Positions 1 to 64,000 of a stretch of DNA of 64,000 bases are shown piece after piece. This DNA is from Heterotrichella gracilis (taxonomy: Eukaryota; Sar; Xanthophyceae; Tribonematales; Xanthonemataceae). The stretch spans positions 1 through 64,000 of the forward strand of contig JAULBX010019079.1 in the NCBI GenBank assembly GCA_032358255.1, given 5' to 3'. The position numbers and the translations under genes were made by a program. The notes beneath the pieces are model-generated. The model was not told where the DNA came from, did no database searches, and saw nothing but the letters and a program-made list of their open reading frames with translations. Position 1 is the first letter of the stretch. The number at the start of each line of letters is the position of its first letter.

Positions 1-40
1 CCCGCGCGGGGGGGGGGGGCGGGGGGGGGGGGGGGGCTGC
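1..40. other. poly-G/GC low-complexity tract
   Basis: The window opens with an almost pure run of G. It is either a simple repeat in the METTL intron or a place where the assembly is unreliable. It carries no coding information. Confidence 0.6.
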
Positions 41-267
41 TGGTGGGTGTGGCCGGTGTATTGATGGGGTGTGTTGCTCCTGGCCCCACCCTGTATTGTC
101 GCCATGGCTAGCACAGGCGCTGATGACAGGTCCACCACCTCCACTACCAAATAGGGCTACACGCAGCATATGGTACAGCAGTGGCCACCGTATGGCCACC
201 ATACACCGTGGGCATGCCACAACACCATAAACCCTCAACCTGAACCCTACATCAAGTGGTACGGCAG

Positions 268-495
268 CAAGCCCACCTCCAGCACTGTGAGCTTGCCCTG
301 TGCCAGCTGGGGGGACCCTACACCTTAAACCCTAATCCTACACCCTACAAAAAGCGCAGCGTCACCTCCAGCACTGTGAGCTTGCCCTGCGCCAGCTAGG
401 GGAACCCTACACCCAAACCCTACACCCTACACCCTACACCCATCAGCAGCCTCACCTCCAGCACTGTGAGCTCTCCCTGTGCCAGCTGGGGGAAC
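268..495 (-). repeat. Triplicated exon-end cassette with telomere-like spacers
   Basis: Three near-identical copies of about 40 nt lie at roughly 451-495, 361-405 and 270-315. Read on the minus strand, each has a CCCCCAG- or CCCCTAG-type acceptor, 30 in-frame nt encoding LAQG(E/K)LTVLE, and a GAG|GTG donor. The spacers are degenerate telomere-type sequence (variants of CCCTACACCCTAAACCC). Copy one is the end of the METTL exon; copies two and three could be skipped or spliced in without breaking the frame. Confidence 0.85.
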
Positions 496-589
496 TCGCG
501 CTCCAGGTAGTGTCGGTCCTTGAAGAAGCGGTCGGAGTTGCGGCGGTAGAACAACTCCCACCACCGCCCCGCGGTGGCCTCGTAGCGGG
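456..589 (-). CDS. METTL2/6/8-type tRNA methyltransferase, internal exon (partial gene)
   Basis: This is one internal exon on the minus strand. Its translation, WWELFYRRNSDRFFKDRHYL followed by EREFPQL, is the conserved N-terminal block of the METTL2/METTL6/METTL8 family. These SAM-dependent enzymes make 3-methylcytidine at position 32 of certain tRNAs. The exon runs from an acceptor (CGCAG, exon starts at 589) to a donor (GAG|GTGAGG, exon ends at 456). The SAM-binding glycine motif that should follow is not in the window, so the 3' part lies beyond the left edge. I could not identify the 5' exon to the right. The last 30 nt of the exon occur three times in tandem further left, each copy with its own AG and GT (see the repeat entry), so splicing here may be variable. 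Family assignment is sound; which paralogue it is remains open. Confidence 0.7.
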
Positions 590-1804
590 CTGCGGGCGGG
601 GGTTGGGTTTGCGCATTGGGCGTGGGTGGTGGGCTGCGCATTGCGCATGGGAGGTGTGCATTGGGTGCTGTGTGCATTGTGTGCAGTGGGTACCAATGCG
701 CGTGGTGGGGTGGTGGGGTGGTGGCTGGTTGTCGTTTGGCAGAGCAGGCTGTTGACATGTAACACGCACTGTGGCACGCTGTTGATACAAGATAGCAGCA
801 ATCCCTCTTGGGACAACAGCAGTGGTAGCAGCAAGGGTTGACGGCAGTGCATGCATATAGAGAGAGGAGAGTATGCGGCGGCCAGTTTTGGTCGTAACTC
901 GTACCGATAGCTATCTATCAGCGAAGATGGCACTGTGAGATGATTTGTCACATAACAACATGAGCACCCAGGTCATGTCCTAAGAGGGCTTTGGTCATGT
1001 CCTATAAGGTGCACCATGCATGCATGCACATTTTACCTACTGCATGACCTGGCATAGCGTCCTCCTTCGGCAAAAGCAAAGACATGACCGTGTTCATCGT
1101 ACTGCACTGCTTTCGAAAGAACCGTTGCAAGTACGAAAGGGGCAAGAATGCTGCTTGTACTCTACAAACGTATTTCACCACCCACTGTGGCTAGTTATGG
1201 GTCTCAAACCAGCAGTGGGAGACCCAAGATGTTAGGCATTGCATCTGCTTAAATGGTATGAGAACTTGGTGCATGCGGGGCTCAGGTTCGCCGTGGAGGT
1301 TTTCAGGGCCCACTGTGCACTTAGATGCAAACTGACATGTGGGCCATGCCACGTTTGCCATTTACCCTACCCATGCCTCGCACGTTGCGGAGTCGCAAAG
1401 CAATCCCTGTACAACCTCGTCACAAGCGCACCTAAAACTTGCGTGCGCTGTCTCTGGTATATACACACATGTTGCTCCCTTCCTTTCGACACGCCCTAGT
1501 GCAGGGAAGGGCCATGTCGGATGCCCCCCAGGCGGGATTTCAAATGAGGAGGTATTTTTGGGGGTGCAATCAATTGATGCCAATTTCTTGCCTCAAAACA
1601 AAAAGACCCCCTCGTTGCCACGGCAACATGATTCGAATTTTGAAACTCCCATGCGGTTCCATGCTGCCATCTCAGGCTTGCCCCATCAGAAGCTTTGTCA
1701 TAAGTTTGCGCGACCCAGTAAAACGCCAGTTTGTCTGCCGTGCACGCGAGAACGCCTCGTTTCCAATGCTCTTCAAGGCCGTGAGTGCTGAACTGAACCA
1801 AGCC
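590..1804. other. Noncoding: METTL intron/5' part and upstream region of the F-box/VWA gene
   Basis: No exon is recognised here. The left part is intron of the METTL gene, with a GT-rich run at about 590-730. The right part holds the divergent upstream region of the F-box/VWA gene. The self-complementary ATGCATGC motif occurs near 1015-1027 and recurs in many noncoding stretches of this window. The missing 5' exon of the METTL gene may lie here. Confidence 0.5.
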
Positions 1805-3821
1805 ATGGCGACTCTGGCGACTCTGTTCCCGCAACGAACGAACACCAACACCAGATCGCAGGATACAATGTTGCGCAGTGGCAAACGGGTGTCTGGGGAA
1901 CTGGAGCCCGTGACCCCGGATAAGGGGCCTTCCAAGAAACCACGCACGGGGTTGACAGATGAGCCCTTGAACCTCCTCGACCTGCCTCACGAGCTGCTGG
2001 AGCACATTGTTTGCGACCTGAGCTCCGTCCCTGAGCTGTGTTCCTTGGGCCAGGCCTGCACAAGGTTGAACGCACTGGCAGTAAGTGTCGTAACCCACCC
2101 ACCCCTTGCGCACGCTTGCAATGCTGCTTTCGGATACACTTGCTGTTTGGTTGCTAATTGCTGCTCCTCTTTTCAGACCTGTGAGCGCCGCTGGAAGCAG
2201 CTATTCGAGGAGAGGTTTGGGCCAGCAAACGGGGTCATGCAGGGTGCCGCTGAGCTTGCGGGTGGATACAGGGCACTCTACGGCTCCAAGGTGGTGGTGG
2301 ACCGCGATGCCGCCCCCTGGAGCAGACCCTCTCCTTTTGAGAAGGAGGCAGCTGTGCACCGCATTGCCCAGCAGGGCGCCTCTTGCCGCGAGCTGGCCGT
2401 GCTTTTCTTGATAGATGGGTCCGGTTCAGTCACCGAAGGTGGGTACCATGGTGTCGTACGACGTGTCATGCCTGCTCCTGCCGTCTGCTACCTCCTTGCA
2501 CCTTCCACCATTGTTCCAAGCGTTACGTTTGTGCTGCAGACGATTTCACCTGCATGACCTCGTTCATGCACGAGGCTGTGGTCACTCTGTCCCAATACCA
2601 GAACAGCAAGGTAGGTTCGCTCACCTGCCCTTTCCGCTGGAAAACCCTGTGCTTGCCACGCGCATGACAGCGCTATACGTCTCGACACTCTTGTAGAACC
2701 CTTGGCATGCTTTGCATAGAGTGTTCAGAATAGGGTTGTGGTTTGTTGGGCACCTGGTCACCTGGTGTGGCTTCCTCCCACGCCAACAAGGCGAACCACG
2801 TATGCCAACCAATCTGTTACGTATGGGTACACAGGAGTCTTATACTAATATGTGCGTGAACAAGGTTGCCTTTTTCCGTCGTTTTTAGCTCTTGGGGTGG
2901 CTTTTGTAAGTGGGTTTAGCTTGTAGCGGTGGAAACCCTCGAATGGGCAGTCGTTGTGTCCCACAAGCCCATGCCTTGCATTGTCCACGGCAGGTCCACA
3001 AGCTCGCCATGTACCTGCCTCACATAGATAGGTATCAACTATAAGTGTGAAGCTTGTACTGAAACACCGAGGATTGTGGTTCAAGGAACCCTATCCTGGC
3101 CATGCCTGTGCTTACAATGACCTGTACTGCTCTTCCAGGTGGGGGTGGTTCAGTTCAGCAACGACGTCCGGGTTGAGCTGGCGCCACAACACGTGGAGAG
3201 CGAGACTTTCCTGTCTATGATGTCGGAGATGGTGCGTCTGCTGTTGCAATTGATAGTTCAGTGGCCTGCTGTTGAGCAGCAGCGTGGTGTGACTCTGAAC
3301 ATGGTTGCAAGCGCCGTGCATGGCCGCAAGGGAAGCAAACTGTGTGGCGTGTCTGCACTGCAGTCTGTGTAGTTACAGTAGATGGCTTTAGATTGGCTTT
3401 CTGGAGGTGTGCACCACAGCTGCTTCCCCTACTCCGCACACGGTAGTATGCACTGCTGCACCACCTGCGCCTGACTTGCCTGCTCTCACGTGTGCACCCT
3501 CTGCAGACGCGCATGAACGGAGGCACCAACATCGCCATCGCCATCCAGAAGGCTGGGCAGCTGCTCAAGCAGGTGGACAGTGGCGCCGCCCGGGCCGTGG
3601 TGCTGCTGACAGACGGGCGCGTGGACGCCTACCAGGCACGCGAGGCGATAGAGATGACGCAGAGGCTGGCGGACGAGCAGGCCAACGTCTCGGTGTACGC
3701 GTTTGGCGTTGGGAGGGGCGTGGACAAGTCTGAGCTGGTGCGCATCGTGGGCGCTGCTGACGAGGAGGGGGCGGAGGAGCGCTACTTGGGGCTCTGTGTG
3801 CAGGACGACCCACCATGGTAA
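1805..3821 (+). CDS. F-box protein with a von Willebrand factor A domain
   Basis: Five exons: 1805-2080, 2177-2438, 2540-2610, 3139-3231 and 3507-3821, phases consistent, 338 aa. I chose the ATG at 1805 because the frame upstream has no ATG start that improves the model. A Lys/Arg-rich leader (GKRVSG, SKKPRTG) is followed by an F-box (about residues 55-110, starting LNLLDLPHELLEHIVCDL), which normally binds SKP1 in an SCF ubiquitin ligase. A VWA domain follows (about 165-330). Its metal-ion-dependent adhesion site looks complete: DGSGS near residue 172, a Thr in GGTN near 241, and TDGR near 271. VWA domains bind protein partners through the metal, so this one could be the substrate-recruiting half; that is inference. 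The last codons precede GGTAAG, which resembles a donor, so a further small 3' exon cannot be excluded. A TGTAA poly(A) signal lies about 250 nt downstream. Confidence 0.85.
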
Positions 3822-5910
3822 GCAGTGGGTGTGCAAGGGGGGTGACGGGTCGCCCAGCCTGAGGCGCAACTGCAACAGCGGTCAGTTGGCGCAGCATAGG
3901 AGCGTGTTCTGCAGCCATGTCTTTGGATGCAGTTGGTGCGGGAGGTGTGGAGTTGCAGTAGCAAGCAGGGACAGCTGCAGAAGGTGGGGAGGTTGCCGGC
4001 ACGCTGCTGCTAGTGCCCGCCCATTTAGGCCATTGAGCAGCAGCTGGCAGTGGCGGTATGGCGCCATCTTGTAAAGTGGCAGTGGCCACTGCGCAGCAAG
4101 TAACGAAAGCTGCAGTCAGGGACCTGCATCGAGGTGAAAGGATCAAGAAATTCGTTTTGGTTGTGTGTATTGTATTATAAGTAGTTTGCGCGGCGCTGCA
4201 ATGTGTCTGCTGTTTGTGTGTGTATGTGGAAAGTTTGCCAGTTGTGTATGAATGTCTAGATTGCGTTGCAGGTTGTTTTTGGGTATGTACCTTGTGTTGG
4301 CATGGTACGTGTTGTACCAGCCAGTTTGTTGCCACCACCAGTATGAAGGTGTGTGGCCAGTCAAAAGAAGTTATGAAGCCATGCAGGAAACGATTTGGAT
4401 TTTGTACAATAGCAATTGTTGGTGCTGCAGGAGGTGTTTATTTCTTTCAGTCTGTCTTGTATGCGTGCGTTTTTTTGCAACCGGGGTACAGGTCATATCC
4501 TGTCTGTACTATAGTTTCTGAAGCAGTTACACTTCAAGGAAATGATTTTTCCTTTTTTGTCAAAGCGGCCTGTCTCGACACGTGTGACTGTCTGCTCCTG
4601 CCACTGGTCTTTGAGGGGACATTGTGGGTTTTGGTGTTGGTGATGTCAGCGGCGCAGCTATGGTAGGTAGTAGTTTGGGATGTATATTTAGCTGGCAGTG
4701 CCACACCTCGCAAAGCAGGCCTTAGCATGGCGCACAGTGGCAAGCCCAAAGTGAGCTTTTGTCTGTGATAATTGTGCGCAAGATTCTGGGGGGTTGTTAG
4801 GAACCTGGCTTTAGCCAAAATTTGGTTGTGGTCCATATGGGTTGTAACAGATTCGGTGTAATACTGCTGCAACAGATACGGTATGTTCTGGCTGCCAATG
4901 CTTGGTCTCACCTTGCATCTCAGAGACGAGGGTACCTCAAAGGCCGATGGGGTGCGAGTGGCATGGCACGGTGCCGCACCCCATCTGATTCAGCCATTGT
5001 ATCAAAGATCATGACATGGGCTACGAGCAATGGCTGGTTGGTGGTCTGAAAGTTTGATATAGCTGGTTGAGTAGTGGATCGCATTTGCCGACCAGCTGGG
5101 TTTGCATCACGGTCGGTGCCCAACTTCCCACTAGGGTTTGTGCAACCCTAAAGTAGGGTTTCGTTGGTGGGCACAGGAGGCGATCGCTGATGGCAGCCCA
5201 GGCCCGAAATTTTGAACTTTATTTGTGGTTCGAAAGTTGTAGTTGCATACTGGCTGGTGCTTGGGTTACAACACTCTACACAAACACCTTTGCTTTGTCT
5301 GGCTGAACTTTCTCGGCAGTCTGGTGTTTGGGGAACTTGCTGAAACTCGCACCGTCATGCATGCTGGGACACTGGGCATCACCGTTAATACATCAGAGCT
5401 GAGTACCTGACAGAGGTGTGCAGGGAAACGTGGTCATCATCAGCAACTGTCTGGAGCATCGCGTGGGAAACCGCTCTAGTGGAAGTGAGCTTGCTGAGCC
5501 ACTGAGTCCTACGGCGCCTCAACCTCAATTTTCAAAAAGAGTACGTTGTTTAAAACCCTGCCTGCAGCCACTGACTCTCTAGAACACCCCTTTCACGACT
5601 TGCAGACACCGGGCATCGAGTTTCGGCCTCGTATTGTCCGGGCTTCATTCCTGCTTTTTCATGAGGCCGATTCCTCTTTCCCTACGCACACCTCCGTGTC
5701 AGCATGCTTTGTGAATGCCCAAGCCACAAGCAATTTCACCTGGAGTCGTGAACTGTGACTAGCAGACCTGTTTGCCACCTTCCAACCCAACCCTCTTAGC
5801 TGCCAACCTTCAGGGGTTTGGCTTTGGTGAAACTAACTATTAAGATGAAACGCATGCGGTGTTGCACCCCTTTCGCCAAACAGTTTTCTTGTCTCACAGG
5901 CGCTGCAGGG
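3822..5910. other. Long gene-poor stretch, G/T-rich on the plus strand
   Basis: From about 4140 to 4660 the plus strand is strikingly rich in G and T. Near 5128-5172 short inverted repeats are built from AGGGTT/AACCCT. No convincing exon was seen. One or more 5' exons of the MYB gene could be hidden between about 5540 and 5910, since a pyrimidine tract and CAG occur just before the chosen start. Confidence 0.5.
4070..4074 (+). terminator. TGTAA poly(A) signal of the F-box/VWA gene
   Basis: TGTAA is the usual polyadenylation signal of green algae. It lies about 250 nt after the stop codon at 3821. Confidence 0.45.
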
Positions 5911-8900
5911 ATGAGAGTGAAACAACCCAAGCTGGTTAAAGCGGCTCAGACCGAAAAGGCAGCTCCTGCCGGGCCTCCCAGCAAGGGCATATGGTCTGCT
6001 GACGTGAGTGACAGAATGGGGTTGCACCGTTCTGCTCCACTTTGTCAGCTTTGCCTGCATACTTAGCGGCTAGGTGTTTCTTGCAGGAGGACCAGAAACT
6101 CAAAAAGCTTGTGCAACAACATGGGACTGGGGACTGGAGCTTCCTTGCAGATGGGCTGGCGTCCAACAAGAGGGGCAAACAGTGCAGGGAAAGGTGGGTT
6201 GCCCAGTTGTTCCTGATGCTTCCCTACTGTGTTTGCAACAGTGGGACAACGAATGAAAGTGGTAAATACCTGCAGGTGGTACACACAGCTTGATCCAGAG
6301 CTGCTTCCTCCAGCAGAGAGGTCTGTCTGGAACACAATGGAGGATGCCATGATTGTCCTGGCACACCAGGAGCTTGGCAACCAGTGGGCCAAGATAGCCC
6401 AGCTCATGCCCGGCAGGTCTCACAACGCCATCAAGAACCACTGGAACAGCGCACTGAAGAAGAGGCTGGAGGAGGGCACCTTCAAGGTACCCAAGGGTGT
6501 GACGTTTGACAGCCTGAAGCGCAGGCAGTCCCTCACCGGCTCCCTCACACTCAGCTCCTCCAAGGTACCTCAGACACCTGCGCTGGACGCTGCCAACCTG
6601 CCAGTAGCCCGCAAATGGGAGGCACCTGCGGCTGCCAAGGGCAAGAAGCGCCCGACAACCCCAGCACAGGTCGTCGGCCTGCCAGTTTTGCGGGGCCCAC
6701 AAGCCAAGCAGAGCATGCTGGGGCTGCCTGTTGTGAAGCGGGGGCCTGGCCGCCCCAGGAAGGCGCAGCCTGCATCACAGGGCGCTCCAATGGACGCGCA
6801 TTTTGGCACTGAGCGCCGCAGCAGCCTGCCAGCCAAGGCACAGACCCCATCTGGCTCCAAGGCCAAGCCCAGCGCCCTCACTGGTGCGCCAACACCTGGC
6901 GGGACCTCACAGCTGCCTGGCAAGCGCGCCGCCAAGCGAAAGAACCCTGCTGGGGATGCAGTTTTTGCCGATGAGGCTGCCGGGTTCCGGTTTGATTCCC
7001 CTGTGGCGTCCTCAAAGAAGGCGCGCAAGTGGTCTGGCAGCAGGGATAACGCAATCCAGTCATACCAGATGCCAGAAGGTGGGGACAACACTGTTGGACT
7101 TGCTTGGGGTTGCTTGGAAGATGGTATGTGCACTGCACCCTGTACAATGTATGTCTGTCTTAGAATGTATACCAAATGCCACCGTCTACATTCTATGTGT
7201 GGATGCACTCTATACATCACATGTCTGAATCCCGAGGTTATAAGGGATGCAGGCGGGTCTCCCTGCAGTAAATGCCAATCCCCACTGCATGCATATCAAT
7301 GCCATCGAATGCTTCCACATCGCCACCCCAATGACCCTTTCCTACCTGCTGTGCAGTGCCTGACAATTGGGACCTGCTGCTGGAGAGCGGAGTCATGTCC
7401 CCGGGCCTCAGCAGTGGGTCGCGCGTGCTTGACATGCAGCCTACCCCGCAGCCAACCCCTCCACCCAGCCCCCGCCCAAGCCCCATGCACAACAACGTGG
7501 ACGCCTCCGATTTCATATCCAACCCTGTGATGGACGACAGCGGGGATGACGCCGGGGGCGCCTCGGGGATGCATCACCGTGGCCCTGGGGCATCAGAAAG
7601 CATCCTGGCTTCGGTGTTTGCCCCCGAGCACAGCAACAGCCTGATGTTCTCCCCTAAGCTGGCCAGGGCTCCCCGGGCAAGCAGTGCCATGCCAGGCAGG
7701 GCTGCGTCTGCGCGGGAGCAGGACTGTGATGCTGCAACCTGGAAGGACTTGATGTCCCTCAGCCTGGCCAGCCCGCCACACCAGCGGGTCCAGGCGGCAC
7801 CAAGGGGCGGCCCAGCAGCTGCTGGCAAGCAGGGGGAGGCAGGCTGCTCAAGTGGCGGTTGCCACACCCCACTGAGGCCTGTGAACACGGCGTCAGCAGC
7901 CGGCACGCCGCTGCTGCTGTTTGCGGCGCCCTGCGCAGGGAGCCCCATGGCGTGTCGCTCAGGTGGCAGGAAGGCAGCATCAGGTATTGAATTGTTCATA
8001 TATTGATGTATTACTGTTTGAGCGTGATAAATTGCATTCCCCAATGCCAATCACGATGGACAACACATGTGCAGCTTGCCTGCGTTCATGTCGACATTGC
8101 ATGGAGTGCAGGGGTTGCATGGCTGGCACCTAGTAACAAAAACATGTTAATTACACAACGTATAAAAACATGGCATATTACAAATAACATAACATAAAAA
8201 AAACATATTACATAACTTCCTTATATTGCATGCGTCCAGCAAAACAGTCAGTCCTGCATGCATGCATGTCAGTCCTTGCGCAAATCAACCGTCCTGAAAC
8301 CGTCCTTCTTCTGCACTGGCAGCGCCAACGCAGCCAGATCACATACATGACGCTAGGTCACCCCAATGTGGCCCAGTTAATGCTTGCATGGCAGCAATGC
8401 AGCCAGATGAACAGTCAGCTTTGTATCTGCGGCACCCAGCATAAATTCCTGGCATTTATGACACCATTTGTGATCATGTGGACCCTGGGGTGTCATCCGC
8501 ACTATCACAACCCAGCATTATTATCACCCACTGTGTTCCTGCGCAGGGCCACATTCCCCTGACCCCGGCGAACCCAAAGCCGCCGCTGATGGCCAGTCTG
8601 TGCTGAAGAATAGCATGCGCCATCTGGATGGCCAGGTGCCGCAAAGTGCTGCTGAGCACAATGCCATGCGCACCCCTCCCCCACGGCACCGCAAGGCCTC
8701 TGTGAACATATTTCTGTCAAGCGATTTGGCCCGCCCGCTGTTCATGTCACCACCAGGCAACAACACATCCACCCCAAACACCCTGCACAGGTGAGCAAGT
8801 GTGGATGTGTCTCCCCGCCAGCAAAAACTGCACTAAATTTTGAATGTGCATGTGCTGCCATTGTCAGGTGCTTACATGTCAGGTATTTTCACCGGCACCA

Positions 8901-9797
8901 GCGTGCTGCTTGCCTGCGGCCCACTTCTCCGCCACATCATCATCATTGTCATGATTCAGCATGTGTGCGAGGTGCATCCACTGCCAATGCTTTTGCAAGC
9001 ATCCTCAATGCACATACTAGAGCTGCCCAAGGCCATGCATGCCCATCATCTGTTGCTGGCATGCACACTGTGATGATTCCTTGCCTGCATTTTCCAGGGC
9101 ATCCGACAGCCGTGGCACAGCCCCCTCCTCCTCCCGCAGCCGCCGCAGCTCCCTGGGCACAGACATGTGCTCCCTGGATGCATTCCGCAAGCAGCAGCAG
9201 GTGGGCCGCCCCTCACTGGAGAGCGCCAGCCACACGCCCGGCTGGCCCCTGTCACCACATGGCGTGGCGCGCACAAGTTCAGGGGTTGGGGATGCAGTCA
9301 CAGACACGCCCAAGGACCCAAACAGCAATGCGTGGGGCAACGAATCAGGCAGCCCTGTTGAGGGGTTGGCAGCATTGCAGCCGGCAGCAAACATCCGCCC
9401 CAAGCCTCAGACACTGCAGCTCACGCCGGTGTTGTCCATCACCCCCCTTGATGTCCAGCCGCTGCCTGGCCCCAGCCCTGCTGGCGCGCACCAGCAGCCA
9501 ATGTGGAGCGCAATGCTGGCGTCACCGCTGCGGGCGGCCATGGCAGGGCCGCAGGACGCATCCCTTGCCAGCCCGCTGGCAGTGCGCCAGGGGCTGGAAT
9601 TCATGCTGGCCAGCCCTCCTGCAAACCTGGACAGCGGCCTGTTCAGCCCCCTGCCCTCCCGAGTGGCGCGCAGGAAGGCTCAGGGCAAGAAGGTCATGAC
9701 TCTGCTCAAGGTGGCCATGGGGAAGGGCAGCGAGCTGTATGACATGGCGGAGAATGTGGCGAGCAGGGCCAACGGTGTGCCGCTGGGTTCAAAGTGA
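5911..9797 (+). CDS. MYB3R-like two-repeat MYB transcription factor
   Basis: Six exons: 5911-6003, 6087-6193, 6276-7078, 7357-7983, 8547-8790 and 9098-9797, all phases consistent, 857 aa from the ATG at 5911. That start is uncertain: an in-frame ATG lies at 5844 and an acceptor-like TCTCACAG lies between the two. Two MYB repeats sit at about residues 26-76 and 84-135. The first has the spaced tryptophans GIW, GDW and RERW and ends KQCRERWYTQLDP. The second has SVW, NQW and NHW and ends NAIKNHWNSALKKRL. This wording is typical of repeats 2 and 3 of three-repeat MYBs (MYB3R/c-MYB), which bind DNA and often control cell-cycle genes; a full first repeat was not found. The remaining ~700 residues are low-complexity, rich in Ser, Pro, Ala and Gly, and contain basic patches. 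Intron 4 (7984-8546) is long and AT-rich. Confidence 0.88.
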
Positions 9798-11279
9798 GTG
9801 GCCAGGAGCTGCTGGTGCAGTGGGGCATCGGTAGAGTGTGTGGGTGGAATTGGGGAGTTTGTCATGTGACGGGGATACCATTGGGATGTATTACGCTTTT
9901 TTATTTAGTTTACTGTATGGGACGGGGGGCACGCGGATGGGCCATAGGGCATTGCAGCACTGTTGAACTGAAAGAAAGCATTTTTTGTGGGGTGACACTG
10001 TCTCAGAGGGTGTACATTTCAACCTAACTGTGCCGCAGCTGGGTACCCTGGCAGGTGATGGCAGCAGGTGAAACTGATGCCAGCTTACTTGTTGGCACAA
10101 TGCGGTGGAATTTTTAAATACAATTATTATATCCAGTCTGGGCGCTCAAACACTTGTGCTGTACGGTTGTATATCACACCGCCTCAGTGCTGCAATGCCG
10201 CACACTGCAGGCGGTCTTGCGCAAATTTGCAGAGTGGCAGATCAAGTAGATAAACCCCACTCTTCTGGTGCACACACATGTTTTACTGTTTCAGTTTGTA
10301 GGAACATTAACACGCCAATCTCATGGGCCAGAGGTTTGAACACGGCGTGTTAGCCATGCCACAAGGAGTATTGGATAAAATGTACCGTCATGCCAACTGT
10401 GAAGATGGAAAAGAACCTCCCGGATTGAGCAGTGCTTGGTCCAAACGCAGCTCTCTGATATGTGGAGGCCCTTTGCCAGGATCTGTAGTGGTGGCTATTG
10501 TACTTGGAACAACATCAAAGCATGCTTGCTTGCACTACCACTAGGCCATATCGTACTGCTAAGCATCCTTTTATGGGAAACATTGATTTGCGGTGGAGTA
10601 GGCCCAGAACCCCCTTGTGAACCAACCATGCATGCAGTGGCAACCCAGTCACGCTTGCATGAGCTGTGGTCATGTGGTCCTCATGCAGTGCAGGAAAAGC
10701 TGAGGCTTGCGATCTTGACTCGGCGCATGCACGAGCCTGAGAGCCCGCGGCCACTTGCAGAGCAATTTCTTGGGCGGTGCAAACCTCCCGGCCACATGCA
10801 CGACCAGTCAGCGATCAGTCCCAAGGGGGAGTATTTGACTGTGCAAATGTGCGCCCAAATTACTCGCCTTGTGCTCAGAAAGATCCAGTGTGTGACTTTT
10901 TGTTGATGGCGTGGCCGATAGCCTTGGCAAAGCTACCAGCAGGGACGTGCATGCAAAGTGCCAGTGCTTGTTGGAGTGCAATTGAGTTTATCTGCCACTT
11001 TCAAGGCAAAGCAGGATTTGTGGTGGAACGCCAGGCTCTCCCTGACCCCAGTACGGTACTTCACACGGTGCTTCTGAAGTCAACCCCGTTGTAATGGACA
11101 AATCCTTGACACACTTGCTTCTGACCGAGTGTGAAAGTGATGAAAGTGACTACTTCGTCTAAGCACGAAAGCCACCGCCGTTTTTCTTCACAGGTGCGCC
11201 ATGTTTGCTAGTGTCAGTTTGCAGCAGGCACAGGTTCTTTACTGCAGACGTTCTCACCACCTCCTCCCTTGTATTGTAG
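9798..11279. other. No gene recognised; must contain the 5' exon(s) of the next gene
   Basis: Short open stretches exist at 10323-10906 but none resembles a known protein or has clean exon borders. The ubiquitin-like domain that starts at 11280 lacks its first strands, so at least one upstream exon should lie here, probably within 10.9-11.28 kb. Confidence 0.4.
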
Positions 11280-14200
11280 CTCGTTTGTGAACTGCCTGAC
11301 AGCATCATCGAAGCAGTGAAACAAAGGCTGCATGAGAAGGAGGGTATCCCGTTGAACTTCCAGCGACTGACCTTTTCCAGCAGCACTGCACCTTTCCAGC
11401 AAAGCAGATTGCACGAAGAAGGCTCCGCCCTCGTGGAACAGGACCTGGGGACCTGGCAGGTACTATCTCACACAGTGGAGTCAAGGCTGCCCACTTTCTG
11501 ACCATTTCATATTTGTGGCAACGCCATTCCTCGCTCCTGGGGCTGCACGACCGGCATTGCACCCTGGTGTCCCATCCGGTGGCCTCGGTGTCAGCGTGGG
11601 TCTGAATTTTTTTGGGCGTGGCTGTTTGCAGGCAATAGTCTTTCAGAATAAAAAGGCTATCGGGAAACTACTGCAGCCACAGTTGCTCTGCAGCGAGCCG
11701 TCTCTGGAGCTTGTTGTCAGCCCTCCTACCACCGGCGAGGAGGTCAGCTGCTTGGTGCAAGGCATAACGCTAGAGTTCAACTCCTGGCAGCCCTCTTCGC
11801 TGTTGAAGCAAGGCATTGCAGAAGCCAGCCAGCTGCAGATCGTTGTTGACGAAACCTTCAGAAAGTCGCAGTACAGCGTGCAGGTGTTTGGCACAGGCAC
11901 AGCTGGGGAGAAGTGCACACAACCACCCTTCCTGTTGTCAGGAAGGGACCTCTCTGCTGCCATTGAGCTGGATATACAGCAGTACCAGTACACCCAAAAG
12001 CATAAGGCCGCTCAAGGCCTTCCATTGGCAGAACTGGAGGAGGTTACCGTCCAGCAAGGTGGGGTCATGGTCATGCTAGATCATGCGCTGGGCACTTGCA
12101 TGTCATCACAGGTTGGCGCTGACTGGACACTTGCTGGCTGGCGCAGGTTCAGGGTACAATACATGCGTGACGGTTTTCGACGTCAGCGACAGGCCAGCCC
12201 ACCTGAAGCGGCTGTCAGTTACCTTCCCCCAAGTCATCGGGAGCTACTTGCATGTACACCCGAGCACCAGCACCCAAACCACGCAGCAGGCACCTGACAG
12301 CCCTCCTCTCGCTGCTCGGCAGCCTAATCCGCTGTCGAATAACAGCGTAGCGGGCACACAGCGTGAGAGCAGCAGCAGGAGGGGGGGCGCCACCATCAAG
12401 CCCACAGCTGCAGCTGCTCTCCCCCTGGGCCAGACTCAGCAGGAAAACAAGAAAAAGCAAAAGAAGCAGCAGCCGCAAACTGCCGCTGGGCTGCCATCAG
12501 GGGCCTCTGCAGTTTCATCGCCAGTTGAGCTGCAGCGCGGCTACAACCTGCAGGAAGGAAGCACTCGCAGCAAAGACTCCATGTGTAGTGAAACGCATCA
12601 GGGTAAGTTCCCGTGATGCTAGACAAGTGTGATGCTAGGCAAGTTTCCTTGGACTGATAACTATCACCTTCACAAGGATGGCCACTCACTGTGTTGACTG
12701 TGCTGCAGGGCTCCTTTTGGGTTGCGCGCCCCTGGCGGTAGGTGCTGCTGAAGGGAAGCCACTTGCGGAAGTTGCCACACCTGCAGCAGCTGCGATGGAG
12801 GACTCGTGCAGCGACAGCAGTGACTCTTCCGCCAGCAGCGCCAAGAGCGTGGTCATGCATGCCGTCAACGGCTCGGTGCGCCATCTGCCCACCAAGGCAG
12901 AGCAGCGCAACGGCGGCTACCAGCACAGGAACGGGGCGCACATAGATGCTGGGACGCTCCACAACTTCAGCGCGCTGTTCCCAGGGGAGAAAGGCAAGTT
13001 TGCCGCGTTCCTGGCTCCACGGCCTGCTGGGGAGGGCACCGTGCAACAGCTGGCAGCCTCCAGCGAGGTCATGCAGACAACGCCCCACCCACTGGTGTTT
13101 GTGGGGCGCAAGCTGCAGCCGGAGGCGAATGGCTATGCGGTCAGCAAGAACGGCTACAGCCATGCTGTGGTAGCCACCAGCCATGTGAGCTCTGATGAGG
13201 AAAGCTCTGATGCCACATTCCACAGCACAGAGGCCCTGGATGCCTCACCTGAGGGCAGCGTTGCCAGCTATGAGCAGTCGGCGCCCTCCCAGGACAGCAC
13301 GACCGGTTGTGAGCGCTCGGCGGGCAGCTTTGGCGGTTCAGACTCCTGCTGTATCAGCAGCCCCAGGGAGTCAGTCAAGTCCACAGAGTCTGAGCCTCTG
13401 TATGTGCGCGCAAGCGAACCGTTTGACGGTGCTTCCGCCATGCACCGGCGAGGAGGCTCAGACGAGTACTCCAGCCTCAGTCAGGACAAGCTGGCCAGCC
13501 TCAAGCCTGTGCTGGGCCCAAGCGGCTACCTGCAAGATGGCCCAGGGTATGTGGAGGGCTACAGAATACCTCGGCCACCCTCTGGCAGGTCCCCCACCTA
13601 CCAGGCTCCGCAGACGCCCAACCCGCTTCGCCCCTCGCGCTTTGGGAGCGGGGGCAACCTGCGCGCCTATGAGCGCCAGGCGCCAGCCACCAGCAGCAAG
13701 GTCCCCAGCAGGCAGCCCAACGGCTACCATTCAGACCGAGGCTACGCCCCTCCAGACCGACCCGGCAGCAAGCGCGCCAGCCGGGAGTACGCCAATGGCA
13801 ATTGGGCTGTGTACGGCAGGGAGGAGGCGGTGGCAGGGCCGCAGTACAGCGGCAGCATGCCTTTGACCGAGTACCGTGTGAAGGGGGCGCAGGCGCCGCC
13901 TGAGCGCTACCGGTTCTCTGACCTGGAGCGCTTTGTGCTGCAAGTGGCACCTGTGGCGCAGCGCGATCCTGAGGAACCTGCTGAGCGGCCTGTTGTGCTG
14001 GTGAGTGCAGAGCATGGTGGTGTGCACAGCTATGACCTTGTTGCTTTCACTGGCCATGCGCAGGTTGTTGCATTGCATACAGTTGTTATTTACTCAGCTG
14101 TGTGCACCGTTTACCCTCATGAAATTCAGGGTAATGCCCTACCCATTTCTGGCTTCTGACTTTAGCAGCTTTTCATACTGGCAGCATTTTATTTGTTTTT

Positions 14201-15245
14201 ATTCTGTTCTAATTGTCACTCAAATGCATGGTACCGCGCCTGTGCAGGAGGAGGTTTGGCGCTTCTATGAGGAGGCTTCGCTGTATGGCACTGGCGTCCC
14301 CGCGCTGGGCGGCCCCCGGGGTCCCTCGCAGGCATTCTACGTGCCCTACTTGTCAGCAGTGCAGCTGTTTGGGAAGCCGGATGCCGCGCAGCCTGGGTCC
14401 AAGCCCAGCCTGCTGTTCCAGTTCTACGAGCGCGACCCGCCGCACAACCGCACGCCGCTGCTGTTCAAGGTGGAGGAGCTGGCTAATGCGGAGGGCGGGC
14501 AAGTGCTTAAGGACACTGCCCTGGACCAGGTGCACCCTGCCTCGTGGTACGTGCGCAAGAGTGTCGTGAATCGCTGTATCGACCTGTGGTCGTGCATCAC
14601 TGTACTTTGCCAGAGTCACGCAGAAGAGAGGTTGCCATGGGCATCATGGCAATCTGGTGGCTATGGCGTTATACTGGCATCTACCGCCCCTGTTAGGATG
14701 CATTCACTAACAGTGGCAACTCACATCCATTCACGTCGTTCACACGCATCTGGTGATGCCATTGCCCAGGTCTCTCACAGCATTCCCACTGCTGCCACAG
14801 GTATGCCGTGGCCTGGTACCCCATCTACCGCATCCCCGATGCCCCCCTGGGTGCGCGCTTCCTCACCTACCACAGCTTCACCCAGCAGACCCTGTCCAGC
14901 GCCAGCGCCTCCGCCCCACCCTCTACCTGCCTGCGCCTCATTGGCCTCAAGTGGAACAACCTCAAGGGTGAGCGGTGGCTGGAGCCGCTCAGCGGCAGCG
15001 CAGCGGTGGCCGACCCGCAGCGCGCCATGCTCACCGGCACCCCTGCGGAGGTGCAGCAGGCAGCGGATGTGCTGGGGGCGTCCAGTGTGGAGCAGTACGC
15101 GTGGCGGGCGGTGCTGGAGGAGCTGCAGCGCACTGCTGAGGGGCTGTCGCGGGGCGAGGCGCTGCCGAGCGTGGCCAAGCCAGTATCGAACGGCGGCCAG
15201 CTGCCGCATTTCGACTATGCGTTCTTCAGCAGCAGGGAGTACTGA
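11280..15245 (+). CDS. Ubiquitin-like N-terminus joined to a DUF789 domain protein (5' end incomplete)
   Basis: Exons: 11280-11459, 11632-12058, 12147-12602, 12709-14000, 14248-14546 and 14801-15245 (stop). Every junction is in phase. The first exon (AVKQRLHEKEGIPLNFQRLTF) resembles the ubiquitin fold; its first strands must come from an unseen upstream exon. The middle exons (about 11632-12602) encode a domain I do not recognise, then a Lys/Gln-rich linker. After a long Ser/Gly/Tyr-rich region, the end is clear DUF789: LERFVLQ, YVPYLSAVQLF, LLFQFYERDPPHNRTPLLFK, and AVAWYPIYRIP after a splice. DUF789 proteins are plant/algal proteins of unknown function. The alternative is two genes, with DUF789 starting at the ATG at 12678. 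I prefer one gene because the GTAAGT donor at 12603 and the CTGCAG acceptor before 12709 match in phase and leave no intergenic space. A TGTAA signal lies at 15770. Confidence 0.75.
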
Positions 15246-16938
15246 GGGGTCCTCGTGGGTTAGCCTCGTTGGCAGGGACGGTAGGCAAGGTTTCCGTGTA
15301 GGGTGTAGGGGGTACGCAGCAAGTTTTTTGCAGTGTGCAGCTTCCAACAAGGCTGACGATGCTTGGGTAGTGCCCGCTGCAAGTTTTGGCCTTAGTCATT
15401 ACGCAGGTTGAGTTGCAGCTTCCGCCACATACAGGTGGTTTGGGTGGGCAAGTTTTTGTGCAGCAAAAACATGGGACTTCATTGGCGTCCTCGGTTGCAA
15501 GGGGTTTGCATTGAGTCATGCTGTGTTTGACGGGCTGGGTGTTTGCTTGCCCCACAAAACCCCGCTTCACTTTTTATGTGTCACACTTCACCACAGACAG
15601 GGTTGATTCTTTGTTGATTACGTCTAGACCAGTGGTTGCAAGGAAGGAAACGAGTTTTGCTACTCCGTTCAAGGAGACCCTTGCATTTTTTACTGTCGCA
15701 TATCCTTTTATCTCAGCGATGCTACGTTTGAGAGCTTTCGACGCTGTTTTTGGAAGCAACTTAGGCAAGTGTAATTTCTTTGGATTAGCGGTCTACTATG
15801 CGGCGCGCTCATAGCTGAGCATATGTTTAGGTGCTGTGTGCAAACCCATTTTTGGGGGGGTATGATCGGCATTGGGCAACGTTTGAAACGAACACGTGCA
15901 TAGAGATCAGCTCAGTTTTAGCTCTAGTTTTTTACTTGGATTTCCAAGTGGCAAGTATGCGAATAGGCAAGTATGCGAATACCCTTTGGGCACTAGATAT
16001 GTTCCTTTTGCTGCAACCAGGACTGCCAGATTGAGGACGTTCCCACACACTTTGCTGCACGGCAGTACAACTGAATAGTGTCAAATTAAATATCGTTGAG
16101 TTTCATTACTTGCACTAGTTGCAACTAAGCTCAGACATTATGCACTGCCCTTTGCATTGATTGCATGTTTTTGCATCCCACCATCTGATTTTGACCACTG
16201 ATGGCTGCGTGACGTGTGCGCGGCTTTGCCCTCTTTTTTACTATACTGTTGTCATTCATGGTGCACCACTAAGACTTGCATTTGGCTAGTATCCAGCAGC
16301 AGCAGCCTGGGGACCCTACGCCCTGGTGCAAATCGCTGATAGTGGCACCCTTTTTCTGTGCAGAGCTCCACTGGGAGCGAATGCAAGAAATTCTGAACCA
16401 CCTGTCAGGGCTAGACGCTTTTTTTATGTCAGCCAGTAAAAAACTTAGAAAGTGCTGTAATACTGAATTGCTGTGCCACAGCTGGCAGCAAGCAGGTCAA
16501 CGCGGGTGTGCGCACTTCAGGATATATGGCACCACTGGCACCTGGTGATGAGCCACCCATATGCACAGTGTGGCGAGGGTCCCCAACCCAGTCTGCAGGT
16601 CCACTTAGCCTTAGCCATGGCCCACCACTGGCACCCATACATACATGTGTTTAACAGTTGTAGACGGTGCCAACGGTGGTGCGTTTTGGCCACGCATGTT
16701 TTCACCACCCAGAGTCCTCACCGAAAAACCTGGCAACAACTGTGGCCTTGTATTTTTCTAGGTAAAATACTTCAATTACTGCATTATCGTGCACAGTTGT
16801 AGCCAGTGGGTGCAGAACTGCTATAAAAGGCAAAGAGTGCTGGATATAGCGCTTGCACTCGCCACACTTCGAAGTTTGAGGCTGCTACTAGCAGTGCTAG
16901 AGGCAGGACTGTGCAAAGGTCTTGTGGACTATATCGCG
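15246..16938. other. Long 3' flank and intergenic region, AT-richer than its surroundings
   Basis: A TGTAA at 15770-15774 may end the upstream transcript. A direct repeat of about 15 nt (GCAAGTATGCGAATA-type) lies near 15951-15981. A Lys-rich open stretch without ATG is on the minus strand at 15574-15780 (see findings). Nothing else was recognised. Confidence 0.45.
15770..15774 (+). terminator. TGTAA poly(A) signal after the DUF789 gene
   Basis: TGTAA about 525 nt after the stop codon; the AAGTGTAATTTCT context suits an algal 3' end. Confidence 0.35.
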
Positions 16939-18148
16939 ATGCAAGCCCATCTAGCTAGTTGTGGTAGGCAAGGTCGGTGGTCGCCAGTAGTGGCTGCAGG
17001 TCCAGATCAGCGGCAAAGGCCTAGTCAACACAAGCATGTCACGTACTGCCGTGGCCAGGTGAGTGGTGGTCCATAGTAGGTTGCGGATGGCATGCATGCA
17101 TGCATAAGTCATGCTTCAGTTTGTGTTCACTTCAGTTTGGATTTATTCCTCCTTGTGTATCGCCATCCAAGCATGCTAATGCATATGGGCAATTGCCCGT
17201 CTTTTCCTTGCGCTGACAGGGCTGTGGATCGCAGTGTGAGCCTCAGCAGGAAGCACCCGTCAAGAAAGTGATGGTTGCTGCACTGGCCAGCCTGACCCTG
17301 TTGACGGTAGGCGTCCCTGCTCAGCACCCCCTGCATGGACCTTGTTTGTGAGCAAGCTGTGGAGATCTGAACCCAAGGATGGCGTACATGGGCATATTAA
17401 GTGTTGGCTTCCTGCAGGCCTCTGGTGCACAAGCACAGCTGACAGTCAACCAGGAGGTAGACAACGAGTCCTCAGCCTACATCCAAGGTTGGTTGAACCC
17501 ACATCTGCTAATACAGTGCAATGGCTTGCTCCATTGTTGTGCGTTGAACCACCTTAAACCCTAAACCCTGTTGCAGCCCTGGTGAAGAGCAGCACAGAGA
17601 ACAAGGAGAAGTATGACAAGGAGCGGCTGAACGACTACTACCGCAGGAACTTCAAGGTGGGTACTGCACCTCCTGCACCCACGGCAGCAGCTGATGCATA
17701 GGGATTCTCTTTCCTGCGCATACCTGGGCAACCAGATGGTGACAAGATGGTGTACGGCATAGGGATTTTGCTGGGTAAAGGGTTGTTGAACTACTGTGTG
17801 TAGCAACCTTGTAGGAGGCGCTGTGCACACCGAGCCTGAGATTTACCGTTCAGCCAAAATCCAAATAGTATCGGTAGCGTATGCGGCATAGCTGGTCATA
17901 CCACTGTGTGACACTGTAACCCATGCTTGATGTATTTTAATTTCCGAGAGTAAGCCTCGTAGTGCTTGTCCAAACTCTTGCGGCAAGCCAGCGCCTTTGG
18001 TGACGTGCACAGCCCCCAGGTGCAGGACTATTTCGAGTTTGTGTACGGCAGCGCGCAAGCCAACGGCATGAGCCCGGAGACTCGGGAAGCCATCAAGGCG
18101 TGGCTGGAGGTGAACGGGGACAAGCCTCTCTTCCCCGTGAGCAAGTAG
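16939..18148 (+). CDS. Small thylakoid-lumen-type protein with a weak PsaN-like helix
   Basis: Five exons: 16939-17058, 17220-17306, 17418-17487, 17577-17656 and 18026-18148, phases consistent, 159 aa. Residues 1-55 are basic and hydroxylated, like a chloroplast transit peptide. They are followed by a KK-flanked hydrophobic stretch (VMVAALASLTLLTASGAQA) ending in an Ala-X-Ala site near residue 75. That two-part layout is the classic import signal for the thylakoid lumen. The mature part of about 85 residues is charged and helical: ENKEKYDKERLNDYYRRNF, then DYFEFVYGS. The pattern NKE..DK.RL....NF resembles the start of photosystem I subunit PsaN, but the Cys-rich end of PsaN is absent. I therefore leave the function open. 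Intron 3 ends in CCCTAAACCCTG just before its acceptor. The exact start is uncertain. Confidence 0.65.
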
Positions 18149-18461
18149 CACTGCTGGGGACCTGAGGGCTGCAGGGCTGCCAGCTGGCGGTCACCAGTGG
18201 GCAGGGTGGGCCCACCCTCCAGAGTGTTACTGTCAAGTTTTTACGCCAGGCCCGGTCGGAGTGCCCTGCCTCGCCTCGCTTAGCCAGCATGCATGTAGGA
18301 GCTATGGTGTGCCAGGTGGCGCGCATCATTTGACATGCGTGCGTGCGTGACACGCTGTGTGGTTGTGGGATGCTGTCCATGACATGACATGGAGACACAT
18401 TTGGACAAGAACGATCGGGTAGCAGCTGCCTTGGATATTGTTTCAATTGATGTGAATATGT

Positions 18462-18490
18462 CAGGGTATATATACCCTGTCTTGAGACAG
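18462..18490. repeat. Two overlapping perfect palindromes
   Basis: CAGGGTATATATACCCTG (18462-18479) is an 18-bp perfect palindrome. It shares its last three bases with CTGTCTTGAGACAG (18477-18490), a 6-bp stem with a 2-nt centre. Confidence 0.9.
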
Positions 18491-18783
18491 CGTGCACTTC
18501 AAGTTGATAACTGTTGCGTGTTAACGGATTTACGTACGCATAATGATTGAGAAATTTTGGCATAACGATTGCAGTGGGATGCAATTTCGAATTTCAAAAC
18601 GCTGGGCATGCAATCTCGTTGCTGACATACCACTCGTCAGTGGTATTACTAATGCAAACGGCTGTAATTAATATCCGTCCACATTTCTATGTGCCAAATG
18701 CATTTAAGAGAATCAAAATTTGGTGTCACTCACTTCGTCTGATCAAGAGTAAAAGTTTAACGCCAACATATGCTTAGACGAGA

Positions 18784-18853
18784 CTACCTGTTCGGGTGTA
18801 ACAGGTAGTTCAGTTAGTCAGTGACAATAATTGTTTCGAAATTATTTCGAAAC
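18784..18853. repeat. Two neighbouring inverted repeats
   Basis: CTACCTGTT/AACAGGTAG (18784-18808) forms a 9-bp stem with a 7-nt loop. At 18833-18853 arms of 10 bp, GTTTCGAAAT and ATTTCGAAAC, flank a single central T. Confidence 0.9.
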
Positions 18854-19013
18854 TCGGAGACTGGAACGCTGACATTTTGTTAAATTTGCAGTGGGCGCAG
18901 GGTGGCTTCCTTCTCATCAGCCACCCGGGGTACAAATCAGCTCATGGGAGGTGCGCACACAAGGCTGCAGGGACTCACTACCTATGTCATTGCGATGCAC
19001 CATCCCTTCAGCG

Positions 19014-20690
19014 CTAGCAAACCCCATCCACCACCACCCCATCCGCCTCCTCCACCTGCCGCCGTGCAGCTACCCCTTCCCGGGCTGCATCCAAAAACTC
19101 CACCAGCACAGCCTTGAACACCCCGCTGCATGTGGGCACCATGTGGGCCCCTGGGTGCTCAAAAGCCTGTGCTAAATGCGCGTCAAATGTGGCCATGAGG
19201 TCCCTGCTGCGCTCATTAGGCACCAGCTTGTCAGCCAGGCCGTACACATGCAGCGAGCGCGTGGGGGTGCAAGCAGATTGCAGCGCCTGGGAGTAGCTGG
19301 CGTCCCGGGGGAGGAAACCTCCAACCTGCAGGGATCGCAAAAAGCCGTCATATCAGTGCACATTTAGGAGCCTTGGAGCAGGATGTTGCATGCCATGCAG
19401 CAGTGCAGCCTCAGAGCACATGCTGGCGTTTGTTAGGCACCGATGACATGGCGCTTCTTTTGCATTGGGCGCCAATGCCATCCCGACAAATCTCGGGACG
19501 CAAATGCAGCAATGTTGACCAACAATCACAAATGAACAGCCTGGCATTGACTGCTTTCATGGGGATTAATAGCTTGTGCGACAGATAACGACCCTCATTA
19601 CTATCATGCATGTGTGGCTGTCTGCAAATATTACCAGGATGGCAAATTGTGGTTGCGCTCCATGCGCCTTGAGCATACTAGCATCCATGGTGGCCAACAG
19701 CAGTGCAGCAGCTGTGGCGCCCTGCGAAAACCCTAGGATGCCGTGCACAGGCGCGTGCACCCTAAGGGCTTCCTGCAGCACGTCCAGTGAGGTCTGCCAG
19801 CCTGTGTAGTGTGCGGCGCCGGAGGGTCGGGTACCCTGCTCCAAGTCCTGTGGGAAGGGATTTATAATTAGGGTCAGGAATAGGCTTAGGGTTGATGGTG
19901 TGTACCCTACTACATGCGTCCTCGCGTAGGGGCTTGTGGAAGTGCATGCCGCGCAGGCAGTATTGTGTGCTAGTGTCGGCACCATCAGACCAGTAATAAT
20001 TCTCAGTACCTAGAGTCTTGCAACAAGTATGAAAATTTCATTTAATGCAGATTCATCAGTTTTAACACATCGATGGCACATGACCTCAACCCTCTCTATC
20101 ACCCAGGTGCAAAAGGTTCAGGTTTATGAGTTTATCAACTCCCATCAGAAAGGTTCAGGACCCTGCACCACTCACCTCCCAGTTCCACCACGACCTCTGC
20201 CCCTCACCCCCACCCCCCGCCTCCCTGACCTCCTCCTCCCCCGCCGCCTCAACCACAAAGGGTGCATCCACAAACAGGAACTCCACTCGGGACTTGAGCG
20301 CCTTGCGCATGGAGCCGATGCGAGACCGGAAGACCTGCGTTTGGGGTGTTTTACAGTGGTGTTTCGCGATGTGGAACCCATGCAGGGACGGAAGAGCTGC
20401 AACCCTGAAGGTTGCCCAGGGATGGTTCTTGTGGGGGTGTCTGTTACAATGCAAGGCTGCAGCCCACTATGGGCATTGATACCTGTGGTACCCGAGGCTC
20501 AGTGCATAGTGGTTAGCTACCTTGCCTTCCCCATTTTGCCATTCAGGCACAGGGGGTTATTAGTGCGTCTGGGCAGTGGTAGTGGTAGCACAGGCTAAGT
20601 ACAGTCAGCTACCCATCTACCTTACCTCCCCATTTTGCAGGTAGCCGTGGAGGCACAGCACCCGCAGCTTGGTGCCTGCAGGGGCGCTGC
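19014..20690 (-). CDS. FSH1/OVCA2-family serine hydrolase (5' end incomplete)
   Basis: Minus-strand exons in coding order: about 20690 (or 20675)-20626, 20334-20176, 19847-19635 and 19325-19014, all joined in phase. The first exon seen carries KLRVLCLHGYLQNGE, the first strand and oxyanion loop of the FSH1 alpha/beta-hydrolases. The nucleophile serine is in GFSQGA. The catalytic Asp fits YGLADKLVP and the His fits GAHMVP, so the triad is complete. The family hydrolyses small esters; the natural substrates of most plant and algal members are unknown. The start codon lies in a further upstream exon (20.7-21.0 kb) that I could not identify. The stop is at 19014-19016. Intron 2 contains telomere-like TTAGGGT variants near 19865-19895. 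Confidence 0.85.
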
Positions 20691-21399
20691 CTACACAAAG
20701 CACAGGTTCTTCAGATGCACTGTTGCGGGATTTTGGCTACCAACTTTGGGCACATAGAAGTCATGTACAGCACAACATGCACCAAAAGTTCCAGGTATCC
20801 TACCCGTCATGGTGCAGACCCTTCTGCTGTGGCGTGCTTGTGCAGCAAAGGAGTGGTGTGTCCTCACGCCAACCCCTTGACACCCCTGCTGGTGCGTGCA
20901 GATGCGAGGCAAAACCGCACGCACCAGCATCCACTCACGATGAGAGCCTACAAAAATGCTGTTGTACTTCTCTAGTGTGGGATATGCCCTTGCTATGCCC
21001 TTGTATATGCTGAAGGGTTGGCCGGCAGCTAAGCACTGCCAGGGCTATACAGACACTCTATTGCGATCTCAGAGTGGGCAAGAGGGATATGCATGCCTTT
21101 AACGGTGTACAAGGCATATTGTGATCCTCTCTTGCTTCCACTGTGTCAATAAAACGAACGAGCCTTTGTGCAGCAAAGGTGAACATAGCTTGCAAAGCAG
21201 GCAGTGTGGGATGTGCAACTCTTCTGCCCACTTGTTTTTTGCCGAATGCACAAGAGCCCCTAACAAAGGCCAAGTCGCGAGATAAGTGCAGGGTTAAAAC
21301 ACTCTCGCTGCCGGTTATTTGCAAGGCATAGGAGGTAGGGTGCCTACATGAGTTGATACGGCATGCCTGGAGCCAATTCCAGGCCACCCATCCAATAAG
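20691..21399. other. Divergent region between the serine hydrolase and TAF10
   Basis: It should contain the first exon of the hydrolase and both promoters. Nothing could be assigned with confidence. Confidence 0.4.
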
Positions 21400-22291
21400 A
21401 TGCAGAAACAAGGCGTGGACACGCAGGCCCTGGGAGAGTTCCTGGACTCGCTTCAAGAGTACCAGCCAACGGTGAGACTCCACCGTCTGGTGTGCCGTGT
21501 TCTAACCACTGCCGTGCCATATGCATGCATATATGCACCATCTTCATGCATGCATTGCTACCTGTTGCGATACCTATGCACGGTCCCTTGCTGCTCAAGT
21601 TCACTGACACCTACTGCAATGTTTTCTGCAGATACCAGATGAGCTCACCCAGCACTATCTGAGACAAGGAGGCTACGACTGCAAAGACCCTCGATTGTAA
21701 GGCCTGAACAGCTGTTGTACACGCAAAACTGAGCTCACCACTTCATCCTTTTACCACCGGTTGCACAACAATGGCCCCTTACACGATGGCTAGGAGTGCG
21801 TTTGAGGCATCACGCACTGCAGTGCAGCCTTCCCAGTGTGCATGTGGTGCACACCCCCCGCACTTGACCCCACCCCACCCCGCCATTCCTGCAGGGTGAG
21901 GCTGGTGTCAGTGGCCGCCCAGCGCTTCATCGCCACCGTGGCGCAGGACGCGCTGATAGTGCAGCGGCGCAAGAAGGCGGCACCCACTCAGAAGCTGAAG
22001 GAGGAGGGGTACAACGTGAAGGACAAGGGCAAGCTGGTGCTCACACTGACTGACCTATCTGAGGCACTGGAGGAGGTACCTTGCTTCACCGCTGTGTTCA
22101 CGCACTACTGTTATTCCGCGTACAATGGGCAAGGGTTGGGTTGGTGCTGCTTTATCTCCTACCCAGAGTTCAAGAGGCACGCTAGATGCTATGTGCTGAT
22201 GCATCGTTCCCTGTTTGTGCAGTACGGCATCAATGTGAAGACGCCCCCATACTTTGCTGACTCAGCAAATGCAAAGACTGCCAAGCAATAG
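21400..22291 (+). CDS. TAF10: Transcription initiation factor TFIID subunit 10
   Basis: Four exons: 21400-21471, 21632-21696, 21895-22075 and 22223-22291, phases consistent, 128 aa. TAF10 is a histone-fold subunit shared by TFIID and SAGA, the nuclear complexes that help RNA polymerase II start transcription. The family pattern is clear along the whole protein: EFLDSLQEYQPTIPDELTQ, YLRQGGYDCKDPRL, VRLVSVAAQRFIATVAQDAL, then LTLTDLSEALEEYGINVKTP and PYFAD at the end. Length is close to that of compact TAF10s. The start at 21400 opens directly into the conserved region. A TGTAA poly(A) signal follows at 22499-22503. Confidence 0.93.
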
Positions 22292-23229
22292 CCAGAAGCC
22301 ACTCCCCAGCGCCTTTACTGCACTCGCTCGCTCCGAACAGCTCCGACTGTATTGGTTCATATCCGCTCTTTGCTTGAACTAATCTGCCAGTGAAGCCACG
22401 TGCTGCTGCACGCAGTAGGTCACTTTTGGTGACCTCTGGGGCGTGGTGGTTGCCAATGTGCTCAGCGACATTCAGATCGAGCACTCTGTGCAAAAGCCTG
22501 TAAGGCACGTTCCTGACAGCGCCAACGTGCAACGATTCATGCAACGGCACAGCTGAGAGACCCAGTCTCGGTGTGTGTTGTGCCTGGCTGTTTCCTGTGG
22601 GCGTGTTGTTTCTTTCTTTCTTTCTACCATCATGGTGTGATCAACATGAAGCAATATCGCTGTGATCATTACAGCACCAGCCTGCTGCCCGCCGTGCCTG
22701 GCAAACTGGGCACCATACGCAGTGCGCACAATGTGCCTTTCAATTTCTGTAACAGTAAACATCACAGTGTTCAATCCACCTCAAGTCAATGAGACACAAC
22801 TCTTGAAACTGGAGGTACACCCCCTATTGCCCAGCTATATATGCAATCCTCAGCCCCAGCCCAATAGCATGGGACATGGCAGCCCCTGATGCAAACTGAC
22901 GACACTGCCAAAAGCAACCCAAAGCCCCCCACTGGCACGAGTAGCTGTTTTGTGCAGCCCGGCGCAGACACGCCTCCAGCCCAATGGGTACATATTCCAT
23001 CCCACGCAGTGCACACTGCCCCGGGAATCCCCTATCGCCTCAATCCCATGCAATTCTACCCCCGAAAGTGAATACCACTGGGCGCATCCAATCCAATGGC
23101 ATGCAAATTCCCCGCAATCCCTCACAATCCCCAGCATGCTCCATCCCATCCAATCACTCCTAGATATCCCCTCAATGCCTCCATCCCTTGCAATGTATCC
23201 CAGGAAGTCCACCCTGAGTGCTGTCTGTC
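22292..23229. other. Convergent intergenic region between TAF10 and the E2 gene
   Basis: It holds a TGTAA signal (22499-22503) for TAF10, a short TTTC repeat (about 22608-22625), and a TTACA (minus-strand TGTAA, 22668-22672) that may serve the E2 gene. The stretch 22.8-23.2 kb is CAATCCC/CCATCC-rich and noncoding. Confidence 0.45.
22499..22503 (+). terminator. TGTAA poly(A) signal of TAF10
   Basis: TGTAA about 210 nt after the TAF10 stop codon, in line with green-algal 3' untranslated regions. Confidence 0.5.
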
Positions 23230-26200
23230 TCACAGTATCATGGTGAGTGGGTTCTCCACATAGCCCTTGAAGGCTTGCAGCCACACAGCGCCCATGGCAC
23301 CATCCACCTGCAGGGAGGGAAGGGGCCAATGAGAGGGGGTGTAATCATGACGTGCAGCAATGATGACTTGCAGGAACCACCGCGCTCCTTTGCGGCGCCA
23401 CTGCCAATGAAAGAGGGCACATGTGGATGCCCACCGCCATAGACGATGCGTACCAATACCTAAACCCTGTGATAAATGTTGTGTTACTGCACCTCGCTGG
23501 GGCTGCCGGCACACCACCGCCTGCGGGCCACACCCATTCAGCATCACCCTGCCCCACCCATGCACAGGAAGGCCCCCACCCATTGCCAACTCTCCACATG
23601 GTGGTCACATGGCAGCGTAGCAGTGATCATGCTGCCTTCAGGAAAGATACCCTAGTGGGCTGTGCCCTAACCCTAGCTGTGTCATGGCACCCCCGTGGCG
23701 CCACTACCACACAACCCACCAACCGAAACACCTGTTTCCCATCATCTCCACCCACCCCGCCCTCAGAACCCATGGAACATCCACGAGACCCCATTCCCCC
23801 GACCCCCCACCCACTCACCACACGGTGGTCGCACGACAGCGTAGCAGTGATGACGCTGCTCTCGCTGATGGTGCCATCCTTGGACATGACCAGCTGCTTG
23901 TCAGCGCCACCCACCGCCAGTATGCATGCCTGTGGCGGGTTGATGATTGCCGAGAATGCGTTGATCCCGTACATGCCCAGGTTGCTGATGGTGAAGGTGC
24001 CGCCGGTGAACTCGTCGGGCTTCAGCTTGCCCTCCTTGGCCTGCAGGAGGAAATAGGGATTGCTATTTACATAAAATTGCTCTGGTTTCGCCGCATAGTC
24101 TATTTGCTTTATGAAATGGGTTCTTTAGGGTTTAGGTGCCAGCGGTGACCTCATCGGGCTTGCTTTCCTTGGCCTGTAGGGGGAAGAGGATTTAAATTAA
24201 AATCCCAAAGATAACATTGTAGAATATTTTGTTTTCTAATGGTCTAAATAAAATCAGGGAATAGGGCGTTGCCAACAGCTGCGCAGCCTCACTGTTGCGC
24301 TGCAGCCCGCCCCTTGCCCAGCAGATGCATGCGGATACGGCAGCTGCACTTCCCCCACGCATTGTCCTACCCCTCCTGACGCAATGCAACCCACCAACAA
24401 CCCTCTAAAGCAGCACAGCCACGCCACCCACCTTTGCCGCCAGCGCCTTGACCTCTGCACTGATTGCAGACAGGCCCAGGTGGTCCGCGCCGCGCACGAT
24501 GGGCACCATGAGCCCCACACAGTTTCCTACCACCGTCTGACGCTTGGAACCCAACCCACCACCCAACCAACCAACCCAATAGCAGGACAGCCGCATTGGC
24601 TTCAGGTTGATGCGCTTTTTATTCCAAGGCACTAACACACACCTTTGCCGCCAGCGCCTTGACCTCTGCGCTGATTGCCGACAGGCCCAGGTGGTCCGCG
24701 CCCCGCACGATGGGCACCATGAGGCCAACCGGCGTCTGCACCGCCACGCTGATGTCGATGTTGCTGTACTGGCGCACAAAGTCCGGGTGCCAGCTGGCGT
24801 TCACCTCGGGCACCTTGCGCAGGGCGAGGGCTGCCGCCTGCAGGGGGTGGGGGAGAGAGGGGGGAGGGCTCAGCGGTTCAGCCGTAGTGGTGGTGGTGGG
24901 TGGAGGGTGTGTGGTCAGAAATGTGCGTTTGCCGTGTACTGTGGATTTGGGTGGTGGTAGTGGTGATGGGCTGAGGGAGTGTGGTCAGTAGCGTGTGGCC
25001 CGCGTGCCAAAATCTTGCTGCTCGCCCACACGCCCCTCACCTTGAAGACAGGTGGGCTTTACATACGACGGTGAAGTCATTCACTGACAGTTTGCCCCGT
25101 CCTGCCCCCAGCTGTGCATTGTGCATCCTCCATGCACCCTAGATCTCAACCCTAGCCCCAAACCCTACACCCCTCACCTTAACAATGAAGTCGTTCACCG
25201 ACAGCTTGCCCCCGTCCTGCGCCGCCAGCTGGGTGTTCAGCTCCGCACGCAGCTTGGCCAGCTTGTCGATGCTGCAGTTGACAGCCAGGTAGTAGTGCGG
25301 GATGGTTTGCTTGGACTCCAGCAGGCGCGCGGCAGTCACCCGCTTAATTTGAGTGTGGGGTACATCGAAGAAATCGGTGTAGGCTTGGGATGGGGTGGAG
25401 GGTGCTGGGGCGGTGGTGGTGGTGGAGGTGTCGGCGGCAGGAGCGGTGCCTCCTGTTGTGGGGGGAGAGTGGCGGGGTGAGTGGGGGGTGCTGGGGTGGG
25501 TGGCATCGGTTTTGCTGCTAGGATGGGTAGTAGTGTGGATTGCGGGGCGAGTGGGCCGTGCAGATGCTGCATGTGTAGATCGCAGTGCGGTAACACCATT
25601 TCTCATTAGAATAATCAAGTTGAATGTGCATGTGGCACAATGGCGCAGCGAGGGTGCACGCACCGCTGGCAATCGCCTGCTGTACATCCGCGGCCACGAT
25701 GCGCCCGCCTGGGCCTGTGCCCCCTACTGCATTGAGGCTGATGCCGGCCTCGGCAGCCAGCTTCCTGGCAAAGGGGCTTGCAACCACGCGGGAACCTGCA
25801 GCAGCATGGCGCGCCGGTTAAAATACAATATAAGGAAGCAATCCACTTACGAGGGCGATACAAGCTTCCAAGCAGCAGAGATGTCATGCCAATAATTTAC
25901 ATGAGAAGGAATATGGAAAATATTACTTAAAAGTTATAACAGTCTAATGAGCCTGGGTTGGCTCCCTCATGACTGTTTCAAAATTCCTGTAAAATAACAT
26001 AGGATTATAACTAATAATCTATAAGGGTTTCATAGCAGCACATCATGCAATGGTGCAGGCATCCTAGCTGTGGCACTTATCTACTGCCAGTATGCTACAG
26101 GCTGTAATGGAAACAGTGTCATGGCAGCACCCACACATGCCCTGGAGATTCAGTGGTCATGCACACTCACAGATCATTCATGCCATTGATCATGATGCTG

Positions 26201-28034
26201 ACCTTTGTCGGCCTTGAGCGAGCCAGGAATTGCCCTGGTGGTACAGATGCATGGATGAACCACCACCTGCTAGCGTGCCAGGACCAGTATGCGCATGCCC
26301 TGCCAAGGACGTTCATGCATGTGGCACCCCCCCCCCCCCCGTGCACGCACACCCCCTCCGCCCAACGAGGGCTCTGAAACAGGTGGACAATAGCAGTTAC
26401 CCACCTGCAGCAGCTGGCGCCGCGGCCTTGCGCGCCGCCGGCGCCTGCGCCGGTGTGGCCGCTGGGGCAGCAGACTTGGCAGGCGCAGCAGCCTCGGTTG
26501 CCGCAGGATTTGCCGCCTTGCCCTTGGCATCATCAGAGGTGAAGCTGGCAAAGGCGCCCACGCTGTCCTTGTCCTCCACAACCACAAGCACCGGATCCCC
26601 AACCGCCACGTTTTGGGCCCCAGCGGGGACCAGGAACTGCGCGATGAAGCCGTCGTCCTGGGACTCCCATTCGATGGACGCCTTGTCGGTTTCCACCTCC
26701 GCGATGATGTCGCCGGCGGCGATGGCATCCCCGATGTTTTTCTTCCAGGCGGTGATGTTGCCCGCCGCCATGGTGGGCGACAGGGCGGGCATGTCCATCA
26801 GTATGTGTGGCGGGAAGCTGGTGCCTGAAACACCAAGTGAGCAAGTAGGTCATTAGGTGCACTGGATTCAGGGTGTAGGGTTTAGTGTGCCACACCACCC
26901 GCCCTGCACAGTGCTGCATGCATGTATACACCATGTAATAGCGCCCCACGCTACTGCAGGCGGGCAAAGGGAAAGCGGAGAAGACACACAGGCGCAAGGA
27001 AAGACTGGCTGTCCATGGGCAATGGGGGCAGTGAGGCAGCGCTCAGCCACGCTGGAGCGCGCTCTCTTGTGAGCGAAATGCAATTGACATGGACAGTGTG
27101 CTCACCTGACGAGGCCGCGGGTGCAGCTGGCGCAGCTTCTGCTGGCGCAGGTTCAGCTGCTGCCGGGGCTGGCGCAGCGGCCCCTGGGGAGTAGTCCGCG
27201 AAGGCAGCCACGTCGCCCTCCTCCTCCACCAGAATGGCCACAGCGGTGCCCACTGGGATGTCCTACAGCAAGAACACAGGTCACGAGCCAGCATGGGACA
27301 GATCCCAGCGCAACCTACAGCTGGTACCTCTGTGTTGGCAGCACAACAGTGTTGCCAGCAAGTGGCGATGGTGAGTGGGGCCCTGCTGACCCCTGCTGAT
27401 CGTGTCACAGTGGCATGCTGGCAGCAGACCCAGTAACCTCAAAGGATGGCTGCAGTGCATGCGTATGCTGGCGCGGATACCAACACACGGTATGGAATAA
27501 TGAACAGGCTCGAACTGCGCGGCGCTGCATGCGCAAAACTGACTGCTACCTTGGGGTGGGTTGTCCGAAAGCAGGTACTATTCGCTGGCTACTGACCTTG
27601 CTGCCTTCGCCATACAGGATCTTTGCAATGAAGCCCTCCTCTTGGGCCTCCCACTCCATGGTGGCCTTGTCTGTCTCCACCTCACACAGAACGTCCCCGG
27701 GCTGCACGCTGTCCCCCACCTTCTTTTTCCACACAGCAATGTTGCCCTGGTTCATGGTTGGGGACAGCGAGGGCATGGCCATCTCTGTGTGGGGCGGCAG
27801 CGCTGCTGCAGCTGCCATCCCTCGGTAGGGCAACCGGGTGCTGGGGTGGGAGGAGAGTTTGGGGAAGAAGGAAGCCACCTGGCCATGGGATGGGCTCTGA
27901 TGCTTGCACACATCAATAGCTGCACATAGGGTTGCCCTGCCACTGTATGCTGCACCGTTTGACAGGTTTCTCTGGCCCAGGTTGCGGCCAGTGGCGACCA
28001 ACCCCCGGCCCAGTTTTGACCACGCCCTCCGCAT
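23230..28034 (-). CDS. Mitochondrial pyruvate dehydrogenase E2 (dihydrolipoyl acetyltransferase) with two lipoyl domains
   Basis: Eight minus-strand exons in coding order: 28034-27597, 27262-27106, 26824-26405, 25795-25664, 25452-25178, 24837-24643, 24040-23819 and 23307-23230. All phases fit, 638 aa. E2 is the core of the pyruvate dehydrogenase complex and moves the acetyl group from lipoamide to CoA. The Arg-rich N-terminus lacking acids fits a mitochondrial presequence. Lipoyl domain 1 has its lysine in [11 protein letters not shown] (about residue 123); lipoyl domain 2 has [11 protein letters not shown]. The subunit-binding domain is [16 protein letters not shown]...GTGPGGRI. The acetyltransferase domain contains [20 protein letters not shown] and ends with the catalytic [19 protein letters not shown]. 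Two lipoyl domains match the plant-type mitochondrial E2. Introns 5, 6 and 7 carry diverged copies of adjacent exon ends plus telomere-like repeats (listed separately). Confidence 0.95.
23590..23865 (-). repeat. Duplicated end of E2 exon 7
   Basis: The exon 7 end encoding the catalytic DHRVV segment (23813-23865) has a copy at about 23590-23642 in intron 7. In the copy the GT donor is changed to GTGGAGAG. Confidence 0.8.
24008..24182 (-). repeat. Duplicated beginning of E2 exon 7
   Basis: The acceptor and first codons of exon 7 (24008-24047, CTGCAG|GCCAAGGAGGG) recur at about 24145-24182 with a small deletion. The copy keeps CTACAG|GCCAAGGA. TTTAGGGTTTAGG lies between the copies at 24124-24136. 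Confidence 0.85.
24429..24728 (-). repeat. Duplicated end of E2 exon 6 (about 88 nt)
   Basis: The last ~88 nt of exon 6 (24643-24728, [18 protein letters not shown] and onward) recur at 24429-24515 inside intron 6. The copy is still open in frame and keeps an AAAG|GTGGGT donor. Divergence is low, which points to a recent event. Confidence 0.9.
25068..25231 (-). repeat. Duplicated end of E2 exon 5
   Basis: The end of exon 5 (25178-25231, encoding [13 protein letters not shown]) has a diverged copy at about 25068-25112 inside intron 5. The spacer contains CCCTAGCCCCAAACCCTACAC. The copy keeps a GGGGGCAG acceptor-like site. Confidence 0.85.
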
Positions 28035-28442
28035 CGTTGCAGTTAACCCTGCAATGGCCAAGGGACCATGTTCAAGGGCGCAAGCAACCACCCTTGTCAA
28101 GCAAAGCAACCAGTGTGTTGGTGCACGTGGATGGCCTAACTGCTTTACATGCTGCTGTGAGGGTGGTTGAGGCCTTGCCAAAGTGTGTCGTTCACTTGCC
28201 GCTGGCACAGGCAGATGTGGGCACTTTTATGACATGGTTGCCACTTGGAGTAGGCGATACCACATGGTCGGCGTCTTACAAACAAATGCACATAGACACT
28301 CTGCAAGCTGTCAAAAAGCACTGGCAATTGTCCAAAGCAACTGGGTGGCGTGTAGCATCAGCGATCTCAGGCCATTATCGCTCATGCGGGTAAAGGGTTA
28401 TGGCCACCGCACCTCCCAGCTTCCTTGTGGCGCCGATAGCAG
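28035..28442. other. Upstream region of the E2 gene, no exon assigned
   Basis: It contains the E2 5' region. An in-frame upstream extension of the E2 reading frame reaches about 28208, but the Met at 28034 opens a better mitochondrial presequence. Confidence 0.4.
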
Positions 28443-28748
28443 GTCTTCACTGTCTACGCTCCTCTACACAGCCATTTCACGCATCAACAGCTGCAGCTAC
28501 CAAGCCAGGCCCCGGGGTTTGCAGATTTCGGTAGCCCTGCTCCCCGATATTCAGTTTGGTGGCGCGATCTGCTCCAGATGCATCAACTGGGGCGATGGAC
28601 CAGAGGTTTTGACATAACCGTGCTGATCCACTACCAACAGCGGAAACATGACAAGTCCCAGCGCTTGGCTGCTTATTTGCGGCGCTCTTTGCGAGGGTTT
28701 CTGCCATCCCGATGGAGGCAGGTGAGTGTTGAGCCACTGGCACGATAG
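28443..28748 (+). CDS. Orphan coding-like exon, unidentified
   Basis: I do not recognise this protein. From an acceptor-like GATAGCAG (exon from 28443) there is an open frame that either splices at CAG|GTGAGTG (28721) or reads through to a TAG at 28746-28748. The translation has the texture of a folded, basic protein: VFTVYAPLHSHFTHQQLQLP, YSVWWRDLLQMHQLGRW, GFDITVLIHYQQRKH, RLAAYLRRSLRGFLPSRWRQ. There is no in-frame ATG near its start and no partner exon was found, so it may be a remnant of a gene or mobile element. It lies in the gap between the E2 gene and the carrier gene, on the opposite strand to both. Confidence 0.4.
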   Translation, partial: VFTVYAPLHSHFTHQQLQLPSQAPGFADFGSPAPRYSVWWRDLLQMHQLGRWTRGFDITVLIHYQQRKHDKSQRLAAYLRRSLRGFLPSRWRQVSVEPLAR

Positions 28749-29371
28749 GGTTTCTGCCCTTTTGTTGACCCTAGGGTCTTGCAAGACCCTACCCGCTTTT
28801 TTCCAAGGTATTTCTGGAAAAAAGAGCAACAAGCTGCAGCAATTACAGTAGTATACACGCTTGCAAGACATGAAGATAAGCTAAGACAGGAAAGTACAAT
28901 CTAAATTGGGTTGTACTCGGTCACCCATGAATGGTGACTGAGTCCCGTAGCGTTGATTATTAAAATTAGAATAACGAATACTTTTATCTACTGTAGAATG
29001 GATCACTTTTCACCGTGTCAGAATCTATATTGTTGCAAGGAGAAGAGGAACACAAAATTGAAAGAACTATAACATCAGTCTTGCTGTGGGGAAAAGAAGA
29101 ATAACTCGCAACTTTCATATATGAGCCATCAACAACAACCTGCTTCTCCTCGTCTGCCCCGGGCTATGACTGCAAAACCTGTTTCTCCCCCAACCGCTGC
29201 GCCACGCCCCCTGGAGCACACATCCTGCCTGCATCGTAATCCTGCTGTAAATGTTCCCCGTGGTCTTTTGCCATAGCTGCCACGCCAAAGCTCCACACCC
29301 ACTGTCAGAATCTACATTGTCGCAACGAAAAGAGGAACACCATTTTGGATAAAACCTCCACACCCGCTGTC
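28749..29371. other. Intergenic region downstream of the carrier gene, with palindromes
   Basis: It contains the paired palindromes at 28767-28791, a near-perfect hairpin at about 28916-28944, and a minus-strand TGTAA (TTACA at 28843-28847) that could end the carrier transcript. The stretch 28880-29110 is AT-rich. A motif around CAGAATCTA.ATTGT.GCAA.GA.AAGAGGAACAC occurs twice, near 29020 and 29306. Confidence 0.5.
28767..28791. repeat. Two overlapping perfect palindromes
   Basis: GACCCTAGGGTC (28767-28778) overlaps a 20-bp perfect palindrome, TAGGGTCTTGCAAGACCCTA (28772-28791). Confidence 0.9.
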
Positions 29372-31482
29372 CTATAGGCTGCCCAACCCAGACATCGCAC
29401 GCAGCTTCTCCACCACAACGAAAATGATGGTGGTCTGGGGCCCCAGCCGCACGTAGGTTGCTCCCCAGCCCTTGAACAGCCCCCGGGAGCCGTGCTGGGC
29501 TATGATGTCCCGCACACACGACGAGACGCTGCACCTGGCACCCCCTGCAGACAAGCCAGTGGTGCGTGTGAGTGTGGGTCAGGGCTGGCACCCGCCAGGG
29601 TGGTTTGCTTGGACAGGAATATACTTTTTGGAAAATATGGCATGTTTATTGCTGACCATGAGCTGCTGTAGATACAACCGCACCCGCTCAACGACAAAAA
29701 AATCCGCCATCGCTTCATGCTTTCATCTTGTGCCTCGTACACCAGTGACTAAAGCATGGAGCATGCACGTCTTCTTCCCAAGCAACCCTGCCCAGCAACC
29801 CATCCCAACCTGTCACGCACCCCATGCAAAATGCAACAACACCCCCCTTCCCAACCCGCCCTGCACCAGCACCCACCCACAAACATGTGCCTAAGCAACA
29901 ACAAAACCCCTTGCACGCACCCACAAACATGTGCGTCTTGACCACATCCACCGGCGCCGTCACTGTGGTGGTCACCACCCCAGTCACCATGCTGGCCGCC
30001 AGGTGCGTTGTGAAGCTGTCCTGGGCCCCCGTGCGCCGCATGATGGCCTGCTTCACCTCGTCGTAGGTGGCGCACTGGGAGGCGGTCAGCAGGGCGGCGC
30101 GCAGCTGCACACACGGGTTCAGGGTTACGGTTTTGAGGTGCAGGGGTGGGGTGCAGGGTTAGGGTTTTGAGATGTAGGGTTCAGGTGGCCCACTGGGAGG
30201 CGGTCAGCAGGGCGGCGCGCATCTGCACAGGGTTGAGGGTGTAGGGCTTCAGGGTGTAGGTGTGTCTGTGGCTGGGGTGGTGGAATGCATGATATGGCGC
30301 ACGGGGGTATCGAGCATTTGGAAAGCAAGCACGCATTGGGATGAAAAGGGTGGATCGCCTGCCATCACTCAAGGCGGTTGCAGGTGGTAGCCTTAGTGCA
30401 CTGCCATGCAATGCAAAATGCATGCCATCCCCGCTTGCAAGGTACTGCACATGCAGCCACAGCCTGATGGATGTGCATGACCCATGATGATGTGCAACCG
30501 CCAAGCCTCCCCGAGCGTACCGATCCAGGCACCGTGCCCCTCCACATTGCCAGCACGCCCTCCTCCTGCAGGATTTTGCGGGTCACCGCCATGGGCCCCA
30601 GGTGCCGATTCTCCTTGGCCTGACACCGGGTCTTGACCAGGTCAGTGGGATTGGTGAGCGCTGCCGCAATGGCGCCGCTGGCCGACCCCGCCAGTAGCTT
30701 GAGGCCGATGGAGGAGCCCTGCTGGTCCGCGCCTAGCCACCGCTTGACTGGGCTGTACAGGCCGAGGCGAAACCCTGGGGCACGGTTTAGGGCTTAGAGA
30801 CAAGGCGGCATGGCGTGGGCAATCAGCTGGCTGCCGTAGGGTACATGGGTTCCAGACTGTGGCATGTGAGGGTGCCTAGGTTGATGCCCAGACCCTTGTC
30901 AGGCAGTGCATGGGTGTTGGCGGCAGTATGCATGACCATTCATACCTCCGTAGATGAGACCTCTGGCTATCGCAGGGGTGGTCCCCTTCAAAAAAGCACC
31001 CACGCCCTCGTTCCGCAGGATCCCCGAGGTGGTTGCCAGCTGCAGGGCACACATTGAGCTCGTGAGGTGCAGCCACATACCCACACACACACACAATGGG
31101 CAGCAATGGTCAATCTTGCAGCGCAAGAGATGCATATTTGGAGACAAGGTTGTCAGGGGCTGCGTACCATCCCGCTGGGCGCCCCAGACGCAGAGGCGCC
31201 TTGAAGCTGCATCCGCACCTTCAACACATCTGCAAGCCACCAGCCCACCTGTCAGCTTAGTGGCTGTTAAACTGTGAACCAGATGCCAGGGTTGAACAGG
31301 CTCTAATAGCAAGCGTGCCAAGGAGGGGTTGTGTGCATTTCTTGGTGAGTGCATATCAGCTTTTGCTGAGCTGTACAGGGGATGTGCCACCTACCAACTG
31401 GGTTTGTGCACGTGTTGGCAACTCCCACGCTCAGGCCGCTTGTGACAAACTCTGCCACAAACGGGTGCCTCGATAGGGGCAT
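29372..31482 (-). CDS. Mitochondrial carrier protein, UCP/dicarboxylate-carrier type
   Basis: Six minus-strand exons in coding order: 31482-31395, 31229-31168, 31039-30946, 30774-30521, 30104-29921 and 29544-29372, phases consistent, 284 aa. The protein has the three repeats of the SLC25 family, each a helix pair with the Px[DE]xx[KR]x[KR] signature: PVDVLKVRMQ, PTDLVKTRCQ and PVDVVKTHMF. The last signature has His where Arg is usual. Other family marks are GVGAFLKGTTPAIARGLIYG, RAALLTASQCATYDEVK and GLFKGWGATYVRLGPQTTI. This wording is closest to uncoupling proteins and dicarboxylate/oxoglutarate carriers, which sit in the inner mitochondrial membrane; the substrate cannot be read from the sequence. 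Introns 4 and 5 contain copies of the ends of exon 5, including a decoy acceptor that leads to an early stop. Confidence 0.92.
29876..29942 (-). repeat. Duplicated end of carrier exon 5
   Basis: The motif CACCCACAAACATGTGC, which spans the exon 5 donor on the plus-strand view (about 29919-29935), recurs at about 29877-29893. The copies are separated by an A/C-rich spacer. Confidence 0.75.
30064..30230 (-). repeat. Duplicated start of carrier exon 5 (decoy acceptor)
   Basis: About 44 nt spanning the acceptor and start of exon 5 (30064-30108) recur at 30186-30228. The copy has a good TGTGCAG acceptor and encodes MRAALLTASQWAT, then meets a TGA. Between and beyond the copies are TAGGGTT/GGTTTAGGG-like variants. 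Confidence 0.9.
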
Positions 31483-33032
31483 GGTCAGCTGCAGCGATGG
31501 GACCTGAAAGTGCCACACAAGGGGGGTGACAGGGTGAATAGGTGAGATACGCATGCCATAGAGATGGGGCCGCGTGCCAACACCAACCTCTATAAGGGGG
31601 CCCCCAGCCTGAATGAATATGAAAAGTATGAGAAAAGTGTTCCGTTCTTCGCTCAAGCAAGCCTCCGTATCCACTACCCTGGGGGTAAGTGCACGCAGCG
31701 ACCTTGTGCAGGATTGCAACTTTTTTGAGCGGAGCCGATCCACCGATGAGCGATATACTGCTGAAAATTGTGGTAACCCTTGGCTCGCAGTGTACGCTAC
31801 AGTTGGGGTACAAGTCCACAAGCTGCCCAGCCCTGCACACTACCCTCGGGGGTTTCTACTACCTGTCGCGCAGGGACACTTACCTCCGAGTGTGTTGACA
31901 TCTGTCGAAGCCCCGTGAAAGCTCAGAGCCCAAGCCCACGCACACGGCAGAACAAGCGCAGCTCAGCAGATATAGGAAGAAGTTAGAAGCTCTGGGTCTG
32001 ATAGAGCTGACGACGCGGCTGATAGCAATAGGAGCCCGTCACTTTGTGTCCACCTGTCATGCGAACGTAGCTACCAGCTGACAAACAAGGGGTAAATACG
32101 CGCGCGGGATGGGCAAGAAGACAACGTTCGTAATGTCTACTTGAAAGAGACCACAACACTAGAGCTGTGCAACCTTGAGCGTACGAATATAAGCGCGGCT
32201 TTAGCGCCCATTTTCAACAGCGCAACTGGGACCCACGTGAATTTCATTCGCTTGGGACCAATTACATCCCTGACCCAGGGTCTGGGGACTTCATCACCCG
32301 ACCGAGCCATCCATCAAATTTTCTGCGGTCTTGCACGAGGGACCGACCGATGCCAAGCTTTGTGCCGACGATAGATGTGTAGCTCCATATGCTGGGCAAG
32401 TCGTTGTTGCAGACAAGCGCGCGTGAAGGCTGGCTTGCTGAGGCCGTCGCTATTCTGACCCCAGATGCATTTTGTACTGGTACGCATGTGGGCATGACAT
32501 TTAGACCCGCAAAGGTTTGTGCCGTCCCGTGACTCCTCCACATCGCCCAACATGTGCACCACTTGACGGGGTTGCTATTCTTTGATGCGACAATCCCTGC
32601 AGCGCTTTGCAAGGGTCTTTGTAGCCTCGGGAGTAGCCTGAGAGGCGTCTTGAGATCATGGCATCCCAGCAGCTTCGGGGCGGGCTCGCCCAGCCTTTCT
32701 GCCGGCCACTGCCTCTGCCCTGCAGGTAATCGCGCATACTTTGCAGTTCAACAGCTGATGGAACGACTGTGCCCAGAAGTTCAGCAAAGTTTGTATGTAT
32801 GCAGGCAACGATGGCGACGATGTGCAGGGACACCCACCCGGGATCCCACCATGGCACAAGGTGGGTTTGACAAGCAACTCTGCAGAGGCTAGGGAAGGTC
32901 ACAGCTTAGCACACGAGCATGTGCTAACTATCAACCCCGAAACATGCACATGAGTGCCTCCTTTTGTGTGGGGCATCTTTGTTCCTATGCTGGTGAGAGA
33001 TTAGTAATGACTGATTGTGATGTGCAGCACTG
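31483..33032. other. Divergent region between the carrier and phytyltransferase genes
   Basis: No exon was recognised on either strand. It should hold both promoters and 5' leaders. A CAG just before the ATG at 33033 could be an acceptor, so an untranslated first exon for the phytyltransferase is possible. Confidence 0.45.
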
Positions 33033-35101
33033 ATGCCAGCCTTGCCATGCCAACCAGCAAAGTTGTTCAGCGGGGTGGGTGCCTCACCACCGGGCCTGAG
33101 TCAAAAGCTGAAGGCGAAATCTTGTCCCTGGATCGCTTGCTCAAGCGCAGTGGGAGGCTTCGAGACTGACAACAGTGCAGACCTCATCACTAGCACAGCG
33201 CCGCAGTGGGCAGATGCACTGACAGCCTCCCTGTCTGCGTTCTACCGGTTCACCAGGCCACACACCATGCTGGGGACGTTCCTGAGCGTCTGCTCGGTAT
33301 CGCTACTATCAGCGGTACGGCGTGCTTGCACGTTGGCTGCCCTTCATAGTTCATGCCTACCTGCAGTGGGGGTTAAAGGTGCATTGACGCCTGTGTTCCT
33401 CCTGCAGGGCAGCACGCAGCTGGCGCCAGCAGCGGTTACCGGTTTTCTGCAAGCCCTAACCTCAGCGCTGCTGATGAACATCTGCATCGTGGGGATCAAC
33501 CAGCTGTTTGACATCCAGATCGACAGGGTCAACAAGCCCTACCTGCCCCTGGCCTCTGGGGAGTACAGCGTTCAAACGGCAGTGTGGCTGGTGACAGTCA
33601 CAGGCCTGCTGTCCATCCTGATTGCGGCAGTGTCTGGCTCCCCCGCGCTGCTGGCGACTGTGACGGGCAGCCTGGCGCTGGGCATCGCCTACTCCACCGA
33701 CCTCCCGTTCCTGCGATGGAAGAAGTACCCACTGGTGGCTGCCACCTGCATCCTCGCCGTCAGGTACAGTGCAAATACCATTTAATGTGTTTTAGTTCAT
33801 CTTGATGCGGTGGCATTACCGGATTTAAGCTGAGAAGAGCTGGTTTCCAGTGAACAAGGGAAGAAGTGCTGTGCTGGCAAATTGATAAAGCGTCCTCCTT
33901 TTGAAGGGACCTTGGTTAATTTTGCAGGAATACTAGAATTCTAAACTTCAAAAGTAAAATGCTACTCTACAGAAATAAAATGTGGTGTTCTTGTGCAGGG
34001 CTGTGATGGTGCAGCTAGGGTTCTACTTCCACATGCAGCACGTGCTAGGGTACAGCGCCCTGCAGGTCACCCGCCCCCTGGCCTTCACCATCGCCTTCAT
34101 GCTGTTCTTCTCTGTGGTCATCGCACTGTTCAAGGACATCCCCGACGTCAAGGGGGACACACAGGTGGGGGCATGGTGTGATCATCATGCGCCATGCATG
34201 GTGTCATTTGCCAGTCGGGCGTTCACTAACAGCAAACATTGCAAGATGCCATCTCGGCCGCCAAGGATTTGCTTTCGCATTATGATTATCTGATAATTCT
34301 GTGCTAATTCTATACATGTATAGCGATCAGTAGCTCTTGGACCAGCCGATGCGCAGAATCATTGGACGCCCGCCAGAACTGAATTTGATTTCAGGCATGC
34401 GCATTAAATACAAGTTGGGCAATGGCTGACGCATGTGTCGTGGGCGCACAGGGTGGAGTGCGCACGTTGAGTGTGAGGTTGGGCGTGAGCAAGGTGTTTT
34501 GGGCGTGCATCTGGCTCCTGGAGGTTGCGTACGCTGGAGGGGTGGTGTTTGGGCTCACATCACAGGTGGGGTTGGTTGGTCTGTTGAACCTTAAACCCTG
34601 AACAGCATGCCATGGTATCTCGGTGGTGCAGCCAAGGGGTCATTTGTCATGTCGGCATCTTACGCTGGCAGTTGTTGGTGTTGGGGCAAATTTGCATGGC
34701 TGTGATCGTGTGTGCCTGTGATTGTGCGGGTCACGCGTGATTCAACTGTACATTACCACATTTAAAGCATACCAAGAGTCGCACCCGCAAGTTTCATGTG
34801 ATGAAATGAATGCAACGTCCTTTGTAGTACTTGGAATTGCTGTTGCAAAAATCGAGCACAACACAGGCACATGCCAGGTTGAGGTGCTTCCATCACTTGC
34901 ACATCGTCACCAGCACATGTGCCTGCACAGGTGTCGTGGAGCAGGATAGCCACAGCGTCAGCGCATGCCCTGTTTGGCTTCCTGCTCTTCAACCGGGCAC
35001 AGACCGTCAACCTGAAGAGCAGCAGGGCGATTTACAGCTGCTACATGTTCGTCTGGAAGCTATTTTACGCTGAATACCTTCTCATTCCTTTCTTGCGATG
35101 A
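33033..35101 (+). CDS. VTE2: Homogentisate phytyltransferase (tocopherol biosynthesis)
   Basis: Five exons: 33033-33314, 33408-33763, 33999-34164, 34452-34565 and 34931-35101, phases consistent, 362 aa. The enzyme joins homogentisate to phytyl diphosphate in the plastid, the committed step to vitamin E. Residues 1-55 look like a transit peptide. The first prenyl-diphosphate motif is [20 protein letters not shown], the second is [11 protein letters not shown], and the protein ends [14 protein letters not shown]. Membrane helices typical of UbiA-type prenyltransferases lie between. The residues [11 protein letters not shown] and the end sequence match the phytyltransferase branch better than the solanesyltransferase branch (NKPYLPIAAGD), though the two are related. 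The donor of exon 4 is followed by CTTAAACCCTGAAC telomere-like sequence. Confidence 0.93.
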
Positions 35102-36862
35102 GTGCGGAACTATGGCCAAGCGGCAGGCATTGAAATGGGCAGGGAGAGGCCAAGGATTAAGGGGAAGGCCAGGAATTCATTACATGTGGCAGCGCTGCTG
35201 AGAGATGCTGGATAGGTCAGCATGTGAACTGCAGCATTGGCAGCTGGCTACATGATGGAGGCATAAAGGTCCCAGCCGGCCAAGCAGAGAGCATTGTATT
35301 GCAATAAGCAAGTTTTAGAAATCCATTTGGAGGTGCAGTACACTAGCTGCTGTATGGGCCCAAAATGTGCATTTTTTGCAGGGTTTACTGTGGTTTAGGT
35401 TTCAAGGTGCAAGCACTGTGCGAGAAATTTCTGTACTGTACATCACGTAGTGCCACTGAGTAGGGTAGCATAGGGAGCATTGATGTTGCTGTTTGATCAT
35501 TTGAATGCACACATGTTGAGACGCTGTATTGCAATGGACGTACGTAGGGCTTCTTGTCCTTTGGAGCAAGTTTAGGATTGCCAGCAGACAGCTTAGGCAG
35601 GTTGATGCATGTTGACAAATTGAGAGCTGAAACAATACAGCGAGAAAATGTGGATCCAGTGAGATGCAGCCAGTAGCCAGTAGCACTTGCACTTTGCAAG
35701 TGCCTGACTTTTTAGGCAGCTGACAAGGTGGACCTCTTCACTTGTCACAGCGTAGTGTGGTTTCCTCCAAACTGTCTCGAGATTGGTCCTGTTGGCCCCC
35801 CTCTGTGACAAACTTTTGAGTAATTTACACGTACAGTGTGTGTTATTGACATCTGATGGGGTCCTTTGTAGCACATTGCACACGCAGATACTGCACATAT
35901 TGATCAAAAGTGCCAATGGCACTAGCAAGAGCCCTGCGTCTGACTCAGCGCTAGCGGCAGCTGGTAGTGGGTACCCTAAGTCTCTTAATGACTCATATGA
36001 TATCGACTGAGGCATGCCCCAGCCTGGCCCAGCATCTGCCGCGGGCCGCAATTAACATGCATGATGTGCTTGAAGGGCACTGGACCGGTTCAAGGAACCC
36101 TCGAGGGTTTAGGGTTCACCCTTGAGGTTTAGGACTTGCGCTTCCAGTATTCACTCACTGACTCAGAGCCTGACATGTACCCCATGTGGCATAGCAGCCC
36201 AACCTGGTACCAAGTAAAGTTTAATTCAAGTCAATGATACAGAAATATCTCCATAGATTAAACTGCTGCAGGCACTGTGCCTCCAAGGCGGTTTTGCCAA
36301 GGCTTGTGCGTCAGGTTCTGACGTGGACCAGTAACTGTTGTTATCAGACTTGCTTCACCTGTAGCAGGCCTTGTGACTCTCTGCAAACCATGCAGAACCA
36401 CCGCCTGGTTCAAGCACCTGTCAACGTGCAACCATGAGGCAAGGAGGCATGCTACAATGGCTTGGCCATGCCTGCACTGAAGTGCGACTTGGTCGACTCC
36501 TTTCCTTATCAGAGGTACTTGTTACAGAGGAAGGAAATAGCTCACAGCAGGTCACAGCGTGTCCCCACTGGCTAGGAGACAGTCTAGGAATGGCCAAGCC
36601 ATGTGACTCGGTGGCCTACAGGGAAGCTGCCCAGGAAAAAGATGTGTGCACTACCAACTGCACGCTGGAGCCTGTTCAGATGACACATACACAAACTGTA
36701 GCTGCTGCACCGTGCCAACCTGCTGGCTGAAGTGCTGTGTTGGCAAGTAGCCCTGTGTGCGCAGTTTGCAAAGCACTGCCCATGTGCCTTGCTCAAGCGC
36801 AATACACTGGTGGTGTTCGCGCATCCCACGCTCCATGCCCCCACACCTCAGCAGGCCCCACC
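35102..36862. other. Convergent intergenic region, no gene recognised
   Basis: Telomere-like TTTAGGGTTCACCC...GAGGTTTAGG lies at 36106-36133. An open stretch at about 35886-36010 could be a last exon (acceptor ACACGCAG, ends SLNDSYDID) but has no partners. A minus-strand TGTAA (TTACA, 36522-36526) may end the uS13 transcript. Confidence 0.4.
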
Positions 36863-37800
36863 CTACTTCTTCTTGTTGGGCACGGTCTTAGCCTTGCCCT
36901 TCCTGGTGCGCGCGTTGGTCTTGGTGCGCTGGCCGCGGCACGGCAGGGAGGCAATGTGCCTGCGCCCCCGGAAGCACCCAATCTCCTTCAGCCGCTTGAT
37001 GTTCAGCGCGTTGAAGCGCCTCAGCTCTCCCTCCACGGTGTACTTCTCCACCTCCTCACGCAGGGTGGTCAGCTCCTCCTCGGACAGCTCCCTGGTGCGC
37101 TTGTTCTCAATGGCCTGCAGCACACCAAGATGCAAGTAATTATCATTATTTTAGACCGAGGTGGACTGTGTGGCTGGAAGTCTAGTTACCAAAGACCAAA
37201 GACTTTTGTGTGCTTAGTGGTAAACCTAGTCAGGCTCCTTGCTAGCAGACTTATTTAGCAAGTAACTCACCCAGCTCTCCATGTATCCCGGAGTGAATAT
37301 ATAAGCTAGTAATGCAGTACTAGGTGTCATGCTGCAGCAGGGTGCAAGGCTTGCAATTGCATCTCTGCGCGGTGCAGAATACAAATTAAGCTGAAGTCCT
37401 GGCAAGAAGATAACTGATGCACCCAGGCACAAGAGCCCCAGGAAACGTGAATACTTGTCCCAGTTATAACTTGCTGGGCAATGATGTGTGGGGACCCCAT
37501 GTCTGTGTTGCCTCCTGTACATACCGTCTCGTGGAGGATGGCCTTTGCCGTTGTGGGCCCAATGCCGAAGATGTACTGCAACGAGAACTCTATCCTCTTT
37601 TGGTTGGGGATTTCCACTCCTCCCACACGAGCACACTCAATCCTCAGGGGCAGCCTGGACAGCTGCGCTGACCTAGCTGTGTTGGCAACAACGGGGGCTG
37701 CCTGGAAAGTTTGCCCTGCCCTGAACCCCTCGTACCGCCGCAGGGTAGGCTGGCTTGTGAGGGATAGCCCAGACATCTGGGCAACTAGTCCTGTTGCCAT
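36863..37800 (-). CDS. RPS13: Plastid ribosomal protein uS13 (S13)
   Basis: Two minus-strand exons, 37800-37525 and 37114-36863, joined in phase, 175 aa. uS13 sits in the head of the small ribosomal subunit and contacts tRNA and the large subunit. The bacterial-type sequence is nearly complete: [86 protein letters not shown]. About 55 N-terminal residues rich in Ser, Thr, Gln and Arg without acids look like a chloroplast transit peptide. A mitochondrial copy is the alternative; the transit-type leader and plant-like features favour the plastid. Confidence 0.93.
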
Positions 37801-38156
37801 TTTAACGTTCAGCCCCACTCAACCCACAATTGACGCACAGTGGCTGCGTTGGGCCACCCGCTGCACTCCCGACGTGCAACGAAGCAAAGTGATAACCCTG
37901 ACTAACGCTGGGCGAGTGCGGGGTTATAGTCCAGTGTGGAAGGTTCCTGTTGCCCTCTCGAAGCGCATGTTTTGGTGCAAAAGTGTGGCTGCGGCTGAAC
38001 GATATGATCCCAGGGAGGAGATGGATTACAGTAAATACGAGTAGGGCAGAGCGCACAATGCATGCATGCAAATGTATCTGAACGCAAACGCAACGCAAAC
38101 TACGTTACTTTCAGTTCTCGAACCGGAAAGCTTTTTCAGCTTTCTTCCATGCTGGT

Positions 38157-38189
38157 GGTTGCAAGGCAGAGACTCTCTGCCTTGCAACC
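38157..38189. repeat. Perfect 33-bp palindrome with 1-nt centre
   Basis: Arms of 16 bp, GGTTGCAAGGCAGAGA and TCTCTGCCTTGCAACC, flank a single C. A smaller hairpin, GAAAGCT/AGCTTTC, lies just upstream at about 38126-38144. Both are in the divergent gap between uS13 and the next gene. Confidence 0.92.
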
Positions 38190-38264
38190 TCTGAGAGAGT
38201 GTGGCACTCCAACACTAGGCTTGCTGACGCCCGTTGTTCCGAACTTGCCAAACCACTGTGGACA

Positions 38265-38923
38265 ATGACCACAATTCTGCGCACCACACGACCCCAAGTT
38301 GGTGTTCCTGCTGTTTCAAAGCCTGTGGGTAATGGGCAATTGCGCCACCGTCGGTTCTCGGGCAGGGCTGTTGGGGGCCAGGGCCGAAACCGTGGCACAG
38401 CAGCGTGGGCAGGCACGCCAGACAGAACCCGTGGAGAGCTGGACTCGGACTCGGCAGCAGACATGGGGGAGGGAGTGAGAGCAGAGGAAGCTGGTAGTCA
38501 AGTGGTACGACATGCATGTCACCTTCCCGCAGTGGAGTTCATTTATGTTGTCTCCTGTTTAGAGCTGCACCCTCAACCACCTACATAGGACAATAACCTG
38601 TGGGCTTGCCGGCAAACTACTCAGCTGCGAACCAGTGTCTCAGCACATTGTCTTTCCACTCAGGTGGAGGCCTCCACTTAGCAGCGGATTCTCGGTGCTG
38701 GGGGGCGCATGCCCATCTGGACCCAGGAACTGCTCTTTTTCTTTGGACTCTATGTCTTCTCGATCCTCGACTTCGCGGCGTACTATTACATCATCTTTGT
38801 TTGGAAGCAACAGGTGGGTGTTGAAGTGTGACTGTTGGATACCGGCGTCTCAGTTTGGTTTGTGGCTGTATTTGTGGGCTGATGTCCTGAGACCACACCC
38901 TCATCCGCTTGCAGGGGCAGTGA
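38265..38923 (+). CDS. Hypothetical small single-span membrane protein
   Basis: Suggested exons: 38265-38504, 38685-38813 and 38915-38923, about 125 aa. I do not recognise the family. The first ~80 residues are rich in Arg, Gly, Ser and Thr with few acids at the start, which could be an organelle import signal. The second exon encodes RMPIWTQELLFFFGLYVFSI followed by LDFAAYYYIIFVWKQQ, an almost certain membrane helix with aromatic caps. The third exon would add only two residues before a stop; reading through its donor also stops soon. The helix is well supported by sequence; the join to the first exon (donor GTG|GTACGA, acceptor TTAGCAG) is less sure. Confidence 0.5.
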
Positions 38924-40786
38924 GATTCCTGTGGAAGACCAACGCTGCCTCTAAGCCAAGAACAAGCCTCCTCTATGGCGGAGTAGGAGAGAGGATGCCT
39001 CCAGGAAACTGTGTTGTCGACGACTGACTTTCACCATGCCTAGATAGGCGGCAACTGGAACAGTTGTGGGCCGCTGGGGGCCAAGGCCTCCACTGCACCA
39101 GGCTGTATCGTGATTTCCATCCTCGCGTGGACTGGGGGTGGGAAGCAATAGGAGTGGGCAGAGCTGGGTTGTACAAGCAGAAACGCTCTGGCCACTCCTA
39201 CTACTACCACTCCCAGTCCTGGCTGGGATCAAGCCAGATATAGCCTAGTTCAGTGAAGGCGTTGGCCTCGAACGGCCTCCAACGGCACAGAACGGGTCTT
39301 AGCCGTGGGAACCTACCTGTTGAAGACCTTTGTAGACCGCACCGCCTCTCTCGCACTGAAGGCCACTCGTGCCAATTTTGTGCTGACCTGCATGACTGGC
39401 CTGATTCAGCACAGCAGCATTCAGCCAGATCCCACTCCATAAACCCATTGCGAGGGAGGACCCAAAAAGTGGCGACCACTGCTTCAACTGTTCCACCAGC
39501 ATGGCATTTGCTGTACTTTCTGAGCATGCAGGGTGAGGAGCAGCTGCCACAGCAGGGGGGCGCGGGGGGTATGCAGCAAGCAGCTGCAGGGGTGCTGACA
39601 GGAGCTACCTGAATGTGGACGAGGAGGAGGGGGGTGGGTGAAGGCACGGAGGTTGAGGGCATGGGGCCTGAGGAGGTGGATGGAGGAGGGCGGTGGGAAG
39701 GGGGTACAACAGCCCCCACTGGCAACACTGTTGGCAACAGCTTCAGCGTCGTCAGGACGAAGTGACTTTTTTTATGGCTGAGCATATAGTGACGTGCGAG
39801 GACATTCAGAATCAGACAGGGGCAGGGTTTTTAGCCGTGATTTAGGCATCACTGGTGGCCATGTGAATGGGTTATGCCATACAGACCAAGGCTCGTTGAG
39901 AACAATTTTCATACCGTAGCCACTTTACCAGTGGCGGTGGCTGCATTTAATCAGACGTGTTAGTTTGCAGTTGTCAAGCTTGAAGTATAGCACCTGGTTT
40001 CCGTGATATTACATCAACAGAGATTTGCAAAGCACAGCACCTTGTGGGTATTTTCCTGAGACCACATTCTTCTCCTGCTGCAAAGCGTTGCAAAGCACAC
40101 CAGCAGGACATTTTGTGCCAGATTGTTCGCCACTGTCCCAGAATTATTAGGAATAGTACTAGCTACTGGATAGTAGCCATGCCTAGCGGAATACAAGTAA
40201 ACATAACCAACCAGTCTGAGAAAGCCATTCCCATCCGTCATCGGCTTATTGCACGGTGCCGCAAAGTTTGAGATAGCCATGCCTAGCGCAGTACTATACG
40301 CTTCTAACCAGCAGATTGCAGCAGAATCCCTGCCAGGACAGTGTTCATGACAAGAATGGCCGCCCTTGAAGGAATTTCTTGCTTGTAAACTTGTTCACCA
40401 TATGATACATGCGTAGCCTAAAGCCAAGCCAGATGGCTGCCGTGTGACGAATCATGCCCCACGCGTCCAAACCACCCACAAAAACACCCAAGCCCAGCCT
40501 GCATCCTCCCACCCCTATGCCTACTAATAGTCCCGCCCCCGGCCATGCACAGCCACCAAACCCCACCCAAAACCCTAATGCCCAGCTCACTGCCGCCTTG
40601 GCCCTAAGCTGCCAGAGATGACACCACGGATGACTACAGTCATGAGGACCACATACATCAGACCCTGAAGACCTCCTGCAGCCTCTTCCCACGCTGCATC
40701 GCCCTCGCCCTGCACCTGCTGGCCAGACAGCCCTCAGGCGGCAGCCACACCCAACCCACCACCCTCGCACCCATCTCCCTCCACCC
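38924..40786. other. Gap with coding-like fragments but no coherent gene
   Basis: Two plus-strand open stretches look protein-like but lack starts. One at 39028-39243 includes CTRLYRDFHPRVDWGWEAI and SYYYHSQSW. One at about 39250-39440 includes LAVGTYLLKTFVDRTASLAL and ANFVLTCMTGLI. They may be remnants of a gene or the end of an unresolved one. From 39.45 to 40.6 kb nothing was seen except C-rich telomere-like ACCCAAAACCCTAATGCCC near 40564-40582. Confidence 0.4.
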
Positions 40787-40912
40787 TCAGCTGCCAGTGA
40801 TGACACTGCGGTTGACCGCTGTGATGAGCACCACGTACATCAGACCCCTGAAGGCCTCCTGCAGCCGCTTCCCCGCTGCTTCGCTCTCGCCCCGCACCTC
40901 CTGGGCAGACGC
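40608..40912 (-). repeat. Duplicated 3' coding end of the FAM114-like gene (about 120 nt)
   Basis: The last ~120 coding nt (about 40790-40912, including GLMYVVLITAVNRSVITGS and the stop) have a diverged copy at 40608-40730. The copy stays open in the same frame (GLMYVVLMTVVIRGVISGS) but has lost the stop, running a few codons further. C-rich telomere-like sequence lies just beyond. Confidence 0.85.
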
Positions 40913-43900
40913 CTCCGAGGCTGGCGTGAGCGCCACCGGCGGCGCGGCACCTGCGAAAGCCTCCTGCACCTCGCCGTGTGCCGCAATGTATGCCCCGCAC
41001 AGCGCCTCCAGGTCAGCCTGCATGTTGCGTGCCTGCACCCGCAGCATGGCGCCGGTGGCGGTGGGCTCCGCAGGCCATTGGATGCCTGCACAGCACAGGA
41101 AAGGAAATGGTTAGCATCTGTGGAATTGTGTCCCGAATGTGTGCCACTGAAGGGCACACAAGACAATAAGCCGTTGGCGACTGGGAATGTCTATCTGTTA
41201 TTTGTTTGTTTACAAGTGTAAGGCCACGCAATACCATTGGCTACCCACCGTGAGGTAATCAGATTCATTGGTTCAATATGATTGCTGAAACACAGCTGGT
41301 TGGGGCAAGGAGTGCAACAAAGGCTGTTAATCCAACTCGCAACAACTGACTTGGTGCATCAGTCACAGTAGTGTGACCTGGTCATGAATGCTTGTGAGTA
41401 AGCTGTTGCTGTTCATGCATAGGTCAGCGCGACTGGCTTCAGCTGCTGGCTATGCATGAGCAGCAACAGGATACGCACACAGCCTTCATGCATAGGTCAC
41501 ATGATTGTGACTGATGCACCAACATGTTTGTTACTGCTGCCACATATATCACGATGCACTTGCTGGCATGCCACAGATCTTGCAGCCACCATGCCAGCCC
41601 TCACCGTCATCCGCCGGCCGCCCGTATCTGAACTGCGCCGACACGCTCCTTCCCAGTGCCATCAGCCGCTCCATGCACAGGGAACACAGCTCGGCAGAGT
41701 GCTGCGCAAAGTCGCGGCGGACCTGCGCCAGAACAGATTCATGTTTAAAAATCGATATACAAAAAAAACATCTTTGCAATTTATATTTGACTATTTATTT
41801 GCCGAAGAAATTGCTTATTCTTTATTTAAAGAATGGCTTCCAAATCCAACTCAAGCTCATAACCAAGTCCTTGCAGTGAAATATAGCCAGCAACAAGCAT
41901 TATCACAGCATTTCAGGCATGCCAACGGGGTTTATCCACCCTTTATGACCCCACACCCCATGCCTTCCTGTAAATCACAAGCGCCAGACCCACATGTGCT
42001 GCGCAACCTGTTTAGGGCCCAAAAACTTACAAACCACAGCATAGGTTTCCAGGGTCGTGACCTACCTGCGCAAGGAGGGCGTCGCCGATGCTGGGCCCCA
42101 ATGCAGCCGGTTGGCTACTGGATCCCGGGGATGTCTGCGTATCCCCGTCGTCAAGGGCGGTGATTTCGAGGTCCGGCTGCGGCTCGCCCGCTTCCTGCCC
42201 CTGCACCTTTGAAGCCTCTGCCTTGACGGCTTTGACCAGGTCCCCAGCACGCACGATGCCTGCAACCGGATTTAAGGTTTAGGGTTCGGGAAAACCGATA
42301 GGATAGGAGAGGCCAGGTGCACACACTTGGTCACCCGACATGGTGCATTTGCCAGCAAGCCTGCATAGCCATGGTGAGAAACAGTGGCCCCTATGTACTC
42401 TGTAAGAGTACCTTCACCAGGGTATTGCGTTAAGAATTGAAAGATAAAGCTCCATCGCATGGTAGCCAAACTCTAGGCAGACAGCGGCGCAACCACGATT
42501 CTGTAAATCATGCCTTATGGGCCATGGCTCATGTGGAGTGCCAGCAACGCACCACGCCACGGCTGTGGTCATACCTGATCTGCACAGCTCCGCCAGCACC
42601 TGGTGGCCTCGCGCCACAGCGCTCGCATCCCCAGCCGCCCCCTGGCCGCTGGAGGATGCCACCATGGGCCCATCAGACTCCAGCGCATGCTGCAGTGACA
42701 CGCGGCAATGCACGGTCAGCATGGTGAACCATCTAGTCTAGTGCATGCGGCGTCAGCCTGGTTCATGCCAGCCGCCACACCCACGATTCAAACAGTTGCA
42801 ATCCTGATTCCCAAACGTGACCGGCTTGTTGCCATGAGAACCCCTGAAGGGGACACCACTCCTATCACAAATGTGCCCCAACACCACGGTTTGTAAAAAT
42901 CACACTTCTACTAAAAACCACACTTCTACTAGAAACCTGTCATGTGGTGGTAGATGCACGCTATCAGCATCTGCATACATACAAGCACACCCAATGCAGG
43001 GTATGCAACCCTCACTGCTGTCACCACTTACTGCGCCTGCTGTCACCACTTACTGCACGCACAACCAGGTCGTAGGTGCAAGGATCCAGCGCAGGGTTTG
43101 AGTTTAGGGACTTTCAGAGAACTTCAAGGTCCAACAGCGGCGCCAGCTGCATGAGCGTCTTTGTCCAGGTTAAGGGTTTGAGGATCATGCGTAGGGTTTG
43201 AATTTAGGGTTTGAAGCACCTCCAGGTCAAACAGGGGCGCCAGCTGCGTCAGCGTCTTGTCAAGGTGCGCCTTCTCCTCCTGCGACAGCTTGGACCGCAC
43301 CCTGTTGCAGATGCGTGCGCACTCATTGGACAACGACTCGAGCTCCTCATAGCTCGACTGCCCGCCATAGTTGTGGAAGAAACCCTCAAAAGAGGTGTCC
43401 TGGTCTAAAGCGGGGCCCTGCGCGCCGCCCCACCCGCTAGGGCCGCCCTCCAGGAACTCCACAGCCGCGCGGCCAAGGCTCTGCAACGGGGATGCAAAAA
43501 AGGTTATATCGATCTGACAATGGATTATCACTGTCAAAGCACGTTTTAAACCAAATTTGTATTTGTTTTCAAACTTTTCAAAAAAAAATTTATTATTTCA
43601 AAAAAGCATCTTTTGCAGCGGGGTGGCAGCGGCAGCGCTCAGTGGGGCGGAACGGGGTGGCAGCGCTTAGATAAGCTAGGATGGCGTTGTAAACTGTAAG
43701 TGCGATGGTGAAAGCAGTGGCAGCATGGTGGGCGAATGCGTTCCATGTCGGCACAGCCCTGCAGTGCCACAGAAAGGCACAGATGCAGATGCAGGTTGTG
43801 TGTGCCACAGTGTATGGGGTAGGATGTGACACAGTGTGTAGGTGGGGTGGGGTTGGAGACAGCAGCGGATGCAGGGGTGGGGTGGGGTGGCAACTTGGGC

Positions 43901-46040
43901 ACACGCAAGGTGATTGCGCTGACCTACCTCAAAGCTCAACTCTGCATGTGAAGCAAATGTCTTGGATGAAGCAGCAGCAGCAGCCAGCCCCCTGCAAGGA
44001 CCACCACAGTGATTGCCAAGATTGCCTGGTGCCTGATGGTGCAGCCCTTTGTCAGTATTTTACTGCAAAGAAAGAAGTCCACGAGATTGTACACGCACGC
44101 TGGCATGCTCAGCCTAGTTGCTTTAGTGACCCTTCGCAATTGTTTAAATTGTCTACCTCCCGCATGCTCATGCAAAGCAAACGCAGCCAGCAATGCAATG
44201 CAACGAACTGCAGGTGCCTTCCCTGCAGATGTCCCCACGCACAGCTTGCGCAACCTACTCCGATGCTGACCGCGAGCACCCTGAAGCCTATAACTTAAAC
44301 CCTCCCCCAATGCAGCGGACAGCGGTACCATAAACCCTGCAACCTACCCCGATGCCGAGGACAGCGGGTGCAGCCCCTGCACGTCTCGCATGCCCTCCTC
44401 GTACGTCACCGCAATCTCCTTGGCGGCCGCAGACGCCACCTCCTCCACCCGCTGCGCAAAGCTGTGTCCCACCGTGGTTGCGGTCTTGAACAGGCCCTTA
44501 AAGGTGTTCACGGCACCCAGGGCAAGCTGCTCCACCTGGTCATCGATGGCCTGCAGGCATTTTGTGTGGTTCTTGGGAGATAACTACAGTTCTCATTTGA
44601 GTTCATTCCCTGTACTGTGGTTGCTCCCAGGTGAAAGAGCATTGGCCACTGCGCAGGAGCTGAGCACCCACGCACATACAGCCCAACGCACCAACTGGTG
44701 TCAGCAATGACAGACTTTGTTTCGCTGTCATGTGATTAGCGTCACTGCATGCATTCCCCCGCCTCCCCCGCCTCCCCACAGTGGTTGCCTCACTGATAGC
44801 CAGGTGGCCAAGCCCACCGCCCTGGCCTATGATAAACAGCATGTGCACGCAGTGCACATCCCCCCACCCCCGCACACGCACCCTCATGCCGGTTTCAAAG
44901 TTTGTGTCGGGGCCCTGCAGCTTGGCCAGCACGTCCTCCCGTTTGCGCTCCTCATCAGGGTCCACAGGACCTGGCGCAGGCCGCTCCTGGGCTGTTGGCT
45001 GTGGTGGCCCAGCAGCCCCGCCCTCCCCCTCCCCTTCCTCCTCGCTCTCTGGCGCGTTCACCTCGTGCAGCACCTGTGTGGCGCATAGAATTTGGGGTTA
45101 AAGGTTTTCCAGGGGGCTGCTTGGTGGTGCAGGCCTCAGTGTGCAGTTCCTCACGTGAGGCACCACGAGCTAAGCAGTTTCTGCGTTACCAGTGTGAATC
45201 CACTTTGAATACTTAAGTGAGGGGAGGTGTGGGGCAGAACCTTCAAAGAATACTATTAGGGAGGGAGGGAGCCGTGCTGGGTAGGTGCGGGGGTCACGTT
45301 TGAATTGAACAAACTTGGCTGGAGAGCCATTAGGTCCTCACCTGCTGGAAGCTCTCAGTGAGCTCCTTCACGTCCTTCACAGCACCCACCGCGGCAGCCT
45401 GGATCTGCTTCCAGGCGCCCCACATACCCCACCCGCCCGCCTGCTGCCCCGGGGCTGACCCTGGGCTGCCCTCCTCGGCCTCAGCCTCAGAGTTAACCCC
45501 ACTGGGTCCAGCTTCTTCGTCAGCTGCAGCAAGCAGGGGTACGTGCTCCATCGCAGGCTCGGTGTCTGGTTGCACTGGCTGAGAGGGAGGCAAACGGTTC
45601 CTTGCGGGGCTGGGAGGTGGAGCAGCTGCCGGTGGAGCTTGGACAGGCTTTGGGAACCCTACTGGGGGAGCTAGGGACACTGGCGCGGCTGCGGGCTTGG
45701 CAGCTGGCGCTATCGCTGATTGGGTTGGTGCGGCCACAGGCTTGGGTGGCGCAGGTGGTGCGGCTGCTGTGGGGGCACTGGGTGGAGCCACTGGCTGAGG
45801 TATCTGTGGTATTTGTGCCTGGGGAGGTGCTGACTCAGCGTGTGTGCCCACCTCCTCGCTGGTGTTGGGGGACTCGGAGGCTGAGATAACGCCATCTGAC
45901 TCGTCACCGATGTCAGCCCAGGAGTCGAGCTCCTCTGGGGTAGGGTCTTCCTCGTCGAGGTCGTCTGGGACGTCGTTCCCAAAGTCGAGGTCACTGTTGG
46001 TGTCTAAGTCCACGTCTTGCAGCTGACTGGCTGAGGCCAT
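40787..46040 (-). CDS. FAM114 (DUF719)-like protein
   Basis: Minus-strand exons in coding order: 46040-45342, 45073-44882, 44550-44348, microexon 44280-44259, 43480-43220, 42689-42575, 42259-42066, 41722-41605 and 41085-40787, about 700 aa. Every junction is in phase only if the 22-nt microexon is included. The first exon is acidic, then Pro/Ala-rich, and ends GWGMWGAWKQIQAAAVGAVK, as in FAM114A1/A2. The central exon matches the family core: FHNYGGQSSYEELESLSNEC, then ICNRVRSKLSQEEKAHLDK. The C-terminus is helical with a hydrophobic end. FAM114 proteins are cytoplasmic, reported as Golgi/Rab2-related in animals; the role in algae is unknown. Exon 7 has an alternative donor 15 nt further on (CATG|GTGGCT) in the same phase. 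Several introns carry copies of neighbouring exon ends. Confidence 0.8.
41741..41880 (+). other. AT-rich open stretch with organelle-like codons inside an intron (possible organelle DNA insert)
   Basis: Inside intron 7 of the FAM114-like gene, on the opposite strand, is a ~140-nt block far richer in A and T than its surroundings. It is open over its whole length and starts with ATG (MFKNRYTKKTSLQFIFDYLF, then AEEIAYSLFKEWLPNP). Nearly all codons end in A or T, as in algal chloroplast or mitochondrial genes. I could not name the gene. A nuclear copy of organelle DNA is the simplest reading, but chance cannot be excluded. Confidence 0.4.
43122..43265 (-). repeat. Duplicated end of FAM114-like exon 5
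   Basis: The end of the exon encoding LTQLAPLFDLE (43218-43262) has a diverged copy at about 43122-43165. Between them lie TTAAGGGTTTGAGG and GTAGGGTTTGAATTTAGGG. Confidence 0.88.
44252..44385 (-). repeat. Duplicated end of FAM114-like exon 3
   Basis: The block CAACCTAC(T/C)CCGATGC(T/C)GA occurs at 44250-44270 and 44341-44360 (plus-strand view), with the spacers CTTAAACCCTCCCCC and CATAAACCCTG between them. Each copy contains a GTAGGTTG donor on the minus strand. Confidence 0.88.
44259..44280 (-). CDS. 22-nt microexon derived from a duplicated exon end
   Basis: Without it, exon 3 (ending in phase 2 at 44348) cannot be read into exon 5 (starting in phase 0 at 43480). This segment has a GGCTTCAG acceptor and a GGA|GTAGGT donor. 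Its 22 nt restore the frame exactly, adding VLAVSIG-type residues. It lies inside a diverged copy of the end of exon 3. The exact use needs transcript evidence. Confidence 0.55.
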
Positions 46041-47048
46041 GGTGTTATGTGCTTGGCTTGTACTGGGGTGTGTAGAGGGGTAAAGGCGCCTTAGGAACCT
46101 AGACCACGCATAGCAGCAGCCCGTCAGCTATGTGTTCCTTTGCGTGGACAGAGCAAGAAATCGCAGACAAAAAGTGCGCAAGGTGCAGTCTAGCTGTAGA
46201 GCCAGTCATAGCGCCCAGAACAGGGCGATCCATCTGTACCATACCAAGACATACTTACGTCGCAACAATTAATACCGGCAAGCTTGGATTGCAAGCTGGA
46301 GACTTGTTCTACAGCAGGGTTTGCAAGCTATTGCTGTATGTAGTATGTAGAGGTGACACACGATGGCACTCCCAACCTTGTACAACGCACCTCGCTGCAG
46401 ACAACCGCATACTACTGTAGTACAGGCGTGGGGCGTATAGTGCTACAGCGAACCCTGCAGGCCTCACCTCAGCAGCGTTTGCAGCTCAACGGGTGAACGA
46501 GGAGCGGTCTTGGCAATGTCACCAGCACCCCCACTTGTATAAAAAGTACCCAATGCCAGGTGTGATACAAGCAGACAACGTTTCCACGCCACGCTTATGC
46601 TTCGACAGGAACAACGCTGGCGCGCGTCGAAACACGGGCTAATAGCCAGGCGTCAGACCTACGGCATATATAGGAGCCCAGGCCAATGGTTCGCACGCCC
46701 AAGAAGTTGCGTACAAGAAATACAAAACCGCCACGGGCCACCTATCATCGCCCACTGCGAGGAGTTAACCCTTCTGTTTAGGTAGAAAACCAAATAGGCC
46801 GGTCTTCAAGCCAGCAACCTGCTTTCAAGTCATTACCTGTCGATGCCTTGGCAAGGGGTGTGGTCGCCCGTCCCCTTTACACACCAGTGCCCACTTACAT
46901 GCGCCTAGCCCCACCTGCTGTAGACGGCTTACAACCTTTGCACGCACCACAAAAACAACCCAGAAGCGTATCCCTCTGCTCAAAAGCGAGACAAGCTGTT
47001 CATGCTCGGCATGCCACATTTGCAAAGCATGCATGCATTGACACATGA
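46041..47048. other. Divergent region between the FAM114-like and VPS39 genes
   Basis: No exon was recognised. Both promoters should lie here. ATGCATGC-type motifs occur near 47028-47038, just before the VPS39 start. Confidence 0.5.
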
Positions 47049-50000
47049 ATGATGGCATCCTTCCAGGCGTTCACCGCCGAGACAGTGCTTGAGCAGCTGC
47101 CAGGGAAACGGGTCGAGTCTGTTGAGCTATGGCAGGATACCCTAATAGTAGGTCTCAACGAAGGCACCCTCCTGCTCGTGAAGCCCAGCAGCGGCAGCAC
47201 CACATGGCAGGTGGTCCAAACTTTTCGAGCGTTTGGGAGGAAAAAGGTCACGCAGCTGTTGGCGATAGACCACAGGAAACTGCTTTTCAGCCTATCAGAG
47301 GACGGCGTGAACGCCCATCACCTGCCCAAGGTGGCACTGCACTGCCAGGCAGGGCGGAGTGCCTATGCGAGCCGGTTTGCATGGGACGATGACCGAGCCA
47401 TGCTGTGCGTGGCAGTCAGGAAGAAGCTCATGGTGTTCCACTACGACAGCAAGGAGTTTGTGGCTCTCAAGGAGTTCGCCATCTCCGACGCAGCGGTTGC
47501 ACTGAGCTGGGCGGGGGACAGTGTGTGTGTGGCGACGAGGAGAGAGTGAGTGCACATGCATGCATATGACACGCTTTCTTGGAACGCTGCCAAGCTGAGT
47601 TGCAAGCCCAAAAGCATTTGCCCGTTTTCATGATGGATGCATCCCAAGGTCAGGCGGGAATTTTGTATACGTCATGCCATGCCTGGGCATGCAACCGGCA
47701 TTCCCGCTGTCGCTGTGTGCCCATGCCATGCTGATCATGCCCAGCCGTCCACCTCGCATCCACCCAGCTCACCCTTGCGTAGGTATTCCCTGGTGCACGC
47801 CAACACGGGCGCAGTCACCGAGGTGTGCCTAGCTGGCAAGACAGGCACACCGAGCATCACACCGCTCAGCACTGGGGAGCTGCTAGTATCCAAGGACGCC
47901 ATCGGCCTTTTCCTAGGTAAAAATACATATCCACATGCCACCACACATTCTAATTTCTAATCATATATAATGATTGCTTTATTATCGCATTGCGGCTACG
48001 CATCGCCTGCAGCGGCATCGCCAACCTTTGGCGCACTTTCCCTGCGCTGCATTTTGCTATGTGTACCCCTGCAATGCACCCAAATTTTATGCACAATATG
48101 CCTCCAATGCACCATCAGCGCCACTGCGCCAGCCCTGCATCCATGCATCCATGCAAGCAACAAAGGAAGGACATTCAAAGGGGCAGCAACACCGTTGCCA
48201 TGCATCCATGCATGGCCCTCCTTCACAGTACAACACTGCAGCCATCGCATGCCGCATGCCGCAGGTCCTGAGGGGCGCCTCAGTCGCAAGCTGGGACTGA
48301 ACTGGAGCGACTCCCCCGTGGCCATTGCCTATTCCGCCCCCTACGCCATCGCACTGCTGCCAAATTTCGCAGAGGTGAGCCATGCTCCTGCCACAAGGCC
48401 CAGGGATAGAGACGTTATGTCCTGGTTGAATTGCATGTTGCTCGGTGATGCACATGCGCCGGACCGCCATGTGGGTGCATGGCATGCTGTCTGTTTCCTG
48501 GTTGATACTGTGATGTTGTTCAAAATTGTTCATGCTGATGGACCGCCGTGGATCATGGGTCATGGACCAATGAGTGGTTCTCATGCGCAACATTACCCTA
48601 AACCCTTGCCTCCACATGCGCACATGTCTATTCTTTGCAACCATTCAGACATCGATCACCAGTGGCCCCGGCTGGCACCTCACCACTTTAAACAACCTAT
48701 CACATTGGTCATCCCATAGCAAGCACCCTTTCTACCATCCATGGGTGCCATTTTGCAGGTGCGGTCCGTGGGTCGCAACGCGGTGCAGGGGGTGGCTCAG
48801 ATGCTGCCGCTCAGGGAGGCTGCACTTGCCAGCGCATCAGTGGGTGAGGATGGGAGCCTGTTTGTGGCGGCGCCTGAGCCAGCCACCATCTGGTAGGTGC
48901 ATGAATGGTTCTAGGATGGCGCGAGCGGCGGGCCCTGCCTTGGGTCACCAATGAATGCCTTACACATTCAGGGGATGTACAGAACATGTCAGTATGTTCT
49001 GTACTGCACCCATCTTACCGGGCTGCTTGGGGCTGCTTCGGTCCTGTTGAGGCGTTTTTTTAAAATTAAGGGCTTCGTTTTCTGTATGCGCACCTGTGGT
49101 TTTGCAAGTGCTTGGGATCAGCCAAGCGTTTGGCACCATAAGCGTTTCACAATTTAGGGGTTTGACCTTTGGTGAAAAGGTCAGGATGGCACTGCATGTA
49201 CGTGCTGCCCCATACAATTGCCTGTGCGGCCGCTCTTTGTGGACTGCAGGCCGGTTCACTCACTCAGTAAGTATGCTCTAATCAGAAAACAGTACTTTCG
49301 TGTATGATCTTCTTGATATTTTTGTGATGTGTAGGTATGTGCGCCCTGTTGCCCTTGTGCAGCAGATTGAGGCCCTGGCAGGCATCAGTGAGTTCCAGGA
49401 GGGGCTCAACCTCACGGCGCTGCTGCCGCCCAGCCAGGTAACCCTAAGCTTTAAACCCTAGACCCTAACAGGTATATTAAACCCTAAACAACCGCTCAAC
49501 CTTTCTGCGCTGTGCCGTCCAGCCAGGTAACTAAAAGCGTGGTTCTTTATGTAACTCATGGTATACAAGGCTCCCTTTGGTGGTTCTCCCTATTAATTGC
49601 AAATAGTAGTAATATCTTAAAATAGGTGACAATTTTATGTATATCCAGCTGTTTCCCCCTTGCAGGATGCCCAGGCGCGCCACCTGCAGGCCTCCCTCAA
49701 CCTGCGCTACGGGTACCACCTGTTCCAGCAGGGAGAGTATGAGGATGCCATGGCGCAAATGAGCATGAGTGCCTACGCGTCCCCTCTGCTGTTCCTCAGG
49801 CTCTTCCCCTCGCTGGCGCCGCAAACCCTAGCCAAGGGTTTGGCGCTGCCGGACGCAGGTGGGTGGTTTGCTGGGGCATGTGGTGGCGCAGATGGTGCTA
49901 TACCAGGGCTTAGGGTTTAGAGTTTAGGGACCAGTGTTAACTACATGTCACTAGTAGCGGACATGACAATAGTTCATCCTTGAGCGGTGCTTCATCGTGC

Positions 50001-53000
50001 GTCATTTGCCACTCCGTTCCGCCACGTGGAATGCTTGTGTGGGACCAGTGCGGCAGATCACTATCCGCGACCCCCCATGCCCTAGCCACAGGTATCATCA
50101 CATGCGGTTGACAATCTCCTCGTCAAGAGGGTTTTGACACTTTGGAATGTCGTACATCCCTCTACAGACTCCTGGCCATGGAACGCATGAATGTCAATAA
50201 GTGCATTCCTCCTGTACTCACCCTCGCCCTTCCCTGTGCCCCTCCAGCCAAGGACCTCCCCGAGGTCTCCCCGCCCCCCGAGGAAGACTACCCCCTTGCA
50301 GTCTCCATCCTCCTGCCCTACCTGCTCAGCTACCGCAGCAGGATTGCAGCAGCCAATGACAGCGCCAGCACAGACGCCGAATTGGCTGCAGAGCTAAGGG
50401 AAGCTAGCATAAAGGAACGCAGCCGATCCATGTCGGTGCGATCCGCCAAATCGAGCCCGAATCGGGGAACGCAACCCACTGATGTGGCGGCGCATGTGGA
50501 TCAGCTGGCGGGCGAGTCAGCGGCCCGTTTGCTGCCAGCTGGCGCGCCGTTGGTGGAGGAGGGGCGGGCAGGGGATTCAGCTGCTGATGGGGCGCAAGGG
50601 GGGAAGTCGCAAGGTGAATTGTTAGGGGAGGAACAGGGAGGGTCGCCTGTTGCGTCCACGTCAGCCTTCGAGGGCATGGCACAGGGGGCTGGAGTTTCCT
50701 CCCCGCAGGTGGCGGCTCAATCCTCCCCACATGCGCACCCCATGCAAGGGGAGGGCGACATAGGGGAGGGGCAAGGGGAGGGGCCTGCGGCGGCGGCTCA
50801 GCCGGAGCCTGGCACTGCCTCCCGGTGGGATGTTGGGGAGCTGTCATTGGTTGAGCGGCAGCGCCTGGCTGTGCTCATTGACACTGCCATACTCAAGGTA
50901 GGTAGATGCCACGCCAGGTGGTGCGATTGAGCGGCGGATATGTTTGGTTGTAGACAGGAACAGTTTTTAAGGTTGCACAATGTATCATGCGAGCAGTCTC
51001 TGAAAGAAATTTCCAATCAGCATGATGGCAATAGGTGGTCAGTATCATGCCTTTCCTTTCACTTGAGGGGGGAGAAAGTTAATTAAAGAGTAAGTATGTA
51101 AATGGGACTGACTTTCACCCTGCAGGTTATGTTGGACATGAGCGACAGCGGGGCGCTGCTGCGGTATGTGCAGCGGCCCAATGCGGTGGACCTGGCCGAG
51201 GGGGAAAAGACGCTCAAGGAAAAGGGGAGGTACTCTGAGCTGGTGGCGCTGTATGCACAGCACGCCAGGCACGAGGCCGCTCTGGACGTGCTGCATGCGC
51301 TTTCGCAGGGTCCAGAGAAGCTGCCTGTGCCGCCACAAGGTAGGGTTTTGGGGGTTTTCTGGGGCCTGTGCTCTTTGCGGTTGAAGTACATGGTAGCAGT
51401 GATGACTTGTAAATAATTCTTTGGTGGCAGTTGATTAAATGGCCCATGGGGGGGTAAGGTTTAGGCGCTGATCGCGGTACAGTACAGTTTGGTGGCATAT
51501 GATCATTTAGTGACAACTGTTTAAAGGCAGTTGATCAATGGCTAAAGGTGGGGTGGGATGCAGGTGCTGCCACCGACCTGCGTGGCATGCCTGGCGTGTG
51601 GGCTGCTGTGAAGTACATTGTGGCCATGGGTGCACACCAGGAGGGGCTCATCAGGAGGCACTGCAGGTGAGGGTGTGGCGGCAGGGGCGGAATGGAAGTT
51701 AGGGGAAAGGGGGGAAACACCATAGTCAAGGTTTGGCGCGTTGGAATGATGTTTACCAGGTGCCAGGTGTCAGCGACACAATGAGCTTTCAAGTCCACTA
51801 TTTCCTTCCTCTTACGGGGTGGATATCTACGTGGACAATTTGGAGGTCGTTGTCTTGCGGCCAATTGTCTCTCGCTGGTGGGCATGCATTGACTCTGTGT
51901 GCAATACTGCTTGTCAAGGGAGCTTCTCATTCACCGCGTAAATTTTCCTGCCCCTTTTTGCTAGGTGGATACTGCAAAACGACCCTGAAGCCGGCCTGGA
52001 AATGTTTGTCCAAATGTCGCCCCCCCTGGACCCTGCCAAGGTCCTCTCCATGCTCACCACAAATGCACCCCATCTGTCGGCCCCCTACCTGGAAAACGCG
52101 CTGAAGATGGGTGCCGCCCCGCCAGCCAAGTACCACCACGAGCTGGTACTCATATACCTCCAGCAGGTGTGTAGGGTTCCGTAAACTCTACACCCTCCGG
52201 CAGATTATTTGGATTCAACCCTGAACCTGAATCTGTAAACCCTTCAGCACGAGCTGGTGCTCATCTACCTCCAGCTGGCCAAAGGGATTTAACCCCAATC
52301 CCTTTAGCAGGTTGAATGATTTTGGCCTTGTTTTGTTTGCCTTCCTTCCAATGCCTGGCGCGCCTATTTCCTCCTGTGTCTTGTTGTACTACCCCTTCTG
52401 CTTCCTCCTGCGTCTTGTTATACTATCCTCCTGCTCTATATTGTGGGTGGGCCTCGTTCCTTCATCTCCTGCATCTCTTTCTCAGGTGTTGGATGAGATG
52501 AAACGTGGAGGGGAGGACAACCTAAGCAAGGGTTCCAGCACACAGGCTGCTGCCAATGGCAACCATGAGGAGCCACATGCGCTGGCACGGCTGAAAGAGC
52601 TGGTACGGATCTACCTAAATTGGTTGAAAGAGTTGGTATACAACCCTTAATAAGACAATATCCTTAATCAGCTGACAGGCGCTGAAAACCCTTCCCAGCA
52701 GCATTTGAGCCACATTTTCCTTCTGCCCCCCCAGATCACCATGTAAGCGACGTACCTTGCGGCACACAGAACCTGGACCCTAAACCCTGGATCTTAAACA
52801 ACATTTCCCCATGCTCCCCACAGATCACCACCTCACCACACATAGACGCCGAGCGCCTGCTGCAAGTGGTGCCAGCCAACAGACTCCTAGAGGTAGGCTG
52901 TTAAGGGTTGACGATTTAGGGCGTTAGGGTCTGCCTTAACCCTAAACAGACTCCGAAAGGTAGGCTCCAGCTGAAGTGGCATTGTGTGACTGGCCAATGA

Positions 53001-55143
53001 TTCGCCTTGGCCAACCTGTTGCCCCTGTGACCTCATGGGCTTGGTACTACCATATACAATCAAACAAACAGACAGGCATTCCCAACCGTCATTGGCTTAC
53101 CGTAGTGCCCTGTTGTATTACCACATACAGAGGGCTATTTTGTTGCAAGTCATTGTTGATTCATTGCATTGCACCATGCTGATGTTTGGCATATCCCGCT
53201 TGCATCCTTTGCTTCTCGTTGGAATTGCACCAGCTGAGGTAAATCAATACTGGAAAAACATACAAACAAATCGGCAAAAGTGCAGTTACAGCATTCTTGC
53301 CTCTGAAACCAGCCAATGCAATTGTTCTGACCACAGCATTTCACCGTCACATATACGGATGGCGGTGCACCACCACCGCCACTACCATCACCACCACCGC
53401 CATTACCACTACCACAACCACAACCTCCACCACCACCACACCCGCAGGTGCGCGCACTGCTCCTCGAGCGCCTGGCTAGGCACCGCGAGGCCCTCCACCT
53501 GTACGCCACCCGCATGGACCGACCAGACCTGGCGGAAGGGTACTGCGATAGGGTTTATAAAGGGGAGGTGGCGCGGGCGGCAGAGGAGCGGGGGGCGGTG
53601 GGGGCTGGGCCCAGTGGGCGGGTGCATGTGGGTGGTGGCGGGAGGGGTGGGGGCTGGCTGGAGGCGCCTGCGCAGGCTTCGGATGTGTACCTAATGCTCA
53701 TGCAGGTGGGTGTGCAGATATTAATGAATAATGATGGTTTAATCAACATGAATGTTGATATTTGTCTCCTTTTCTGCCATGGTCTGCGCCTTAGTGTGCC
53801 ATGGTTTTATAATTAATGGGGGGGATGCATGTGCGCTGTGAACAGAGTGGCTGCCTTAAGTGCATGCATGGCGAGAAGCATCACCCACTGACATGCCAGG
53901 TAGATCACAAACATGAGAACAATACAGAATCCTTCTTGCAGCCTTGGTAGCAGTGCATGAAACAAGGTGCCGACCTGCATGCAGGAGTACTTACAAACCC
54001 TAAACCCTAACCCTAAACCCTAAACCTGATGCAGGAGTACTTGCAGCAGGCGGCTGCCGCAGCAGCAAGCGCCCAACCCACCTCCGCCCCCCAACCCCCC
54101 ACTCCTGTGGGTGCCAGTGGGAGGCCGCCAGGGGAGGAACAGCTGCTGGCGCTGCTCCGGAGGAAGCAAGGGGTCATAAACCCCATCAAAGCGCTGGGGA
54201 TGCTGCCAGACGAGGTGGGGATTGCCAGCAGCACACCAGGGGCGTTCCAGGGTAGTCCTTTAACCTGGTTTTGGGTCAAAGAAAGTACAGTGGTTTAGAA
54301 AAAGTGCATAAAAACCGCACCCATGGCTGTGAACCTGCCAGCTCGCAGAAGGTTAAGTCTATGCTTGGGGATCTTGCCTATGCTTCAATTTATACTATCA
54401 TGATGACACAAAAAGCAGGCAGATGTGTGCGCACCTTCACAACAGATTGCACCTCCTGCGCCAACCCTTATGTGCGGTTTCCCCCTGGTTCCCAATCCCT
54501 GCAATCCCTCTCACCGCAGGTCCCGGTGTTGGGCTTGCGGGAGTTCCTGGAGGGCGGCCTGCGCCACGTGGCTGACGTGGCGCACAGCTCTGCGCTGGTG
54601 AAGTCCCTGAGGCGGGTTGAGCACCAGCAGCAGAAGCACGCGCTGGTGCGCGCAAAGCAGCGGTGCGTGAGGGGGTGGAGGGGGCATGATCCACCGGTGG
54701 TGGGGGGGGGTGGGGGGGGTGATGGCTAAAAGCCTCATTCCGCATGCGCCTTGTGATTGGTTGTCCCACAGCAGCGGTTCATGGGGGGGGGGGAGGGGTG
54801 TGAGGGGGCAAGCACCATCGGTGGGGACTGGGGGGTAGGGGCGGTAAACCCGGTGGGCATGCGCCAATTGTGGTGGGTAGTTACGGGTGGTGTTTTGGAA
54901 CCCATGGATAAAAGCCTCAATCCATGTGCACCATGTGATTTGTTGCCCCCACAGCAGCTTACCCCTACCATTACCACCCCCTGCAGGTGCGTGGTGGTGA
55001 CGTCTGAGCGCGCCTGCTGCCTGTGCCACAAGGGGGTGGGCACAACAGTGCTGGTGGCATACCCCAACGGCAACCTGGCGCACTACTCGTGCTTCAAGCG
55101 GGCGGAGGTGGCGGCGGGAGGGGCGGGAGCCACTCGCCGCTGA
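47049..55143 (+). CDS. VPS39: VPS39/Vam6-like HOPS complex subunit
   Basis: Sixteen exons: 47049-47545, 47783-47916, 48265-48374, 48759-48892, 49335-49437, 49666-49858, 50248-50897, 51126-51339, 51564-51666, 51965-52166, 52486-52602, 52824-52892, 53448-53705, 54035-54214, 54520-54662 and 54987-55143. All phases fit, about 1087 aa. VPS39 is part of HOPS, which tethers late endosomes to the vacuole or lysosome for fusion. The N-terminal CNH (beta-propeller) domain covers about residues 10-300 (FTAETVLEQLPGKRVESVEL, TLIVGLNEGTLLLVKP). Clathrin-type helical repeats follow (LQASLNLRYGYHLFQQGEYE; KGRYSELVALYAQHARHEAA). The end has LPDEVPVLGLREFLEGGLRH and the Cys/His motif CCLCHKG...HYSCFKR. Exon 7 inserts ~130 residues of Ser/Gly/Glu-rich low-complexity sequence. 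Two adjacent ATGs (47049, 47052) are possible starts. Several introns contain telomere-like repeats and duplicated exon ends. Confidence 0.93.
49398..49527 (+). repeat. Duplicated end of VPS39 exon 5
   Basis: The exon end GCTCAACCTCACGGCGCTGC to CAGCCAG|GTAACC (to 49437) recurs diverged at about 49488-49527, again followed by GTAACT. AAACCCTAGACCCTAAC and AAACCCTAAAC separate the copies. Confidence 0.9.
52130..52285 (+). repeat. Duplicated end of VPS39 exon 10
   Basis: CACGAGCTGGT(A/G)CTCAT(A/C)TACCTCCAG occurs at the exon end (52138-52163) and at 52250-52275. Degenerate telomere-type sequence lies between. The copy has a TTCAG acceptor-like start but no donor. Confidence 0.9.
52588..52642 (+). 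repeat. Duplicated end of VPS39 exon 11
   Basis: The exon end CTGAAAGAGCTG|GTACGG (to 52602) is copied as TTGAAAGAGTTG|GTATAC about 30 nt downstream, keeping a GT. Confidence 0.75.
52728..52980 (+). repeat. Duplicated borders on both sides of VPS39 exon 12
   Basis: Upstream, CAGATCACCA occurs at 52733 and again at the true acceptor (52821), with GACCCTAAACCCTGGATCTTAAAC between. Downstream, CAGACTCC..GAG|GTAGGCT at the exon end (52880-52898) recurs at 52946-52970, with TTAGGGCGTTAGGG and TAACCCTAAAC between. Confidence 0.8.
53342..53447 (+). repeat. CCA/CAC-rich microsatellite in VPS39 intron 12
   Basis: Imperfect (CCA)n/(CAC)n tract running directly into the exon 13 acceptor at 53445-53447. 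Confidence 0.85.
53982..54050 (+). repeat. Duplicated start of VPS39 exon 14 around a telomere-like array
   Basis: GCAGGAGTACTT occurs at 53983 and again at the true exon start (54031). Between them is the cleanest telomere-type array in the window, about four CCCTAAA-class units (53997-54026). Confidence 0.92.
54664..54962 (+). repeat. Diverged tandem duplication in VPS39 intron 15
   Basis: A unit of about 180 nt ending in (A/G)TAAAAGCCTCA...TTG..CCCACAGCAGC occurs near 54723-54777 and 54908-54958. The region also has long G runs. Both copies end in an acceptor-like CCACAGCAG. Confidence 0.7.
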
Positions 55144-57158
55144 CTGTGCATGCCGCGCCAGTGGGGTGTGTGCTCTTTCAGGGTTAGTTGCCACGCGGGC
55201 AACGCATTAGATTTCCCTTTTGTCTACTTTCTCTTTATTGGTGAACTCCAATATATTATATTTGTGGTGGTGATAATCACACACCCCTCGCGGGGCAGAT
55301 GGTTGACAACCTTCTTATTGGCGTGCAGCAATTGCGCACCAGCCTGACGTGGGTGGTTTTTGTATCTTTCCATCGCCCACATCTAGCCACAACCCACCAC
55401 GCTGGATTATCACACATGAATGCATGGAATCAATGACTCATTTTGACTCATTTGAAATGATGCCAAGGCATTAAATTTTATGGATGTGAAGTCCAGTGTA
55501 CATGGCCTGGCCTGGCTGTCAGCGTGGTGTAATTGATTTCTAAGCGAATTGAAATGGTGTAATTACAGTCACTGTGTGACGCCCCATTGGCAATCTTCCA
55601 AGGTTTAACCTTGGAAGGGCTAGCTCATGTAACTTACATGAGCTAGCCCTGTATAGCTCAGCACCCGGTGGGCCGTGCAACTGGTCACCACGGCTGAGCC
55701 ATCATGGTACTGAATCTGACAGATAATGGATATCAGTACCCCAATCAAATTGTATTAACAGCAATTGCTGTGCTGCTGTACCGCGGTCCTATTGAGAAGG
55801 CTTCCATCAGTGATGATCAAAAGTCATAACACACTGTATACGAAAATCAGACATTGTCAACGCTCAGCGGTGTTGGTAATTGGGTGTTGCAGCAGTGAGG
55901 CCTCCACGTGATTACAGCCCTTCAACCAGCCTGGCTGGCAGTGATTCACTTCAGAGTGCCTCTGCCTATTGATTGCAAAATTTACGGACACCACCTTGGC
56001 CAGTGGCTCTAATACCGGTTGCAATGTGCATGTACAGTACAGACTAGCCGAGTTAGTCACAATGTGTCATATTGCCTACAAATTTAAATCCATCCTGGGT
56101 ACTACTAGCATAATGCAGCAATGTTATCTCCCACAGAGTGCTACATTGGAATGGCCAAGAGTTCCTGGGTCACTGTAAAAACCACATCCAATGGAGATGC
56201 ATTGGAAACACAACCTTGGAAGGAAGGCTACTTGCTCTATCACTGATTAGGCTACCAGCAATGCGAAAATGGACCAGCCTATAGCAATGATCAACTCATG
56301 AACTTTAATAGCTTACTAAGGGTATATTATCCAGTCCTGGATCACCAAACCCAACCAATATCACAACAGTTTACCAATATACCAACAGTCGTATGTCTGT
56401 TTAAAACTGTACACTTTATTTTTTACGGACAAGTAATTGTGCTGCTCCTGATAGAATGCCAAGCACTGTAACACTCGCAATCACAAGCCCTGCCTGGAAT
56501 GAATTATGTACATGTCTATACAGCATTTTCTGTTTTCTTTTGTAAACGTTAAATGTCAGTAAATGTAGCACACTGTACTTTCAACAAATAATACATGCAC
56601 TGTGCAAACCACCATGAGAAAATGGGCTATAATGTCGGCGGGTGTGCCAGCATGCCATGCAGTATGGGTACACAACTACACTACATTCTAGAAGCCGGCC
56701 TCCACCTCTTGATTTGCTGCGGGCTGGCTGCGCCCCACACCAATCCTGCCAAGGCTCCCCAGTACATCACTTGGTGCTGACATCTACATGCCAAAGATGG
56801 TCATGGCAGCTGAGTGCTCCACCGCATAGCTTGGAGCCATGGGTCCACTCCGTGTTGCCAGTTGATGGCTAGCCATGCTAGCACTGGGTACGCTGTGTGT
56901 GGCGGGGCTGCAAAGGCCGTCTGCACTTGACGCTTGATTTTGCACAGCCTGGTGCATAGTGTACATTTTTCTTGGTAGAGGGAAACTCTCCATACATTCA
57001 CCACCTGATTCTCCCTGCTGTTGATCTCTGGTTATACACGCCCTGGGAGCTGGGTTCCTATTGTTTTATTGCGTTATTCCTGAAGCTGACCATCCTTCCA
57101 AGCAACACCCTCCAGGGATAGCAGGGCTCCAGGCGCCAACCGATTCCATGCGCATGCC
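55144..57158. other. Convergent intergenic region with paired palindromes
   Basis: No exon was recognised. It separates the 3' ends of VPS39 (+) and the F-box gene (-), is AT-richer than the coding regions, and carries the perfect palindromes at 55595-55650. Confidence 0.5.
55595..55650. repeat. Two overlapping perfect palindromes with 1-nt centres
   Basis: The first (55595-55617) has 11-bp arms CTTCCAAGGTT/AACCTTGGAAG around a T. The second (55616-55650) has 17-bp arms AGGGCTAGCTCATGTAA/TTACATGAGCTAGCCCT around a C. They share two bases. Both could form cruciforms or RNA hairpins. Confidence 0.95.
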
Positions 57159-59291
57159 TCATGCTGTTTCTCCATCCGACCAGTAGGCGGTTGCGCTGAT
57201 GTCGTGGCCGCGCCACTCAGCCTTCTCCTGATCACTCAAACGCCTGACGCCGCCCACAAACCTGCACCCAGGCAGAGCAAACCCTTGTTAGGGTATAATA
57301 CAACAAAAAGCTAACCTGGCTTCAAAGCTGGAAAGCAGATACTTACTTACTTACAACAAAAAAGCGCACAATCTTCCAATGCTTCTGGGATCACCGTACC
57401 ACATACTCTCTCAATTCCTGGGTGGAGGTATGCAATAGTAGAGGTGTCGTGCATTTAATGCTCTTTAGGACCCACACCCACAGTGCCTTGCAGACTAATC
57501 TCACGATGAACCATGCAGCACTTCTTGAAGACAGGACTGCATGGCATAACCATCGGCGCATGCATGGCATGATGTGGCATAACCATCGGCGCGTGCATGC
57601 CACTTTGGGCACCCATGATGACCCCGCCCTTTGCCCTCACCCAAAAGAGAAATCCCCGTTGACCACCGCCTCCTTCCCCGGGTGCAGCGGGGCGCGCACA
57701 GTTCGCCACGCCGAGGCGGGTGGGTACTGCTTGAAGGCCAGGGTTATTGAGTCCTGGGTGATTGCCTGCACGCAGCCAAACCACCAGCCAAACGGGTGGC
57801 TCTTCCTCCCCTTCCACTGCACCTCCACCTCCTCCCCTACCTCCAGCCCATCCAGGTTGCCGCTGCAGGGAAGGGGCCGGTCAGAAAGTGGGTGGTGCAG
57901 CGGACAGTGTTTCACAAAGGAAGAGCCATTCTAGGAGCCTGAGTATGTGTAGCGCTTCGTGGCAAGCGTGTGCATGTAGGGTTTAGGGTACAGGACCTCA
58001 GCCCTAGCCTCGATACATCAAGGTCAACCTTTGGAATGGTGAAACCCCACTTTTTACATGTCCAGTAGAGATTTCATTGTGTAGCTACAAATTAGGGTTC
58101 AGGACCTAAACCCTAACCTTGATACATCAAGGTCAACCGTTGGCATGGTGAAACGCTGGATTTTATACGTTCAAGTGTAAAGCATGCCTGCAGCAGGTGC
58201 CTTCAACCCTACCTACCCACCTGTACACGCTGTTGTATTGGCTGCCTGGTGGGGGCAGGCGGATCCGTTCCACAGTCAAACCACGCTCGATGACAGCTGC
58301 CATACGACCCATGGGCAGGTACCTGCAGAACACCCCTGGCTTTCAGTCGAGCACAGGTGATGCAGCTTTGCGCTTGGGAGTAGTGCGGCAGTAGGCAACC
58401 AATATGTGTGGAACACCTACCTCGCCGTGAACGTTGGGCTGGCATCCGGTGAAGCACCAATTTCCAGGCTGACCATTGAGTCATATGCAGACAGGACGAA
58501 ATCTGCAGACAAGCAGCCCCTTGTCAGCAATTGTCATCAACTCTGAAAAGGTGGGTGAGTATATAATTCAGGTGTTTTAAACAAGCAGGGCTGGGCATTT
58601 TCCCTGACCTTCTGCATCGTTGTCTAGCTCCCTATTGTAGATTTGGGTGCTGAACTCCTTTCCCGACACCAGGGAGGCATAGCGTTGCTTCCAAGAGTGC
58701 TTGGCCCACCACTCGGGGTTGGCGTGCTCAAGGATGCTGAGCAGGCGTGCCCCAAACCGGTTGGTGAACTTGTCCTCCCATAGCCAGTCAGAGGAAGCCA
58801 ACTGGTTGAGCGACCTCGAGCAACACGCAACTGCGCGCCATTCGCACCAGGTTACACCTTGCATAATAACTACAATAATAGCAGGGCGTGTGCTGATATC
58901 CTACCTTCCAGCTGGTGTATCGTAAGCAACAATTTATGGAAGTCAAGATATCTCATGCCCTCGAGGAATGCATTTGGGCATGCAAACGAACCGACAGGAG
59001 AAAAGCAAGGCACGCGCAGAGGTCGATACTCTGAAAAACACGGTGCAGAAGGTCAACGCTTCCAGATTGCAACCTGACAGACAACCGTAGCCTTTTGTGT
59101 TGTACTGGGCAGTTACCTAGGGCCAGCTCCGGGGCGGAAAGCTGTCGTAGTATGTCTTCGAGCAGGCAGTCGGGCAACGTCTCCAGCTTCAATCTGCACT
59201 GTTCTTTCGAGCTGACTGTCGCAGCTGTGCGGGGACCATGGCTACGTCTCGACAGAACGCTTCGGTGGAAACATGCCACGCTCACGCCCAT
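57159..59291 (-). CDS. F-box protein of the At2g26850/At3g12350 type
   Basis: Six minus-strand exons in coding order: 59291-59117, 58830-58609, 58502-58421, 58322-58221, 57862-57641 and 57261-57159, all phases consistent, 301 aa. The F-box (about residues 33-80, LETLPDCLLEDILRQLSAPE, then CCSRSLNQLASSDWLWEDKF) should bind SKP1 in an SCF ubiquitin ligase. The C-terminal half matches a plant F-box subfamily: VGEEVEVQWKGRKSHPFGWW, LAFKQYPPASAWRTV, and FVGGVRRLSDQEKAEWRG near the end. The target is unknown. The start at 59291 is one of several in-frame Met codons. It is divergently paired with the AK6 gene about 550 bp away. Intron 4 contains a telomere-like block within a tandem duplication. Confidence 0.87.
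57970..58185 (-). repeat. Tandem duplication with telomere-like sequence in an F-box gene intron
   Basis: About 85 nt starting CAGGACCT.A.CCCTA.CCT.GATACATCAAGGTCAAC (about 57988-58065) recurs at about 58102-58178. TAGGGTTTAGGGT precedes the first copy and TTAGGGTTC the second. No exon is involved. Confidence 0.85.
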
Positions 59292-59839
59292 GATACCCCA
59301 TACAAACAACATAGCCTCAGCGCACCGTAACAACAATCTACTTGCGGGACCAGATATACCAACAGGTACCCACAATCTGCTTGGCCTTGGGAAAGCACAG
59401 TGCCGTTATGTGCTTGCGTGGTTTGGCATGCCACTTTTTCCCCCGGAACCATGCCAGTCATGTGAGTCACAGGAAACCCCACTTCCGCCACCCACTTGTG
59501 ACTCTTAAAGAGCAGTAGGTGTGCAACCAAAACGCATACACAATCAACTTGGGTTTCGAATACTTATTTTCCTGCAGCCGGATAGTTGATCTCTTGTCAT
59601 ACGGATGCTACACAGATTGCGTTGACATTTTGCACTTGCATGCATGTGCACCGGCAGCGATACCCGTGCATGCAAACGATTTTACCCTCCCTTAATTACC
59701 CACAAGGGACTTACTGTAACATAACAGCTTGCAGTCTCGCCATCCTGTCACCCTGAGCTCATTCCTTGCCGCTTCACACCGCATCTGATTGGCCAAGGTC
59801 AAGCCACATTAAGCCGCCCACTTGGCGGCACCCGAGGCT
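59292..59839. promoter_or_regulatory. Shared divergent promoter region of the F-box and AK6 genes
   Basis: About 550 bp between two start codons pointing away from each other, without exons. No specific element could be named; ATGCATGC occurs near 59638-59645. Confidence 0.4.
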
Positions 59840-61327
<1,488 letters not shown>

Positions 61328-62152
61328 GAGTGGCAGCTTCAAGCTTGGCAGCGTGGTGTGTTGACTTTACAACTGCTAACGGTAGGCAGTCTCTCCAGCA
61401 TGGGCCAATTACAGGAGGAATGTGGCCTCTGGGCTGCACACAGATAAACGAGACCCAGCCAGACAACGATCAAAGTCCTGTCAACCAGTCACTGTGACTA
61501 ATAATGCAAACTGAGACAGAGTTTGGTATAAACAGTGCCAAGACCGGGCCGCTTGGTGCATGACAAGACTGGCAAAGCATGGCTGGCAAGGCATGTAGGA
61601 CTGACTGCCAATCTGGCTGTACTGCTGGAACGTATGCAACGCTGCTGACAGAAAAGGCTGCTATTCGACCTGAGAGTGCTTTGACTAGGCTGTTTTATTG
61701 AAACCTGATCAAACTTTGGCTTGGCTGACTGCACAAGTACGGGTAGATTGACATATGTTGTAGGCTCAGAAAAGAGAACCTTTGGCACGGCCGATTTTGG
61801 TTACGCAATTAGCCGTGCCATGCCTTGAAGGACCCACTAGTCTATATGCAAAAGATAAACTGGGCAAAAATTACCCCTGAAACATAAATGGCAAAGGAGG
61901 GTAAATTCTATTGTACAACATAGTAGAAAGTACAAGATTGTCAGCAACACTGACCACATATGGACTACATATGCAATCTTACTTCACCAACAACGAGAGC
62001 GAAAACTGGGTAGGGTATAACACGTTGCTGCAGGAGTTGTACAGAGTTGCGTAGTAGTACAAGGGCTTGGTAATATGCAGCGTTACGTTCAGCATTGTGC
62101 CAACAGCTGGTGACTGTACTGGGGATTGTAGTAGGCTGCGCAATTGCACCAA
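61328..62152. other. Convergent intergenic region between AK6 and the RING gene
   Basis: No exon recognised; it should contain the 3' ends of both transcripts. Confidence 0.45.
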
Positions 62153-62664
62153 TCAGGGTTGAGAAACGCCTAGCTCCTCAAACTCCATTTCCCGGGCGCA
62201 CATTGGGCACGTCTTGCTTCGCTCAAGCCACTCGAGGATGCACGCCAGGTGGAAGTGGTGCCGGCACTTTGTCATGATTTGTGGATTTTCTGCAGCAGAG
62301 AAACAGCAATCCAGTGATTTTGGCACCATGTTGTGGGGTGGACAGGCCATGAGCATGGCGTGACGCCTGCTGGGGTGATTGAAACCGAATCTAGCACTGC
62401 ATGCAGCCCCCGAAAACATACCTGGTGTGTAAGGATCAAGGCAGGTGGGGCAAATGTCTTCGTCTTCTGCCAAAGACAGGCTGGCGGCAATTTGTTGCTT
62501 CAGCTTCTCGTCAGAAAGGTCTCCTCCCTCGTTATCCTACACACCGGGTGGGGTTGAGCACTGGGTCATGCCAAGCCATTTGAGACCTTGTGTATTGGTA
62601 CAACATACCTTTGCTGAGCCAGATGTAGCAAGTGACTGCCTTTCCTTCAAGTCGCTGTCTTTAT
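62153..62664 (-). CDS. RING-H2 E3 ubiquitin ligase (C-terminal exons; 5' part unresolved)
   Basis: Three minus-strand exons in coding order, 62664-62609, 62536-62422 and 62289-62153, joined in phase to a stop at 62153-62155. The last two encode a complete RING-H2 finger: EDICPTCLDPYTP, then KCRHHFHLACILEWLER, then KTCPMCAREMEF. It recruits a ubiquitin-conjugating enzyme. The wording CPTCL...KCRHHFHLACI.EWLERS.TCP is that of a plant family of small RING proteins whose N-terminus carries Pro-rich Y.(S/A)P segments. A matching stretch (YQAPFGSPPPVVPPSSSGS) is open on the minus strand at about 63030-63100 and is probably an upstream exon. Its donor could not be fixed in phase, so I have left it out of the coordinates. 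Confidence 0.85.
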
Positions 62665-64000
62665 CTGCAAAGAGTTGGGTCCAGGCGTTATTATCTTCCC
62701 AGGAAGCACAGACACCCAGCCCAGCAACCACCATAAATGCAGGGTGATTATGGATGAGTTGGGTTTCAGGCAGCTGGGATTTTGGAAGACAGAACCATAT
62801 GTGTTTGCTCATGGTTACCTGCCACACCATACAACCGGCGAAGCCCAGTTGACCCATGGGCCCGCGAAGAGCTCTCTCCCTGCCACCACACAGTGAAAGT
62901 GTCTCACAGGAGGGCAGGAACAAGCTCAAGGCACAAACCGAGTTGAACAAACAACGTCCCATCCAATCAGAGGCGCAGCTGCGAGGTTTCTGCTTGCCTT
63001 TGACAGGAGCTGTGCGCTTTCGGAGTCTCCAGAAGGGAATGTGCTGCCTGAGCTGGAGGGTGGCACAACAGGAGGGGGACTGCCAAATGGAGCTTGGTAA
63101 CGTGCTGCACGCGCGCTGTCCGTTCTGACGTGTTCCTCATAGCTGTCGCCACTGTGCAAGCACCCACAACGTTTAGAACCCCGGTCTCCTATCAGCGTGG
63201 GTGAGGAAGCAAACACTGCGTGACACAGGGGAAACCGCACCTGTCCAGATACGAGCCACAGACCCAGTGCAATATCCTATGCAGCACAGCCCAGCAGCCA
63301 TATTCGCAGCACAAGTCCCTCACTCCGGAAGGCATTGTGTCAAATTTTGCAAGTAATATCCCTTCTCGAACCTGTCCCAACAGTTGGCGAGACGTGGGGA
63401 GTTTCGGCACTGTTGAATGCCCGGAGGCCGGGTCACTTCACCATACAGCCACGGAAACCGATGGATGAACACACTTTGTATACCAAACGAATTACGTGCA
63501 GCGCCAACGAGACGGCAGGCTTGCTAACCCAACTGCGTGTGGGGTTCGAGCCTCGACATAAACACGCACTGTCTCGTCGCTCGCGGGTGATGCGAAGGAA
63601 AGGTGATATTAGCCTGTGCAATACGGTTGTGGTAGACCCATTGAGGTTTATGTCTGGCTCCCGACAGGGCGTTTCGGCACTCCTATATTCATGCATGTTG
63701 CAAGTATATGAACCATATTTTTAAATATATGTTATTTGACTGGATTTGTTTCAATATTTTTGCTGGCTGTGCACCTCTGCATGCCTTGCCTATGAGCGTA
63801 AAAGCTGCATGATAATACCGTGACCACCGGTGTGTGTGGTGCCTGGTAAGATAGCTTGCACCTGCTCAGCAAATGACTAACGTGGCACTGGATTGAAGTG
63901 CCCATGTGTGGCACTGGTCTTCGGCTGCCATTTAATGATCAGTACAAGAACCAGTCTCATTTGGGCAGTTGCAAACTGTAGACAAAGTTCTGCTTCTTGT
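62665..64000. other. Probable 5' part of the RING gene and unassigned right edge
   Basis: About 62.95-63.12 kb probably holds an upstream exon of the RING gene (minus strand, Pro/Ser-rich). From 63.2 kb to the edge no gene was recognised. Confidence 0.4.

Follow-up and report, generated by a model that had tools for sequence, protein, structure and literature searches.

How did telomere-type repeats come to lie between duplicated exon ends in Heterotrichella gracilis? Within the window, the whole stretch of 64,000 nucleotides analysed here, the original prediction had pointed to short duplications beside their originals, often separated by degenerate CCCTAAA/TTTAGGG. Alignment re-found the duplications at the predicted sites, with telomere DNA between the copies at ten of them, while five duplications hold no block of score ≥11 inside (Table 1). 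Blocks were called at a telomere score ≥14, with weaker ones noted down to a score of about 11; at the higher threshold, the window contains 16 telomere-like blocks, and the reversed, uncomplemented pattern gives 0. An Rfam scan of the window returned nothing at the gathering threshold. The protein from the exons between 51965 and 54214, a candidate VPS39-like product, matched no Pfam family and is therefore left unnamed.

Table 1 Duplicated segments and telomere-like blocks in the window. Where no exon-side segment is named, the two columns give the two copies in order of position. E2, 2-oxoacid dehydrogenase acyltransferase.
Feature	Exon-side or first segment	Copy	Telomere-like block	Strand	Remark
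Three-copy site 224..495, exon end and donor (exon 456-641)	444-495	265-316, 356-405 (decayed, in intron)	224-249, 315-347, 403-441 (CCCTAAA)	-	315-347 and 403-441 are inner blocks
E2 gene, exon start	23995-24052	24134-24185 (intron)	24124-24136 (short, TTTAGGG)	-	block score 13, below threshold 14
E2 gene, 94-nt exon end and donor	24636-24729	24425-24518		-	94% identical; no block between
E2 gene, exon end (exon 25178-25452)	25186-25231	25072-25114 (intron)	25136-25182 (CCCTAAA)	-	
Mitochondrial-carrier gene, exon start and acceptor	30065-30111	30183-30229 (intron)	30115-30185	-	sense strand C-rich
Site 43081..43266, exon end and donor	43215-43258	43118-43161 (intron)	43168-43212 (between), 43093-43109 (outside)	-	
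20-nt copies	44250-44269	44339-44358	44278-44303 (weak, between)	-	
Exon end and donor CAG/GTAAC	49404-49439	49494-49528 (intron)	49440-49489	+	
Exon end	52134-52167	52245-52278 (intron)	52179-52196, 52217-52243 (weak)	+	block scores 11.4 and 13.8
Block before predicted exon start 52824			52772-52799 (CCCTAAA)	+	24 nt upstream of exon start; acceptor copy upstream of block weak (flank score 12.5)
Exon end and donor	52878-52899	52945-52966 (intron)	52900-52930 (G-rich), 52934-52947 (C-rich)	+	
Acceptor and exon start	54029-54042	53979-53992 (acceptor copy)	53995-54026 (near-perfect CCCTAAA, between)	+	14 nt each
Duplication without block between	40602-40690	40784-40873	40558-40578 (weak, outside)	-	
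63-nt duplication, spacer without block	57983-58045	58092-58154		.	telomere-like stretches 57977-57994 and 58105-58116
Duplication	23586-23635	23810-23859			no block of score ≥11 between
Duplication	29869-29890	29913-29934			no block of score ≥11 between

The repeat unit of the interstitial blocks matches the genome's own telomere repeat, TTTAGGG: contigs C70, C140, C526, C609, C717 and C770 begin with 42-nt CCCTAAA arrays, at most 7 bases from the start. Genome-wide, TTTAGGGTTTAGGG occurs 2845 times in forward and 2784 times in reverse orientation, compared with 2 and 3 for the reversed control. In a Trebouxia genome, telomere repeats at internal positions were treated as evidence of misassembly (PMC12712428). 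The present blocks, short and degenerate, and their diverged copies do not look like the product of such an error, and assembly error is probably not their source.

Duplication and telomere DNA are linked, in the window and beyond it. We used two samples, one of 243 kb (C192 and C2:1-160000; 68 telomere-like blocks) and one of 71 loci chosen by TTTAGGGTTTAGGG alone (96 blocks). Local duplications with a score ≥16 and copies ≤600 nt apart numbered 50 on C192 and 169 on C2:1-160000, and one first-order resampling of each gave 0; 43 and 152 remained once pairs had been removed for low dinucleotide entropy or because telomere-like sequence filled more than half of the copies. In the first sample, a local sequence is repeated on both sides of 29/68 blocks, compared with 46/1323 random places, and in the second, 35/96 blocks are flanked by copies, compared with 1/2823 permuted flank pairs. 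The 29 flanked sites include one pair entered twice, and some of the 64 flanked blocks from both samples share one duplication (e.g. 265/444, L034, L094). We also ran the proposed comparison with telomere-free introns, in which 25/57 intron blocks were flanked as against 655/13119 position-matched places. Per intron, 22/47 block-bearing introns hold a flanked block, while in 21/252 telomere-free introns a duplication surrounds a fixed position at one or the other border. These counts, together with telomere DNA lying mostly inside the copy pairs, indicate that flank duplications are not equally common at introns without telomere repeats.

Around the 64 flanked blocks, the copies are direct duplications of the flank, 14–93 nt long (median 38 nt). 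The contents of the spacers were evaluated in 73 spaced duplications, obtained by merging overlapping pairs and retaining spacers of 15–300 nt. Telomere sequence makes up 17.1% of spacer bases, whereas windows of the same size beyond the copies hold 3.4% and 2.4%, and 17/26 telomere-bearing pairs have no telomere DNA outside. Both observations argue against an order of events in which telomere-like repeats pre-existed in introns as fragile sites, leading to later plain tandem duplication of a passive block along with the exon end. Such an order would fit the remaining 9/26 pairs, which do have telomere DNA outside, as well as the 89-nt period at 264-495 and the 97-nt period at 43081-43266, both of which include the block, the arrangement X-block-X-block-X at the multi-copy loci L034 and L035, and the near absence of a correlation between copy identity and repeat purity. 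From its period, the last step at 43081-43266 may have been a tandem duplication of block and exon end; as a general account, we consider prior residence of the repeats unlikely.

Telomere repeats are one common filler within a wider duplication process. In about two thirds of the spaced duplications (47/73), telomere DNA accounts for <10 nt of the spacer; the reversed telomere pattern, used as a control, reached ≥10 nt in 5/73 spacers. An intron-generating transposon (introner) would be expected to carry a conserved internal sequence besides the repeat; the one telomere-free spacer searched against the genome matched itself alone. An organelle origin of the AT-rich fillers was considered, and a psbA-type match in the assembly was not found; a tRNA-like tandem at C2:143849 yielded no tRNA.

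The duplications had been predicted to lie mostly at exon borders, which agrees with our home-made gene model predictions: in the C192 and C2 sample, the copy crosses a predicted exon border at 22/29 flanked sites (4.5 expected). The blocks themselves also cluster at predicted splice sites, with a 3.7-fold excess. Exons lay on both sides of 59/68 blocks in this sample and of 47/96 in the second. Part of this clustering might come from the gene models, since a telomere repeat puts stops into every one of the six frames and would end any predicted exon. Such a pull was seen, at 1.75-fold, in 27 intron windows with stops in all frames, 4 of which fell within 15 nt. We recounted the 164 blocks at GT/AG borders (14 overlap a predicted exon and 7 are without an exon), dropping 15 blocks at a non-GT/AG border, of which 7 are far from a predicted exon end and 8 are near one, as an artefact would have it. 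With both borders GT/AG, the clustering persisted, with 26/53 blocks no more than 15 nt from a predicted splice site compared with 7.2 expected (highest permutation 15), and 16/37 compared with 7.6 (highest permutation 13) in a second such count. Furthermore, the spliced adenylate kinase and E2 peptides align without gaps across their junctions, confirming these borders by homology, and splice-site duplicates are directly visible in the sequence. An origin of the clustering in the gene models is thus quite unlikely.

Blocks without a detected duplication show the same tendency in the first counts (12/33 near splice sites compared with 3.8 expected before the GT/AG filter; 11/29 compared with 3.4 after it, equal to the top of 500 permutations), while the second sample (10/28 compared with 5.1, GT/AG) lies inside the permutation range, as does a count restricted to exons ≥120 nt (6/31 compared with 2.1), a result that the gene-model artefact would also predict. 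Random breaks and fill-in do not by themselves explain the border hugging of duplication-free blocks.

Copies that keep AG or GT had been suggested to create or shift introns, and we found the creation of introns by tandem duplication carrying AG/GT to be exceedingly unlikely here. The copies cross a single exon border at 21/22 border-crossing sites, and the remaining one is more plausibly an acceptor-side case. This site, C2:17019-17147, resembled an AG/GT gain at first, but its left flank, taken in the spliced frame, does not look like coding sequence, and the ABC1-kinase frame downstream begins at the acceptor of the second copy; it was rejected as a new intron. A systematic search for duplications with the donor in one copy and the acceptor in the other, at the same column, whose splicing would restore the reading frame, gave 2 candidates, neither convincing.

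Both strands are used, as predicted, with 32 G-rich and 36 C-rich blocks on the sense strand (n=68) and 31 G-rich and 33 C-rich among the flanked blocks (n=64), yet this overall balance masks a strong dependence on the intron end. Within 45 nt of GT/AG borders, acceptor-side blocks are C-rich in 33/38 cases (5 G-rich), whereas donor-side blocks are G-rich in 34/53 (19 C-rich; Fisher p 1.3e-6 pooled, 0.0014 and 0.0008 in the samples alone); before the GT/AG filter, these counts were 34 C-rich and 5 G-rich at acceptors, and 37 G-rich and 23 C-rich at donors. Beyond 45 nt, the bias in the pooled data is slight or absent (11 C-rich and 10 G-rich blocks on the acceptor side, 6 C-rich and 10 G-rich on the donor side). 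The clustering of blocks at splice sites and the dependence of their strand on the intron end are new here.

A bias confined to the vicinity of splice sites is also what one would expect if the mutation were ordinary and scattered and the density at intron ends reflected retention, the blocks being sheltered from deletion or serving as branch point or pyrimidine tract. CTAA in block-bearing acceptors peaks 20–24 nt upstream, a spacing in line with retention, and CTRAY in block-free acceptors peaks 20–29 nt upstream. Two points weaken the branch-point claim: CTRAY is only weakly enriched in block-free acceptors (49/299 compared with 26/289 deep-intron windows), and CTAA is inherent to telomere repeats. 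The share of copies at borders rises from young to old (7/13, 20/33, 14/18), as retention would have it, although youngest and oldest do not differ significantly (p 0.25). Retention leaves the link with duplication itself unexplained, and for 21 blocks of the C192 and C2 sample the nearby exon end, at most 15 nt away, is on the donor side, where a branch point is unneeded. We regard retention as the source of the density as possible but doubtful.

The explanation that we favour, and hold to be probable, is that staggered breaks were repaired by fill-in, accompanied by the addition or capture of telomere repeats, with splicing acting as a filter thereafter. A break with staggered single-stranded overhangs would be filled in, so that X, the sequence of the overhang (median 38 nt), comes to flank the join on either side. 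Before or during joining, one 3' end would acquire telomere repeats T, either synthesised by telomerase or captured as a fragment, such that copies and block arise together. Splicing would then select: the exon-side copy would retain the splice site and reading frame, the other copy would decay within the intron, and T would persist in whichever orientation is compatible with splicing, mostly C-rich at acceptors, where CTAA would fall near branch-point distance without AG decoys. Several copies at one border would reflect repeated rounds. The genome encodes a TERT RNA-binding domain (matched on C626) and Ku (matched on C771 and C380); a search for STN1 gave no match in this genome, and likewise none in the control genomes.

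Fill-in of staggered breaks with addition or capture of telomere DNA is consistent with the data but unproven, and the timing of block relative to copy and priming by telomerase are likewise unproven. Copy identity correlates weakly or not at all with telomere purity (all 64 blocks, rho 0.25, p 0.05; first sample, rho 0.23, p 0.23; second sample, rho 0.01, p 0.96). In the youngest case, L057, exon end and donor copies are identical over 56/56 nt with telomere repeats between them, but the repeat is already imperfect, making purity a poor clock. As a proxy for priming, with many blocks degenerate, the gap was no tighter on the priming side (median 4.5 nt, compared with 3.5 nt on the other side; p 0.75). 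The same X-T-X' product would also arise without a staggered break, if a telomerase-extended 3' end at a broken fork re-invaded the sister chromatid slightly upstream. Copies of up to 93 nt and non-telomeric filler in spacers would suit such a template switch; the junctions lack its priming asymmetry, and no result separates it from fill-in, the end products being identical. We judge it very unlikely.

Tandem duplication through staggered lesions has parallels elsewhere. In rice, Vaughn and Bennetzen reportedly described patch-mediated tandem duplication in 2014, ascribing natural duplications to nearby nicks on opposite strands. We know of no link between that process and telomere DNA or exon ends.

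In mammalian cells, small tandem duplications arise when CST-Pol alpha fills in complementary 3' overhangs at induced breaks (PMC8355091). Like the present copies, they are direct duplications of tens of nucleotides; an origin at staggered breaks, through enzymes that also fill in telomeres, would be shared under the favoured explanation. The accessible portion of that paper does not describe telomere repeats between the copies. Mammalian interstitial telomeric sequences, inserted at double-strand breaks, resemble our blocks as short telomere repeats at internal sites; a minority carry target duplications, recognised via empty sites (6/130 rodent, 4/25 primate and 3/66 horse loci, plus 2 horse loci in combination; PMC2246262, PMC7215372). 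They differ from the blocks described here, of which 29/68 and 35/96 are duplicated, rates that are not like for like with the mammalian ones because they rest on flank alignment, and whose copies, with a median of 38 nt, are concentrated at splice sites. Direct repeats at intron borders have been attributed to break repair, one per intron end and 4–30 bp long (PMC11782384), whereas both copies here lie at one intron end, often with telomere DNA between them. Among the matches listed from the open-licence literature (titles and abstract starts), none described telomere repeats between duplicated exon ends.

Extrapolated from the two contigs (68 blocks, 29 flanked, 243 kb) to 68.5 Mb, the genome would contain ~19,000 blocks, ~8,000 of them flanked, and could thus preserve a natural record of repair events from which the length of the overhang, the filler and the outcome for splicing might be read. 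The association would bring together three subjects mostly treated separately, namely how telomeres are added to breaks, how short tandem duplications form and how intron ends evolve, and the donor/acceptor strand rule gives a clear prediction for splicing tests. Tentatively, telomere repeats may even act as ready-made splice signals: telomere-dependent break repair would copy exon ends into introns, and C-rich CCCTAAA would supply the surviving acceptor with branch point and pyrimidine tract, so that chromosome-end DNA would be rewriting intron ends at thousands of places.

In the genome searched (68.5 Mb in 903 contigs), TTTAGGGTTTAGGG was counted 5629 times, the two strands combined, and its reversed control 5 times. 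Six contigs carry 42-nt perfect CCCTAAA arrays within 7 bases of their starts, indicating that TTTAGGG is the real telomere repeat of this organism, a photosynthetic eukaryote as judged from 43 chlorophyll a/b-binding protein matches. For each telomere-like block, an often degenerate TTTAGGG/CCCTAAA stretch, the 150 nt on either side were aligned with telomere letters masked. In a first sample (contig C192, 83 kb, of which positions 1-64000 form the window, and C2:1-160000), a direct repeat scoring at least 14 flanked 29/68 blocks, compared with 46/1323 random places and 5/1338 permuted flank pairs. An independent second sample of 71 loci, chosen solely for the presence of TTTAGGGTTTAGGG and holding 96 blocks in 70 of them, gave 35 flanked blocks (permuted pairs, 1/2823), with at least one in 27 of the 71 loci.

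The original observation, that exon-end duplications are paired with telomere-type repeats, was borne out in the comparison it called for, with introns lacking such repeats: 25/57 intron blocks were flanked, versus 655/13119 places matched for intron end and for distance from it, in 252 telomere-repeat-free introns. Because these places draw repeatedly on the same introns, a per-intron count was also made, with one fixed place tested per border in the 252 introns, yielding 22/47 block-bearing versus 21/252 telomere-free introns (Fisher p = 1.9e-9). This real and dense association extends to at least seven contigs, namely C192, C2, C3, C4, C7, C8 and C9.

Pooled from both samples, the 64 flanked blocks, certain of which have a duplication in common, show copies of 14–93 nt (median 38), median spacer and block lengths of 64.5 and 33 nt, and near-even strand use (G-rich 31, C-rich 33). 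Telomere sequence makes up 17.1% of spacers, and 3.4% and 2.4% of equal-size windows outside the copies. Among 73 spaced duplications, telomere repeat of 10 nt or more is present in 26 spacers (random windows predict 3.2) and in 8 and 6 outside windows, while the reversed pattern occurs in 5 spacers; in 17 of these 26 pairs, telomere DNA is absent outside the copies. The remaining 47 have other fillers, part of them AT-rich, so that the process is a wider one in which telomere DNA often serves as the filler. The assembly gave no psbA-type match, and the plastid genome may therefore be missing from it. Among other repeats, a tandem 27-mer includes a motif similar to a tRNA T arm; no tRNA was detected at this site by ARAGORN.

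Duplications, fillers and other repeats at individual loci
Feature	Location	Description
L057, clearest young case		two identical 56-nt copies of exon end and GTGAGG donor, imperfect telomere repeats between
L024, adenylate kinase locus	C2:121116-121600	exon end and donor, three copies in series, no telomere repeats between; start of next exon has upstream copy, telomere repeats between
AT-rich filler	C192:77551-77583	flanked by GC-rich copies
AT-rich filler	C192:69874-69942	flanked by GC-rich copies
AT-rich filler	C2:29878-29931	flanked by GC-rich copies
Minisatellite-like array	C192:78427-79160	unit about 100 nt
Minisatellite-like array	C2:128073-128560	unit 174 nt
Tandem 27-mer	C2:143849-143930	includes GGTTCGATCCC
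Triplet array	window 53368-53439	CAC-type, 24 copies

The pattern fits staggered breaks, at which overhangs would be filled in and telomere DNA added, and known break repair, in a variant form, is the most probable mechanism. In mammalian cells, CST-Pol alpha is described as filling complementary 3' overhangs, giving small tandem duplications (PMC8355091), and in mammals breaks are described as receiving telomeric repeats, with target duplication at a minority of loci (PMC2246262, PMC7215372). TERT and Ku domains are encoded in the genome. Counting against the staggered-break proposal, almost no ageing correlation was seen, nor any priming-side signature.

Exons were taken from a self-trained gene model, which was consistent with homology wherever checked. 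An adenylate kinase peptide, spliced over an 860-nt intron holding several exon-end copies, aligned with 1zak (E 2.6e-63), with no gap where the exons join; a 2-oxoacid dehydrogenase acyltransferase (E2) peptide with two introns removed aligned with a pyruvate dehydrogenase acetyltransferase (E 9e-67); and Pfam assigned ADK, Mito_carr, 2-oxoacid_dh and ABC1 among five peptides, with no family for the other one. A copy spans the predicted exon border in 22/29 flanked sites (random shift 4.5, maximum 10 in 300), as it does in 27/47 telomere-free spaced duplications. The suggestion that such duplications create introns found no support, since copies cross a single border each, bar one apparent two-border crossing that proved on inspection to be an acceptor-side case.

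Intron blocks also cluster at splice sites: for 29/59, a predicted exon end is no more than 15 nt away (7.7 expected if each block is placed at random in its own intron; highest permutation 16). Where no duplication was detected, 12/33 blocks lie this close (3.8 expected; highest 9), an effect that weakens to 6/31 with only exons of at least 120 nt (2.1 expected; highest 7). With both borders GT/AG, 26/53 blocks were near in the first sample and 16/37 in the second (7.2 and 7.6 expected; highest 15 and 13); for blocks lacking a detected duplication the counts were 11/29 and 10/28 (3.4 and 5.1 expected; highest 11 each), making their clustering suggestive only. The clustering is possibly in part a gene-model artefact; 27 non-telomere windows stopping all six frames show a 1.75-fold near-border excess, and telomere blocks 3.7-fold. 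The border share was 7/13 in young and 14/18 in old copies (p = 0.25), and a lower share in young copies would fit retention at borders, not targeting alone.

Finally, a new strand rule holds at intron ends. Within 45 nt of a GT/AG border, the sense strand of acceptor-side blocks is C-rich in 33 cases and G-rich in 5, and that of donor-side blocks G-rich in 34 and C-rich in 19 (Fisher p = 1.3e-6 pooled; 0.0014 and 0.0008 per sample), with little bias farther away in the pooled data (11 C-rich and 10 G-rich on the acceptor side; 6 C-rich and 10 G-rich on the donor side). C-rich acceptor-side blocks end 5–24 nt upstream of the exon in 27/34 cases. CTAA, which telomere repeats inherently include, peaks 20–24 nt upstream in block-bearing acceptors; in block-free acceptors CTRAY peaks at 20–29 nt but is only weakly enriched (49/299, versus 26/289 deep-intron windows). 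Were an acceptor copied together with some 10 nt of its intron, the acceptor that survives would be separated from its former branch point; the C-rich strand of the telomere repeat could then furnish a replacement, free of TTTAG decoys. Alternatively, telomerase might extend the exon-side 3' end; this likewise predicts the mirror symmetry of near blocks, of which 71 are oriented away from the exon and 28 towards it. The weaker donor bias and its fading with distance lean towards selection by splicing as the source of the strand rule, without being decisive.
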